Below the pieces are notes generated by a model, which searched no databases, was not told the origin of the DNA, and saw nothing but the letters and a program-made list of their open reading frames with translations. Below, piece by piece: positions 1-64,000 of a stretch of DNA of 64,000 nt. Position numbers and translations under genes: made by a program. Every line of letters starts with the position of its first letter. The stretch's first letter is position 1. Source of the stretch: Notolepis coatsorum (Eukaryota > Chordata > Actinopteri > Aulopiformes > Paralepididae); contig OZ020586.1 in the NCBI GenBank assembly GCA_963971535.1, positions 76,670,703 through 76,734,702 on the forward strand, given 5' to 3'.

Positions 1-2591
1 GCTTCAAAATCAATAAGTTGGAAGTTGTATTTGTTGAGACACAGTTTACAAACATCTTCCTTTCGTATATACTGTATATATTATGATGCACAATCCATTC
101 CTCGGATTGTAATGATTGCAATCCTATACACTGTTTTGATAATGGTTAATATTTTGATAAAAGGTAATTTACTGTATTTGTATGGTATTTACATACTTAA
201 AGTAGAAAAACAAAAGTAATCTCTAAAATAATACAGTGAAATTCAATTTTTTTAATTTGATTTCTTTTTACAGATTTTTTTACCTGAAACACTGGAGAAT
301 AACTGCTTCATTTTACTTAGTTTCTTCGGTAGTAATGATACTGTTGTATTACATTACATCATATATTTATGAATGATGTTGACAGATGGATGGCTGTATT
401 ACTGAGAATGTAATGAAAGCATAACTCGAAGTGCTTTACAATGAAATAACTGCATATCTTTTTTCAGTATGGGAGAAAAAGTCTAATAATGCTTTTTACA
501 AAATTATGCACATCATTCCTGATGAGACTGCTCAATTTGAGGTATTACCAGTGACTGTGGTGCAAAAACTCTGGAGTTTGGGAAGGACAGACGGATGATA
601 GTCGCAGCAAAAAATAGACATGTTGGCTAAACCAATTGAATTTGAAGAGTTGTTTCTGCCTCTATTGCATTATATTGCAAGGGAGTTTAATGGCATTATC
701 GCATTCTGCAAAAACAAGTAGCCTATCAGAGGATATGGATGAGGTCAAGCTATGATTCCAAACATTCCAATGTTATAGTCCCGTGAAATACCGTCCTTGC
801 CGAACTCAATGCCATAGATTCATCATTCAGCCCATTTTACCAGAGGCAATGACGTTTAGATCAAGGTGAAAATCATTGGAATGTGGGCACGGCCTGTACA
901 GCAATACTCTAGTTTTAAATGCAAATGTGTAATTCACACCTGCCCTCATGTTAACTAAATGTAGCCCCAATAGCTTCATCATTCAACACATTTGATCTGA
1001 GACAATGAAGTTTAGATGGGGTGAAAATCACTGGAATGTGGGCCAAACCATTGTAACACACAGATTTTGGTTCAACTGATATCAGGCTAAGGTTCACTCA
1101 AACTAGATTTTTATCTCAAATGTGATATCCCCAATGCATATAATTTAACATTGAAACATTTTCTTCTTTGAATTTGAAATATTGTGTAACGTTACCGTTA
1201 TCTAATTAGTAACTGGCAACTGCAGATGTCTGCCCCATGTCTATACCCCACAATGCAAAGTGTCTAACGCTATAGCTTAATTGTAGATTCTAAACATAAT
1301 GAGGTAACGCAGCTACCAAATGTTATCTTTAATCAAAGTGTGTAATGTTAATCCACAACAGCGACTTTTGGTATATGACATATCAATAGAAATACATTTA
1401 CAAAAATACAAATGAAATACATTTCAAATTAATTCCACAATTCTTTGCGATAGACTTATATCAATACACAAACAAATTTAAATTGATGACATTAGATCGG
1501 GTGTAGCTAATCTAAATAGTGTGCATCATTTTCAAAACTATATACTGTATTTTGAGAGTAAATCAAGCATAATAAACATTCATGTTCTAATGAAGCCTGA
1601 GAAACCAAGTTTGCACTTCACCGCATAGGTCCTTGTGAATAGCTAATGTCTATTTTGTAGTTGTAAACAGTGATCCCCTCATTAAAGTGGCCAATATCTG
1701 AAGAGGGCAGTGATGGATGAAGTGTGATTGTTATTATTTAATAAGTATATAGGGTATACAATGGAAGGAATTTGTATTTCTTTAGTCTAAGATAGTGATC
1801 CATAATCAGAAAATGTCCATATTATTTCAGCTGCTTCTGTTCTAAATACACAGATCGCTATAGTCTTGGACCGTTATTCATATTCCAATGGTCCCCCTTT
1901 ATCACTTCCATTGTCCTGTTTAAAGATAGAAAATAAAATTTAAATAAACAAATGAACATGACTGAGACCCAGTCTGGTACACATTAATAAACACATGAAC
2001 AACATACTTCATGCATTTTCCTCTGGAGGGACTGAATACAGTATATTTCTTACTGCTAATCTGCGATTTTAGGCAATATAGTGTTGCTATAGAAACATGT
2101 TTAAGAAATCCAAAATCTCCCATGCTAACAAACTATTGTATGCAGCTCTACAGACTAGTGATATATAAGGAGCAACAGGGAGGCAGGCCATGACATGTTT
2201 TCAGGATTCATTCATTCATTCAAGTTGAATTTCACACATTCAAAAAAGGTTTGGTTTGAGCAAGTCTATATAGGAAAACAATTTACACGACAATAAAACT
2301 ATAATATATTAAACCCAAGAGTATGGTAAGAGAGAGCTAAAAGTACAATCACCATCCATTGGTCCAGATAGGTTTGTTGGAAGTGGGCTGTTATGACGGC
2401 CATTGACCCCACCTCATCCAGATGAAAAGGCCCTCATCAACCTGGAATGCACACCTTGTAATGTTCTATTGTTCTGGCAGGACTTATATCCATAAGTCTG
2501 GGACTCCATCACTCCAGGTCCACAGCTCCACTGAGTGAGGTTCTGATACCACTGTGTGTGACTTGACTCTACAACCAACAAGAAGCAGAAC
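1..2591 (+). repeat. Unit 1 upstream spacer (partial, window starts inside it)
   Basis: This is homologous to the spacer at 3740-7135. It lacks about 107 bp present in every other checked unit: position 133 joins two sequences that lie at about 3866 and 3974 in unit 2. It has no LINE, so it reads straight through the site that is interrupted at 4914 in unit 2. No gene is recognised in it, apart from the relic frame described at 4308-4562. The last 250 bp are the promoter-proximal block shared with gene B. Confidence 0.85.
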
Positions 2592-3483
2592 ATGGCTGAG
2601 AACTTTGGAGCTCCCCTGCCTCTCCATGTGACACCCAACAGCACACAGAAAAAGATGTTTGATAATTGTAACACCCACCTGGCAATGATTGCCTTTGTCC
2701 TCCAAGACTCTCCAGGCAATATGCTCACCTTCTGTGAGGTAAGAACAAGCAAGCAACATATTAAGTTTCATTTGACTTTAAAAATGTTGTGATGTGAAAG
2801 CAAAATGTCCTTCTAATGTCTGATGATGCCTAATTTTCAATGTAACTTCTTTTGCAGTTGCTGGGAAATTTGGAAGCATTGATCTCAGGAAACAGAAAAG
2901 GCCTTGATGCCAAAATTAGAGTCTGCTTGTCGACCAACAAATGTTTTGTCAAGGTAAATGGAAAAAATCTTTATATCTCATTGATCATGATCACTAATTT
3001 AGTTGAACCAACATAGTTTTGGGTTAAAGATGAATTCTAACTTGTGTGTTCAATTGTTTCCAGATTCCATCAAATCCAGAAAAACCAAACAGTAAGAAAA
3101 ACTACTGGAAGCTTGACCACAGTCAAATTACAGGGAAGATGGTGCGTCGTCACTTCAAGGGAATTCTGGACTGGTTCCCTGAGTTGGTCTCCAAAGTTAT
3201 GGAGGCAGTCAGACCATCAGAGCACTACACTACTCTCCACTCCCCTGAACCTGCAGCCTACAGAGATGTTCAGATTAAATGTGAGGTGAAGTTCAGCAGT
3301 CCTTTTTCCATCGAATCCCTCCTGAAGAAAGACAGTCCCTCTGGCCTGGGCTCCAAGCCCTCTCCTCTGTTGGGCATTTCCAGCCTGCCAGTCAGAGTAG
3401 AACAGCAGCCTTGGTGCTCAGAGAAAGGAGTTGGAACAAAGAGGAAGTTGCTAATCTTTGCTAATATACTTAGTTTAATATAG
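2592..3483 (+). pseudogene. FoxH1-like gene A1, 3' truncated
   Basis: Exon 1 is 2592-2738, exon 2 is 2858-2953 and exon 3 starts at 3064. The first 81 residues and the forkhead remainder match intact copies A2, A3 and A5. At about 3447, right after the basic GTKRK stretch, exon 3 runs into the start of the next unit's spacer. The frame then adds eleven unrelated residues (LLIFANILSLI) and stops at 3481-3483, giving about 220 aa instead of 298. The proline/basic tail and the normal 3' UTR with its AATAAA are missing. It keeps its promoter and splice sites, so a truncated protein is possible. Confidence 0.8.
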
Positions 3484-3544
3484 TGGGAAAATACAGGCTC
3501 CCAAACATGCTTGTTCAAATCAAACACATCCCTGAATGCTTACA

Positions 3545-4080
3545 CTGTAAAAAATTAATGTTTTTTTCACGGGAAATTAACTGTATTATTTTACAGGTTA
3601 CTTTTGTTTTTCTACTTAAATGTAAATGCCATAAAAATACAGTAAATTACCTTTTATCAAAAGGCTCCTAAACATGCTTGTTCAAATCAAACACATCCCT
3701 GAATGCCTACAGTTATTATTTTTTTCATATATTGCTTCAAAATCAATAAGTTGGAAGTTGTATTTGTTGAGACACAGTTTACAAACATCTTCCTTTCGTA
3801 TATACTGTATATATTATGATGCACAATCCATTCCTCGGATTGTAATGATTGCAATCCTATACACTGTGAAAAAGAAGTCTGTACAAAAAAACTGTAAATG
3901 TCTGGCAGCAACGGTTGTCAAATACTTACTGTTAAATTACAGTAAAATCTAATACATTTACAGATTACAATATTTTGATAATGGTTAATATTTTGATAAA
4001 AGGTAATTTACTGTATTTGTATGGTATTTACATACTTAAAGTAGAAAAACAAAAGTAATTTCTAAAATAATACAGTGAAA
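3545..4080. repeat. MITE-like inverted repeat in the upstream spacer (unit 2 copy)
   Basis: About 95 bp at 3569-3661 is imperfectly repeated in reverse complement at 3972-4078; both arms contain the pattern TTACTTTTGTTTTTCTAC. The outer end begins CACTGTAAAAAA, a style common in small non-autonomous DNA transposons of fish. Between the arms lies sequence with several short ACTGTAAA / TTTACAGT inversions. No transposase is encoded. The same structure recurs in each full spacer (about 9950, 16710, 19110, 28020, 47550, 59510). The family is not identified, and target-site duplications were not resolved. Confidence 0.5.
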
Positions 4081-4307
4081 TTCCATTTTTTTAATTTGAT
4101 TTCTTTTTACAGATTTTTTTACCTGAAACACTGGAGAATAACTGCTTCATTTTACTTAGTTTCTTCGGTAGTAATGATATACTGTTGTATTACATTACAT
4201 CATATATTTATGAATGATGTTGACAGATGGATGGCTGTATTACTGAGAATGTAATGAAAGCATAACTCGAAGTGCTTTACAATGAAATAACTGCATATCT
4301 TTTTTCA

Positions 4308-4562
4308 GTATGGGAGAAAAAGTCTAATAATGCTTTTTACAAAATTATGCACATCATTCCTGATGAGACTGCTCAATTTGAGGTATTACCAGTGACTGTG
4401 GTGCAAAAACTCTGGAGTTTGGGAAGGACAGACGGATGATAGTCGCAGCAAAAAATAGACATGTTGGCTAAACCAATTGAATTTGAAGAGTTGTTTCTGC
4501 CTCTATTGCATTATATTGCAAGGGAGTTTAATGGCATTATCGCATTCTGCAAAAACAAGTAG
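4308..4562 (+). other. Possible fossil coding exon of an unknown gene in the spacer
   Basis: A single frame of 85 codons after a polypyrimidine-AG (TTTTTTCAG) reads as protein-like sequence (for example WEKKSNNAFYKIMHIIPDE, then EELFLPLLHYIAREFNG). It is broken only by adjacent TGA-TAG codons at 4435-4440 and ends at TAG 4560-4562. Long open stretches are unlikely in DNA this AT-rich, so it may be a decayed exon captured in the amplicon. I do not recognise the family, and chance is not excluded. Equivalent copies sit in every full spacer, for example near 467-720 and 10716-10970. Confidence 0.25.
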
Positions 4563-4913
4563 CCTATCAGAGGATATGGATGAGGTCAAGCTATGATTCC
4601 AAACATTCCAATGTTATAGTCCCGTGAAATACCGTCCTTGCCGAACTCAATGCCATAGATTCATCATTCAGCCCATTTTACCAGAGGCAATGACGTTTAG
4701 ATCAAGGTGAAAATCATTGGAATGTGGGCACGGCCTGTACAGCAATACTCTAGTTTTAAATGCAAATGTATAATTCACACCTGCCCTCATGTTAACTAAA
4801 TGTAGCCCCAATAGCTTCATCATTCAACACATTTGATCTGAGACAATGAAGTTTAGATGGGGTGAAAATCACTGGAATGTGGGCCAAACCATAGTAACAC
4901 ACAGATTTTGGTT

Positions 4914-5616
4914 AAAGATAAGATAAGATAAGATATTCCTTTATTGATCCCCTTGGGGAAATTCAGGCATCATAGCAGCATGGGGGGGAGGGGGGAGGGG
5001 TACAGGTAGTAAAACAACACAGTATACAGGTAGTAAAAGACAACACAGGCAGTGTAAACAAATTGATCAATATGGTCAATATAATTTACTATCTGACTAG
5101 CTGAGGAATATTCACATTATTCACAGTGTCACATGAGGTGCAGTATGCAAGAGGTAGTGTTATAATAATTTACTATCTACTGAGTATACATTAATCAAAG
5201 TACCAGGGTAGTCTACTTTGTCCCCCTTGGGTTCCTATAAGTCCCAGGTCAATGTCTGGTAGCAGTCGCTGTCGCTGCCCCCTGTTGTGGGGCCTGGAGG
5301 CTGCTAGTCGCTGCCCACTGTTGTGGAGCCTGATGGCCGCTGGTATGAAGGACTGTCCGAGGCGGTTAGTTGAGTGTCGGGGGGGGATGAGTCTGTGGCT
5401 GAACGAGCTTCTCATCTTGACTAGCTCGTCGTAGAGGGGGTGGTAGGGGTTCTCCATGATGGCATCCAGCTTCCTTATCATCCCCCTCTCTACCATCACC
5501 TCAAGTCTAGGTAGCTCGACTCCCACCACGGAGCTAGCCTTCCTCACCAGCTTGTTGAGCTTGTTGGTGTCCCTTGAGTTGATGTAGCCTCCCCAGCATG
5601 CCACAGCATAGACTGA
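4914..5616 (-). mobile_element. 5'-truncated CR1/L2-type (Rex1/Babar-like) LINE insertion
   Basis: The sequence is absent from the same position in units 1, 3, 4, 5, 11 and 12, so the insertion is private to unit 2. On the - strand it encodes the extreme C-terminus of a non-LTR reverse-transcriptase ORF, with the typical VYAVACWGG and KLVRKASSVVGVE motifs (about 5191-5616). Its 3' UTR ends in a (ATCTT)n tail, seen as AAGATAAGATAAG at 4914-4935 on the + strand next to a TTTATTGATCCCC block. All upstream RT and endonuclease parts are missing. The frame extends a few codons into flanking DNA with no ATG, so it is not expressed as a gene. The exact family name is from memory of fish LINEs. Confidence 0.8.
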
Positions 5617-6889
5617 TTCAACTGATATCAGGCTAAGGTTCACTCAAACTAGATTTTTATCTCAAATGTGATATCCCCAATGCATATAATTTAACATTGA
5701 AACATTTTCTTCTTTGAATTTGAAATATTGTGTAACGTTACCGTTATCTAATTAGTAACTGGCAACTGCAGATGTCTGCCCCATGTCTATACCCCACAAT
5801 GCAAAGTGTCTAACGCTATAGCTTAATTGTAGATTCTAAACATAATGAGGTAACGCAGCTACCAAATGTTATCTTTAATCAAAGTGTGTAATGTTAATCC
5901 ACAACAGCGACTTTTGGTATATGACATATCAATAGAAATACATTTACAAAAATACAAATGAAATACATTTAAAATTAATTCCACAATTCTTTGCGATAGA
6001 CTTATATCAATACACAAACAAATTTAAATTGATGACATTAGATCGGGTGTAGCTAATCTAAATAGTGTGCATCATTTTCAAAACTATATACTGTATTTTG
6101 AGAGTAAATCAAGCATAATAAACATTCATGTTCTAATGAAGCCTGAGAAACCAAGTTTGCACTTCACCGCATAGGTCCTTGTGAATCGCTAATGTCTATT
6201 TTGTAGTTGTAAACAGTGATCCCCTCATTAAAGTGGCCAATATCTGAAGAGGGCAGTGATGGATGAAGTGTGATTGTTATTATTTAATAAGTATATAGGG
6301 TATACAATGGAAGGAATTTGTATTTCTTTAGTCTAAGATAGTGATCCATAATCAGAAAATGTCCATATTATTTCAGCTGCTTCTGTTCTAAATACACAGA
6401 TCGCTATAGTCTTGGACCGTTATTCATATTCCAATGGTCCCCCTTTATCACTTCCATTGTCCTGTTTAAAGATAGAAAATAAAATTTAAATAAACAAATG
6501 AACATGACTGAGACCCAGTCTGGTACACATTAATAAACACATGAACAACATACTTCATGCATTTTCCTCTGGAGGGACTGAATACAGTATATTTCTTACT
6601 GCTAATCTGCGATTTTAGGCAATATAGTGTTGCTATATAAACATGTTTAAGAAATCCAAAATCTCCCATGCTAACAAACTATTGTATGCAGCTCTACAGA
6701 CTAGTGATATATAAGGAGCAACAGGGAGGCAGGCCATGACATGTTTTCAGGATTCATTCATTCATTCAAGTTGAATTTCACACATTCAAAAAAGGTTTGG
6801 TTTGAGCAAGTCTATATAGGAAAACAATTTACACGACAAAAAAAAAAATATATTAAACCCAAGAGTATGGTAAGAGAGAGCTAAAAGTA

Positions 6890-7135
6890 CAATCACCATC
6901 CATTGGTCCAGATAGGTTTGTTGGAAGTGGGCTGTTATGACGGCCATTGACCCCACCTCATCCAGATGAAAAGGCCCTCATCAACCTGGAATGCACACCT
7001 TGTAATGTTCTATTGTTCTGGCAGGACTTATATCCAGAAGTCTGGGACTCCATCACTCCAGGTCCACAGCTCCACTGAGTGAGGTTCTGATACCACTGTG
7101 TGTGACTTGACTCTACAACCAACAAGAAGCAGAAC
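6890..7135 (+). promoter_or_regulatory. Promoter-proximal block of A2, shared with gene B
   Basis: This block is conserved in all A copies and, in reverse complement, in front of all B copies, while flanking sequence differs. Visible candidate elements are an inverted CCAAT (CCATTGG, about 6901), an E-box CAGATG (about 6963), a SOX-like ATTGTT (about 7012) and a TATA-like TTATAT (about 7028). A start site 25-30 nt after the last would leave a short leader. The start codon context is AACATGG (A at -3, G at +4). None of these sites is tested; conservation between paralogues is the main support. Confidence 0.4.
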
Positions 7136-8261
7136 ATGGCTGAGAACTTTGGAGCTCCCCTGCCTCTCCATGTGACACCCAACAGCACACAGAAAAAGAT
7201 GTTTGATAATTGTAACACCCACCTGGCAATGATTGCCTTTGTCCTCCAAGACTCTCCAGGCAATATGCTCACCTTCTGTGAGGTAAGAACAAGCAAGCAA
7301 CATATTAAGTTTCATTTGACTTTAAAAATGTTGTGATGTGAAAGCAAAATGTCCTTCTAATGTCTGATGATGCCTAATTTTCAATGTAACTTCTTTTGCA
7401 GTTGCTGGGAAATTTGGAAGCATTGATCTCAGGAAACAGAAAAGGCCTTGATGCCAAAATTAGAGTCTGCTTGTCGACCAACAAATGTTTTGTCAAGGTA
7501 AATGGAAAAAATCTTTATATCTCATTGATCATGATCACTAATTTAGTTGAACCAACATAGTTTTGGGTTAAAGATGAATTCTAACTTGTGTGTTCAATTG
7601 TTTCCAGATTCCATCAAATCCAGAAAAACCAAACAGTAAGAAAAACTACTGGAAGCTTGACCACAGTCAAATTACAGGGAAGATGGTGCGTCGTCACTTC
7701 AAGGGAATTCTGGACTGGTTCCCTGAGTTGGTCTCCAAAGTTATGGAGGCAGTCAGACCATCAGAGCACTACACTACTCTCCACTCCCCTGAACCTGCAG
7801 CCTACAGAGATGTTCAGATTAAATGTGAGGTGAAGTTCAGCAGTCCTTTTTCCATCGAATCCCTCCTGAAGAAAGACAGTCCCTCTGGCCTGGGCTCCAA
7901 GCCCTCTCCTCTGTTGGGCATTTCCAGCCTGCCAGTCAGAGTAGAACAGCAGCCTTGGTGCTCAGAGAAAGGAGTTGGAACAAAGAGGAAGTTCAGCTGG
8001 GACGCTCCACCAGTGGAGATGCACATTCTTCAACCGGCAGGTAGAAGTTATGCCATCTACCCAGCAGGGGGCAGTGTGGACCATGGACTCAGTGGTTCTG
8101 GAAACAGGCCAGTCAAGAGGATTCGTATGTGTGCTGAGCCCTCAACCCTGATCTACACAAGACCCAGTGTTGCTCCTTATTTTACCAGCCGTCAGAACGG
8201 TTATGTCAATTATCCTCTACCAACATATCCCTGTGATGTTAAACGTTATTGTAAAATGTAA
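7136..8261 (+). CDS. Divergent FoxH1-like forkhead protein, gene A2 (298 aa, intact)
   Basis: Exons are 7136-7282 (49 codons), 7402-7497 (32) and 7608-8261 (217 plus stop), all phase 0 with GT-AG borders. Residues about 20-112 match a forkhead winged helix: HLAMIAFVLQDSP (29-41, helix 1), a region leading to LDAKIRVCLS (65-74, recognition helix position), CFVKIPSNPEKP, then YWKLD (95-99). The CFVK..PxKP..(N)YW layout and the MIA-VLQ-SP start are FoxH1-like. Residues 162-168, FSIESLL, fit the Groucho-binding eh1 motif known in FoxH1. Basic GTKRK (205-209) and KRIR (251-254) could be nuclear signals. The expected role is a nuclear transcription factor in Nodal/activin-Smad signalling, but H and N of the usual RHNLS are V and C, so DNA binding may differ. 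No clear PPNK-type Smad motif was found. Family level is fairly secure; FoxH1 orthology is not. Confidence 0.8.
8061..8074 (+). promoter_or_regulatory. CTCF-like consensus inside exon 3 of A2
   Basis: CCAGCAGGGGGCAG fits the CTCF core consensus. It lies in codons for PAGGS and so is also constrained by the protein. The same 14-mer occurs in each A exon 3 at 13767, 22923, 25052, 32585, 38585, 44585 and 51378 (+), and in reverse orientation in B copies at 15546-15559, 26844-26857, 46376-46389 and 58341-58354. A and B motifs point towards each other. Occupancy is unknown. Confidence 0.35.
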
Positions 8262-8349
8262 ATGTAAATGTAAAATGTTTTTTTTTGTACATGCCACTTC
8301 TGCACTTATTTGTACATTATATTTGCTTACTTATCTTGGCACCTTTTTC

Positions 8350-8355
8350 AATAAA
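8350..8355 (+). terminator. Polyadenylation signal of A2
   Basis: AATAAA lies 89 nt after the stop codon, following a T-rich 3' UTR with TGTAAATG repeats. The same signal at the same distance is present at 14056 (A3), 23212 (A5), 25341 (A6 fragment) and 51667 (A11). Confidence 0.7.
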
Positions 8356-8436
8356 ACACAAAAACAAACATTGTTACTTACTGCTATCATTTATTTGTAT
8401 GCATACAGATCTGAGATGAAGAATTTATAACTGAAC

Positions 8437-8530
8437 ATAATCAGAATCAGAAAGATCTTTATTGCCAAGTAAGTTTGCACACATACAAGGAATTTGTATT
8501 GGTTGTTGCAACATTAACAGACAATTAAAG
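8437..8530. mobile_element. LINE/SINE 3'-end-like fragment in the A-B intergenic segment
   Basis: AATCAGAATCAGAAAGATC followed by a TTTATTGCCAAGTAAGTTT block and CACATACAAGGAATTTG is a pattern I know from 3' ends of common teleost non-LTR elements. It is old, because it is shared by all units (for example 14143, 23299, 25432, 32967, 51758). DIRS-1 later inserted into the copy at 51835. It has no coding capacity. Confidence 0.45.
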
Positions 8531-9370
8531 TAGAACCATCAGTCATATATAAACTAAATTAGAATAAAAGTACAATAGAATATGGGCTGTACAATTGTGC
8601 AGTATTGTGCAAAAAGTATGAATAATCACGAAAAACTAACTATTAAAATAGTTTTACAGAATTACTTAATTGATTTAATAACATATTGTAAAATATTATT
8701 ATCCTGTATAAGTATAATACATGTGTATCAGGCTCAGTAATGTACCTTCCATACACCATTGACCTCTCACCTCAAGATATATGAATGAAAACAGGCTCAA
8801 TTGAACCACTCCACAGCTGATTTATGGTAGTGTGTTGCCATTTTGGGCCAATACCATGCTGTTTTAGGCATGCGGTACAAATGTGTTGTCACAAATATAT
8901 ATTAGCCTATTCCATGGATTAGGTGTGGCTTTAAAGTTGAGACTTTTTTGGAATCCGGTGATGAAGCTTCCCACTTGGCAGGCCAAAAACATCTGATTGG
9001 TTATTGATGCATGCAGCTGTTGTTTTGGTCAATCAGATTTGAATCTGATAATAAATGAGTTATGGCTATTATGCCTTAATCTGGTAAATGTAATGTTGCT
9101 TTGTGGTGGAATTTCCCTTTACAAATGGAATTACAGACACAGAATGTTCTCAATGTAAGATTGTGAACCACTAAAATTAACATTAAATTAACAAATAGTA
9201 GTGTAACAGTAGGTGTAACAGGCTGTTGGGATTTGTTGCGTGTGTCTTCATTAGTGGAATTAATTTATTAACAATTGACAGAAAGGAATACATAAATATA
9301 TAAATAATTTAAATGTCATTATAGAATTGAAAATGTTTCGTTTTCTCATGTATAAATATTGAATCTCAAT
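8531..9370. other. A-B intergenic segment of unit 2, no gene seen
   Basis: AT-rich DNA homologous to 14237-15062 in unit 3. At about 9370 it jumps to the intron just upstream of B exon 2, deleting the B 3' flank, exon 3 and exon 2. A loose inverted repeat (CATCTGATTGG / CAATCAGATTTG, about 8990-9045) is the only structure noticed. Confidence 0.6.
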
Positions 9371-9852
9371 ATTTATTTACTGTAGAAAAGTGAAAGAGAA
9401 TTAGGTATTTGGACATTATGAGGACAGTATGCTATCATATCACAACATGTTTAACAGTTTAAAGGTTTATAGCTGGTTCTTACCTCAAAGAAGGTGAGCA
9501 TATTGTCTGGACAGTCTTGGAGGACAAAGGCAATCATTGCCAGGTAGGTGCTACAATTCTCAAACATCATTTTCCGGGTGCTGTTGGATGTCACATGGAG
9601 AGGCAGGGGAGCTCCAAAGTTCTCAGCCATGTTCTGCTTCTTGTTGGTTGTAGAGTCAAGTCACACAGTGCATCAGAACCTCACTCAGTGGAGCTGTGGA
9701 CCTGGACTGATGGAGTCCCAGACCTCTGATATAAGTCCTGCCAGAACAATAGAACATTACAAGGTGTGCATTCCAGGTTGATGAGGGCCTTTTCATCTGG
9801 ATGAGGTGGGTGGGGTCAATGGCTGTGATAACAGCCCACTCCTGGACCAATG
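9371..9852 (-). pseudogene. FoxH1-like gene B2, exon 1 only
   Basis: Exon 1 is 9484-9630 on the - strand (49 codons, start codon at 9630), with a good donor. Intron 1 and its acceptor survive, but the sequence after the acceptor AG is TAA in the expected phase, because exons 2 and 3 were deleted with their flank. At most the first half of the forkhead domain, 49 aa, could be made. The B promoter-proximal block (9631-9852) is intact and homologous to that of A. Confidence 0.75.
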
Positions 9853-12841
9853 GATGGTGCTAATCTTTGCTAATATACTTAGTTTAATATAGTGGGAAAA
9901 TACAGGCTCCCAAACATGCTTGTTCAAATCAAACACATCCCTGAATGCTTACACTGTAAAAAAATAATGTTTTTTTCACGGGAAATTAACTGTATTATTT
10001 TACAGATTACTTTTGTTTTTCTACTTAAATGTAAATGCCATAAAAATACAGTAAATTACCTTTTATCAAAAGGCTCCTAAACATGCTTGTTCAAATCAAA
10101 CACATCCCTGAATGCCTACAGTTATTATTTTTTTCATATATTGCTTCAAAATCAATAAGTTGGAAGTTGTATTTGTTGAGACACAGTTTACAAACATCTT
10201 CCTTTCGTATATACTGTATATATTATGATGCACAATCCATTCCTCGGATTGTAATGATTGCAATCCTATACACTGTGAAAAAGAAGTCTGTACAAAAAAA
10301 CTGTAAATGTCTGGCAGCAACGGTTGTCAAATACTTACTGTTAAATTACAGTAAAATCTAATACATTTACAGATTACAATATTTTGATAATGGTTAATAT
10401 TTTGATAAAAGGTAATTTACTGTATTTGTATGGTATTTACATACTTAAAGTAGAAAAACAAAAGTAATCTCTAAAATAATACAGTGAAATTCCATTTTTT
10501 TAATTTGATTTCTTTTTACAGATTTTTTTACCTGAAACACTGGAGAATAACTGCTTCATTTTACTTAGTTTCTTCGGTAGTAATGATATACTGTTGTATT
10601 ACATTACATCATATATTTATGAATGATGTTGACAGATGGATGGCTGTATTACTGAGAATGTAATGAAAGCATAACTCGAAGTGCTTTACAATGAAATAAC
10701 TGCATATCTTTTTTCAGTATGGGAGAAAAAGTCTAATAATGCTTTTTACAAAATTATGCACATCATTCCTGATGAGACTGCTCAATTTGAGGTATTACCA
10801 GTGACTGTGGTGCAAAAACTCTGGAGTTTGGGAAGGACAGACGGATGATAGTCGCAGCAAAAAATAGACATGTTGGCTAAACCAATTGAATTTGAAGAGT
10901 TGTTTCTGCCTCTATTGCATTATATTGCAAGGGAGTTTAATGGCATTATCGCATTCTGCAAAAACAAGTAGCCTATCAGAGGATATGGATGAGGTCAAGC
11001 TATGATTCCAAACATTCCAATGTTATAGTCCCGTGAAATACCGTCCTTGCCGAACTCAATGCCATAGATTCATCATTCAGCCCATTTTACCAGAGGCAAT
11101 GACGTTTAGATCAAGGTGAAAATCATTGGAATGTGGGCACGGCCTGTACAGCAATACTCTAGTTTTAAATGCAAATGTATAATTCACACCTGCCCTCATG
11201 TTAACTAAATGTAGCCCCAATAGCTTCATCATTCAACACATTTGATCTGAGACAATGAAGTTTAGATGGGGTGAAAATCACTGGAATGTGGGCCAAACCA
11301 TAGTAACACACAGATTTTGGTTCAACTGATATCAGGCTAAGGTTCACTCAAACTAGATTTTTATCTCAAATGTGATATCCCCAATGCATATAATTTAACA
11401 TTGAAACATTTTCTTCTTTGAATTTGAAATATTGTGTAACGTTACCGTTATCTAATTAGTAACTGGCAACTGCAGATGTCTGCCCCATGTCTATACCCCA
11501 CAATGCAAAGTGTCTAACGCTATAGCTTAATTGTAGATTCTAAACATAATGAGGTAACGCAGCTACCAAATGTTATCTTTAATCAAAGTGTGTAATGTTA
11601 ATCCACAACAGCGACTTTTGGTATATGACATATCAATAGAAATACATTTACAAAAATACAAATGAAATACATTTCAAATTAATTCCACAATTCTTTGCGA
11701 TAGACTTATATCAATACACAAACAAATTTAAATTGATGACATTAGATCGGGTGTAGCTAATCTAAATAGTGTGCATCATTTTCAAAACTATATACTGTAT
11801 TTTGAGAGTAAATCAAGCATAATAAACATTCATGTTCTAATGAAGCCTGAGAAACCAAGTTTGCACTTCACCGCATAGGTCCTTGTGAATCGCTAATGTC
11901 TATTTTGTAGTTGTAAACAGTGATCCCCTCATTAAAGTGGCCAATATCTGAAGAGGGCAGTGATGGATGAAGTGTGATTGTTATTATTTAATAAGTATAT
12001 AGGGTATACAATGGAAGGAATTTGTATTTCTTTAGTCTAAGATAGTGATCCATAATCAGAAAATGTCCATATTATTTCAGCTGCTTCTGTTCTAAATACA
12101 CAGATCGCTATAGTCTTGGACCGTTATTCATATTCCAATGGTCCCCCTTTATCACTTCCATTGTCCTGTTTAAAGATAGAAAATAAAATTTAAATAAACA
12201 AATGAACATGACTGAGACCCAGTCTGGTACACATTAATAAACACATGAACAACATACTTCATGCATTTTCCTCTGGAGGGACTGAATACAGTATATTTCT
12301 TACTGCTAATCTGCGATTTTAGGCAATATAGTGTTGCTATAGAAACATGTTTAAGAAATCCAAAATCTCCCATGCTAACAAACTATTGTATGCAGCTCTA
12401 CAGACTAGTGATATATAAGGAGCAACAGGGAGGCAGGCCATGACATGTTTTCAGGATTCATTCATTCATTCAAGTTGAATTTCACACATTCAAAAAAGGT
12501 TTGGTTTGAGCAAGTCTATATAGGAAAACAATTTACACGACAATAAAACTATAATATATTAAACCCAAGAGTATGGTAAGAGAGAGCTAAAAGTACAATC
12601 ACCATCCATTGGTCCAGATAGGTTTGTTGGAAGTGGGCTGTTATGACGGCCATTGACCCCACCTCATCCAGATGAAAAGGCCCTCATCAACCTGGAATGC
12701 ACACCTTGTAATGTTCTATCGTTCTGGCAGGACTTATATCCAGAAGTCTGGGACTCCATCACTCCAGGTCCACAGCTCCACTGAGTGAGGTTCTGATACC
12801 ACTGTGTGTGACTTGACTCTACAACCAACAAGAAGCAGAAC
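9853..12841 (+). repeat. Unit 3 upstream spacer
   Basis: A complete spacer without the LINE and with the MITE-like inverted repeat. It separates divergently transcribed B2 (start 9630) and A3 (start 12842) by about 3.2 kb. The last 250 bp repeat the A promoter block. No confident gene is present. Confidence 0.8.
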
Positions 12842-13967
12842 ATGGCTGAGAACTTTGGAGCTCCCCTGCCTCTCCATGTGACACCCAACAGCACACAGAA
12901 AAAGATGTTTGATAATTGTAACACCCACCTGGCAATGATTGCCTTTGTCCTCCAAGACTCTCCAGGCAATATGCTCACCTTCTGTGAGGTAAGAACAAGC
13001 AAGCAACATATTAAGTTTCATTTGACCTTAAAAATGTTGTGATGTGAAAGCAAAATGTCCTTCTAATGTCTGATGATGCCTAATTTTCAATGTAACTTCT
13101 TTTGCAGTTGCTGGGAAATTTGGAAGCATTGATCTCAGGAAACAGAAAAGGCCTTGATGCCAAAATTAGAGTCTGCTTGTCGACCAACAAATGTTTTGTC
13201 AAGGTAAATGGAAAAAATCTTTATATCTCATTGATCATGATCACTAATTTAGTTGAACCAACATAGTTTTGGGTTAAAGATGAATTCTAACTTGTGTGTT
13301 CAATTGTTTCCAGATTCCATCAAATCCAGAAAAACCAAACAGTAAGAAAAACTACTGGAAGCTTGACCACAGTCAAATTACAGGGAAGATGGTGCGTCGT
13401 CACTTCAAGGGAATTCTGGACTGGTTCCCTGAGTTGGTCTCCAAAGTTATGGAGGCAGTCAGACCATCAGAGCACTACACTACTCTCCACTCCCCTGAAC
13501 CTGCAGCCTACAGAGATGTTCAGATTAAATGTGAGGTGAAGTTCAGCAGTCCTTTTTCCATCGAATCCCTCCTGAAGAAAGACAGTCCCTCTGGCCTGGG
13601 CTCCAAGCCCTCTCCTCTGTTGGGCATTTCCAGCCTGCCAGTCAGAGTAGAACAGCAGCCTTGGTGCTCAGAGAAAGGAGTTGGAACAAAGAGGAAGTTC
13701 AGCTGGGACGCTCCACCAGTGGAGATGCACATTCTTCAACCGGCAGGTAGAAGTTATGCCATCTACCCAGCAGGGGGCAGTGTGGACCATGGACTCAGTG
13801 GTTCTGGAAACAGGCCAGTCAAGAGGATTCGTATGTGTGCTGAGCCCTCAACCCTGATCTACACAAGACCCAGTGTTGCTCCTTATTTTACCAGCCGTCA
13901 GAACGGTTATGTCAATTATCCTCTACCAACATATCCCTGTGATGTTAAACGTTATTGTAAAATGTAA
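12842..13967 (+). CDS. Divergent FoxH1-like forkhead protein, gene A3 (298 aa, intact)
   Basis: Exons are 12842-12988, 13108-13203 and 13314-13967. The predicted protein appears identical to that of A2, including LDAKIRVCLS at the recognition-helix position and the FSIESLL eh1-type motif. It is the A member of the best-preserved convergent pair: its stop lies about 1.49 kb from the stop of B3. The polyadenylation signal is at 14056-14061. Exact identity with A2 and A5 makes recent copying or conversion more likely than long independent constraint. Confidence 0.8.
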
Positions 13968-15327
13968 ATGTAAATGTAAAATGTTTTTTTTTGTACATGC
14001 CACTTCTGCACTTATTTGTACATTATATTTGCTTACTTATCTTGGCACCTTTTTCAATAAAACACAAAAACAAACATTGTTACTTACTGCTATCATTTAT
14101 TTGTATGCATACAGATCTGAGATGAAGAATTTATAACTGAACATAATCAGAATCAGAAAGATCTTTATTGCCAAGTAAGTTTGCACACATACAAGGAATT
14201 TGTATTGGTTGTTGCAACATTAACAGACAATTAAAGTAGAACCATCAGTCATATATAAACTAAATTAGAATAAAAGTACAATAGAATATGGGCTGTACAA
14301 TTGTGCAGTATTGTGCAAAAAGTATGAATAATCACGAAAAACTAACTATTAAAATAGTTTTACAGAATTACTTAATTGATTTAATAACATATTGTAAAAT
14401 ATTATTATCCTGTATAAGTATAATACATGTGTATCAGGCTCAGTAATGTACCTTCCATACACCATTGACCTCTCACCTCAAGATATATGAATTAAAACAG
14501 GCTCAATTGAACCACTCCACAGCTGATTTATGGTAGTGTGTTGCCATTTTGGGCCAATACCATGCTGTTTTAGGCATGCGGTACAAATGTGTTGTCACAA
14601 ATATATATTAGCCTATTCCATATATAAAGTTGAGACTTTTTTGGAATCCGGTGATGAAGCTTCCCACTTGGCAGGCCAAAAACATCTGATTGGTTATTGA
14701 TGCATGCAGCTGTTGTTTTGGTCAATCAGATTTGAATCTGATAATAAATGAGTTATGGCTATTATGCCTTAATCTGGTAAATGTAATGTTGCTTTGTGGT
14801 GGAATTTCCCTTTACAAATGGAATTACAGACACAGAATGTTCTCAATGTAAGATTGTGAACCACTAAAATTAACATTAAATTAACAAATAGTAGTGTAAC
14901 AGTAGGTGTAACAGGCTGTTGGGATTTGTTGCGTGTGTCTTCATTAGTGGAATTAATTTATTAACAATTGACAGAAAGGAATACATAAATATATAAATAA
15001 TTTAAATGTCATTATAGAATTGAAAATGTTTCGTTTTCTCATGTATAAATATTGAATCTCAATCACAAGGTAACATTGAATTTTTGTATACCACATATGA
15101 TGTTGGTGGCCGACAGCAGGGTTCATCCCCGGAACATTTAGGGCCAGAAGACCAAATTCCACAACATAATCTAGTATTATTAATCAGAGTATTATTATAT
15201 ATTATATTTGGTCTACATTGATGCAGTTTACCTATTGAGAGTGAACAACTAGTTAACTATTAACAAGGTATAATACAATACAAATACAAAATAATATATG
15301 ATAGCAAAACATAGTTTGGTTTAATAT
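13968..15327. other. A3-B3 convergent intergenic segment
   Basis: It contains the A 3' UTR, the shared LINE-like 3' fragment (about 14143-14236) and AT-rich DNA with no gene. Unit 3 has a small local difference near 14621, where CCATATATAAAGTTG replaces a longer segment seen at 8914-8937. Confidence 0.6.
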
Positions 15328-15333
15328 TTTATT
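15328..15333 (-). terminator. Polyadenylation signal of B3
   Basis: AATAAA on the - strand (TTTATT on +) lies about 120 nt beyond the B3 stop. Equivalent sites follow B6 (26626-26631) and B11 (58123-58128). The signal differs from that of A, because the 3' flanks of A and B are unrelated. Confidence 0.6.
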
Positions 15334-15454
15334 GAAAAAAATATCTTCACAAGAAGGCAAGTATATATATAACATATTTACAGATTATGACATAACACAG
15401 GGACATTTGAGACAGAATAATCGTCCTGGGTTGGAAAGGAGCAATTCTGGGTCT

Positions 15455-16394
15455 TCAGATCACATAGATCAGGAATGAGGGATTAGCACACATACGAATC
15501 CTCTTGACTGGCCTGTTTCCAGAACCACTGAGTACATGGTCCACACTGCCCCCTGCTGGGTAGAACTGGTCACTTCTACCTGCAAGTTGAAGAATGTGAA
15601 TCTCCACAGGTGGAGCGTCCCAGCTGAACTTTCTCTTTGTTCCAACTCCTTTCTCTGAGCACCATGGCTGCTGTTCTACTCTGACTGGCAGGCTGGAAAT
15701 ACCCAGAGGAGATGGTTTGGAACCCAGGCCAGAGGGACTGTCTTTCTTCAGGAGCGATTCGATGGAGAAAGGACTGCTGAACTTCACCTCACATTTAATC
15801 TGAACATCCAAAATGGAGACCAACTCGGGGAACCAGTCCATAACTCCCTTGAAGTGACGGCGCACCATCTTCGCTGTGATTTGACTGTGGTCAAGCTTCC
15901 AGTAGTTTTTAATATTGTTTGGTTTACCTGGATTTGATGGAATCTGGAAAGAATTTAACACGTTATAATTCAACTAGGCCTCAGAGACAATGTTGGTTCA
16001 ACTAAACTGTAGTTATCACGATCAATGAGATATAAATATGTTTTTAAATTTACCTTGACAAAACATTTGTTGGTTGACAAGCAGACTCTAATGTTGGTCT
16101 CAATGCTTCTTCCTTTTCCTGACATCAATGCTGCCAATTGTTCCATTATCTGTAGAAAAGTGAAAGAGAATTAGGTATTTGGACATTATGAGGACAGTAT
16201 GCTATCATATCACAACATGTTTAATAGTTTAAAGGTTTATAGCTGGTTCTTACCTCAAAGAAGGTGAGCATATTGTCTGGACAGTCTTGGAGGACAAAGG
16301 CAAGCAGGTAGGTGCTACAATTCTCAAACATCATTTTCCGGGTGCTGTTGGATGTCACATGGAGAGGCAGGGGAGCTCCAAAGTTCTCAGCCAT
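15455..16394 (-). CDS. Divergent FoxH1-like forkhead protein, gene B3 (241 aa, intact)
   Basis: The - strand exons are 16254-16394 (47 codons), 16054-16149 (32) and 15455-15943 (162 plus stop), all phase 0 with GT-AG borders. It is a paralogue of A. Exon 1 has lost two codons compared with B6 (a 6-nt in-frame deletion). Exon 2 differs strongly (IETNIRVCLS at the recognition-helix position), and exon 3 keeps KNYWKLDHSQIT. After FPELVS, 24 residues of A are replaced by two; FSIESLL follows at 138-144. A small insertion shifts the frame after LIY, so the last 34 residues of A are replaced by Val-Ile-stop. GTKRK and KRIR are kept. The open frame across three exons despite divergence suggests function. 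B may antagonise or complement A, but that is inference. Confidence 0.75.
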
Positions 16395-16610
16395 GTTCTG
16401 CTTCTTGTTGGTTGTAGAGTCAAGTGCATCAGAACCTCACTCAGTGGAGCTGTGGACCTGGACTGATGGAGTCCCAGACCTCTGATATAAGTCCTGCCAG
16501 AACAATAGAACATTACAAGGTGTGCATTCCAGGTTGATGAGGGCCTTTTCATCTGGATGAGGTGGGTGGGGTCAATGGCTGTGATAACAGCCCACTCCTG
16601 GACCAATGGA
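16395..16610 (-). promoter_or_regulatory. Promoter-proximal block of B3
   Basis: Reverse-complement homologue of the A promoter block, with the same inverted CCAAT, CAGATG E-box, ATTGTT and TTATAT order. B has GGAGTGGGCTG directly after the CCAAT region where A carries extra bases. It ends at the unit boundary. Activity is untested. Confidence 0.4.
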
Positions 16611-19010
16611 TGGTGCTAATCTTTGCTAATATACTTAGTTTAATATAGTGGGAAAATACAGGCTCCTAAACATGCTTGTTCAAATCAAACACATCCCTGA
16701 ATGCTTACACTGTAAAAAATTAATGTTTTTTTCACTGGAAATTAACTGTATTATTTTACAGATTACTTTTGTTTTTCTACTTAAATGTAAATGCCATAAA
16801 AATACAGTAAATTACCTTTTATCAAAAGGCTCCTAAACATGCTTGTTCAAATCAAACACATCCCTGAATGCCTACAGTTATTATTTTTTTCATATATTGC
16901 TTCAAAATCAATAAGTTGGAAGTTGTATTTGTTGAGACACAGTTTACAAACATCTTCCTTTCGTATATACTGTATATATTATGATGCACAATCCATTCCT
17001 CGGATTGTAATGATTGCAATCCTATACACTGTGAAAAAGAAGTCTGTACAAAAAAACTGTAAATGTCTGGCAGCAACGGTTGTCAAATACTTACTGTTAA
17101 ATTACAGTAAAATCTAATACATTTACAGATTACAATATTTTGATAATGGTTAATATTTTGATAAAAGGTAATTTACTGTATTTGTATGGTATTTACATAC
17201 TTAAAGTAGAAAAACAAAAGTAATCTCTAAAATAATACAGTGAAATTCCATTTTTTTAATTTGATTTCTTTTTACAGATTTTTTTACCTGAAACACTGGA
17301 GAATAACTGCTTCATTTTACTTAGTTTCTTCGGTAGTAATGATATACTGTTGTATTACATTACATCATATATTTATGAATGATGTTGACAGATGGATGGC
17401 TGTATTACTGAGAATGTAATGAAAGCATAACTCGAAGTGCTTTACAATGAAATAACTGCATATCTTTTTTCAGTATGGGAGAAAAAGTCTAATAATGCTT
17501 TTTACAAAATTATGCACATCATTCCTGATGAGACTGCTCAATTTGAGGTATTACCAGTGACTGTGGTGCAAAAACTCTGGAGTTTGGGAAGGACAGACGG
17601 ATGATAGTCGCAGCAAAAAATAGACATGTTGGCTAAACCAATTGAATTTGAAGAGTTGTTTCTGCCTCTATTGCATTATATTGCAAGGGAGTTTAATGGC
17701 ATTATCGCATTCTGCAAAAACAAGTAGCCTATCAGAGGATATGGATGAGGTCAAGCTATGATTCCAAACATTCCAATGTTATAGTCCCGTGAAATACCGT
17801 CCTTGCCGAACTCAATGCCATAGATTCATCATTCAGCCCATTTTACCAGAGGCAATGACGTTTAGATCAAGGTGAAAATCATTGGAATGTGGGCACGGCC
17901 TGTACAGCAATACTCTAGTTTTAAATGCAAATGTATAATTCACACCTGCCCTCATGTTAACTAAATGTAGCCCCAATAGCTTCATCATTCAACACATTTG
18001 ATCTGAGACAATGAAGTTTAGATGGGGTGAAAATCACTGGAATGTGGGCCAAACCATAGTAACACACAGATTTTGGTTCAACTGATATCAGGCTAAGGTT
18101 CACTCAAACTAGATTTTTATCTCAAATGTGATATCCCCAATGCATATAATTTAACATTGAAACATTTTCTTCTTTGAATTTGAAATATTGTGTAACGTTA
18201 CCGTTATCTAATTAGTAACTGGCAACTGCAGATGTCTGCCCCATGTCTATACCCCACAATGCAAAGTGTCTAACGCTATAGCTTAATTGTAGATTCTAAA
18301 CATAATGAGGTAACGCAGCTACCAAATGTTATCTTTAATCAAAGTGTGTAATGTTAATCCACAACAGCGACTTTTGGTATATGACATATCAATAGAAATA
18401 CATTTACAAAAATACAAATGAAATACATTTCAAATTAATTCCACAATTCTTTGCGATAGACTTATATCAATACACAAACAAATTTAAATTGATGACATTA
18501 GATCGGGTGTAGCTAATCTAAATAGTGTGCATCATTTTCAAAACTATATACTGTATTTTGAGAGTAAATCAAGCATAATAAACATTCATGTTCTAATGAA
18601 GCCTGAGAAACCAAGTTTGCACTTCACCGCATAGGTCCTTGTGAATCGCTAATGTCTATTTTGTAGTTGTAAACAGTGATCCCCTCATTAAAGTGGCCAA
18701 TATCTGAAGAGGGCAGTGATGGATGAAGTGTGATTGTTATTATTTAATAAGTATATAGGGTATACAATGGAAGGAATTTGTATTTCTTTAGTCTAAGATA
18801 GTGATCCATAATCAGAAAATGTCCATATTATTTCAGCTGCTTCTGTTCTAAATACACAGATCGCTATAGTCTTGGACCGTTATTCATATTCCAATGGTCC
18901 CCCTTTATCACTTCCATTGTCCTGTTTAAAGATAGAAAATAAAATTTAAATAAACAAATGAACATGACTGAGACCCAGTCTGGTACACATTAATAAACAC
19001 AACATTATGA
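16611..19010 (+). repeat. Unit 4: upstream-only fragment, exactly 2400 bp
   Basis: This is the first 2400 bp of a spacer, cut off before the A promoter block at about 19000 (AATAAACAC then AACATTATGATGGTG), and followed at once by a fresh spacer start. Positions in unit 4 map to unit 5 with an offset of 2400. There is no gene A. Repeated spacer DNA now separates B3 from A5 by 5.6 kb. Confidence 0.85.
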
Positions 19011-21997
19011 TGGTGCTAATCTTTGCTAATATACTTAGTTTAATATAGTGGGAAAATACAGGCTCCTAAACATGCTTGTTCAAATCAAACACATCCCTGA
19101 ATGCTTACACTGTAAAAAATTAATGTTTTTTTCACTGGAAATTAACTGTATTATTTTACAGATTACTTTTGTTTTTCTACTTAAATGTAAATGCCATAAA
19201 AATACAGTAAATTACCTTTTATCAAAAGGCTCCTAAACATGCTTGTTCAAATCAAACACATCCCTGAATGCCTACAGTTATTATTTTTTTCATATATTGC
19301 TTCAAAATCAATAAGTTGGAAGTTGTATTTGTTGAGACACAGTTTACAAACATCTTCCTTTCGTATATACTGTATATATTATGATGCACAATCCATTCCT
19401 CGGATTGTAATGATTGCAATCCTATACACTGTGAAAAAGAAGTCTGTACAAAAAAACTGTAAATGTCTGGCAGCAACGGTTGTCAAATACTTACTGTTAA
19501 ATTACAGTAAAATCTAATACATTTACAGATTACAATATTTTGATAATGGTTAATATTTTGATAAAAGGTAATTTACTGTATTTGTATGGTATTTACATAC
19601 TTAAAGTAGAAAAACAAAAGTAATCTCTAAAATAATACAGTGAAATTCCACTTTTTTAATTTGATTTCTTTTTACAGATTTTTTTACCTGAAACACTGGA
19701 GAATAACTGCTTCATTTTACTTAGTTTCTTCGGTAGTAATGATATACTGTTGTATTACATTACATCATATATTTATGAATGATGTTGACAGATGGATGGC
19801 TGTATTACTGAGAATGTAATGAAAGCATAACTCGAAGTGCTTTACAATGAAATAACTGCATATCTTTTTTCAGTATGGGAGAAAAAGTCTAATAATGCTT
19901 TTTACAAAATTATGCACATCATTCCTGATGAGACTGCTCAATTTGAGGTATTACCAGTGACTGTGGTGCAAAAACTCTGGAGTTTGGGAAGGACAGACGG
20001 ATGATAGTCGCAGCAAAAAATAGACATGTTGGCTAAACCAATTGAATTTGAAGAGTTGTTTCTGCCTCTATTGCATTATATTGCAAGGGAGTTTAATGGC
20101 ATTATCGCATTCTGCAAAAACAAGTAGCCTATCAGAGGATATGGATGAGGTCAAGCTATGATTCCAAACATTCCAATGTTATAGTCCCGTGAAATACCGT
20201 CCTTGCCGAACTCAATGCCATAGATTCATCATTCAGCCCATTTTACCAGAGGCAATGACGTTTAGATCAAGGTGAAAATCATTGGAATGTGGGCACGGCC
20301 TGTACAGCAATACTCTAGTTTTAAATGCAAATGTATAATTCACACCTGCCCTCATGTTAACTAAATGTAGCCCCAATAGCTTCATCATTCAACACATTTG
20401 ATCTGAGACAATGAAGTTTAGATGGGGTGAAAATCACTGGAATGTGGGCCAAACCATAGTAACACACAGATTTTGGTTCAACTGATATCAGGCTAAGGTT
20501 CACTCAAACTAGATTTTTATCTCAAATGTGATATCCCCAATGCATATAATTTAACATTGAAACATTTTCTTCTTTGAATTTGAAATATTGTGTAACGTTA
20601 CCGTTATCTAATTAGTAACTGGCAACTGCAGATGTCTGCCCCATGTCTATACCCCACAATGCAAAGTGTCTAACGCTATAGCTTAATTGTAGATTCTAAA
20701 CATAATGAGGTAACGCAGCTACCAAATGTTATCTTTAATCAAAGTGTGTAATGTTAATCCACAACAGCGACTTTTGGTATATGACATATCAATAGAAATA
20801 CATTTACAAAAATACAAATGAAATACATTTCAAATTAATTCCACAATTCTTTGCGATAGACTTATATCAATACACAAACAAATTTAAATTGATGACATTA
20901 GATCGGGTGTAGCTAATCTAAATAGTGTGCATCATTTTCAAAACTATATACTGTATTTTGAGAGTAAATCAAGCATAATAAACATTCATGTTCTAATGAA
21001 GCCTGAGAAACCAAGTTTGCACTTCACCGCATAGGTCCTTGTGAATCGCTAATGTCTATTTTGTAGTTGTAAACAGTGACCCCCTCATTAAAGTGGCCAA
21101 TATCTGAAGAGGGCAGTGATGGATGAAGTGTGATTGTTATTATTTAATAAGTATATAGGGTATACAATGGAAGGAATTTGTATTGCTTTAGTCTAAGATA
21201 GTGATCCATAATCAGAAAATGTCCATATTATTTCAGCTGCTTCTGTTCTAAATACACAGATCGCTATAGTCTTGGACCGTTATTCATATTCCAATGGTCC
21301 CCCTTTATCACTTCCATTGTCCTGTTTAAAGATAGAAAATAAAATTTAAATAAACAAATGAACATGACTGAGACCCAGTCTGGTACACATTAATAAACAC
21401 ATGAACAACATACTTCATGCATTTTCCTCTGGAGGGACTGAATACAGTATATTTCTTACTGCTAATCTGCGATTTTAGGCAATATAGTGTTGCTATAGAA
21501 ACATGTTTAAGAAATCCAAAATCTCCCATGCTAACAAACTATTGTATGCAGCTCTACAGACTAGTGATATATAAGGAGCAACAGGCAGGCAGGCCATGAC
21601 ATGTTTTCAGGATTCATTCATTCATTCAAGTTGAATTTCACACATTCAAAAAAGGTTTGGTTTGAGCAAGTCTATATAGGAAAACAATTTACACGACAAT
21701 AAAACTATAATATATTAAACCCAAGAGTATGGTAAGAGAGAGCTAAAAGTACAATCACCATCCATTGGTCCAGATAGGTTTGTTGGAAGTGGGCTGTTAT
21801 GACGGCCATTGACCCCACCTCATCCAGATGAAAAGGCCCTCATCAACCTGGAATGCACACCTTGTAATGTTCTATTGTTCTGGCAGGACTTATATCCAGA
21901 AGTCTGGGACTCCATCACTCCAGGTCCACAGCTCCACTGAGTGAGGTTCTGATACCACTGTGTGTGACTTGACTCTACAACCAACAAGAAGCAGAAC
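19011..21997 (+). repeat. Unit 5 upstream spacer
   Basis: A complete spacer with the MITE-like inverted repeat, the relic frame and, from about 21750, the A promoter block. It differs from unit 4 by a handful of substitutions (for example T/C near 19651 and T/G near 21185). Confidence 0.8.
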
Positions 21998-23123
21998 ATG
22001 GCTGAGAACTTTGGAGCTCCCCTGCCTCTCCATGTGACACCCAACAGCACACAGAAAAAGATGTTTGATAATTGTAACACCCACCTGGCAATGATTGCCT
22101 TTGTCCTCCAAGACTCTCCAGGCAATATGCTCACCTTCTGTGAGGTAAGAACAAGCAAGCAACATATTAAGTTTCATTTGACTTTAAAAATGTTGTGATG
22201 TGAAAGCAAAATGTCCTTCTAATGTCTGATGATGCCTAATTTTCAATGTAACTTCTTTTGCAGTTGCTGGGAAATTTGGAAGCATTGATCTCAGGAAACA
22301 GAAAAGGCCTTGATGCCAAAATTAGAGTCTGCTTGTCGACCAACAAATGTTTTGTCAAGGTAAATGGAAAAAATCTTTATATCTCATTGATCATGATCAC
22401 TAATTTAGTTGAACCAACATAGTTTTGGGTTAAAGATGAATTCTAACTTGTGTGTTCAATTGTTTCCAGATTCCATCAAATCCAGAAAAACCAAACAGTA
22501 AGAAAAACTACTGGAAGCTTGACCACAGTCAAATTACAGGGAAGATGGTGCGTCGTCACTTCAAGGGAATTCTGGACTGGTTCCCTGAGTTGGTCTCCAA
22601 AGTTATGGAGGCAGTCAGACCATCAGAGCACTACACTACTCTCCACTCCCCTGAACCTGCAGCCTACAGAGATGTTCAGATTAAATGTGAGGTGAAGTTC
22701 AGCAGTCCTTTTTCCATCGAATCCCTCCTGAAGAAAGACAGTCCCTCTGGCCTGGGCTCCAAGCCCTCTCCTCTGTTGGGCATTTCCAGCCTGCCAGTCA
22801 GAGTAGAACAGCAGCCTTGGTGCTCAGAGAAAGGAGTTGGAACAAAGAGGAAGTTCAGCTGGGACGCTCCACCAGTGGAGATGCACATTCTTCAACCGGC
22901 AGGTAGAAGTTATGCCATCTACCCAGCAGGGGGCAGTGTGGACCATGGACTCAGTGGTTCTGGAAACAGGCCAGTCAAGAGGATTCGTATGTGTGCTGAG
23001 CCCTCAACCCTGATCTACACAAGACCCAGTGTTGCTCCTTATTTTACCAGCCGTCAGAACGGTTATGTCAATTATCCTCTACCAACATATCCCTGTGATG
23101 TTAAACGTTATTGTAAAATGTAA
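21998..23123 (+). CDS. Divergent FoxH1-like forkhead protein, gene A5 (298 aa, intact)
   Basis: Exons are 21998-22144, 22264-22359 and 22470-23123. The predicted protein matches A2 and A3 in every exon. The 3' UTR and AATAAA (23212-23217) are present. Its convergent partner B is missing: the downstream intergenic segment runs directly into the exon-3 fragment of A6 at 24599. A5 is therefore an intact gene followed by another A fragment in the same direction. Confidence 0.8.
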
Positions 23124-24598
23124 ATGTAAATGTAAAATGTTTTTTTTTGTACATGCCACTTCTGCACTTATTTGTACATTATATTTGCTTACTTATCTTG
23201 GCACCTTTTTCAATAAAACACAAAAACAAACATTGTTACTTACTGCTATCATTTATTTGTATGCATACAGATCTGAGATGAAGAATTTATAACTGAACAT
23301 AATCAGAATCAGAAAGATCTTTATTGCCAAGTAAGTTTGCACACATACAAGGAATTTGTATTGGTTGTTGCAACATTAACAGACAATTAAAGTAGAACCA
23401 TCAGTCATATATAAACTAAATTAGAATAAAAGTACAATAGAATATGGGCTGTACAATTGTGCAGTATTGTGCAAAAAGTATGAATAATCACGAAAAACTA
23501 ACTATTAAAATAGTTTTACAGAATTACTTAATTGATTTAATAACATATTGTAAAATATTATTATCCTGTATAAGTATAATACATGTGTATCAGGCTCAGT
23601 AATGTACCTTCCATACACCATTGACCTCTCACCTCAAGATATATGAATGAAAACAGGCTCAATTGAACCACTCCACAGCTGATTTATGGTAGTGTGTTGC
23701 CATTTTGGGCCAATACCATGCTGTTTTAGGCATGCGGTACAAATGTGTTGTCACAAATATATATTAGCCTATTCCATGGATTAGGTGTGGCTTTAAAGTT
23801 GAGACTTTTTTGGAATCCGGTGATGAAGCTTCCCACTTGGCAGGCCAAAAACATCTGATTGGTTATTGATGCATGCAGCTGTTGTTTTGGTCAATCAGAT
23901 TTGAATCTGATAATAAATGAGTTATGGCTATTATGCCTTAATCTGGTAAATGTAATGTTGCTTTGTGGTGGAATTTCCCTTTACAAATGGAATTACAGAC
24001 ACAGAATGTTCTCAATGTAAGATTGTGAACCACTAAAATTAACATTAAATTAACAAATAGTAGTGTGTAACAGGCTGTTGGAATTTGTTGCGTGTGTCTT
24101 CATTAGTGGAATTAATTTATTAACAATTGACAGAAAGGAATACATAAATATATAAATAATTTAAATGTCATTATAGAATTGAAAATGTTTCGTTTTCTCA
24201 TGTATAAATATTGAATCTCAATCACAAGGTGACATTGAATTTTTTTTATACCACATATGATGTTGGTGGCCGACAGCAGGGTTCATCTCCGGAACATTTA
24301 GGGCCAGAAGACCAAATTCCACAACATAATCTAGTATTATTAATCAGAGTATTATTATATATTATATTTGGTCTACATTGAGTTTACCTATTGAGAGTGA
24401 ACAACTAGTTAACTATTAACAAGGTATAATACAATACAAATACAAAATAATATATGATAGCAAAACATAGTTTGGTTTAATATTTTATTGAAAAAAATAT
24501 CTTCACAAGAAGGCAAGTATATATATAACATATTTACAGATTATGACATAACACAGGGACATTTGAGACAGAATAATCGTCCTGGGTTGGAAAGGAGC
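23124..24598. other. A5 downstream intergenic segment, variant subtype
   Basis: Homologous to 13968-15449 but carrying its own markers: GGTGACATTG for GGTAACATTG, CATCTCCGG for CATCCCCGG, and TACATTGAGTTTACC lacking four bases. The same subtype precedes every exon-3-only A fragment (31021-32131, 37021-38131, 43021-44131). It ends in the 3' flank of a lost B gene. Confidence 0.65.
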
Positions 24599-25252
24599 AA
24601 TCCAACAAATCCAGAAAAACCAAACAGTAAGAAAAAATACTGGAAGATTGACCACAGTCAAATTACAGGGAAGATGGTGCGTCGTCAATTCAAGGGAATT
24701 CTGGACTGGTTCCCTGAGTTGGTCTCCAAAGTTATGGAGGCAGTCAGACCATCAGAGCACTACACTACTCTCCACTCCCCTGAACCTGCAGCCTACAGAG
24801 ATGTTCAGATTAAATGTGAGGTGAAGTTCAGCAGTCCTTTTTCCATCGAATCCCTCCTGAAGAAAGACAGTCCCTCTGGCCTGGGCTCCAAACCCTCTCC
24901 TCTGTTGGGCATTTCCAGTCTGCCAGTCAGAGTAGAACAGCAGCCTTGGTGCTCAGAGAAAGGAGTTGGAACAAAGAGGAAGTTCAGCTGGGACGCTCCA
25001 CCAGTGGAGATGCACATTCTTCATCCGGCAGGTAGAAGTTATGCCATCTACCCAGCAGGGGGCAGTGTGGACCATGGACTCAGTGGTTCTGGAAACAGGC
25101 CAGTCAAGAGGATTCGTATGTGTGCTGAGCCCTCAACCCTGATCTACACAAGACCCAGTGTTGCTCCTTATTTTACCAGCCGTCAGAACGGTTATGTAAA
25201 TTATCCTCTACCAACATATCCCTGTGATGTTAAACGTTATTGTAAAATGTAA
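24488..25252 (+). pseudogene. A6: exon-3-only A fragment fused to B 3' flank
   Basis: From 24599 the sequence is A exon 3 in the correct frame to the normal stop at 25252. Exons 1 and 2 are absent, and the upstream part is the 3' flank of gene B in reverse. An open frame of 254 codons runs through the junction, but it begins at TTG (24488). The first in-frame ATG is 24674, inside the forkhead remnant, so a functional protein is unlikely. It differs from intact copies by KYWKID for NYWKLD, RRQF for RRHF and HPAG for QPAG, which marks a separate A subtype. FSIESLL and the full C-tail remain. Confidence 0.75.
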
Positions 25253-26752
25253 ATGTAAATGTAAAATGTTTTTTTTTGTACATGCCACTTCTGCACTTAT
25301 TTGTACATTATATTTGCTTACTTATCTTGGCACCTTTTTCAATAAAACACAAAAACAAACATTGTTACTTACTGCTATCATTTATTTGTATGCATACAGA
25401 TCTGAGATGAAGAATTTATAACTGAACATAATCAGAATCAGAAAGATCTTTATTGCCAAGTAAGTTTGCACACATACAAGGAATTTGTATTGGTTGTTGC
25501 AACATTAACAGACAATTAAAGTAGAATCATCAGTCATATATAAACTAAATTAGAATAAAAGTACAATAGAATATGGGCTGTACAATTGTGCAGTATTGTG
25601 CAAAAAGTATGAATAATCACGAAAAACTAACTATTAAAATAGTTTTACAGAATTACTTAATTGATTTAATAACATATTGTAAAATATTATTATCCTGTAT
25701 AAGTATAATACATGTGTATCAGGCTCAGTAATGTACCTTCCATACACCATTGACCTCTCACCTCAAGATATATGAATGAAAACAGGCTCAATTGAACCAC
25801 TCCACAGCTGATTTATGGTAGTGTGTTGCCATTTTGGGCCAATACCATGCTGTTTTAGGCATGCGGTACAAATGTGTTGTCACAAATATATATTAGCCTA
25901 TTCCATGGATTAGGTGTGGCTTTAAAGTTGAGACTTTTTTGGAATCCGGTGATGAAGCTTCCCACTTGGCAGGCCAAAAACATCTGATTGGTTATTGATG
26001 CATGGAGCTGTTGTTTTGGTCAATCAGATTTGAATCTGATAATAAATGAGTTATGGCTATTATGCCTTAATCTGGTAAATGTAATGTTGCTTTGTGGTGG
26101 AATTTCCCTTTACAAATGGAATTACAGACACAGAATGTTCTCAATGTAAGATTGTGAACCACTAAAATTAACATTAAATTAACAAATAGTAGTGTAACAG
26201 TAGGTGTAACAGGCTGTTGGGATTTGTTGCGTGTGTCTTCATTAGTGGAATTAATTTATTAACAATTGACAGAAAGGAATACATAAATATATAAATAATT
26301 TAAATGTCATTATAGAATTGAAAATGTTTCGTTTTCTCATGTATAAATATTGAATCTCAATCACAAGGTAACATTGAATTTTTTTATACCACATATGATG
26401 TTGGTGGCCGACAGCAGGGTTCATCCCCGGAACATTTAGGGCCAGAAGACCAAATTCCACAACATAATCTAGTATTATTAATCAGAGTATTATTATATAT
26501 TATATTTGGTCTACATTGATGCAGTTTACCTATTGAGAGTGAACAACTAGTTAACTATTAACAAGGTATAATACAATACAAATACAAAATAATATATGAT
26601 AGCAAAACATAGTTTGGTTTAATATTTTATTGAAAAAAATATCTTCACAAGAAGGCAAGTATATATATAACATATTTACAGATTATGACATAACACAGGG
26701 ATATTTGAGACAGAATAATCGTCCTGGGTTGGAAAGGAGCAATTCTGGGTCT
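25253..26752. other. A6-B6 convergent intergenic segment
   Basis: Standard subtype of the A-B intergenic DNA, with the A-type AATAAA (25341), the LINE-like fragment (25432) and the B-type signal (26626-26631, - strand). No gene seen. Confidence 0.6.
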
Positions 26753-27698
26753 TCAGATCACATAGATCAGGAATGAGGGATTAGCACACATACGAATCCT
26801 CTTGACTGGCCTGTTTCCAGAACCACTGAGTACATGGTCCACACTGCCCCCTGCTGGGTAGAACTGGTCACTTCTACCTGCAGGTTGAAGAATGTGAATC
26901 TCCACAGGTGGAGTGTCCCAGCTGAACTTTCTCTTTGTTCCAAATCCTTTCTCTGAGCACCATGGCTGCTGTTCTACTCAGACTGGCAGGCTGGAAATAC
27001 CCAGAGGAGATGGTTTGGAACCCAGGCCAGAGGGACTGTCTTTCTTCAGGAGCGATTCGATGGAGAAAGGACTGCTGAACTTCACCTCACATTTAATCTG
27101 AACATCCAAAATGGAGACCAACTCGGGGAACCAGTCCATAACTCCCTTGAAGTGACGGCGCACCATCTTCTCTGTGATTTGACTGTGGTCAAGCTTCCAG
27201 TAGTTTTTAATATTGTTTGGTTTACCTGGATTTGATGGAATCTGGAAAGAATTTAACACGTTATAATTCAACTAGGCCTCAGAGACAATGTTGGTTCAAC
27301 TAAACTGTAGTTATCACGATCAATGAGATATAAATATGTTTTTAAATTTACCTTGACAAAACATTTGTTGGTTGACAAGCAGACTCTAATGTTGGTCTCA
27401 ATGCTTCTTCCTTTTCCTGACATCAATGCTGCCAATTGTTCCATTATCTGTAGAAAAGTGAAAGAGAATTAGGTATTTGGACATTATGAGGACAGTATGC
27501 TATCATATCACAACATGTTTAACAGTTTAAAGGTTTATAGCTGGTTCTTACCTCAAAGAAGGTGAGCATATTGTCTGGACAGTCTTGGAGGACAAAGGCA
27601 ATCATTGCCAGGTAGGTGCTACAATTCTCAAACATCATTTTCCGGGTGCTGTTGGATGTCACATGGAGAGGCAGGGGAGCTCCAAAGTTCTCAGCCAT
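26753..27698 (-). pseudogene. FoxH1-like gene B6 with in-frame nonsense codon
   Basis: The - strand exons are 27552-27698 (49 codons), 27352-27447 (32) and 26753-27241. Splice sites and exon lengths match B3, but the Arg codon after SSLPV has become TGA (26978-26980), cutting the protein to 168 aa. The forkhead domain and FSIESLL survive, while the GTKRK and KRIR region and tail are lost. Exon 1 keeps the AMIAF segment that B3 and B11 have shortened. A truncated product could still be made, since the promoter and first exons are intact. Confidence 0.8.
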
Positions 27699-27920
27699 GT
27701 TCTGCTTCTTGTTGGTTGTAGAGTCAAGTCACACAGTGCATCAGAACCTCACTCAGTGGAGCTGTGGACCTGGACTGATGGAGTCCCAGACCTCTGATAT
27801 AAGTCCTGCCAGAACAATAGAACATTACAAGGTGTGCATTCCAGGTTGATGAGGGCCTTTTCATCTGGATGAGGTGGGTGGGGTCAATGGCTGTGATAAC
27901 AGCCCACTCCTGGACCAATG
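27699..27920 (-). promoter_or_regulatory. Promoter-proximal block of B6
   Basis: Same block as in front of B3 and, inverted, in front of the A copies. It ends at the unit boundary at 27921. Confidence 0.4.
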
Positions 27921-30915
27921 GATGGTGCTAATCTTTGCTAATATACTTAGTTTAATATAGTGGGAAAATACAGGCTCCCAAACATGCTTGTTCAAATCAA
28001 ACACATCCCTGAATGCTTACACTGTAAAAAATTAATGTTTTTTTCACGGGAAATTAACTGTATTATTTTACAGATTACTTTTGTTTTTCTACTTAAATGT
28101 AAATGCCATAAAAATACAGTAAATTACCTTTTATCAAAAGGCTCCTAAACATGCTTGTTCAAATCAAACACATCCCTGAATGCCTACAGTTATTATTTTT
28201 TTTCATATATTGCTTCAAAATCAATAAGTTGGAAGTTGTATTTGTTGAGACACAGTTTACAAACATCTTCCTTTCGTATATACTGTATATATTATGATGC
28301 ACAATCCATTCCTCGGATTGTAATGATTGCAATCCTATACACTGTGAAAAAGAAGTCTGTACAAAAAAACTGTAAATGTCTGGCAGCAACGGTTGTCAAA
28401 TACTTACTGTTAAATTACAGTAAAATCTAATACATTTACAGATTACAATATTTTGATAATGGTTAATATTTTGATAAAAGGTAATTTACTGTATTTGTAT
28501 GGTATTTACATACTTAAAGTAGAAAAACAAAAGTAATCTCTAAAATAATACAGTGAAATTCCATTTTTTTAATTTGATTTCTTTTTACAGATTTTTTTAC
28601 CTGAAACACTGGAGAATAACTGTTTCATTTTACTTAGTTTCTTCGGTAGTAATGATATACTGTTGTATTACATTACATCATATATTTATGAATGATGTTG
28701 ACAGATGGATGGCTGTATTACTGAGAATGTAATGAAAGCATAACTCGAAGTGCTTTACAATGAAATAACTGCATATCTTTTTTCAGTATGGGAGAAAAAG
28801 TCTAATAATGCTTTTTACAAAATTATGCACATCATTCCTGATGAGACTGCTCAATTTGAGGTATTACCAGTGACTGTGGTGCAAAAACTCTGGAGTTTGG
28901 GAAGGACAGACGGATGATAGTCGCAGCAAAAAATAGACATGTTGGCTAAACCAATTGAATTTGAAGAGTTGTTTCTGCCTCTATTGCATTATATTGCAAG
29001 GGAGTTTAATGGCATTATCGCATTCTGCAAAAACAAGTAGCCTATCAGAGGATATGGATGAGGTCAAGCTATGATTCCAAACATTCCAATGTTATAGTCC
29101 CGTGAAATACCGTCCTTGCCGAACTCAATGCCATAGATTCATCATTCAGCCCATTTTACCAGAGGCAATGATGTTTAGATCAAGGTGAAAATCATTGGAA
29201 TGTGGGCACGGCCTGTACAGCAATACTCTAGTTTTAAATGCAAATGTGTAATTCACACCTGCCCTCATGTTAACTAAATGTAGCCCCAATAGCTTCATCA
29301 TTCAACACATTTGATCTGAGACAATGAAGTTTAGATGGGGTGAAAATCACTGGAATGTGGGCCAAACCATATAACACACAGATTTTGGTTCAACTGATAT
29401 CAGGCTAAGGTTCACTCAAACTAGATTTTTATCTGAAATGTGATATCCCCAATGCATATAATTTAACATTGAAACATTTTCTTCTTTGAATTTGAAATAT
29501 TGTGTAACGTTACCGTTATCTAATTAGTAACTGGCAACTGCAGATGTCTGCCCCATGTCTATACCCCACAATGCAAAGTGTCTAACGCTATAGCTTAATT
29601 GTAGATTCTAAACATAATGAGGTAACGCAGCTACCAAATGTTATCTTTAATCAAAGTGTGTAATGTTAATCCACAACAGCGACTTTTGGTATATGACATA
29701 TCAATAGAAATACATTTACAAAAATACAAATGAAATACAGTTCAAATTAATTCCACAATTCTTTGCGATAGACTTATATCAATACACAAACAAATTTAAA
29801 TTGATGACATTAGATCGGGTGTAGCTAATCTAAATAGTGTGCATCATTTTCAAAACGATATACTGTATTTTGAGAGTAAATCAAGCATAATAAACATTCA
29901 TGTTCTAATGAAGCCTGAGAAACCAAGTTTGCACTTCACCGCATAGGTCCTTGTGAATCGCTAATGTCTATTTTGTAGTTGTAAACAGTGATCCCCTCAT
30001 TAAAGTGGCCAATATCTGAAGAGGGCAGTGATGGATGAAGTGTGATTGTTATTATATGTACTTAATAAGTATATAGGGTATACAATGGAAGGAATTTGTA
30101 TTTCTTTAGTCTAAGATAGTGATCCATAATCAGAAAATGTCCATATTATTTCAGCTGCTTCTGTTCTAAATACACAGATCGCTATAGTCTTGGACCGTTA
30201 TTCATATTCCAATGGTCCCCCTTTATCACTTCCATTGTCCTGTTTAAAGATAGAAAATAAAATTTAAATAAACAAATGAACATGACTGAGACCCAGTCTG
30301 GTACACATTAATAAACACATGAACAACATACTTCATGCATTTTCCTCTGGAGGGACTGAATACAGTATATTTCTTACTGCTAATCTGCGATTTTAGGCAA
30401 TATTGTGTTGCTATAGAAACATGTTTAAGAAATCCAAAATCTCCCATGCTAACAAACTATTGTATGCAGCTCTACAGACTAGTGATATATAAGGAGCAAC
30501 AGGGAGGCAGGCCATGACATGTTTTCAGGATTCATTCATTAATTCAAGTTGAATTTCACACATTCAAAAAAGGTTTGGTTTGAGCAAGTCTATATAGGAA
30601 AACAATTTACACGACAATAAAACTATAATATATTAAACCCAAGAGTATGGTAAGAGAGAGCTAAAAGTACAATCACCATCCATTGGTCCAGATAGGTTTG
30701 TTGGAAGTGGGCTGTTATGACGGCCATTGACCCCACCTCATCCAGATGAAAAGGCCCTCATCAACCTGGAATGCACACCTTGTAATGTTCTATTGTTCTG
30801 GCAGGACTTATATCCAGAAGTCTGGGACTCCATCACTCCAGGTCCACAGCTCCACTGAGTGAGGTTCTGATACCACTGTGTGTGACTTGACTCTACAACC
30901 AACAAGAAGCAGAAC
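27921..30915 (+). repeat. Unit 7 upstream spacer
   Basis: A complete spacer. From 28325 onward it is the first part of the 6000-bp tandem repeat. Diagnostic variants include an extra ATGTAC near 30056, AATTGTGT-type changes near 30403, and ATAACACAC without the usual AGT near 29370. These recur in R2 and R3 and partly in unit 11. Confidence 0.8.
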
Positions 30916-31020
30916 ATGGCTGAGAACTTTGGAGCTCCCCTGCCTCTCCATGTGACACCCAACAGCACACAGAAAAAGATGTTTGACAATTGTGCAGTAT
31001 TGTGCAAAAAGTATGAATAA
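30916..31020 (+). pseudogene. A exon-1 fragment fused to intergenic DNA (R1)
   Basis: The promoter block, start codon and first 26 codons match gene A. The sequence then passes, at an AATTGT overlap, into the A-B intergenic segment, and the frame closes at TAA 31018-31020 after 34 codons. The rest of exon 1 and exons 2-3 are deleted. No forkhead fold is possible. Confidence 0.75.
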
Positions 31021-32131
31021 TCACGAAAAACTAACTATTAAAATAGTTTTACAGAATTACTTAATTGATTTAATAACATATTGTAAAATATTATTATCCT
31101 GTATAAGTATAATACATGTGTATCAGGCTCAGTAATGTACCTTCCATACACCATTGACCTCTCACCTCAAGATATATGAATGAAAACAGGCTCAATTGAA
31201 CCACTCCACAGCTGATTTATGGTAGTGTGTTGCCATTTTGGGCCAATACCATGCTGTTTTAGGCATGCGGTACAAATGTGTTGTCACAAATATATATTAG
31301 CCTATTCCATGGATTAGGTGTGGCTTTAAAGTTGAGACTTTTTTGGAATCCGGTGATGAAGCTTCCCACTTGGCAGGCCAAAAACATCTGATTGGTTATT
31401 GATGCATGCAGCTGTTGTTTTGGTCAATCAGATTTGAATCTGATAATAAATGAGTTATGGCTATTATGCCTTAATCTGGTAAATGTAATGTTGCTTTGTG
31501 GTGGAATTTCCCTTTACAAATGGAATTACAGACACAGAATGTTCTCAATGTAAGATTGTGAACCACTAAAATTAACATTAAATTAACAAATAGTAGTGTG
31601 TAACAGGCTGTTGGGATTTGTTGCGTGTGTCTTCATTAGTGGAATTAATTTATTAACAATTGACAGAAAGGAATACATAAATATATAAATAATTTAAATG
31701 TCATTATAGAATTGAAAATGTTTCGTTTTCTCATGTATAAATATTGAATCTCAATCACAAGGTGACATTGAATTTTTTTTATACCACATATGATGTTGGT
31801 GGCCGACAGCAGGGTTCATCTCCGGAACATTTAGGGCCAGAAGACCAAATTCCACAACATAATCTAGGATTATTAATCAGAGTATTATTATATATTATAT
31901 TTGGTCTACATTGAGTTTACCTATTGAGAGTGAACAACTAGTTAACTATTAACAAGGTATAATACAATACAAATACAAAATAATATATGATAGCAAAACA
32001 TAGTTTGGTTTAATATTTTATTGAAAAAAATATCTTCACAAGAAGGCAAGTATATATATAACATATTTACAGATTATGACATAACACAGGGACATTTGAG
32101 ACAGAATAATCGTCCTGGGTTGGAAAGGAGC
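31021..32131. other. Variant intergenic segment in R1
   Basis: Same subtype as 23124-24598, lacking its A-proximal part because of the exon-1 fusion. No gene seen. Confidence 0.6.
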
Positions 32132-32785
32132 AATCCAACAAATCCAGAAAAACCAAACAGTAAGAAAAAATACTGGAAGATTGACCACAGTCAAATTACA
32201 GGGAAGATGGTGCGTCGTCAATTCAAGGGAATTCTGGACTGGTTCCCTGAGTTGGTCTCCAAAGTTATGGAGGCAGTCAGACCATCAGAGCACTACACTA
32301 CTCTCCACTCCCCTGAACCTGCAGCCTACAGAGATGTTCAGATTAAATGTGAGGTGAAGTTCAGCAGTCCTTTTTCCATCGAATCCCTCCTGAAGAAAGA
32401 CAGTCCCTCTGGCCTGGGCTCCAAACCCTCTCCTCTGTTGGGCATTTCCAGCCTGCCAGTCAGAGTAGAACAGCAGCCTTGGTGCTCAGAGAAAGGAGTT
32501 GGAACAAAGAGGAAGTTCAGCTGGGACGCTCCACCAGTGGAGATGCACATTCTTCATCCGGCAGGTAGAAGTTATGCCATCTACCCAGCAGGGGGCAGTG
32601 TGGACCATGGACTCAGTGGTTCTGGAAACAGGCCAGTCAAGAGGATTCGTATGTGTGCTGAGCCCTCAACCCTGATCTACACAAGACCCAGTGTTGCTCC
32701 TTATTTTACCAGCCGTCAGAACGGTTATGTAAATTATCCTCTACCAACATATCCCTGTGATGTTAAACGTTATTGTAAAATGTAA
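32021..32785 (+). pseudogene. Exon-3-only A fragment (R1)
   Basis: The A-homologous part is 32132-32785. Same fusion point, subtype changes (KYWKID, RRQF, HPAG) and TTG-initiated open frame as A6 at 24488. This shows the A6-type rearrangement arose once and was then copied. Confidence 0.75.
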
Positions 32786-34324
32786 ATGTAAATGTAAAAT
32801 GTTTTTTTTTGTACATGCCACTTCTGCACTTATTTGTACATTATATTTGCTTACTTATCTTGGCACCTTTTTCAATAAAACACAAAAACAAACATTGTTA
32901 CTTACTGCTATCATTTATTTGTATGCATACAGATCTGAGATGAAGAATTTATAACTGAACATAATCAGAATCAGAAAGATCTTTATTGCCAAGTAAGTTT
33001 GCACACATACAAGGAATTTGTATTGGTTGTTGCAACATTAACAGACAATTAAAGTAGAATCATCAGTCATATATAAACTAAATTAGAATAAAAGTACAAT
33101 AGAATATGGGCTGTACAATTGTGCAGTATTGTGCAAAAAGTATGAATAATCACGAAAAACTAACTATTAAAATAGTTTTACAGAATTACTTAATTGATTT
33201 AATAACATATTGTAAAATATTATTATCCTGTATAAGTATAATACATGTGTATCAGGCTCAGTAATGTACCTTCCATACACCATTGACCTCTCACCTCAAG
33301 ATATATGAATGAAAACAGGCTCAATTGAACCACTCCACAGCTGATTTATGGTAGTGTGTTGCCATTTTGGGCCAATACCATGCTGTTTTAGGCATGCGGT
33401 ACAAATGTGTTGTCACAAATATATATTAGCCTATTCCATGGATTAGGTGTGGCTTTAAAGTTGAGACTTTTTTGGAATCCGGTGATGAAGCTTCCCACTT
33501 GGCAGGCCAAAAACATCTGATTGGTTATTGATGCATGGAGCTGTTGTTTTGGTCAATCAGATTTGAATCTGATAATAAATGAGTTATGGCTATTATGCCT
33601 TAATCTGGTAAATGTAATGTTGCTTTGTGGTGGAATTTCCCTTTACAAATGGAATTACAGACACAGAATGTTCTCAATGTAAGATTGTGAACCACTAAAA
33701 TTAACATTAAATTAACAAATAGTAGTGTAACAGTAGGTGTAACAGGCTGTTGGGATTTGTTGCGTGTGTCTTCATTAGTGGAATTAATTTATTAACAATT
33801 GACAGAAAGGAATACATAAATATATAAATAATTTAAATGTCATTATAGAATTGAAAATGTTTCGTTTTCTCATGTATAAATATTGAATCTCAATCACAAG
33901 GTAACATTGAATTTTTTTATACCACATATGATGTTGGTGGCCGACAGCAGGGTTCATCCCCGGAACATTTAGGGCCAGAAGACCAAATTCCACAACATAA
34001 TCTAGTATTATTAATCAGAGTATTATTATATATTATATTTGGTCTACATTGATGCAGTTTACCTATTGAGAGTGAACAACTAGTTAACTATTAACAAGGT
34101 ATAATACAATACAAATACAAAATAATATATGATAGCAAAACATAGTTTGGTTTAATATTTTATTGAAAAAAATATCTTCACAAGAAGGCAAGTATATATA
34201 TAACATATTTACAGATTATGACATAACACAGGGATATTTGAGACAGAATAATCGTCCTGGGTTGGAAAGGAGCAATTCTGGGTCTTCAGATCACATAGAT
34301 CAGGAATGAGGGATTAGCACACAT
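32786..34324. other. R1 downstream intergenic segment ending in a B exon-3 scrap
   Basis: Standard A-B intergenic DNA with the A-type AATAAA at about 32874. The last part (about 34286-34324, - strand) is the 3' end of B exon 3, about 13 codons including the stop, with the rest of B deleted at the repeat junction. Confidence 0.65.
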
Positions 34325-36915
34325 GATTGCAATCCTATACACTGTGAAAAAGAAGTCTGTACAAAAAAACTGTAAATGTCTGGCAGCAACGGTTGTCAAA
34401 TACTTACTGTTAAATTACAGTAAAATCTAATACATTTACAGATTACAATATTTTGATAATGGTTAATATTTTGATAAAAGGTAATTTACTGTATTTGTAT
34501 GGTATTTACATACTTAAAGTAGAAAAACAAAAGTAATCTCTAAAATAATACAGTGAAATTCCATTTTTTTAATTTGATTTCTTTTTACAGATTTTTTTAC
34601 CTGAAACACTGGAGAATAACTGTTTCATTTTACTTAGTTTCTTCGGTAGTAATGATATACTGTTGTATTACATTACATCATATATTTATGAATGATGTTG
34701 ACAGATGGATGGCTGTATTACTGAGAATGTAATGAAAGCATAACTCGAAGTGCTTTACAATGAAATAACTGCATATCTTTTTTCAGTATGGGAGAAAAAG
34801 TCTAATAATGCTTTTTACAAAATTATGCACATCATTCCTGATGAGACTGCTCAATTTGAGGTATTACCAGTGACTGTGGTGCAAAAACTCTGGAGTTTGG
34901 GAAGGACAGACGGATGATAGTCGCAGCAAAAAATAGACATGTTGGCTAAACCAATTGAATTTGAAGAGTTGTTTCTGCCTCTATTGCATTATATTGCAAG
35001 GGAGTTTAATGGCATTATCGCATTCTGCAAAAACAAGTAGCCTATCAGAGGATATGGATGAGGTCAAGCTATGATTCCAAACATTCCAATGTTATAGTCC
35101 CGTGAAATACCGTCCTTGCCGAACTCAATGCCATAGATTCATCATTCAGCCCATTTTACCAGAGGCAATGATGTTTAGATCAAGGTGAAAATCATTGGAA
35201 TGTGGGCACGGCCTGTACAGCAATACTCTAGTTTTAAATGCAAATGTGTAATTCACACCTGCCCTCATGTTAACTAAATGTAGCCCCAATAGCTTCATCA
35301 TTCAACACATTTGATCTGAGACAATGAAGTTTAGATGGGGTGAAAATCACTGGAATGTGGGCCAAACCATATAACACACAGATTTTGGTTCAACTGATAT
35401 CAGGCTAAGGTTCACTCAAACTAGATTTTTATCTGAAATGTGATATCCCCAATGCATATAATTTAACATTGAAACATTTTCTTCTTTGAATTTGAAATAT
35501 TGTGTAACGTTACCGTTATCTAATTAGTAACTGGCAACTGCAGATGTCTGCCCCATGTCTATACCCCACAATGCAAAGTGTCTAACGCTATAGCTTAATT
35601 GTAGATTCTAAACATAATGAGGTAACGCAGCTACCAAATGTTATCTTTAATCAAAGTGTGTAATGTTAATCCACAACAGCGACTTTTGGTATATGACATA
35701 TCAATAGAAATACATTTACAAAAATACAAATGAAATACAGTTCAAATTAATTCCACAATTCTTTGCGATAGACTTATATCAATACACAAACAAATTTAAA
35801 TTGATGACATTAGATCGGGTGTAGCTAATCTAAATAGTGTGCATCATTTTCAAAACGATATACTGTATTTTGAGAGTAAATCAAGCATAATAAACATTCA
35901 TGTTCTAATGAAGCCTGAGAAACCAAGTTTGCACTTCACCGCATAGGTCCTTGTGAATCGCTAATGTCTATTTTGTAGTTGTAAACAGTGATCCCCTCAT
36001 TAAAGTGGCCAATATCTGAAGAGGGCAGTGATGGATGAAGTGTGATTGTTATTATATGTACTTAATAAGTATATAGGGTATACAATGGAAGGAATTTGTA
36101 TTTCTTTAGTCTAAGATAGTGATCCATAATCAGAAAATGTCCATATTATTTCAGCTGCTTCTGTTCTAAATACACAGATCGCTATAGTCTTGGACCGTTA
36201 TTCATATTCCAATGGTCCCCCTTTATCACTTCCATTGTCCTGTTTAAAGATAGAAAATAAAATTTAAATAAACAAATGAACATGACTGAGACCCAGTCTG
36301 GTACACATTAATAAACACATGAACAACATACTTCATGCATTTTCCTCTGGAGGGACTGAATACAGTATATTTCTTACTGCTAATCTGCGATTTTAGGCAA
36401 TATTGTGTTGCTATAGAAACATGTTTAAGAAATCCAAAATCTCCCATGCTAACAAACTATTGTATGCAGCTCTACAGACTAGTGATATATAAGGAGCAAC
36501 AGGGAGGCAGGCCATGACATGTTTTCAGGATTCATTCATTAATTCAAGTTGAATTTCACACATTCAAAAAAGGTTTGGTTTGAGCAAGTCTATATAGGAA
36601 AACAATTTACACGACAATAAAACTATAATATATTAAACCCAAGAGTATGGTAAGAGAGAGCTAAAAGTACAATCACCATCCATTGGTCCAGATAGGTTTG
36701 TTGGAAGTGGGCTGTTATGACGGCCATTGACCCCACCTCATCCAGATGAAAAGGCCCTCATCAACCTGGAATGCACACCTTGTAATGTTCTATTGTTCTG
36801 GCAGGACTTATATCCAGAAGTCTGGGACTCCATCACTCCAGGTCCACAGCTCCACTGAGTGAGGTTCTGATACCACTGTGTGTGACTTGACTCTACAACC
36901 AACAAGAAGCAGAAC

Positions 36916-37020
36916 ATGGCTGAGAACTTTGGAGCTCCCCTGCCTCTCCATGTGACACCCAACAGCACACAGAAAAAGATGTTTGACAATTGTGCAGTAT
37001 TGTGCAAAAAGTATGAATAA
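36916..37020 (+). pseudogene. A exon-1 fragment (R2)
   Basis: Identical in structure to 30916-31020: 34 codons from the gene A start, closing in intergenic DNA. Confidence 0.75.
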
Positions 37021-38020
37021 TCACGAAAAACTAACTATTAAAATAGTTTTACAGAATTACTTAATTGATTTAATAACATATTGTAAAATATTATTATCCT
37101 GTATAAGTATAATACATGTGTATCAGGCTCAGTAATGTACCTTCCATACACCATTGACCTCTCACCTCAAGATATATGAATGAAAACAGGCTCAATTGAA
37201 CCACTCCACAGCTGATTTATGGTAGTGTGTTGCCATTTTGGGCCAATACCATGCTGTTTTAGGCATGCGGTACAAATGTGTTGTCACAAATATATATTAG
37301 CCTATTCCATGGATTAGGTGTGGCTTTAAAGTTGAGACTTTTTTGGAATCCGGTGATGAAGCTTCCCACTTGGCAGGCCAAAAACATCTGATTGGTTATT
37401 GATGCATGCAGCTGTTGTTTTGGTCAATCAGATTTGAATCTGATAATAAATGAGTTATGGCTATTATGCCTTAATCTGGTAAATGTAATGTTGCTTTGTG
37501 GTGGAATTTCCCTTTACAAATGGAATTACAGACACAGAATGTTCTCAATGTAAGATTGTGAACCACTAAAATTAACATTAAATTAACAAATAGTAGTGTG
37601 TAACAGGCTGTTGGGATTTGTTGCGTGTGTCTTCATTAGTGGAATTAATTTATTAACAATTGACAGAAAGGAATACATAAATATATAAATAATTTAAATG
37701 TCATTATAGAATTGAAAATGTTTCGTTTTCTCATGTATAAATATTGAATCTCAATCACAAGGTGACATTGAATTTTTTTTATACCACATATGATGTTGGT
37801 GGCCGACAGCAGGGTTCATCTCCGGAACATTTAGGGCCAGAAGACCAAATTCCACAACATAATCTAGTATTATTAATCAGAGTATTATTATATATTATAT
37901 TTGGTCTACATTGAGTTTACCTATTGAGAGTGAACAACTAGTTAACTATTAACAAGGTATAATACAATACAAATACAAAATAATATATGATAGCAAAACA
38001 TAGTTTGGTTTAATATTTTA

Positions 38021-38785
38021 TTGAAAAAAATATCTTCACAAGAAGGCAAGTATATATATAACATATTTACAGATTATGACATAACACAGGGACATTTGAG
38101 ACAGAATAATCGTCCTGGGTTGGAAAGGAGCAATCCAACAAATCCAGAAAAACCAAACAGTAAGAAAAAATACTGGAAGATTGACCACAGTCAAATTACA
38201 GGGAAGATGGTGCGTCGTCAATTCAAGGGAATTCTGGACTGGTTCCCTGAGTTGGTCTCCAAAGTTATGGAGGCAGTCAGACCATCAGAGCACTACACTA
38301 CTCTCCACTCCCCTGAACCTGCAGCCTACAGAGATGTTCAGATTAAATGTGAGGTGAAGTTCAGCAGTCCTTTTTCCATCGAATCCCTCCTGAAGAAAGA
38401 CAGTCCCTCTGGCCTGGGCTCCAAACCCTCTCCTCTGTTGGGCATTTCCAGCCTGCCAGTCAGAGTAGAACAGCAGCCTTGGTGCTCAGAGAAAGGAGTT
38501 GGAACAAAGAGGAAGTTCAGCTGGGACGCTCCACCAGTGGAGATGCACATTCTTCATCCGGCAGGTAGAAGTTATGCCATCTACCCAGCAGGGGGCAGTG
38601 TGGACCATGGACTCAGTGGTTCTGGAAACAGGCCAGTCAAGAGGATTCGTATGTGTGCTGAGCCCTCAACCCTGATCTACACAAGACCCAGTGTTGCTCC
38701 TTATTTTACCAGCCGTCAGAACGGTTATGTAAATTATCCTCTACCAACATATCCCTGTGATGTTAAACGTTATTGTAAAATGTAA
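38021..38785 (+). pseudogene. Exon-3-only A fragment (R2)
   Basis: Copy of the R1 fragment. The A-homologous part is 38132-38785, with no upstream ATG in frame. Confidence 0.75.
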
Positions 38786-41700
38786 ATGTAAATGTAAAAT
38801 GTTTTTTTTTGTACATGCCACTTCTGCACTTATTTGTACATTATATTTGCTTACTTATCTTGGCACCTTTTTCAATAAAACACAAAAACAAACATTGTTA
38901 CTTACTGCTATCATTTATTTGTATGCATACAGATCTGAGATGAAGAATTTATAACTGAACATAATCAGAATCAGAAAGATCTTTATTGCCAAGTAAGTTT
39001 GCACACATACAAGGAATTTGTATTGGTTGTTGCAACATTAACAGACAATTAAAGTAGAATCATCAGTCATATATAAACTAAATTAGAATAAAAGTACAAT
39101 AGAATATGGGCTGTACAATTGTGCAGTATTGTGCAAAAAGTATGAATAATCACGAAAAACTAACTATTAAAATAGTTTTACAGAATTACTTAATTGATTT
39201 AATAACATATTGTAAAATATTATTATCCTGTATAAGTATAATACATGTGTATCAGGCTCAGTAATGTACCTTCCATACACCATTGACCTCTCACCTCAAG
39301 ATATATGAATGAAAACAGGCTCAATTGAACCACTCCACAGCTGATTTATGGTAGTGTGTTGCCATTTTGGGCCAATACCATGCTGTTTTAGGCATGCGGT
39401 ACAAATGTGTTGTCACAAATATATATTAGCCTATTCCATGGATTAGGTGTGGCTTTAAAGTTGAGACTTTTTTGGAATCCGGTGATGAAGCTTCCCACTT
39501 GGCAGGCCAAAAACATCTGATTGGTTATTGATGCATGGAGCTGTTGTTTTGGTCAATCAGATTTGAATCTGATAATAAATGAGTTATGGCTATTATGCCT
39601 TAATCTGGTAAATGTAATGTTGCTTTGTGGTGGAATTTCCCTTTACAAATGGAATTACAGACACAGAATGTTCTCAATGTAAGATTGTGAACCACTAAAA
39701 TTAACATTAAATTAACAAATAGTAGTGTAACAGTAGGTGTAACAGGCTGTTGGGATTTGTTGCGTGTGTCTTCATTAGTGGAATTAATTTATTAACAATT
39801 GACAGAAAGGAATACATAAATATATAAATAATTTAAATGTCATTATAGAATTGAAAATGTTTCGTTTTCTCATGTATAAATATTGAATCTCAATCACAAG
39901 GTAACATTGAATTTTTTTATACCACATATGATGTTGGTGGCCGACAGCAGGGTTCATCCCCGGAACATTTAGGGCCAGAAGACCAAATTCCACAACATAA
40001 TCTAGTATTATTAATCAGAGTATTATTATATATTATATTTGGTCTACATTGATGCAGTTTACCTATTGAGAGTGAACAACTAGTTAACTATTAACAAGGT
40101 ATAATACAATACAAATACAAAATAATATATGATAGCAAAACATAGTTTGGTTTAATATTTTATTGAAAAAAATATCTTCACAAGAAGGCAAGTATATATA
40201 TAACATATTTACAGATTATGACATAACACAGGGATATTTGAGACAGAATAATCGTCCTGGGTTGGAAAGGAGCAATTCTGGGTCTTCAGATCACATAGAT
40301 CAGGAATGAGGGATTAGCACACATGATTGCAATCCTATACACTGTGAAAAAGAAGTCTGTACAAAAAAACTGTAAATGTCTGGCAGCAACGGTTGTCAAA
40401 TACTTACTGTTAAATTACAGTAAAATCTAATACATTTACAGATTACAATATTTTGATAATGGTTAATATTTTGATAAAAGGTAATTTACTGTATTTGTAT
40501 GGTATTTACATACTTAAAGTAGAAAAACAAAAGTAATCTCTAAAATAATACAGTGAAATTCCATTTTTTTAATTTGATTTCTTTTTACAGATTTTTTTAC
40601 CTGAAACACTGGAGAATAACTGTTTCATTTTACTTAGTTTCTTCGGTAGTAATGATATACTGTTGTATTACATTACATCATATATTTATGAATGATGTTG
40701 ACAGATGGATGGCTGTATTACTGAGAATGTAATGAAAGCATAACTCGAAGTGCTTTACAATGAAATAACTGCATATCTTTTTTCAGTATGGGAGAAAAAG
40801 TCTAATAATGCTTTTTACAAAATTATGCACATCATTCCTGATGAGACTGCTCAATTTGAGGTATTACCAGTGACTGTGGTGCAAAAACTCTGGAGTTTGG
40901 GAAGGACAGACGGATGATAGTCGCAGCAAAAAATAGACATGTTGGCTAAACCAATTGAATTTGAAGAGTTGTTTCTGCCTCTATTGCATTATATTGCAAG
41001 GGAGTTTAATGGCATTATCGCATTCTGCAAAAACAAGTAGCCTATCAGAGGATATGGATGAGGTCAAGCTATGATTCCAAACATTCCAATGTTATAGTCC
41101 CGTGAAATACCGTCCTTGCCGAACTCAATGCCATAGATTCATCATTCAGCCCATTTTACCAGAGGCAATGATGTTTAGATCAAGGTGAAAATCATTGGAA
41201 TGTGGGCACGGCCTGTACAGCAATACTCTAGTTTTAAATGCAAATGTGTAATTCACACCTGCCCTCATGTTAACTAAATGTAGCCCCAATAGCTTCATCA
41301 TTCAACACATTTGATCTGAGACAATGAAGTTTAGATGGGGTGAAAATCACTGGAATGTGGGCCAAACCATATAACACACAGATTTTGGTTCAACTGATAT
41401 CAGGCTAAGGTTCACTCAAACTAGATTTTTATCTGAAATGTGATATCCCCAATGCATATAATTTAACATTGAAACATTTTCTTCTTTGAATTTGAAATAT
41501 TGTGTAACGTTACCGTTATCTAATTAGTAACTGGCAACTGCAGATGTCTGCCCCATGTCTATACCCCACAATGCAAAGTGTCTAACGCTATAGCTTAATT
41601 GTAGATTCTAAACATAATGAGGTAACGCAGCTACCAAATGTTATCTTTAATCAAAGTGTGTAATGTTAATCCACAACAGCGACTTTTGGTATATGACATA

Positions 41701-42915
41701 TCAATAGAAATACATTTACAAAAATACAAATGAAATACAGTTCAAATTAATTCCACAATTCTTTGCGATAGACTTATATCAATACACAAACAAATTTAAA
41801 TTGATGACATTAGATCGGGTGTAGCTAATCTAAATAGTGTGCATCATTTTCAAAACGATATACTGTATTTTGAGAGTAAATCAAGCATAATAAACATTCA
41901 TGTTCTAATGAAGCCTGAGAAACCAAGTTTGCACTTCACCGCATAGGTCCTTGTGAATCGCTAATGTCTATTTTGTAGTTGTAAACAGTGATCCCCTCAT
42001 TAAAGTGGCCAATATCTGAAGAGGGCAGTGATGGATGAAGTGTGATTGTTATTATATGTACTTAATAAGTATATAGGGTATACAATGGAAGGAATTTGTA
42101 TTTCTTTAGTCTAAGATAGTGATCCATAATCAGAAAATGTCCATATTATTTCAGCTGCTTCTGTTCTAAATACACAGATCGCTATAGTCTTGGACCGTTA
42201 TTCATATTCCAATGGTCCCCCTTTATCACTTCCATTGTCCTGTTTAAAGATAGAAAATAAAATTTAAATAAACAAATGAACATGACTGAGACCCAGTCTG
42301 GTACACATTAATAAACACATGAACAACATACTTCATGCATTTTCCTCTGGAGGGACTGAATACAGTATATTTCTTACTGCTAATCTGCGATTTTAGGCAA
42401 TATTGTGTTGCTATAGAAACATGTTTAAGAAATCCAAAATCTCCCATGCTAACAAACTATTGTATGCAGCTCTACAGACTAGTGATATATAAGGAGCAAC
42501 AGGGAGGCAGGCCATGACATGTTTTCAGGATTCATTCATTAATTCAAGTTGAATTTCACACATTCAAAAAAGGTTTGGTTTGAGCAAGTCTATATAGGAA
42601 AACAATTTACACGACAATAAAACTATAATATATTAAACCCAAGAGTATGGTAAGAGAGAGCTAAAAGTACAATCACCATCCATTGGTCCAGATAGGTTTG
42701 TTGGAAGTGGGCTGTTATGACGGCCATTGACCCCACCTCATCCAGATGAAAAGGCCCTCATCAACCTGGAATGCACACCTTGTAATGTTCTATTGTTCTG
42801 GCAGGACTTATATCCAGAAGTCTGGGACTCCATCACTCCAGGTCCACAGCTCCACTGAGTGAGGTTCTGATACCACTGTGTGTGACTTGACTCTACAACC
42901 AACAAGAAGCAGAAC

Positions 42916-43020
42916 ATGGCTGAGAACTTTGGAGCTCCCCTGCCTCTCCATGTGACACCCAACAGCACACAGAAAAAGATGTTTGACAATTGTGCAGTAT
43001 TGTGCAAAAAGTATGAATAA
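42916..43020 (+). pseudogene. A exon-1 fragment (R3)
   Basis: Third copy of the 34-codon fragment seen at 30916, with the same AATTGT fusion. Confidence 0.75.
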
Positions 43021-44020
43021 TCACGAAAAACTAACTATTAAAATAGTTTTACAGAATTACTTAATTGATTTAATAACATATTGTAAAATATTATTATCCT
43101 GTATAAGTATAATACATGTGTATCAGGCTCAGTAATGTACCTTCCATACACCATTGACCTCTCACCTCAAGATATATGAATGAAAACAGGCTCAATTGAA
43201 CCACTCCACAGCTGATTTATGGTAGTGTGTTGCCATTTTGGGCCAATACCATGCTGTTTTAGGCATGCGGTACAAATGTGTTGTCACAAATATATATTAG
43301 CCTATTCCATGGATTAGGTGTGGCTTTAAAGTTGAGACTTTTTTGGAATCCGGTGATGAAGCTTCCCACTTGGCAGGCCAAAAACATCTGATTGGTTATT
43401 GATGCATGCAGCTGTTGTTTTGGTCAATCAGATTTGAATCTGATAATAAATGAGTTATGGCTATTATGCCTTAATCTGGTAAATGTAATGTTGCTTTGTG
43501 GTGGAATTTCCCTTTACAAATGGAATTACAGACACAGAATGTTCTCAATGTAAGATTGTGAACCACTAAAATTAACATTAAATTAACAAATAGTAGTGTG
43601 TAACAGGCTGTTGGGATTTGTTGCGTGTGTCTTCATTAGTGGAATTAATTTATTAACAATTGACAGAAAGGAATACATAAATATATAAATAATTTAAATG
43701 TCATTATAGAATTGAAAATGTTTCGTTTTCTCATGTATAAATATTGAATCTCAATCACAAGGTGACATTGAATTTTTTTTATACCACATATGATGTTGGT
43801 GGCCGACAGCAGGGTTCATCTCCGGAACATTTAGGGCCAGAAGACCAAATTCCACAACATAATCTAGTATTATTAATCAGAGTATTATTATATATTATAT
43901 TTGGTCTACATTGAGTTTACCTATTGAGAGTGAACAACTAGTTAACTATTAACAAGGTATAATACAATACAAATACAAAATAATATATGATAGCAAAACA
44001 TAGTTTGGTTTAATATTTTA

Positions 44021-44785
44021 TTGAAAAAAATATCTTCACAAGAAGGCAAGTATATATATAACATATTTACAGATTATGACATAACACAGGGACATTTGAG
44101 ACAGAATAATCGTCCTGGGTTGGAAAGGAGCAATCCAACAAATCCAGAAAAACCAAACAGTAAGAAAAAATACTGGAAGATTGACCACAGTCAAATTACA
44201 GGGAAGATGGTGCGTCGTCAATTCAAGGGAATTCTGGACTGGTTCCCTGAGTTGGTCTCCAAAGTTATGGAGGCAGTCAGACCATCAGAGCACTACACTA
44301 CTCTCCACTCCCCTGAACCTGCAGCCTACAGAGATGTTCAGATTAAATGTGAGGTGAAGTTCAGCAGTCCTTTTTCCATCGAATCCCTCCTGAAGAAAGA
44401 CAGTCCCTCTGGCCTGGGCTCCAAACCCTCTCCTCTGTTGGGCATTTCCAGCCTGCCAGTCAGAGTAGAACAGCAGCCTTGGTGCTCAGAGAAAGGAGTT
44501 GGAACAAAGAGGAAGTTCAGCTGGGACGCTCCACCAGTGGAGATGCACATTCTTCATCCGGCAGGTAGAAGTTATGCCATCTACCCAGCAGGGGGCAGTG
44601 TGGACCATGGACTCAGTGGTTCTGGAAACAGGCCAGTCAAGAGGATTCGTATGTGTGCTGAGCCCTCAACCCTGATCTACACAAGACCCAGTGTTGCTCC
44701 TTATTTTACCAGCCGTCAGAACGGTTATGTAAATTATCCTCTACCAACATATCCCTGTGATGTTAAACGTTATTGTAAAATGTAA
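44021..44785 (+). pseudogene. Exon-3-only A fragment (R3)
   Basis: Third copy. The A-homologous part is 44132-44785. It is the most downstream of the four exon-3-only fragments. Confidence 0.75.
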
Positions 44786-46284
44786 ATGTAAATGTAAAAT
44801 GTTTTTTTTGTACATGCCACTTCTGCACTTATTTGTACATTATATTTGCTTACTTATCTTGGCACCTTTTTCAATAAAACACAAAAACAAACATTGTTAC
44901 TTACTGCTATCATTTATTTGTATGCATACAGATCTGAGATGAAGAATTTATAACTGAACATAATCAGAATCAGAAAGATCTTTATTGCCAAGTAAGTTTG
45001 CACACATACAAGGAATTTGTATTGGTTGTTGCAACATTAACAGACAATTAAAGTAGAATCATCAGTCATATATAAACTAAATTAGAATAAAAGTACAATA
45101 GAATATGGGCTGTACAATTGTGCAGTATTGTGCAAAAAGTATGAATAATCACGAAAAACTAACTATTAAAATAGTTTTACAGAATTACTTAATTGATTTA
45201 ATAACATATTGTAAAATATTATTATCCTGTATAAGTATAATACATGTGTATCAGGCTCAGTAATGTACCTTCCATACACCATTGACCTCTCACCTCAAGA
45301 TATATGAATGAAAACAGGCTCAATTGAACCACTCCACAGCTGATTTATGGTAGTGTGTTGCCATTTTGGGCCAATACCATGCTGTTTTAGGCATGCGGTA
45401 CAAATGTGTTGTCACAAATATATATTAGCCTATTCCATGGATTAGGTGTGGCTTTAAAGTTGAGACTTTTTTGGAATCCGGTGATGAAGCTTCCCACTTG
45501 GCAGGCCAAAAACATCTGATTGGTTATTGATGCATGGAGCTGTTGTTTTGGTCAATCAGATTTGAATCTGATAATAAATGAGTTATGGCTATTATGCCTT
45601 AATCTGGTAAATGTAATGTTGCTTTGTGGTGGAATTTCCCTTTACAAATGGAATTACAGACACAGAATGTTCTCAATGTAAGATTGTGAACCACTAAAAT
45701 TAACATTAAATTAACAAATAGTAGTGTAACAGTAGGTGTAACAGGCTGTTGGGATTTGTTGCGTGTGTCTTCATTAGTGGAATTAATTTATTAACAATTG
45801 ACAGAAAGGAATACATAAATATATAAATAATTTAAATGTCATTATAGAATTGAAAATGTTTCGTTTTCTCATGTATAAATATTGAATCTCAATCACAAGG
45901 TAACATTGAATTTTTTTATACCACATATGATGTTGGTGGCCGACAGCAGGGTTCATCCCCGGAACATTTAGGGCCAGAAGACCAAATTCCACAACATAAT
46001 CTAGTATTATTAATCAGAGTATTATTATATATTATATTTGGTCTACATTGATGCAGTTTACCTATTGAGAGTGAACAACTAGTTAACTATTAACAAGGTA
46101 TAATACAATACAAATACAAAATAATATATGATAGCAAAACATAGTTTGGTTTAATATTTTATTGAAAAAAATATCTTCACAAGAAGGCAAGTATATATAT
46201 AACATATTTACAGATTATGACATAACACAGGGATATTTGAGACAGAATAATCGTCCTGGGTTGGAAAGGAGCAATTCTGGGTCT

Positions 46285-47230
46285 TCAGATCACATAGATC
46301 AGGAATGAGGGATTAGCACACATACGAATCCTCTTGACTGGCCTGTTTCCAGAACCACTGAGTACATGGTCCACACTGCCCCCTGCTGGGTAGAACTGGT
46401 CACTTCTACCTGCAGGTTGAAGAATGTGAATCTCCACAGGTGGAGTGTCCCAGCTGAACTTTCTCTTTGTTCCAAATCCTTTCTCTGAGCACCATGGCTG
46501 CTGTTCTACTCAGACTGGCAGGCTGGAAATACCCAGAGGAGATGGTTTGGAACCCAGGCCAGAGGGACTGTCTTTCTTCAGGAGCGATTCGATGGAGAAA
46601 GGACTGCTGAACTTCACCTCACATTTAATCTGAACATCCAAAATGGAGACCAACTCGGGGAACCAGTCCATAACTCCCTTGAAGTGACGGCGCACCATCT
46701 TCTCTGTGATTTGACTGTGGTCAAGCTTCCAGTAGTTTTTAATATTGTTTGGTTTACCTGGATTTGATGGAATCTGGAAAGAATTTAACACGTTATAATT
46801 CAACTAGGCCTCAGAGACAATGTTGGTTCAACTAAACTGTAGTTATCACGATCAATGAGATATAAATATGTTTTTAAATTTACCTTGACAAAACATTTGT
46901 TGGTTGACAAGCAGACTCTAATGTTGGTCTCAATGCTTCTTCCTTTTCCTGACATCAATGCTGCCAATTGTTCCATTATCTGTAGAAAAGTGAAAGAGAA
47001 TTAGGTATTTGGACATTATGAGGACAGTATGCTATCATATCACAACATGTTTAACAGTTTAAAGGTTTATAGCTGGTTCTTACCTCAAAGAAGGTGAGCA
47101 TATTGTCTGGACAGTCTTGGAGGACAAAGGCAATCATTGCCAGGTAGGTGCTACAATTCTCAAACATCATTTTCCGGGTGCTGTTGGATGTCACATGGAG
47201 AGGCAGGGGAGCTCCAAAGTTCTCAGCCAT
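46285..47230 (-). pseudogene. FoxH1-like gene B10 with the same nonsense codon as B6
   Basis: The - strand exons are 47084-47230, 46884-46979 and 46285-46773. The TGA at 46510-46512 is at the same codon as in B6, and neighbouring substitutions are shared, so B6 and B10 are copies of one damaged gene. The predicted product is 168 aa with forkhead and FSIESLL but no C-terminal basic region. Confidence 0.8.
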
Positions 47231-47452
47231 GTTCTGCTTCTTGTTGGTTGTAGAGTCAAGTCACACAGTGCATCAGAACCTCACTCAGTGGAGCTGTGGA
47301 CCTGGACTGATGGAGTCCCAGACCTCTGATATAAGTCCTGCCAGAACAATAGAACATTACAAGGTGTGCATTCCAGGTTGATGAGGGCCTTTTCATCTGG
47401 ATGAGGTGGGTGGGGTCAATGGCTGTGATAACAGCCCACTCCTGGACCAATG
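47231..47452 (-). promoter_or_regulatory. Promoter-proximal block of B10
   Basis: Matches the B6 block. It ends at the unit boundary near 47453. Confidence 0.4.
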
Positions 47453-50448
47453 GATGGTGCTAATCTTTGCTAATATACTTAGTTTAATATAGTGGGGAAA
47501 ATACAGGCTCCCAAACATGCTTGTTCAAATCAAACACATCCCTGAATGCTTACACTGTAAAAAATTAATGTTTTTTTCACGGGAAATTAACTGTATTATT
47601 TTACAGATTACTTTTGTTTTTCTACTTAAATGTAAATGCCATAAAAATACAGTAAATTACCTTTTATCAAAAGGCTCCTAAACATGCTTGTTCAAATCAA
47701 ACACATCCCTGAATGCCTACAGTTATTATTTTTTTCATATATTGCTTCAAAATCAATAAGTTGGAAGTTGTATTTGTTGAGACACAGTTTACAAACATCT
47801 TCCTTTCGTATATACTGTATATATTATGATGCACAATCCATTCCTCGGATTGTAATGATTGCAATCCTATACACTGTGAAAAAGAAGTCTGTACAAAAAA
47901 ACTGTAAATGTCTGGCAGCAACGGTTGTCAAATACTTACTGTTAAATTACAGTCAAATCTAATACATTTACAGATTACAATATTTTGATAATGGTTAATA
48001 TTTTGATAAAAGGTAATTTACTGTATTTGTATGGTATTTACATACTTAAAGTAGAAAAACAAAAGTAATCTCTAAAATAATACAGTGAAATTCCATTTTT
48101 TTTATTTGATTTCTTTTTACAGATTTTTTTACCTGAAACACTGGAGAATAACTGCTTCATTTTACTTAGTTTCTTCGGTAGTAATGATATACTGTTGTAT
48201 TACATTACATCATATATTTATGAATGATGTTGACAGATGGATGGCTGTATTACTGAGAATGTAATGAAAGCATAACTCGAAGTGCTTTACAATGAAATAA
48301 CTGCATATCTTTTTTCAGTATGGGAGAAAAAGTCTAATAATGCTTTTTACAAAATTATGCACATCATTCCTGATGAGACTGCTCAATTTGAGGTATTACC
48401 AGTGACTGTGGTGCAAAAACTCTGGAGTTTGGGAAGGACAGACGGATGATAGTCGCAGCAAAAAATAGACATGTTGGCTAAACCAATTGAATTTGAAGAG
48501 TTGTTTCTGCCTCTATTGCATTATATTGCAAGGGAGTTTAATGGCATTATCGCATTCTGCAAAAACAAGTAGCCTATCAGAGGATATGGATGAGGTCAAG
48601 CTATGATTCCAAACATTCCAATGTTATAGTCCCGTGAAATACCGTCCTTGCCGAACTCAATGCCATAGATTCATCATTCAGCCCATTTTACCAGAGGCAA
48701 TGACGTTTAGATCAAGGTGAAAATCATTGGAATGTGGGCACGGCCTGTACAGCAATACTCTAGTTTTAAATGCAAATGTATAATTCACACCTGCCCTCAT
48801 GTTAACTAAATGTAGCCCCAATAGCTTCATCATTCAACACATTTGATCTGAGACAATGAAGTTTAGATGGGGTGAAAATCACTGGAATGTGGGCCAAACC
48901 ATAGTAACACACAGATTTTGGTTCAACTGATATCAGGCTAAGGTTCACTCAAACTAGATTTTTATCTCAAATGTGATATCCCCAATGCATATAATTTAAC
49001 ATTGAAACATTTTCTTCTTTGAATTTGAAATATTGTGTAACGTTACCGTTATCTAATTAGTAACTGGCAACTGCAGATGTCTGCCCCATGTCTATACCCC
49101 ACAATGCAAAGTGTCTAACGCTATAGCTTAATTGTAGATTCTAAACATAATGAGGTAACGCAGCTACCAAATGTTATCTTTAATCAAAGTGTGTAATGTT
49201 AATCCACAACAGCGACTTTTGGTATATGACATATCAATAGAAATACATTTACAAAAATACAAATGAAATACATTTCAAATTAATTCCACAATTCTTTGCG
49301 ATAGACTTATATCAATACACAAACAAATTTAAATTGATGACATTAGATCGGGTGTAGCTAATCTAAATAGTGTGCATCATTTTCAAAACTATATACTGTA
49401 TTTTGAGAGTAAATCAAGCATAATAAACATTCATGTTCTAATGAAGCCTGAGAAACCAAGTTTGCACTTCACCGCATAGGTCCTTGTGAATCGCTAATGT
49501 CTATTTTGTAGTTGTAAACAGTGATCCCCTCATTAAAGTGGCCAATATCTGAAGAGGGCAGTGATGGATGAAGTGTGATTGTTATTATATGTACTTAATA
49601 AGTATATAGGGTATACAATGGAAGGAATTTGTATTTCTTTAGTCTAAGATAGTGATCCATAATCAGAAAATGTCCATATTATTTCAGCTGCTTCTGTTCT
49701 AAATACACAGATCGCTATAGTCTTGGACCGTTATTCATATTCCAATGGTCCCCCTTTATCACTTCCATTGTCCTGTTTAAAGATAGAAAATAAAATTTAA
49801 ATAAACAAATGAACATGACTGAGACCCAGTCTGGTACACATTAATAAACACATGAACAACATACTTCATGCATTTTCCTCTGGCGGGACTGAATACAGTA
49901 TATTTCTTACTGCTAATCTGCGATTTTAGGCAATATAGTGTTGCTATAGAAACATGTTTAAGAAATCCAAAATCTCCCATGCTAACAAACTATTGTATGC
50001 AGCTCTACAGACTAGTGATATATAAGGAGCAACAGGGAGGCAGGCCATGACATGTTTTCAGGATTCATTCATTCATTCAAGTTGAATTTCACACGTTCAA
50101 AAAAGGTTTGGTTTGAGCAAGTCTATATAGGAAAACAATTTACACGACAATAAAACTATAATATATTAAACCCAAGAGTATGGTAAGAGAGAGCTAAAAG
50201 TACAATCACCATCCATTGGTCCAGATAGGTTTGTTGGAAGTGGGCTGTTATGACGGCCATTGACCCCACCTCATCCAGATGAAAAGGCCCTCATCAACCT
50301 GGAATGCACACCTTGTAATGTTCTATTGTTCTGGCAGGACTTATATCCAGAAGTCTGGGACTCCATCACTCCAGGTCCACAGCTCCACTGAGTGAGGTTC
50401 TGATACCACTGTGTGTGACTTGACTCTACAACCAACAAGAAGCAGAAC
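47453..50448 (+). repeat. Unit 11 upstream spacer
   Basis: A complete spacer. It shares the ATGTAC insertion (about 49589) with the 6-kb repeat units but has the usual sequence at 48899, so it is a mosaic of spacer subtypes. The A promoter block begins near 50200. Confidence 0.8.
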
Positions 50449-51578
50449 ATGGCTGAGAACTTTGGAGCTCCCCTGCCTCTCCATGTGACACCCAACAGCA
50501 CACAGAAAAAGATGTTTGAGAATTGTAACACCCACCTGGCAATGATTGCCTTTGTCCTCCAAGACTCTCCAGGCAATATGCTCACCTTCTGTGAGGTAAG
50601 AACAAGCAAGCAACATATTAAGTTTCATTTGACTTTAAAAATGTTGTGATGTGAAAGCAAAATGTCCTTCTAATGTCTGATGGTGCCTAATTTTCAATGT
50701 AACTTCTTTTGCAGTTGCTGGGAAATTTGGAAGCATTGATCTCAGGAAACAGAAAAGGCCTTGATGCCAAAATTAGAGTCTGCTTGTCGACCAACAAATG
50801 TTTTGTCAAGGTAAATGGAAAAAATCTTTATATCTCATTGATCATGATCACTAATTTAGTTGAACCAACATAGTTTTGGGTTAAAGATGAATTCTAACTT
50901 GTGTGTTCAATTGTTTCCAGATTCCATCAAATCCAGAAAAACCAAACAGTAAGAAAAACTACTGGAAGCTTGACCACAGTCAAATTACAGGGAAGATGGT
51001 GCGTCGTCACTTCAAGGGAATTCTGGACTGGTTCCCTGAGTTGGTCTCCAAAGTTATGGAGGCAGTCAGACCATCAGAGCACTACACTACTCTCCACTCC
51101 CCTGAACCTGCAGCCTACAGAGATGTTCAGATTAAATGTGAGGTGAAGTTCAGCAGTCCTTTTTCCATCGAATCCCTCCTGAAGAAAGACAGTCCCTCTG
51201 GCCTGGGCTCCAAGCCCTCTCCTCTGTCCTCTGGGCATTTCCAGCCTGCCAGTCAGAGTAGAACAGCAGCCTTGGTGCTCAGAGAAAGGAGTTGGAACAA
51301 AGAGGAAGTTCAGCTGGGACGCTCCACCAGTGGAGATGCACATTCTTCATCCGGCAGGTAGAAGTTATGCCATCTACCCAGCAGGGGGCAGTGTGGACCA
51401 TGGACTCAGTGGTTCTGGAAACAGGCCAGTCAAGAGGATTCGTATGTGTGCTGAGCCCTCAACCCTGATCTACACAAGACCCAGTGTTGCTCCTTATTTT
51501 ACCAGCCGTCAGAACGGTTATGTAAATTATCCTCTACCAACATATCCCTGTGATGTTAAACGTTATTGTAAAATGTAA
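50449..51578 (+). pseudogene. FoxH1-like gene A11, frameshifted in exon 3
   Basis: Exons are 50449-50595, 50715-50810 and 50921 onward. Forkhead and FSIESLL are intact, but a net 4-nt insertion in a CCTCT-rich stretch (about 51220-51232) shifts the frame after SKPSPL. The altered frame stops at 51361, giving about 227 aa with an unrelated serine/arginine-rich tail. The original frame is still open to 51578 beyond the shift. The 5' part of exon 3 resembles A2 (NYWKLD, RRHF), while the 3' part has A6-type markers (HPAG, GTAAAT), so the copy is a recombinant. AATAAA is at 51667. Confidence 0.8.
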
Positions 51579-51881
51579 ATGTAAATGTAAAATGTTTTTT
51601 TTTGTACATGCCACTTCTGCACTTATTTGTACATTATATTTGCTTACTTATCTTGGCACCTTTTTCAATAAAACACAAAAACAAACATTGTTACTTACTG
51701 CTATCATTTATTTGTATGCATACAGATCTGAGATGAAGAATTTATAACTGAACATAATCAGAATCAGAAAGATCTTTATTGCCAAGTAAGTTTGCACACA
51801 TACAAGGAATTTGTATTGGTTGTTGCAACATTAACGTTAGGTTATGACTATAACCAAGTTCTGTTAGTTAGGGGCGATGCT

Positions 51882-52045
51882 TGGCTTCGCCTTCTGCACT
51901 ATCTCGCGTACGTGCACGCGTACTGAATAAACCACAAATGTACCTCTAATACCAGTATTAGTCTGACCACACCCCTCATCAGCTTACCTTCATAAGCAGG
52001 TGTGTGGTCACCTGCTCTCCTCCTTCCCAAGCTTTCACCACAAGG
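51882..52045 (+). repeat. DIRS-1 inverted terminal repeat, window-left (element 3' end)
   Basis: About 165 bp from the GGCTTCGCCTTCTGCAC region to CTTTCACCACAAGG, matching the reverse complement of about 56820-56985. The two arms differ slightly at the inner end (CCCAAGC versus TCGC). The outermost 46 bp (51836-51881) are unique to this end. Confidence 0.85.
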
Positions 52046-52071
52046 TGAGGTCAAGGGCTGCAGCGGCCGTC

Positions 52072-52168
52072 CGAAGCCAAGCATCGCCCCTAACTAACAG
52101 AACTTGGTTATAGTCATAACCTAACGTTCTGTATCGTTAGTGGCTTAGCTTGGCTTCGCCTTCTGCAC
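52072..52168. other. DIRS-1 internal complementary region (ICR)
   Basis: 52072-52125 is the reverse complement of the element's left end (51836-51889). The directly adjoining 52126-52168 is the reverse complement of its right end (56964-57006). The junction CCTAAC-GTTCTG is therefore the sequence expected if the two ends were joined in a circle. This is the diagnostic DIRS feature. Confidence 0.9.
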
Positions 52169-54928
52169 AAGGGAGGCCAAGCGGAGCCACTTGGCTGACA
52201 AATACACCCCGCTGACAGCCCCCCAAAACCATCAGAACAGGGAGGGCCGAGCCCCCCCGACCCCCCCTAATGGAGGGTATCCCCCCTATTAGAGGCTTCA
52301 CGGGAAGGCGACGGACCCGACCGTGCGAAGAGCTCTCAAGCAACTTAACGCACAGGGTGAGCAGACCGTGGCTTGACCCCACGACTACACACACGCACAA
52401 CCCGCATGCCACCCGGGAACGAACGGAGGAACAACCTCGTTACTGCCCCCAGAATCACGGGGTCAAGGGCAAACCCAACCCCGTGGCAAGGCCGTAGCAG
52501 CGGAGCGCGAAGGAAGACCCAGACCCACCAAAAGGACTGGACCCCCGGAATGGGGGCCCGGAGAAGTCCATGATGCCAGCATCAAGACCCCACCAGGGGG
52601 GCACCTAGTGACCCCGCCCCTCACATCGCCAGCGTATTCGGACAAAGGCCCCTCAGCCGAGCGGGCCCTGTCCCCCTCAACAGCACACCGCCTGGAACAC
52701 AAGCCCTGCAACAGGCAGACAGCATGGTCATAACACACAAGAGTTAACCAACGGAACAGGCAGTGCACCGGGGAAGACCAGGCAACAGGCTGTCAACCCA
52801 AGCCTGGAACAACTGCGGACGAGGCAGGCGCCAGAAAGGACAGCCGAAACAGCCGCCCCGGCGGAAGGGGCGTATGCTGGCGTTGTCGCATAACCAAGCT
52901 TTCAACAGCACGTCAGGAGCGGGATCCGTAGACCACACGGCCCCTGACAGCTGCCCACAGAAAAGCCCATACGATCGGCAGACGTCATGAACGTGCAGGG
53001 GCACCCTCAACCGGAGAACCGGGAGTTGACACTGCAGCAACACACCAGAGAACCAACCACCCAGGCATTACCCCATGCAACGGTTGGTCCCATAACCCCT
53101 CAGGAAAACCCCGAAACGCACCGGCGGTACCACCGCAGCCCGCGTTCCGGTTCCCAACAGGGCCATCCCGGGCCTACAGGTCAACGGGCATCACCCCGGA
53201 CCGGGCCCGGCGATACGGGGAGCACAGGATCCCAAAGGAGGTTAACCCCACCCAACAGGCTCCTCAGCGCCAAAACGCAAGAGAAGAGCGTAATATGGAA
53301 GACCAGCCCCCAGCACCCCGCACTCGGTACCAACAAGGGGTCCCATAACGCACAACCCTGTGACACCCGGATCGACCTAGCATTTTTCCCCCCGAAAAAA
53401 CCCTAAGTCCCTCAGGGTACCAGAACAGCAGATCTGCATCCCCAGCGGACAACGGGTGCACTGATCTGGACCAGCGCGACCAGAACCAGTCCCGTGCCCT
53501 AACCACGCCGACCTGCCAACCCCAGGAGAAGGGGCAGATATGCGCGTCTGATCCCAACATAAAAAGAAGGCGCCACCCAGACGTGTCGGTATGAACCGCG
53601 TCCGGCGGCCCACCCCTTGGGCGTGAGACCCTTCCCATATGCCCAGACCCATTCCGTCATCATCCCCTGACATGAACGGGAACCCATCGACAACACACAG
53701 GATGTCGGAAGAGGAAAAACCCCCATCCCAATTGCTCCATAAAAACGCTGTTTCACCAAAGCAAACGAGGCGCGCCAGTCAGCAACGGCCAAAGCACATC
53801 CTGAGCCAGCACTATGTGTGCGTTTGGACATACCCACATCAACAATAGGCCGGCTAGACCACCATATTGAATCCCCAAGACGCCCAGGGAAACGACAAGA
53901 GGGGCGAGATGCAATCAACTCCATGAATGAACATTCAACTCTTTATAAAATAAAGAAAAGGCATCACATGTATGACCTAACTGCACAGCTGGGAGTAAAA
54001 AACCCTGTGTTTTCACATGATTTTAATCCAGTCACTCCTCTTAATCAGAGTGTAAAACCAGATTCCCCCAGAAACACCTTCCCACATGAGACCACGGTCA
54101 AGAAAAAGATATGTAAACTGTGAGACACGTGACCAACAGACTCAAGTTTGACACAAAAACGAGCGCAGCAGGTTAAGTCCTGCGCTCTACCCTCGACATC
54201 TTTACGACACCAGCTCATGGAAGGCGTCGCCATAGCAACAACGCTATAACGGGCGGGGAAAACCCACCGGATCCTGTCATAACAGGAGTCGGTAGAATAC
54301 CCCTCCCCCCCCCCCCTCCCCCGCCAAGCACTGGCTTGGCCCTGACTGGCTTAGCAGGAGGGTCAACAACCTCTAAACCAATCAAGTGGGTAAAGGAGGG
54401 GTTTATCCGACACCCCCTCCCGAAAAACACACCTTCTATCCCTACACACAGAAAACAACCGTAGCCATTTTGAAAACCTCCGGTAGAACAAAACACATAT
54501 AGCATAAGCTAATACAATGTTAGCTACCCACAAAGTGTAAAAGGGATTACAACAAAAAACACAAGTCGCCTGTGCGTGAATCCCATACCCGCAGCCTAAG
54601 CTATAGGAAGACGTTGAACGAGAGTAATGGCTAGGCCATGAAAAGTGTGTACGAGCATTACTGCAACTAACAACACAGCGTTGTGAACACATACTTAGTT
54701 AAAGCAATGGAATATCACCAGTTCTAATTGCATGTGGAGCATCAAGCTAATAGAACCTATTACCGAGTGTAAGTTGCAGACCTTGCTTAAAAACTCGTAA
54801 CACAACACAACTCATTCCCCCAACGTAACAGGGTAGATTCATAAAACACAACCCCACCACATGATTTGTATTGAAGAAACACACAGTTTGTTCGGCCAAC
54901 CACAGTCCCCCTTATATCAGGGAACTTT
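52169..54928. other. GC-rich DIRS-1 interior without recognisable genes
   Basis: About 2.76 kb downstream of gag on the element strand, where RT, RNase H and recombinase would normally lie. Several overlapping open frames of 60-141 codons occur on both strands, as expected in GC-rich DNA. None shows an RT YxDD-type or recombinase motif. A C-rich run (about 54300-54322) interrupts it. It is either replaced sequence or a very decayed interior. Confidence 0.5.
54300..54322 (-). other. Homopurine/homopyrimidine tract in DIRS-1
   Basis: A C-run with two T interruptions (G-run on the element strand) could form a G-quadruplex in the element RNA. A similar G-run lies in DIRS-2 at 63585-63612. Confidence 0.4.
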
Positions 54929-54934
54929 TTTATT
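54929..54934 (-). terminator. Polyadenylation signal after the DIRS-1 gag ORF
   Basis: AATAAA on the - strand (within TTTTTTATTAAATAA) lies about 86 nt beyond the gag stop. It could end a gag-only transcript before the non-coding interior. Confidence 0.45.
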
Positions 54935-55019
54935 AAATAAATAATATGTGATCAAGGCACAAAATCATAGGGGGGCCGGGGAGGGTGTAGAGGAGGGGAC
55001 ACAGAGGGGGAAAAGTCAC

Positions 55020-56693
55020 TCAGCGGCGCCTGCCACCTCGCGCCGCTCGAGTCTGGCCACCCCGGGGAGCCCCGGAGGGACGGTAGGTTACAGTCTGCTG
55101 GACACGACGTTCCCTACCGTCTCCTCCGGTTCGGGATGGGCCGGCGGTGGCTGAAGCGTCGCCTCGTCTCCTAGCCCTCTTGGCAGGGCCAGCAGCGGCG
55201 GCGGGAGCAGTGGTAGCGGCGACGGAGACAGCTCGACGTCGCGGAAGCCTTCTGCCCCCACCGGCAAGGACGGGAGGCGGAAAATGGGGTTGGAGGATGG
55301 ATCTCTCCTCTGCCATCTCTCTGCATGTTGAGGTCATCAATAGCAGGGCCTTCCCGAACAGGCCAGCGTCGGAGAGGTCGGCCGTCAGAAGAGGGGCTCT
55401 CTTCTTCTCTGGTACACGAGCCTGCTCCAGCCAAAGGTGACGCTGGCCCAGGGTGGCCAGGGCGCGCACTTTACCCATGGCTATGGCTAGCACCTGGGAG
55501 AGGTGCAGCACAGCTCCCGCAGCCTGGGTGATCTGATCGCACCTCACCTCGTTCAGATCCGCGCCGCCCGTCATTATCCCCGATACAAATCTAGCCAGGT
55601 GGGCGATGTTAGAGGCCGCAGCCAGCGACTGTGTACCGGCGATAAATGACTGGTCACCCCAATAAGCCAATCGCCTAGCCGACCTCCCCTGGAGGACCGG
55701 CTTGCATAGGGGCTCCCACACCATATCCGGACAGAGGAGCGCGGCCATCAGATTGTCAAGCCGAGGTACGCCCTCCCCCATACCTTTGACCAACCCCGAC
55801 ACCCGCGTAACTGGTACGTAGGCGGGAGTCAGTCCCATGATGTTGGAGACCGCCTGGCCCCGACGAACATAGGCCCCCATCGATGGGAAAAATGGGTAGA
55901 CAACGTCCACCCCTCTCACCGGGGGACGCTGCCAGGGATGGCCTATGAGGTCATCAGGGACAGGAGCAGGCAATGGCTGCGGCAGCGGCACACCGTTTGC
56001 AGCGGCGGCTACCGCCATGAGCTCGGGAAACAAGGCCCGCAGTTCCCCCTGCGGACCCTCCTCCACCGACCCCGCATCCCTCGCATACAGCAGGCTGCGA
56101 CTGGTCAAGGAGCCACAATCCGATGCGGCCGACAGTAGGGCATCCTGTTGATGAGGCCAAGGTGGTTCCCCGACATCCTCGAACAAGGCGCCCCGTGGAG
56201 CCATTTCCCCCCACCCCGGGGTCTCCGGAGGAGGGATACTCTCCTCCACGGGACCATCATACAAGAACCCGTCCGCCTCCTCCATGAAGTCTTCAGTTTC
56301 CATCAGAAATCCAGAGTCGGACGCGGCCTCGCTGGTCTCCAGCAATTCCCCAAACCCAGGCCGTTCGCGTCTGCACGCCACCATGTGACGACGTGAGCGA
56401 GCAGACGCAAAAAGTTTTCGTCGCAAATCCCCTGGCTCTAAGACAATCCCCCGTTCATCAACGGGCGATTCCCCAGAAACAGAGGAACCAGAGTCGAGAT
56501 CAGGCCATCGCCGGAGCGACGGCTCCGAACCCTCGGCTCGTCGGTGAGGAAAACTATCCACCGGCAGTCTCCCGGGCTGGGTCGGCAACCACGAGAGTGG
56601 CAACAGCCCAGCACCGGAACGCACGACGGAGGCGGGAATGGAGAATCGGTGGTGAAGAGTAGGTCTAGCGGGTCTACTCTCCGCGGAATACAT
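55020..56693 (-). CDS. DIRS-type Gag-like protein (557 aa)
   Basis: A single uninterrupted ORF with ATG at 56693 and stop at 55020. The N-terminal half is acidic and low-complexity (runs of E, D and P around 115-190). The middle has PFFPSMGAYVRRGQAVSN, then about residues 320-440 YWGDQSFIAGTQSLAAASN, LGQRHLWLEQ and DAGLFGKAL. This is the arrangement I know from Gag-like proteins of fish DIRS elements and related LAP2-alpha-like domain proteins. The C-terminus is strongly basic (RRLPRRR, KRARRR, GGRRR), fitting nucleic-acid binding. It would package element RNA. No zinc knuckle and no RT fusion are seen. A TATATAAG box lies only about 19-26 nt before the ATG (56712-56719, - strand), so the true start could be a later Met. 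The family call rests on motif memory. Confidence 0.75.
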   Translation of the reverse strand: MYSAESRPARPTLHHRFSIPASVVRSGAGLLPLSWLPTQPGRLPVDSFPHRRAEGSEPSLRRWPDLDSGSSVSGESPVDERGIVLEPGDLRRKLFASARSRRHMVACRRERPGFGELLETSEAASDSGFLMETEDFMEEADGFLYDGPVEESIPPPETPGWGEMAPRGALFEDVGEPPWPHQQDALLSAASDCGSLTSRSLLYARDAGSVEEGPQGELRALFPELMAVAAAANGVPLPQPLPAPVPDDLIGHPWQRPPVRGVDVVYPFFPSMGAYVRRGQAVSNIMGLTPAYVPVTRVSGLVKGMGEGVPRLDNLMAALLCPDMVWEPLCKPVLQGRSARRLAYWGDQSFIAGTQSLAAASNIAHLARFVSGIMTGGADLNEVRCDQITQAAGAVLHLSQVLAIAMGKVRALATLGQRHLWLEQARVPEKKRAPLLTADLSDAGLFGKALLLMTSTCREMAEERSILQPHFPPPVLAGGGRRLPRRRAVSVAATTAPAAAAGPAKRARRRGDASATAGPSRTGGDGRERRVQQTVTYRPSGAPRGGQTRAARGGRRR

Positions 56694-56819
56694 TATGACC
56701 CAAACCTTTTTCTTATATAAACAAGTGAGAGAAGAAAAAGGTTAGGCACAATGTAAACCTAGTCACAACTCTTTTCAACTTATCAACGACACGTCAAGTG
56801 GGGTACTACCGAGGCACTT

Positions 56820-56985
56820 CCTTGTGGTGAAAGCGAGAAGGAGGAGAGCAGGTGACCACACACCTGCTTATGAAGGTAAGCTGATGAGGGGTGTGGTCAG
56901 ACTAATACTGGTATTAGAGGTACATTTGTGGTTTATTCAGTACGCGTGCACGTACGCGAGATAGTGCAGAAGGCGAAGCCAAGCT
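56820..56985 (-). repeat. DIRS-1 inverted terminal repeat, window-right (element 5' end)
   Basis: Reverse complement of 51882-52045. The outer end reads GTTCTGTATCGTTAGTGGC on the element strand, the same as the left end of DIRS-2 at 61129. It lies directly upstream of gag and may carry the promoter. Confidence 0.85.
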
Positions 56986-57006
56986 AAGCCACTAACGATA
57001 CAGAAC

Positions 57007-58249
57007 AGACAATTAAAGTAGAATCATCAGTCATATATAAACTAAATTAGAATAAAAGTACAATAGAATATGGGCTGTACAATTGTGCAGTATTGTGCAA
57101 AAAGTATGAATAATCACGAAAAACTAACTATTAAAATAGTTTTACAGAATTACTTAATTGATTTAATAACATATTGTAAAATATTATTATCCTGTATAAG
57201 TATAATACATGTGTATCAGGCTCAGTAATGTACCTTCCATACACCATTGACCTCTCACCTCAAGATATATGAATGAAAACAGGCTCAATTGAACCACTCC
57301 ACAGCTGATTTATGGTAGTGTGTTGCCATTTTGGGCCAATACCATGCTGTTTTAGGCATGCGGTACAAATGTGTTGTCACAAATATATATTAGCCTATTC
57401 CATGGATTAGGTGTGGCTTTAAAGTTGAGACTTTTTTGGAATCCGGTGATGAAGCTTCCCACTTGGCAGGCCAAAAACATCTGATTGGTTATTGATGCAT
57501 GGAGCTGTTGTTTTGGTCAATCAGATTTGAATCTGATAATAAATGAGTTATGGCTATTATGCCTTAATCTGGTAAATGTAATGTTGCTTTGTGGTGGAAT
57601 TTCCCTTTACAAATGGAATTACAGACACAGAATGTTCTCAATGTAAGATTGTGAACCACTAAAATTAACATTAAATTAACAAATAGTAGTGTAACAGTAG
57701 GTGTAACAGGCTGTTGGGATTTGTTGCGTGTGTCTTCATTAGTGGAATTAATTTATTAACAATTGACAGAAAGGAATACATAAATATATAAATAATTTAA
57801 ATGTCATTATAGAATTGAAAATGTTTCGTTTTCTCATGTATAAATATTGAATCTCAATCACAAGGTAACATTGAATTTTTTTATACCACATATGATGTTG
57901 GTAGCCGACAGCAGGGTTCATCCCCGGAACATTTAGGGCCAGAAGACCAAATTCCACAACATAATCTAGTATTATTAATCAGAGTATTATTATATATTAT
58001 ATTTGGTCTACATTGATGCAGTTTACCTATTGAGAGTGAACAACTAGTTAACTATTAACAAGGTATAATACAATACAAATACAAAATAATATATGATAGC
58101 AAAACATAGTTTGGTTTAATATTTTATTGAAAAAAATATCTTCACAAGAAGGCAAGTATATATATAACATATTTACAGATTATGACATAACACAGGGACA
58201 TTTGAGACAGAATAATCGTCCTGGGTTGGAAAGGAGCAATTCTGGGTCT
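57007..58249. other. Unit 11 intergenic segment, right of DIRS-1
   Basis: Continues the A-B intergenic DNA interrupted at 51835, standard subtype. The B polyadenylation signal is at 58123-58128 (-). No gene seen. Confidence 0.6.
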
Positions 58250-59189
58250 TCAGATCACATAGATCAGGAATGAGGGATTAGCACACATACGAATCCTCTT
58301 GACTGGCCTGTTTCCAGAACCACTGAGTACATGGTCCACACTGCCCCCTGCTGGGTAGAACTGGTCACTTCTACCTGCAAGTTGAAGAATGTGAATCTCC
58401 ACAGGTGGAGCGTCCCAGCTGAACTTTCTCTTTGTTCCAACTCCTTTCTCTGAGCACCATGGCTGCTGTTCTACTCTGACTGGCAGGCTGGAAATACCCA
58501 GAGGAGATGGTTTGGAACCCAGGCCAGAGGGACTGTCTTTCTTCAGGAGCGATTCGATGGAGAAAGGACTGCTGAACTTCACCTCACATTTAATCTGAAC
58601 ATCCAAAATGGAGACCAACTCGGGGAACCAGTCCATAACTCCCTTGAAGTGACGGCGCACCATCTTCGCTGTGATTTGACTGTGGTCAAGCTTCCAGTAG
58701 TTTTTAATATTGTTTGGTTTACCTGGATTTGATGGAATCTGGAAAGAATTTAACACGTTATAATTCAACTAGGCCTCAGAGACAATGTTGGTTCAACTAA
58801 ACTGTAGTTATCACGATCAATGAGATATAAATATGTTTTTAAATTTACCTTGACAAAACATTTGTTGGTTGACAAGCAGACTCTAATGTTGGTCTCAATG
58901 CTTCTTCCTTTTCCTGACATCAATGCTGCCAATTGTTCCATTATCTGTAGAAAAGTGAAAGAGAATTAGGTATTTGGACATTATGAGGACAGTATGCTAT
59001 CATATCACAACATGTTTAATAGTTTAAAGGTTTATAGCTGGTTCTTACCTCAAAGAAGGTGAGCATATTGTCTGGACAGTCTTGGAGGACAAAGGCAAGC
59101 AGGTAGGTGCTACAATTCTCAAACATCATTTTCCGGGTGCTGTTGGATGTCACATGGAGAGGCAGGGGAGCTCCAAAGTTCTCAGCCAT
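58250..59189 (-). CDS. Divergent FoxH1-like forkhead protein, gene B11 (241 aa, intact)
   Basis: The - strand exons are 59049-59189 (47 codons), 58849-58944 (32) and 58250-58738 (162 plus stop). Layout, exon lengths and predicted exon-3 protein are the same as B3 (offset 42795), including the two-codon loss in exon 1, Arg retained where B6 and B10 stop, FSIESLL, and the short LIYVI end. Its partner A11 is frameshifted and now more than 6.6 kb away because of DIRS-1. B3 and B11 flank the degenerate middle of the array and are the only complete B frames. Confidence 0.75.
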
Positions 59190-59402
59190 GTTCTGCTTCT
59201 TGTTGGTTGTAGAGTCAAGTGCATCAGAACCTCACTCAGTGGAGCTGTGGACCTGGACTGATGGAGTCCCAGACCTCTGATATAAGTCCTGCCAGAACAA
59301 TAGAACATTACAAGGTGTGCATTCCAGGTTGATGAGGGCCTTTTCATCTGGATGAGGTGGGTGGGGTCAATGGCTGTGATAACAGCCCACTCCTGGACCA
59401 AT
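59190..59402 (-). promoter_or_regulatory. Promoter-proximal block of B11
   Basis: Same conserved block as for B3, ending at the unit boundary near 59403. Confidence 0.4.
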
Positions 59403-61131
59403 GGATGGTGCTAATCTTTGCTAATATACTTAGTTTAATATAGTGGGAAAATACAGGCTCCTAAACATGCTTGTTCAAATCAAACACATCCCTGAATGCT
59501 TACACTGTAAAAAAATTATGTTTTTTTCACGGGAAATTAACTGTATTATTTTACAGATTACTTTTGTTTTTCTACTTAAATGTAAATGCCATAAAAATAC
59601 AGTAAATTACCTTTTATCAAAAGGCTCCTAAACATGCTTGTTCAAATCAAACACATCCCTGAATGCCTACAGTTATTATTTTTTTCATATATTGCTTCAA
59701 AATCAATAAGTTGGAAGTTGTATTTGTTGAGACACAGTTTACAAACATCTTCCTTTCGTATATACTGTATATATTATGATGCACAATCCATTCCTCGGAT
59801 TGTAATGATTGCAATCCTATACACTGTGAAAAAGAAGTCTGTACAAAAAAACTGTAAATGTCTGGCAGCAACGGTTGTCAAATACTTACTGTTAAATTAC
59901 AGTAAAATCTAATACATTTACAGATTACAATATTTTGATAATGGTTAATATTTTGATAAAAGGTAATTTACTGTATTTGTATGGTATTTACATACTTAAA
60001 GTAGAAAAACAAAAGTAATCTCTAAAATAATACAGTGAAATTCCATTTTTTTTATTTGATTTCTTTTTACAGATTTTTTTACCTGAAACACTGGAGAATA
60101 ACTGCTTCATTTTACTTAGTTTCTTCGGTAGTAATGATATACTGTTGTATTACATTACATCATATATTTATGAATGATGTTGACAGATGGATGGCTGTAT
60201 TACTGAGAATGTAATGAAAGCATAACTCGAAGTGCTTTACAATGAAATAACTGTTTTTTCTCTTTTTTCAGTATGGGAGAAAAAGTCTAATAATGCTTTT
60301 TACAAAATTATGCACATCATTCCTGATGAGACTGCTCAATTTGAGGTATTACCAGTGACTGTGGTGCAAAAACTCTGGAGTTTGGGAAGGACAGACGGAT
60401 GATAGTCGCAGCAAAAAATAGACATGTTGGCTAAACCAATTGAATTTGAAGAGTTGTTTCTGCCTCTATTGCATATTTATATTGCAAGGGAGTTTAATGG
60501 CATTATCGCATTCTGCAAAAACAAGTAGCCTATCAGAGGATATGGATGAGGTCAAGCTATGATTCCAAACATTCCAATGTTATAGTCCCGTGAAATACCG
60601 TCCTTGCCGAACTCAATGCCATAGATTCATCATTCAGCCCATTTTACCAGAGGCAATGACGTTTAGATCAAGGTGAAAATCATTGGAATGTGGGCACGGC
60701 CTGTACAGCAATACTCTAGTTTTAAATGCAAATGTATAATTCACACCTGCCCTCATGTTAACTAAATGTAGCCCCAATAGCTTCATCATTCAACACATTT
60801 GATCTGAGACAATGAAGTTTAGATGGGGTGAAAATCACTGGAATGTGGGCCAAACCATAGTAACACACAGATTTTGGTTCAACTGATATCAGGCTAAGGT
60901 TCACTCAAACTAGATTTTTATCTCAAATGTGATATCCCCAATGCATATAATTTAACATTGAAACATTTTCTTCTTTGAATTTGAAATATTGTGTAACGTT
61001 ACCGTTATCTAATTAGTAACTGGCAACTGCAGATGTCTGCCCCATGTCTATACCCCACAATGCAAAGTGTCTAACGCTATAGCTTAATTGTAGATTCTAA
61101 ACATAATGAGGTAACGCAGCTACCAAATGTT
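59403..61131 (+). repeat. Unit 12 upstream spacer, interrupted by DIRS-2
   Basis: Spacer sequence homologous to 9853-11571. Private changes include a TTTTTTCTC insertion near 60254 and an added ATTT near 60473, both inside the relic frame. It stops at CCAAATGTT (61124-61131), where sister copies read on into ATCTTTAATC. Any unit 12 gene A would lie beyond the element. Confidence 0.8.
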
Positions 61132-61345
61132 CTGTATCGTTAGTGGCTTAGCTTGGCATCACTACTGCACTATCTCGCGTACGTGCACGCGTACTGAATA
61201 AACCACAAATGTACCTCTAATACCAGTATTAGTCTGACCACACCCCTCATCAGCTTACCTTCATAAGCAGGTGTGTGGTCACCTGCTCTCCTCCTTCTCG
61301 CTTTCACCACAAGGAAGAAGTGCCTCGGTAGATCCCCACACTTGA
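61132..61345 (+). repeat. DIRS-2 left terminal repeat
   Basis: Matches the window-right end of DIRS-1 in reverse complement. A small difference near 61157 (CATCACTACTGCAC for TTCGCCTTCTGCAC) would weaken pairing with a DIRS-1-type ICR. Confidence 0.75.
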
Positions 61346-63584
61346 CACCATGATGGAAGAAATTGGATTAGGAACAGCTTGGGAAACAAGGATACGTTGA
61401 CATCATATCTTTATTTTCTCTCTCACTATTTTCGAGAAAATACGGCGATATTGTCTTCGTACTGGAGTGTCTAGAAGATGATGATCATTCTAAAAACCCT
61501 CCACCGGTTTTCGTATTGGGAGCACGCCGCTGCATGCTTCTCAACTGCAGTTCCTTGCTGTGTTTGTTGGGGTGAAACCTGTCAGGCCACAGCTGAACTG
61601 TCGGACATGCCGCTGTTGTGAGGAGCGGTGCGTTCCAGGTTGGGTGAGTAGTGTTTGCTGGCGGGCTCCACTTGTCTGTTAGTGCTATGGGGGCTACTTG
61701 ACAAAGTTTATGGAAACCGGCCCCAGGCTAGGGTCCTTTGTTTAGCCGCCTAGGCGACAGAAGGCCTTGGTCTGGAGACCATTATAGTTTTAACTAGTGG
61801 GCCGCGACCATTGACACTGGTGATCCCTGTGTGTTCTGGACGAGTGGATTCTCTCTGTCACCGTGTTAAGACCCCATCTTTCATATCCAAATGAGAGTAT
61901 TCCTTCACGAGGGGATATGTGCATGTAATGTGCGATAGCGGCAGATTCATGTTCGAAGTCAGCTACACAGGCCAGTTGGTACTGTGCTGATTCCGCCGGA
62001 TGTTCACCGTTGTGAAGCGGTGTTGACGTCTTGTTTTCTCTTTTCTCTTAAAAAGTGAGGAGAGGTTCAGAACGGCGGCCTGTCTGGGTGAGTGTTATGT
62101 CATTGTTTACATGTTCATAGCTTACGGTTAGCCAGTCAGCTGTTAACTGCTGCGTTAGCCTGCTGGATCGCTGCATGGCCTGCTTAAGGCCTACTATTAG
62201 CCGGTCAGCTGTTAGCTGCGGGGCTAGCATGTCGTGGTCGCTGGGTAAACGTTAGCTTGCTGCTAGGGCCATGGCTGGCGCGGGGTAGCTTAGCTTCTCG
62301 CGCGCCGCCGGAGCTCGCTTCTGATCGCCGTTGGCTTGATGCTATTCTGTTGAACGTGCTTTGATTTTAACATGTTTTACACTCTTGACCGCGACGTCAT
62401 CCTTGACAGGGGATGTTTCGTCGACCCTGCCCTGAGCCTGGACGGGGATTGCGTCAACAAAGAGGACTGTAGCGACTGGTTGGAGCGGCGACGCTGCCCG
62501 GATCGAACAACACAGGTCGGCTGTGTTCTACGGTGTCTTGTGACTGCACTTCGCTGATCTGCGTTCCGGGTAGGTACGGGGTTGGCCAGACCTCATAACA
62601 CGTCTTCTGGTTTTACTTTGCTAAATGTATTGTGAATAACGGTGTTTTTTCCCAAAACGTGTGTTGTTGCAATGCATTTGGGATACGTTGCGGGTTATGT
62701 GTGAGCTGTTTTTGTCACTGGCAGTTAGCTTCTCCGTGCAGATCGTGATGTATTGATCTGGTTGTTGTGTGAGAAACATCATGGTGTTTATGTGTACCGT
62801 GTACTCACTACTAAGGCAACTAACCTATGAAGCTATGCTTGGTGACAAGTGAGTAAAAGAATGTTCTTTCTCAGACTGTAATGACAATGAACAGTGTGTT
62901 CACACATTAACAGGTTTTCCTGTTTTAACTGGCCGTATTGAGGGTAAAATAGGAGGATTGTGTTTTCCCCCCCGGTTCCCTGGGGACTTTATCGCCTCCT
63001 ATCAGACATGTTGTGCATTAATTGTGTCTTTTGTGTGGTAGGGATACGATGTAACTCTTAGCTTGATTGCTGAGGTTGTGCTAAATCTGCTGGAGAAACT
63101 TATTTCCTAAGGGGAAATTGGTTTGGTTGCTGTCATGTGTGCTTAGCAAGGCCTGTGGTCGATACTAATCAAGAATGATGTATTCTCTCATTGTGAAAAA
63201 AACGGCGTTCCTCTGTTGAGTGTTTTTGCCATTTTTTGTAGGTGATGATGGGTTGTGTGTGTCATGTGACCTACAACTGGGTTGTACTGGCCACAGAAGC
63301 ACATGTGTATGTTGGACCGGGGTTCTTAGAGCCCTCTCTATTCTGTGTTTTTCCTTAGTAAAAATCAGATAGCAGGTTAGCTCATGCGCTGTGTGGAGCT
63401 GTGAAACGCTTCATAGAGCTGACTATGACTGTGTCATATTCTCTTTTTGTCGTTACGTCGTATCATGGGTGTGGGGTCGTGAAGGGGTGAACTGGTAACC
63501 TTTCCTCTCCCCATTGTTCTGTCGGTCAGGGGTACACCCCCTGTCCTTCAAGGTTCCCGTCACGTGGCGGTTCGGCACGTTACG

Positions 63585-63612
63585 GGGGGGGAGGGGGGGG
63601 GGGGGGGGGAGG
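63585..63612 (+). other. G-rich tract in DIRS-2
   Basis: A nearly pure G run of about 28 nt with two A interruptions. It is quadruplex-prone and also a likely site of sequencing or assembly error. Confidence 0.4.
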
Positions 63613-64000
63613 GAGTTCCTGGTCCCACGGCCTGGTATATTGGGCGTGTGCACCGCAGGAATTCCCCCACCATAGAGTACGTCACCGTGCGCGTCTCTGT
63701 TGGTAGGACTTCCGTGTGCTGTTCAGGTCCATGTGATGGATCTGTTTTCAGGGGGGGTGGTCAGGGCTCCTCCTCACCAAGCGCCTATTCAGGCCTTCTG
63801 TGAGTTCGGACTCCTTCTTCCATGTGAGGAAGCCTCCATCAGAGTACAGAGCCTTCCTCCTCAGATTGTCAAAGTGAGTGGACCCTCTAGAAGGGTCCTT
63901 TTCTATTGTATGTATATTCGATTCAATTCGTTTGTTGAGTGTGTATGGGTTCAGTGCCTCTTCCCCGGAGGCCCTAAAACCAGTTTTTTACATGGCTCAA

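Follow-up and report, generated by a model that had tools for sequence, protein, structure and literature searches.

The forkhead gene foxh1 is generally treated as a single developmental gene. Tandem macrosatellites or clusters of transcription-factor genes are represented by the DUX4/D4Z4 and mouse Obox loci, for which embryonic expression is known; both are homeobox loci, and DUX4 is a retrogene. Within the Fox family, one FOXH1 is listed in the available excerpt of a survey of Labeo rohita (PMC12370200), and a lineage-specific expansion is described for foxQ2 in Spiralia in the title and the start of the abstract of PMC9539403. Furthermore, the accessible part of PMC1939712 presents Xenopus FoxH3, a FoxH1 paralogue without the EH1 motif that is predicted to function as activator only, together with Smads. 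Among the matches listed for foxh1 duplication or expansion in a mostly open-access literature collection, no title or displayed abstract described a multicopy foxh1 family.

In this study, a window of 64,000 nucleotides from Notolepis coatsorum (contig OZ020586.1, positions 76,670,703 to 76,734,702) was analyzed; coordinates given below refer to this stretch. Its genes resemble the DUX4/D4Z4 and Obox loci in forming a tandem array of transcription-factor genes, but they encode forkhead instead of homeobox proteins and, in contrast to the retrogene DUX4, have kept the introns of foxh1. As in Spiralian foxQ2, a diverging Fox class was amplified, although the classes differ, and nothing similar to a hundred-copy inverted-pair array appears in the title and abstract start of PMC9539403. 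Like FoxH3, the array genes are foxh1 paralogues with altered effector parts; as far as the excerpt of PMC1939712 goes, they are its mirror image, since FoxH3 lacks EH1, whereas the array kept EH1 and lost the Smad part.

Array sequences occupy positions 127-61131 of the window and represent a sample of a larger array of about half a megabase on a single chromosome (C7, ~76.58-77.13 Mb), which continues well past the window on both sides; self-comparison detected no array similarity in 61132-64000. The initial annotation had described a multicopy array with five A copies comprising exons 1-3, four A copies reduced to exon 3, three A exon-1 fragments and five B copies including one with exon 1 only. 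Exon mapping yielded the same numbers (the B copies being four with exons 1-3 and the exon-1-only copy), and the extension to the whole chromosomal array further bore out the multicopy character. Full-length A exon 1 was found 51 times in the whole array, always on the plus strand (51/51), and B exon 1 was found 55 times, always on the minus strand (55/55).

Among the A genes of the window (all plus strand), three are intact, namely those at 7136..8261 (298 aa; exons 7136-7282, 7402-7497 and 7608-8261), 12842..13967 (the reference copy; exons 12842-12988, 13108-13203 and 13314-13967, with AATAAA at 14056-14061) and 21998..23123 (exons 21998-22144, 22264-22359 and 22470-23123). The copy at 2592..3449 is truncated in exon 3 (386 of 654 bp remaining), and that at 50449..51578 is a pseudogene with an exon-3 frameshift. 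Exon-3-only fragments are located at 24601..25252, where the fragment is fused to the antisense of a B 3' flank, and at 32134..32785, 38134..38785 and 44134..44785, in the first, second and third of three 6.0-kb units; fragments of exon 1 (78 bp each) lie at 30916..30993, 36916..36993 and 42916..42993. On the minus strand, the B gene at 15458..16394 has an open frame of 241 aa and AATAAA at 15333-15328; 6 bp are deleted from its exon 1, within the sequence for forkhead helix 1. The B gene at 58253..59189 likewise has an exon 1 of 141 bp and an open exon-3 frame. An in-frame TGA interrupts exon 3 of the B gene at 26756..27698, two TGA were counted in exon 3 of the similar copy at 46288..47230, and 9484..9630 comprises exon 1 only.

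Direct self-matches of at least 800 bp in the window are not due to chance; they showed identities of 97.2-99.98% and extend up to 12 kb. The units are arranged head to tail and contain one transcription-factor gene or more; their spacing falls into classes of ~6.77, 6.11, 5.38, 3.73 and 3.57 kb, and three 6.0-kb deletion-derivative units (28323..46323, plus strand) are 99.97-99.98% identical. Inverted similarity between A and B is limited to the gene body of ~0.8 kb at 84.7-86.5% identity (82-85% when more gaps are counted), and therefore long high-identity palindromes are absent. Accordingly, the palindromic pairing that had been proposed in the sense known from sex chromosomes was not found; A and B represent an old inverted pair (82-86%) within head-to-tail units of ~99% identity. 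The array is broken by an insertion (51836..57003) without array similarity and with 57% GC over 52001-56000, which contains a retroelement-like frame of 573 aa on the minus strand (55020-56741). The left flank of the array is rich in TE, and scans of Rfam and for tRNA genes gave no matches.

Assignment of the genes to the forkhead family, with FoxH1 as closest relative, was corroborated by several lines of evidence. The spliced array protein matched the Pfam Forkhead domain (E 5.9e-9), which was found only with the spliced protein, exon 3 alone giving no match. FoxH1 was the best solved-structure match (E 2.6e-12) and occupied the top three of 30 matched PDB sequences. Both introns, located after LTFCE/LTLSE and KCFVK/DCFVK, share identical position and phase 0 between the array and canonical foxh1 (FAST-1/schmalspur) of the same genome, as read from frames and GT/AG borders and not from transcripts. 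Moreover, a single local alignment between array and foxh1 runs from the forkhead through the EH1 (Groucho-binding) motif. Its section from wing to EH1 scored 60 compared to a shuffled mean of 25.7, a score reached by 0 of 500 shuffles. Two results point in the opposite direction. When A was compared by BLASTP with exon 3 of foxh1 alone, the alignment was confined to the wing (25.8 bits, E 0.001) and did not include EH1. In the forkhead tree, the eight sequences from other Fox classes group in a clade of their own (96/99), but under midpoint rooting the array is placed on a long branch outside all other Fox sequences and not within FoxH1. Judged from these sequence comparisons, the array genes derive from foxh1.

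An amplification of FoxH1 itself is not supported. Canonical foxh1 resides on a different chromosome (C29), where it is itself duplicated, the alignable parts of the two copies sharing 97.5-98.9% identity. It agrees with 7yz7 in 84 of 87 residues (compared by eye), and its EH1 octamer FAIDSLLH is the same as in zebrafish, as given in the portion of the source available; both features point to a ray-finned fish. Canonical FoxH1 comprises 528 aa with the Asp/Arg/His base readers, the PPYSY arm and a tail of ~210 residues following EH1, all of which distinguish it from the array proteins of 241-298 aa. According to the accessible text of PMC9701222, the base readers of FoxH1 are Asp143, Arg146 and His147. 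The corresponding positions are Ala/Arg/Val in A and Thr/Arg/Val in B, i.e., only Arg is kept, and helix 3 of the predicted proteins is devoid of the two residues, Asp and His, with which FoxH1 recognizes GG/GT in its site. The PPYSY arm is missing; by inspection, the stretch corresponding to the basic N-terminal arm before the forkhead reads KNYQRYPKPPYSY in foxh1 and STQKKMFDNCNTH in A, the latter not qualifying as such an arm, and the lysines near wing 1 (KPNSKKNYW) are still present. EH1 is a short motif occurring in many Fox proteins. In the array DNA examined, the context pattern F[SC]SPFS, which misses copies changed within that context, was matched 34 times, and EH1 reads FSIESLL in 33 of these; the exception, FSIQSLL, belongs to the pseudogene at 68 Mb. 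Located C-terminal to the forkhead, FSIESLL fits the EH1 pattern given in the excerpt of PMC1939712. No similarity to the Smad-interaction region of FoxH1 after EH1 was detected (score 33 versus mean 34.9, p 0.60). The array proteins are thus predicted to consist of a diverged winged-helix domain and EH1, without the C-terminal region of the FoxH1 Smad-interaction domain, and their genes are, by this prediction, not FoxH1 functionally.

Based on these results, an intron-bearing foxh1-derived paralogue may have been duplicated to an inverted pair of A (plus) and B (minus), which unequal crossing-over then probably propagated in head-to-tail orientation, giving approximately 50 genes of each type in addition to fragments; this exchange mechanism is deduced from the block structure. 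The proteins would act as Smad-independent nuclear regulators recruiting Groucho/TLE, with changed or relaxed specificity of DNA binding, and higher copy number would raise dosage; the germline or the early embryo, in which foxh1 is active, would be the most likely site. The tentatively preferred reading, whose likelihood may come close to even, is a young family of Smad-independent regulators with EH1 that is specific to the lineage and was amplified through unequal crossing-over. The lineage-specific regulatory cluster postulated by the initial annotation is supported as probable by forkhead membership, closeness to FoxH1 and the multicopy array.

The main rival, considered rather unlikely, is a macrosatellite with passengers, in which unequal exchange multiplied the unit irrespective of phenotype, and most of the genes are remnants, now in decay, of an older paralogue that had a function. 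The many truncated units, the blocks of 6.0 kb (in the window), 3.57 kb and 3.73 kb that contain no complete A-B pair and the TE-rich left flank are in line with it, as is the high identity within blocks, where young copies may have lacked time for decay. However, uninterrupted exon 3 at normal spacing was observed for 36 of the 51 A genes with full exon 1 (four of the 15 failing these criteria did so solely by shorter exon spacing), exon 2 and splice sites having been checked in individually examined copies only. Nine of 12 A copies examined in this way encode the full 298 aa. Among B pairs, 33 of 47 contain a single stop, assumed to be the terminal one, and 14 failed, including ten with three stops in the left block. 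Passenger status is furthermore opposed by constraint on the C-terminal part of exon 3 between A and B (dN/dS 0.30-0.34; nonsynonymous versus synonymous p 0.0026) across a dS of ~0.2, and by nonsynonymous differences among the 12 A copies (8/660) below synonymous plus intron ones (13/429; site totals approximate, p 0.042).

Conflict-driven amplification at a dosage or drive locus (a sex-linked or meiotic-drive amplicon), with A and B as opponents or alternating partners, appears improbable. Extreme copy number and the strict polarity of A and B would suit it, as would the fast amino-acid change in helices 2-3 (exon 2: 15.5-16 nonsynonymous versus 1.5-2 synonymous differences between A and B), but long palindromes are absent, and forkhead dN/dS between A and B, while >1, is not significantly so (domain p 0.47; exons 1+2 p 0.22). 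Together with the whole-gene value of 0.60-0.63, this makes relaxation possible and weighs against the preferred reading, as do the A genes and B pairs failing the above criteria and the occurrence of EH1 in many Fox proteins. Still less probable is a dominant-negative FoxH1 mimic that would lack specific DNA binding and compete with FoxH1 for its partners, e.g., Groucho. Retention of EH1 in proteins that have neither the PPYSY arm nor the base-reading Asp and His would fit, but the helix-3 Arg and the wing-1 lysines are still there. An assembler expanding one or few copies is very hard to reconcile with zero N in 264 kb checked and with blocks possessing their own unit lengths, variants, junctions and insertions, even though the first two 6.0-kb units differ at only 1/6000 positions (the third is offset by an indel, rendering its ungapped count of ~1080 differences meaningless beside the self-match identity).

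The divergent intergenic stretch from B (minus) to A (plus) at 9841..12631 contains all three FoxH1-type sites (TGTGKATT) of its unit, at 11600, 11713 and 12095. Three sites were observed versus 1.21 expected in one unit (p 0.114) and versus 0.53 in the intergenic stretch (p 0.017), and their clustering within 520 bp gave p 0.007, all p values being nominal with nine motifs tried; of the other eight, only the forkhead site TGTTTAY was clustered (nominal p 0.012). The window-wide excess (27 versus 10.56 expected) results from ninefold repetition of these three sites. Two older units contain them as well, but at ~97% identity these units are too similar to show constraint on the sites. A far-reaching and doubtful extension would see a hundred-copy, Smad-blind, Groucho-recruiting repressor system made from the Nodal effector FoxH1, whose A and B proteins might read different DNA via the fast-evolving helix 2 and helix-3 start and might be switched on via FoxH1-type sites in their own divergent promoter, acting as a brake, tunable by copy number, on targets of Nodal or of zygotic genome activation or on selfish DNA.

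If the preferred reading is true, about a hundred young derivatives without the Smad part, with the corepressor motif kept and the DNA-reading helix altered, would constitute a natural experiment in rewiring a maternal pioneer factor, and the array would be the forkhead counterpart of the DUX and Obox loci.

A gene A, the three-exon gene on the forward strand of the array, encodes a product of 298 aa that matched the Pfam Forkhead family (E 5.9e-9), and the top three of 30 sequences matched in the PDB are FoxH1 structures. The genome also carries canonical foxh1, on another chromosome (C29). Two copies lie there about 18 kb apart (C29:37145501-37149500 and 37164001-37168000), either a tandem duplicate or an unpurged haplotype, with 97.5-98.9% identity between their aligned pieces. 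Exon junctions of canonical foxh1, read from frames, follow LTLSE and DCFVK, and those of the array gene follow LTFCE and KCFVK, all in phase 0. Within the forkhead tree, eight rows of other Fox classes formed one clade (96/99) containing neither FoxH1 nor the array, which was placed on a long branch, outermost under midpoint rooting and with no resolution within FoxH1. A single local alignment between A and foxh1 extends from the forkhead domain through the Groucho-binding motif EH1 and ends there; when only foxh1 exon 3 was compared with A by BLASTP, the wing part was the sole match (E 0.001). We conclude that foxh1 DNA, and not an mRNA copy, gave rise to the array. No multicopy foxh1 was found in the part of the literature covered.

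The window (C7:76670703-76734702, C7 being the array-bearing chromosome) is part of a 3.42-Gb genome. As deduced from self-BLAST of the window, 127-61131 is a single direct-repeat system broken at 51836-57003, with direct matches of at least 800 bp showing 97.2-99.98% identity and gene bodies of A and its reverse-strand partner B matching in inverted orientation at 84.7-86.5% over about 0.8 kb. For the copy census, the reference A copy (12842-13967) was divided into upstream region, exons, introns and 3' flank, each mapped back onto the window. Exon mapping yielded five A genes (three intact, one cut, one frameshifted), four exon-3 and three exon-1 fragments of A, and four B genes plus one lone B exon 1, the same numbers as counted for A, B and fragments in the initial annotation. 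In the 6.0-kb units, the exon-1 fragment stops at a junction (30993) and the exon-3 fragment starts at 32134, abutting the antisense of the B 3' flank, which indicates that these units are deletion derivatives. The 5.2-kb insertion at 51836-57003 features 57% GC and a strong AT skew (0.27) over 52001-56000; its 573-aa frame had no Pfam match, and the insertion may resemble a DIRS-type retroelement.

Genome-wide, A exon 1 gave at least 126 matches, every one on C7, which were typed by identity to the A query. A-type exon 1 accounts for 51 full-length matches (94-100% identity, all forward) and B-type for 55 (77-84%, all reverse; 51 full length, two cut, two with a 6-bp deletion), together spanning C7 76.58-77.13 Mb; short fragments and decayed copies make up the remaining 20. 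Exon 3 gave at least 199 matches, all on C7 among the matches listed. Since copy spacing falls into distinct blocks (about 6.77, 6.11, 5.38, 3.73 and 3.57 kb), it may be read as the outcome of repeated unequal exchange. Older exon-3 remnants in opposite orientation occur 110-150 kb left of the array (A-like at 76.431 Mb, reverse; B-like at 76.448 Mb, forward). A frameshifted foxh1-like remnant retaining intron 2 at C7 68.32 Mb (C7:68325001-68327500), 8 Mb away, is probably related to the array genes as an older, dispersed copy. Around the left end of the array and further to its left, 200 kb were read; many retroelement and transposase frames were detected there among the frames searched (Pao, chromodomain LTR type, RVT_1, Mutator). 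The left flank also contains a beta-catenin (ctnnb1) exon at 76.4226 Mb (C7:76422581-76422946), with the 76.431-Mb remnant about 8 kb away and the first full A gene at a distance of 160 kb.

Genome-wide intactness was assessed on exons 1 and 3 for A and B alike. Among the matches listed, exon 3 lies at the normal distance and reads without interruption in 36 of the 51 A copies with full exon 1; one further copy has a stop in exon 3, and the other 14 show a truncated, frameshifted, absent or displaced exon 3, four of these being open with exon 3 about 56 bp closer to exon 1. For 13 of these 36 genes, the exon-3 search gave an open frame of 223 rather than 227; in the one such copy fetched, the final residues are swapped via a junction near the exon-3 end. 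Among the matches listed, exon 3 follows at normal distance in 47 of the 55 B copies, and 33 of these 47 pairs contain a single stop; in the copies inside the window, this stop is the terminal one. In the left block (C7:76585188-76639306), ten B copies share one TGA and two TAG in the exon-3 match and represent a homogenised broken version of B.

Selection was evaluated by comparing A with three B copies. dN/dS amounted to 2.4-3.1 in exons 1 and 2, 1.5-1.9 in the forkhead as a whole, 0.30-0.34 in exon 3 beyond the forkhead and 0.60-0.63 for the whole gene. On rounded counts, the contrast between parts (p 0.004-0.008) and the C-terminal constraint (p 0.0026) were significant; the excess in the forkhead alone (p 0.47) and in exons 1 and 2 (p 0.22) was not. 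A and B are up to 93.5% identical in the 210 bp upstream versus 78% in intron 2, so gene conversion may have caused the low synonymous divergence of exon 1. Twelve A copies, two of them broken, differ by 24 nonsynonymous and 8 synonymous changes; with exon-3 positions past 616 dropped, where one of the copies continues into other DNA, 8 nonsynonymous and 6 synonymous changes remain, plus 7 in introns. The nonsynonymous deficit among these copies (p 0.042) is a weak result with approximate site totals.

According to PMC9701222, the helix-3 base readers of FoxH1 are Asp143, Arg146 and His147. The corresponding residues are Ala, Arg and Val in A and Thr, Arg and Val in B, uniformly in all fetched copies that fit the pattern used to find helix 3 (14 matches of A type, 8 of B type); in the 68-Mb pseudogene, one extra match, Phe replaces Val. 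On inspection, the basic arm preceding the forkhead domain is gone. EH1, searched with a pattern from PMC1939712, is kept as FSIESLL in 33 of 34 matches, and an EH1-type motif arose in 0.1% of 2000 shuffled A C-termini. Local alignment found no counterpart in the array protein for the approximately 210-residue foxh1 tail after EH1, where the order of parts outlined in PMC9701222 places the Smad-interaction domain of vertebrate FoxH1. The array represents the reverse of Xenopus FoxH3, which lacks EH1 and, according to PMC1939712, is predicted to work only as an activator with Smads, whereas the array keeps EH1 without a counterpart of the Smad part.

In the divergent intergenic stretch shared by A and B, each unit carries three FoxH1-type sites (p 0.007 for the cluster, with nine motifs tried), and the TGTGKATT sites of the examined unit fall within this stretch. 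These matches, at window positions 11600, 11713 and 12095, are on one strand, and the set is repeated nine times (27 matches in the window). The three sites per unit provide a weak hint that FoxH1 or the array family itself might drive A and B. In the preferred reading, to which a macrosatellite carrying passenger genes is the main alternative, A and B would be nuclear regulators recruiting Groucho/TLE independently of Smads, their DNA reading would be altered or weakened, and their dosage would be set by copy number.
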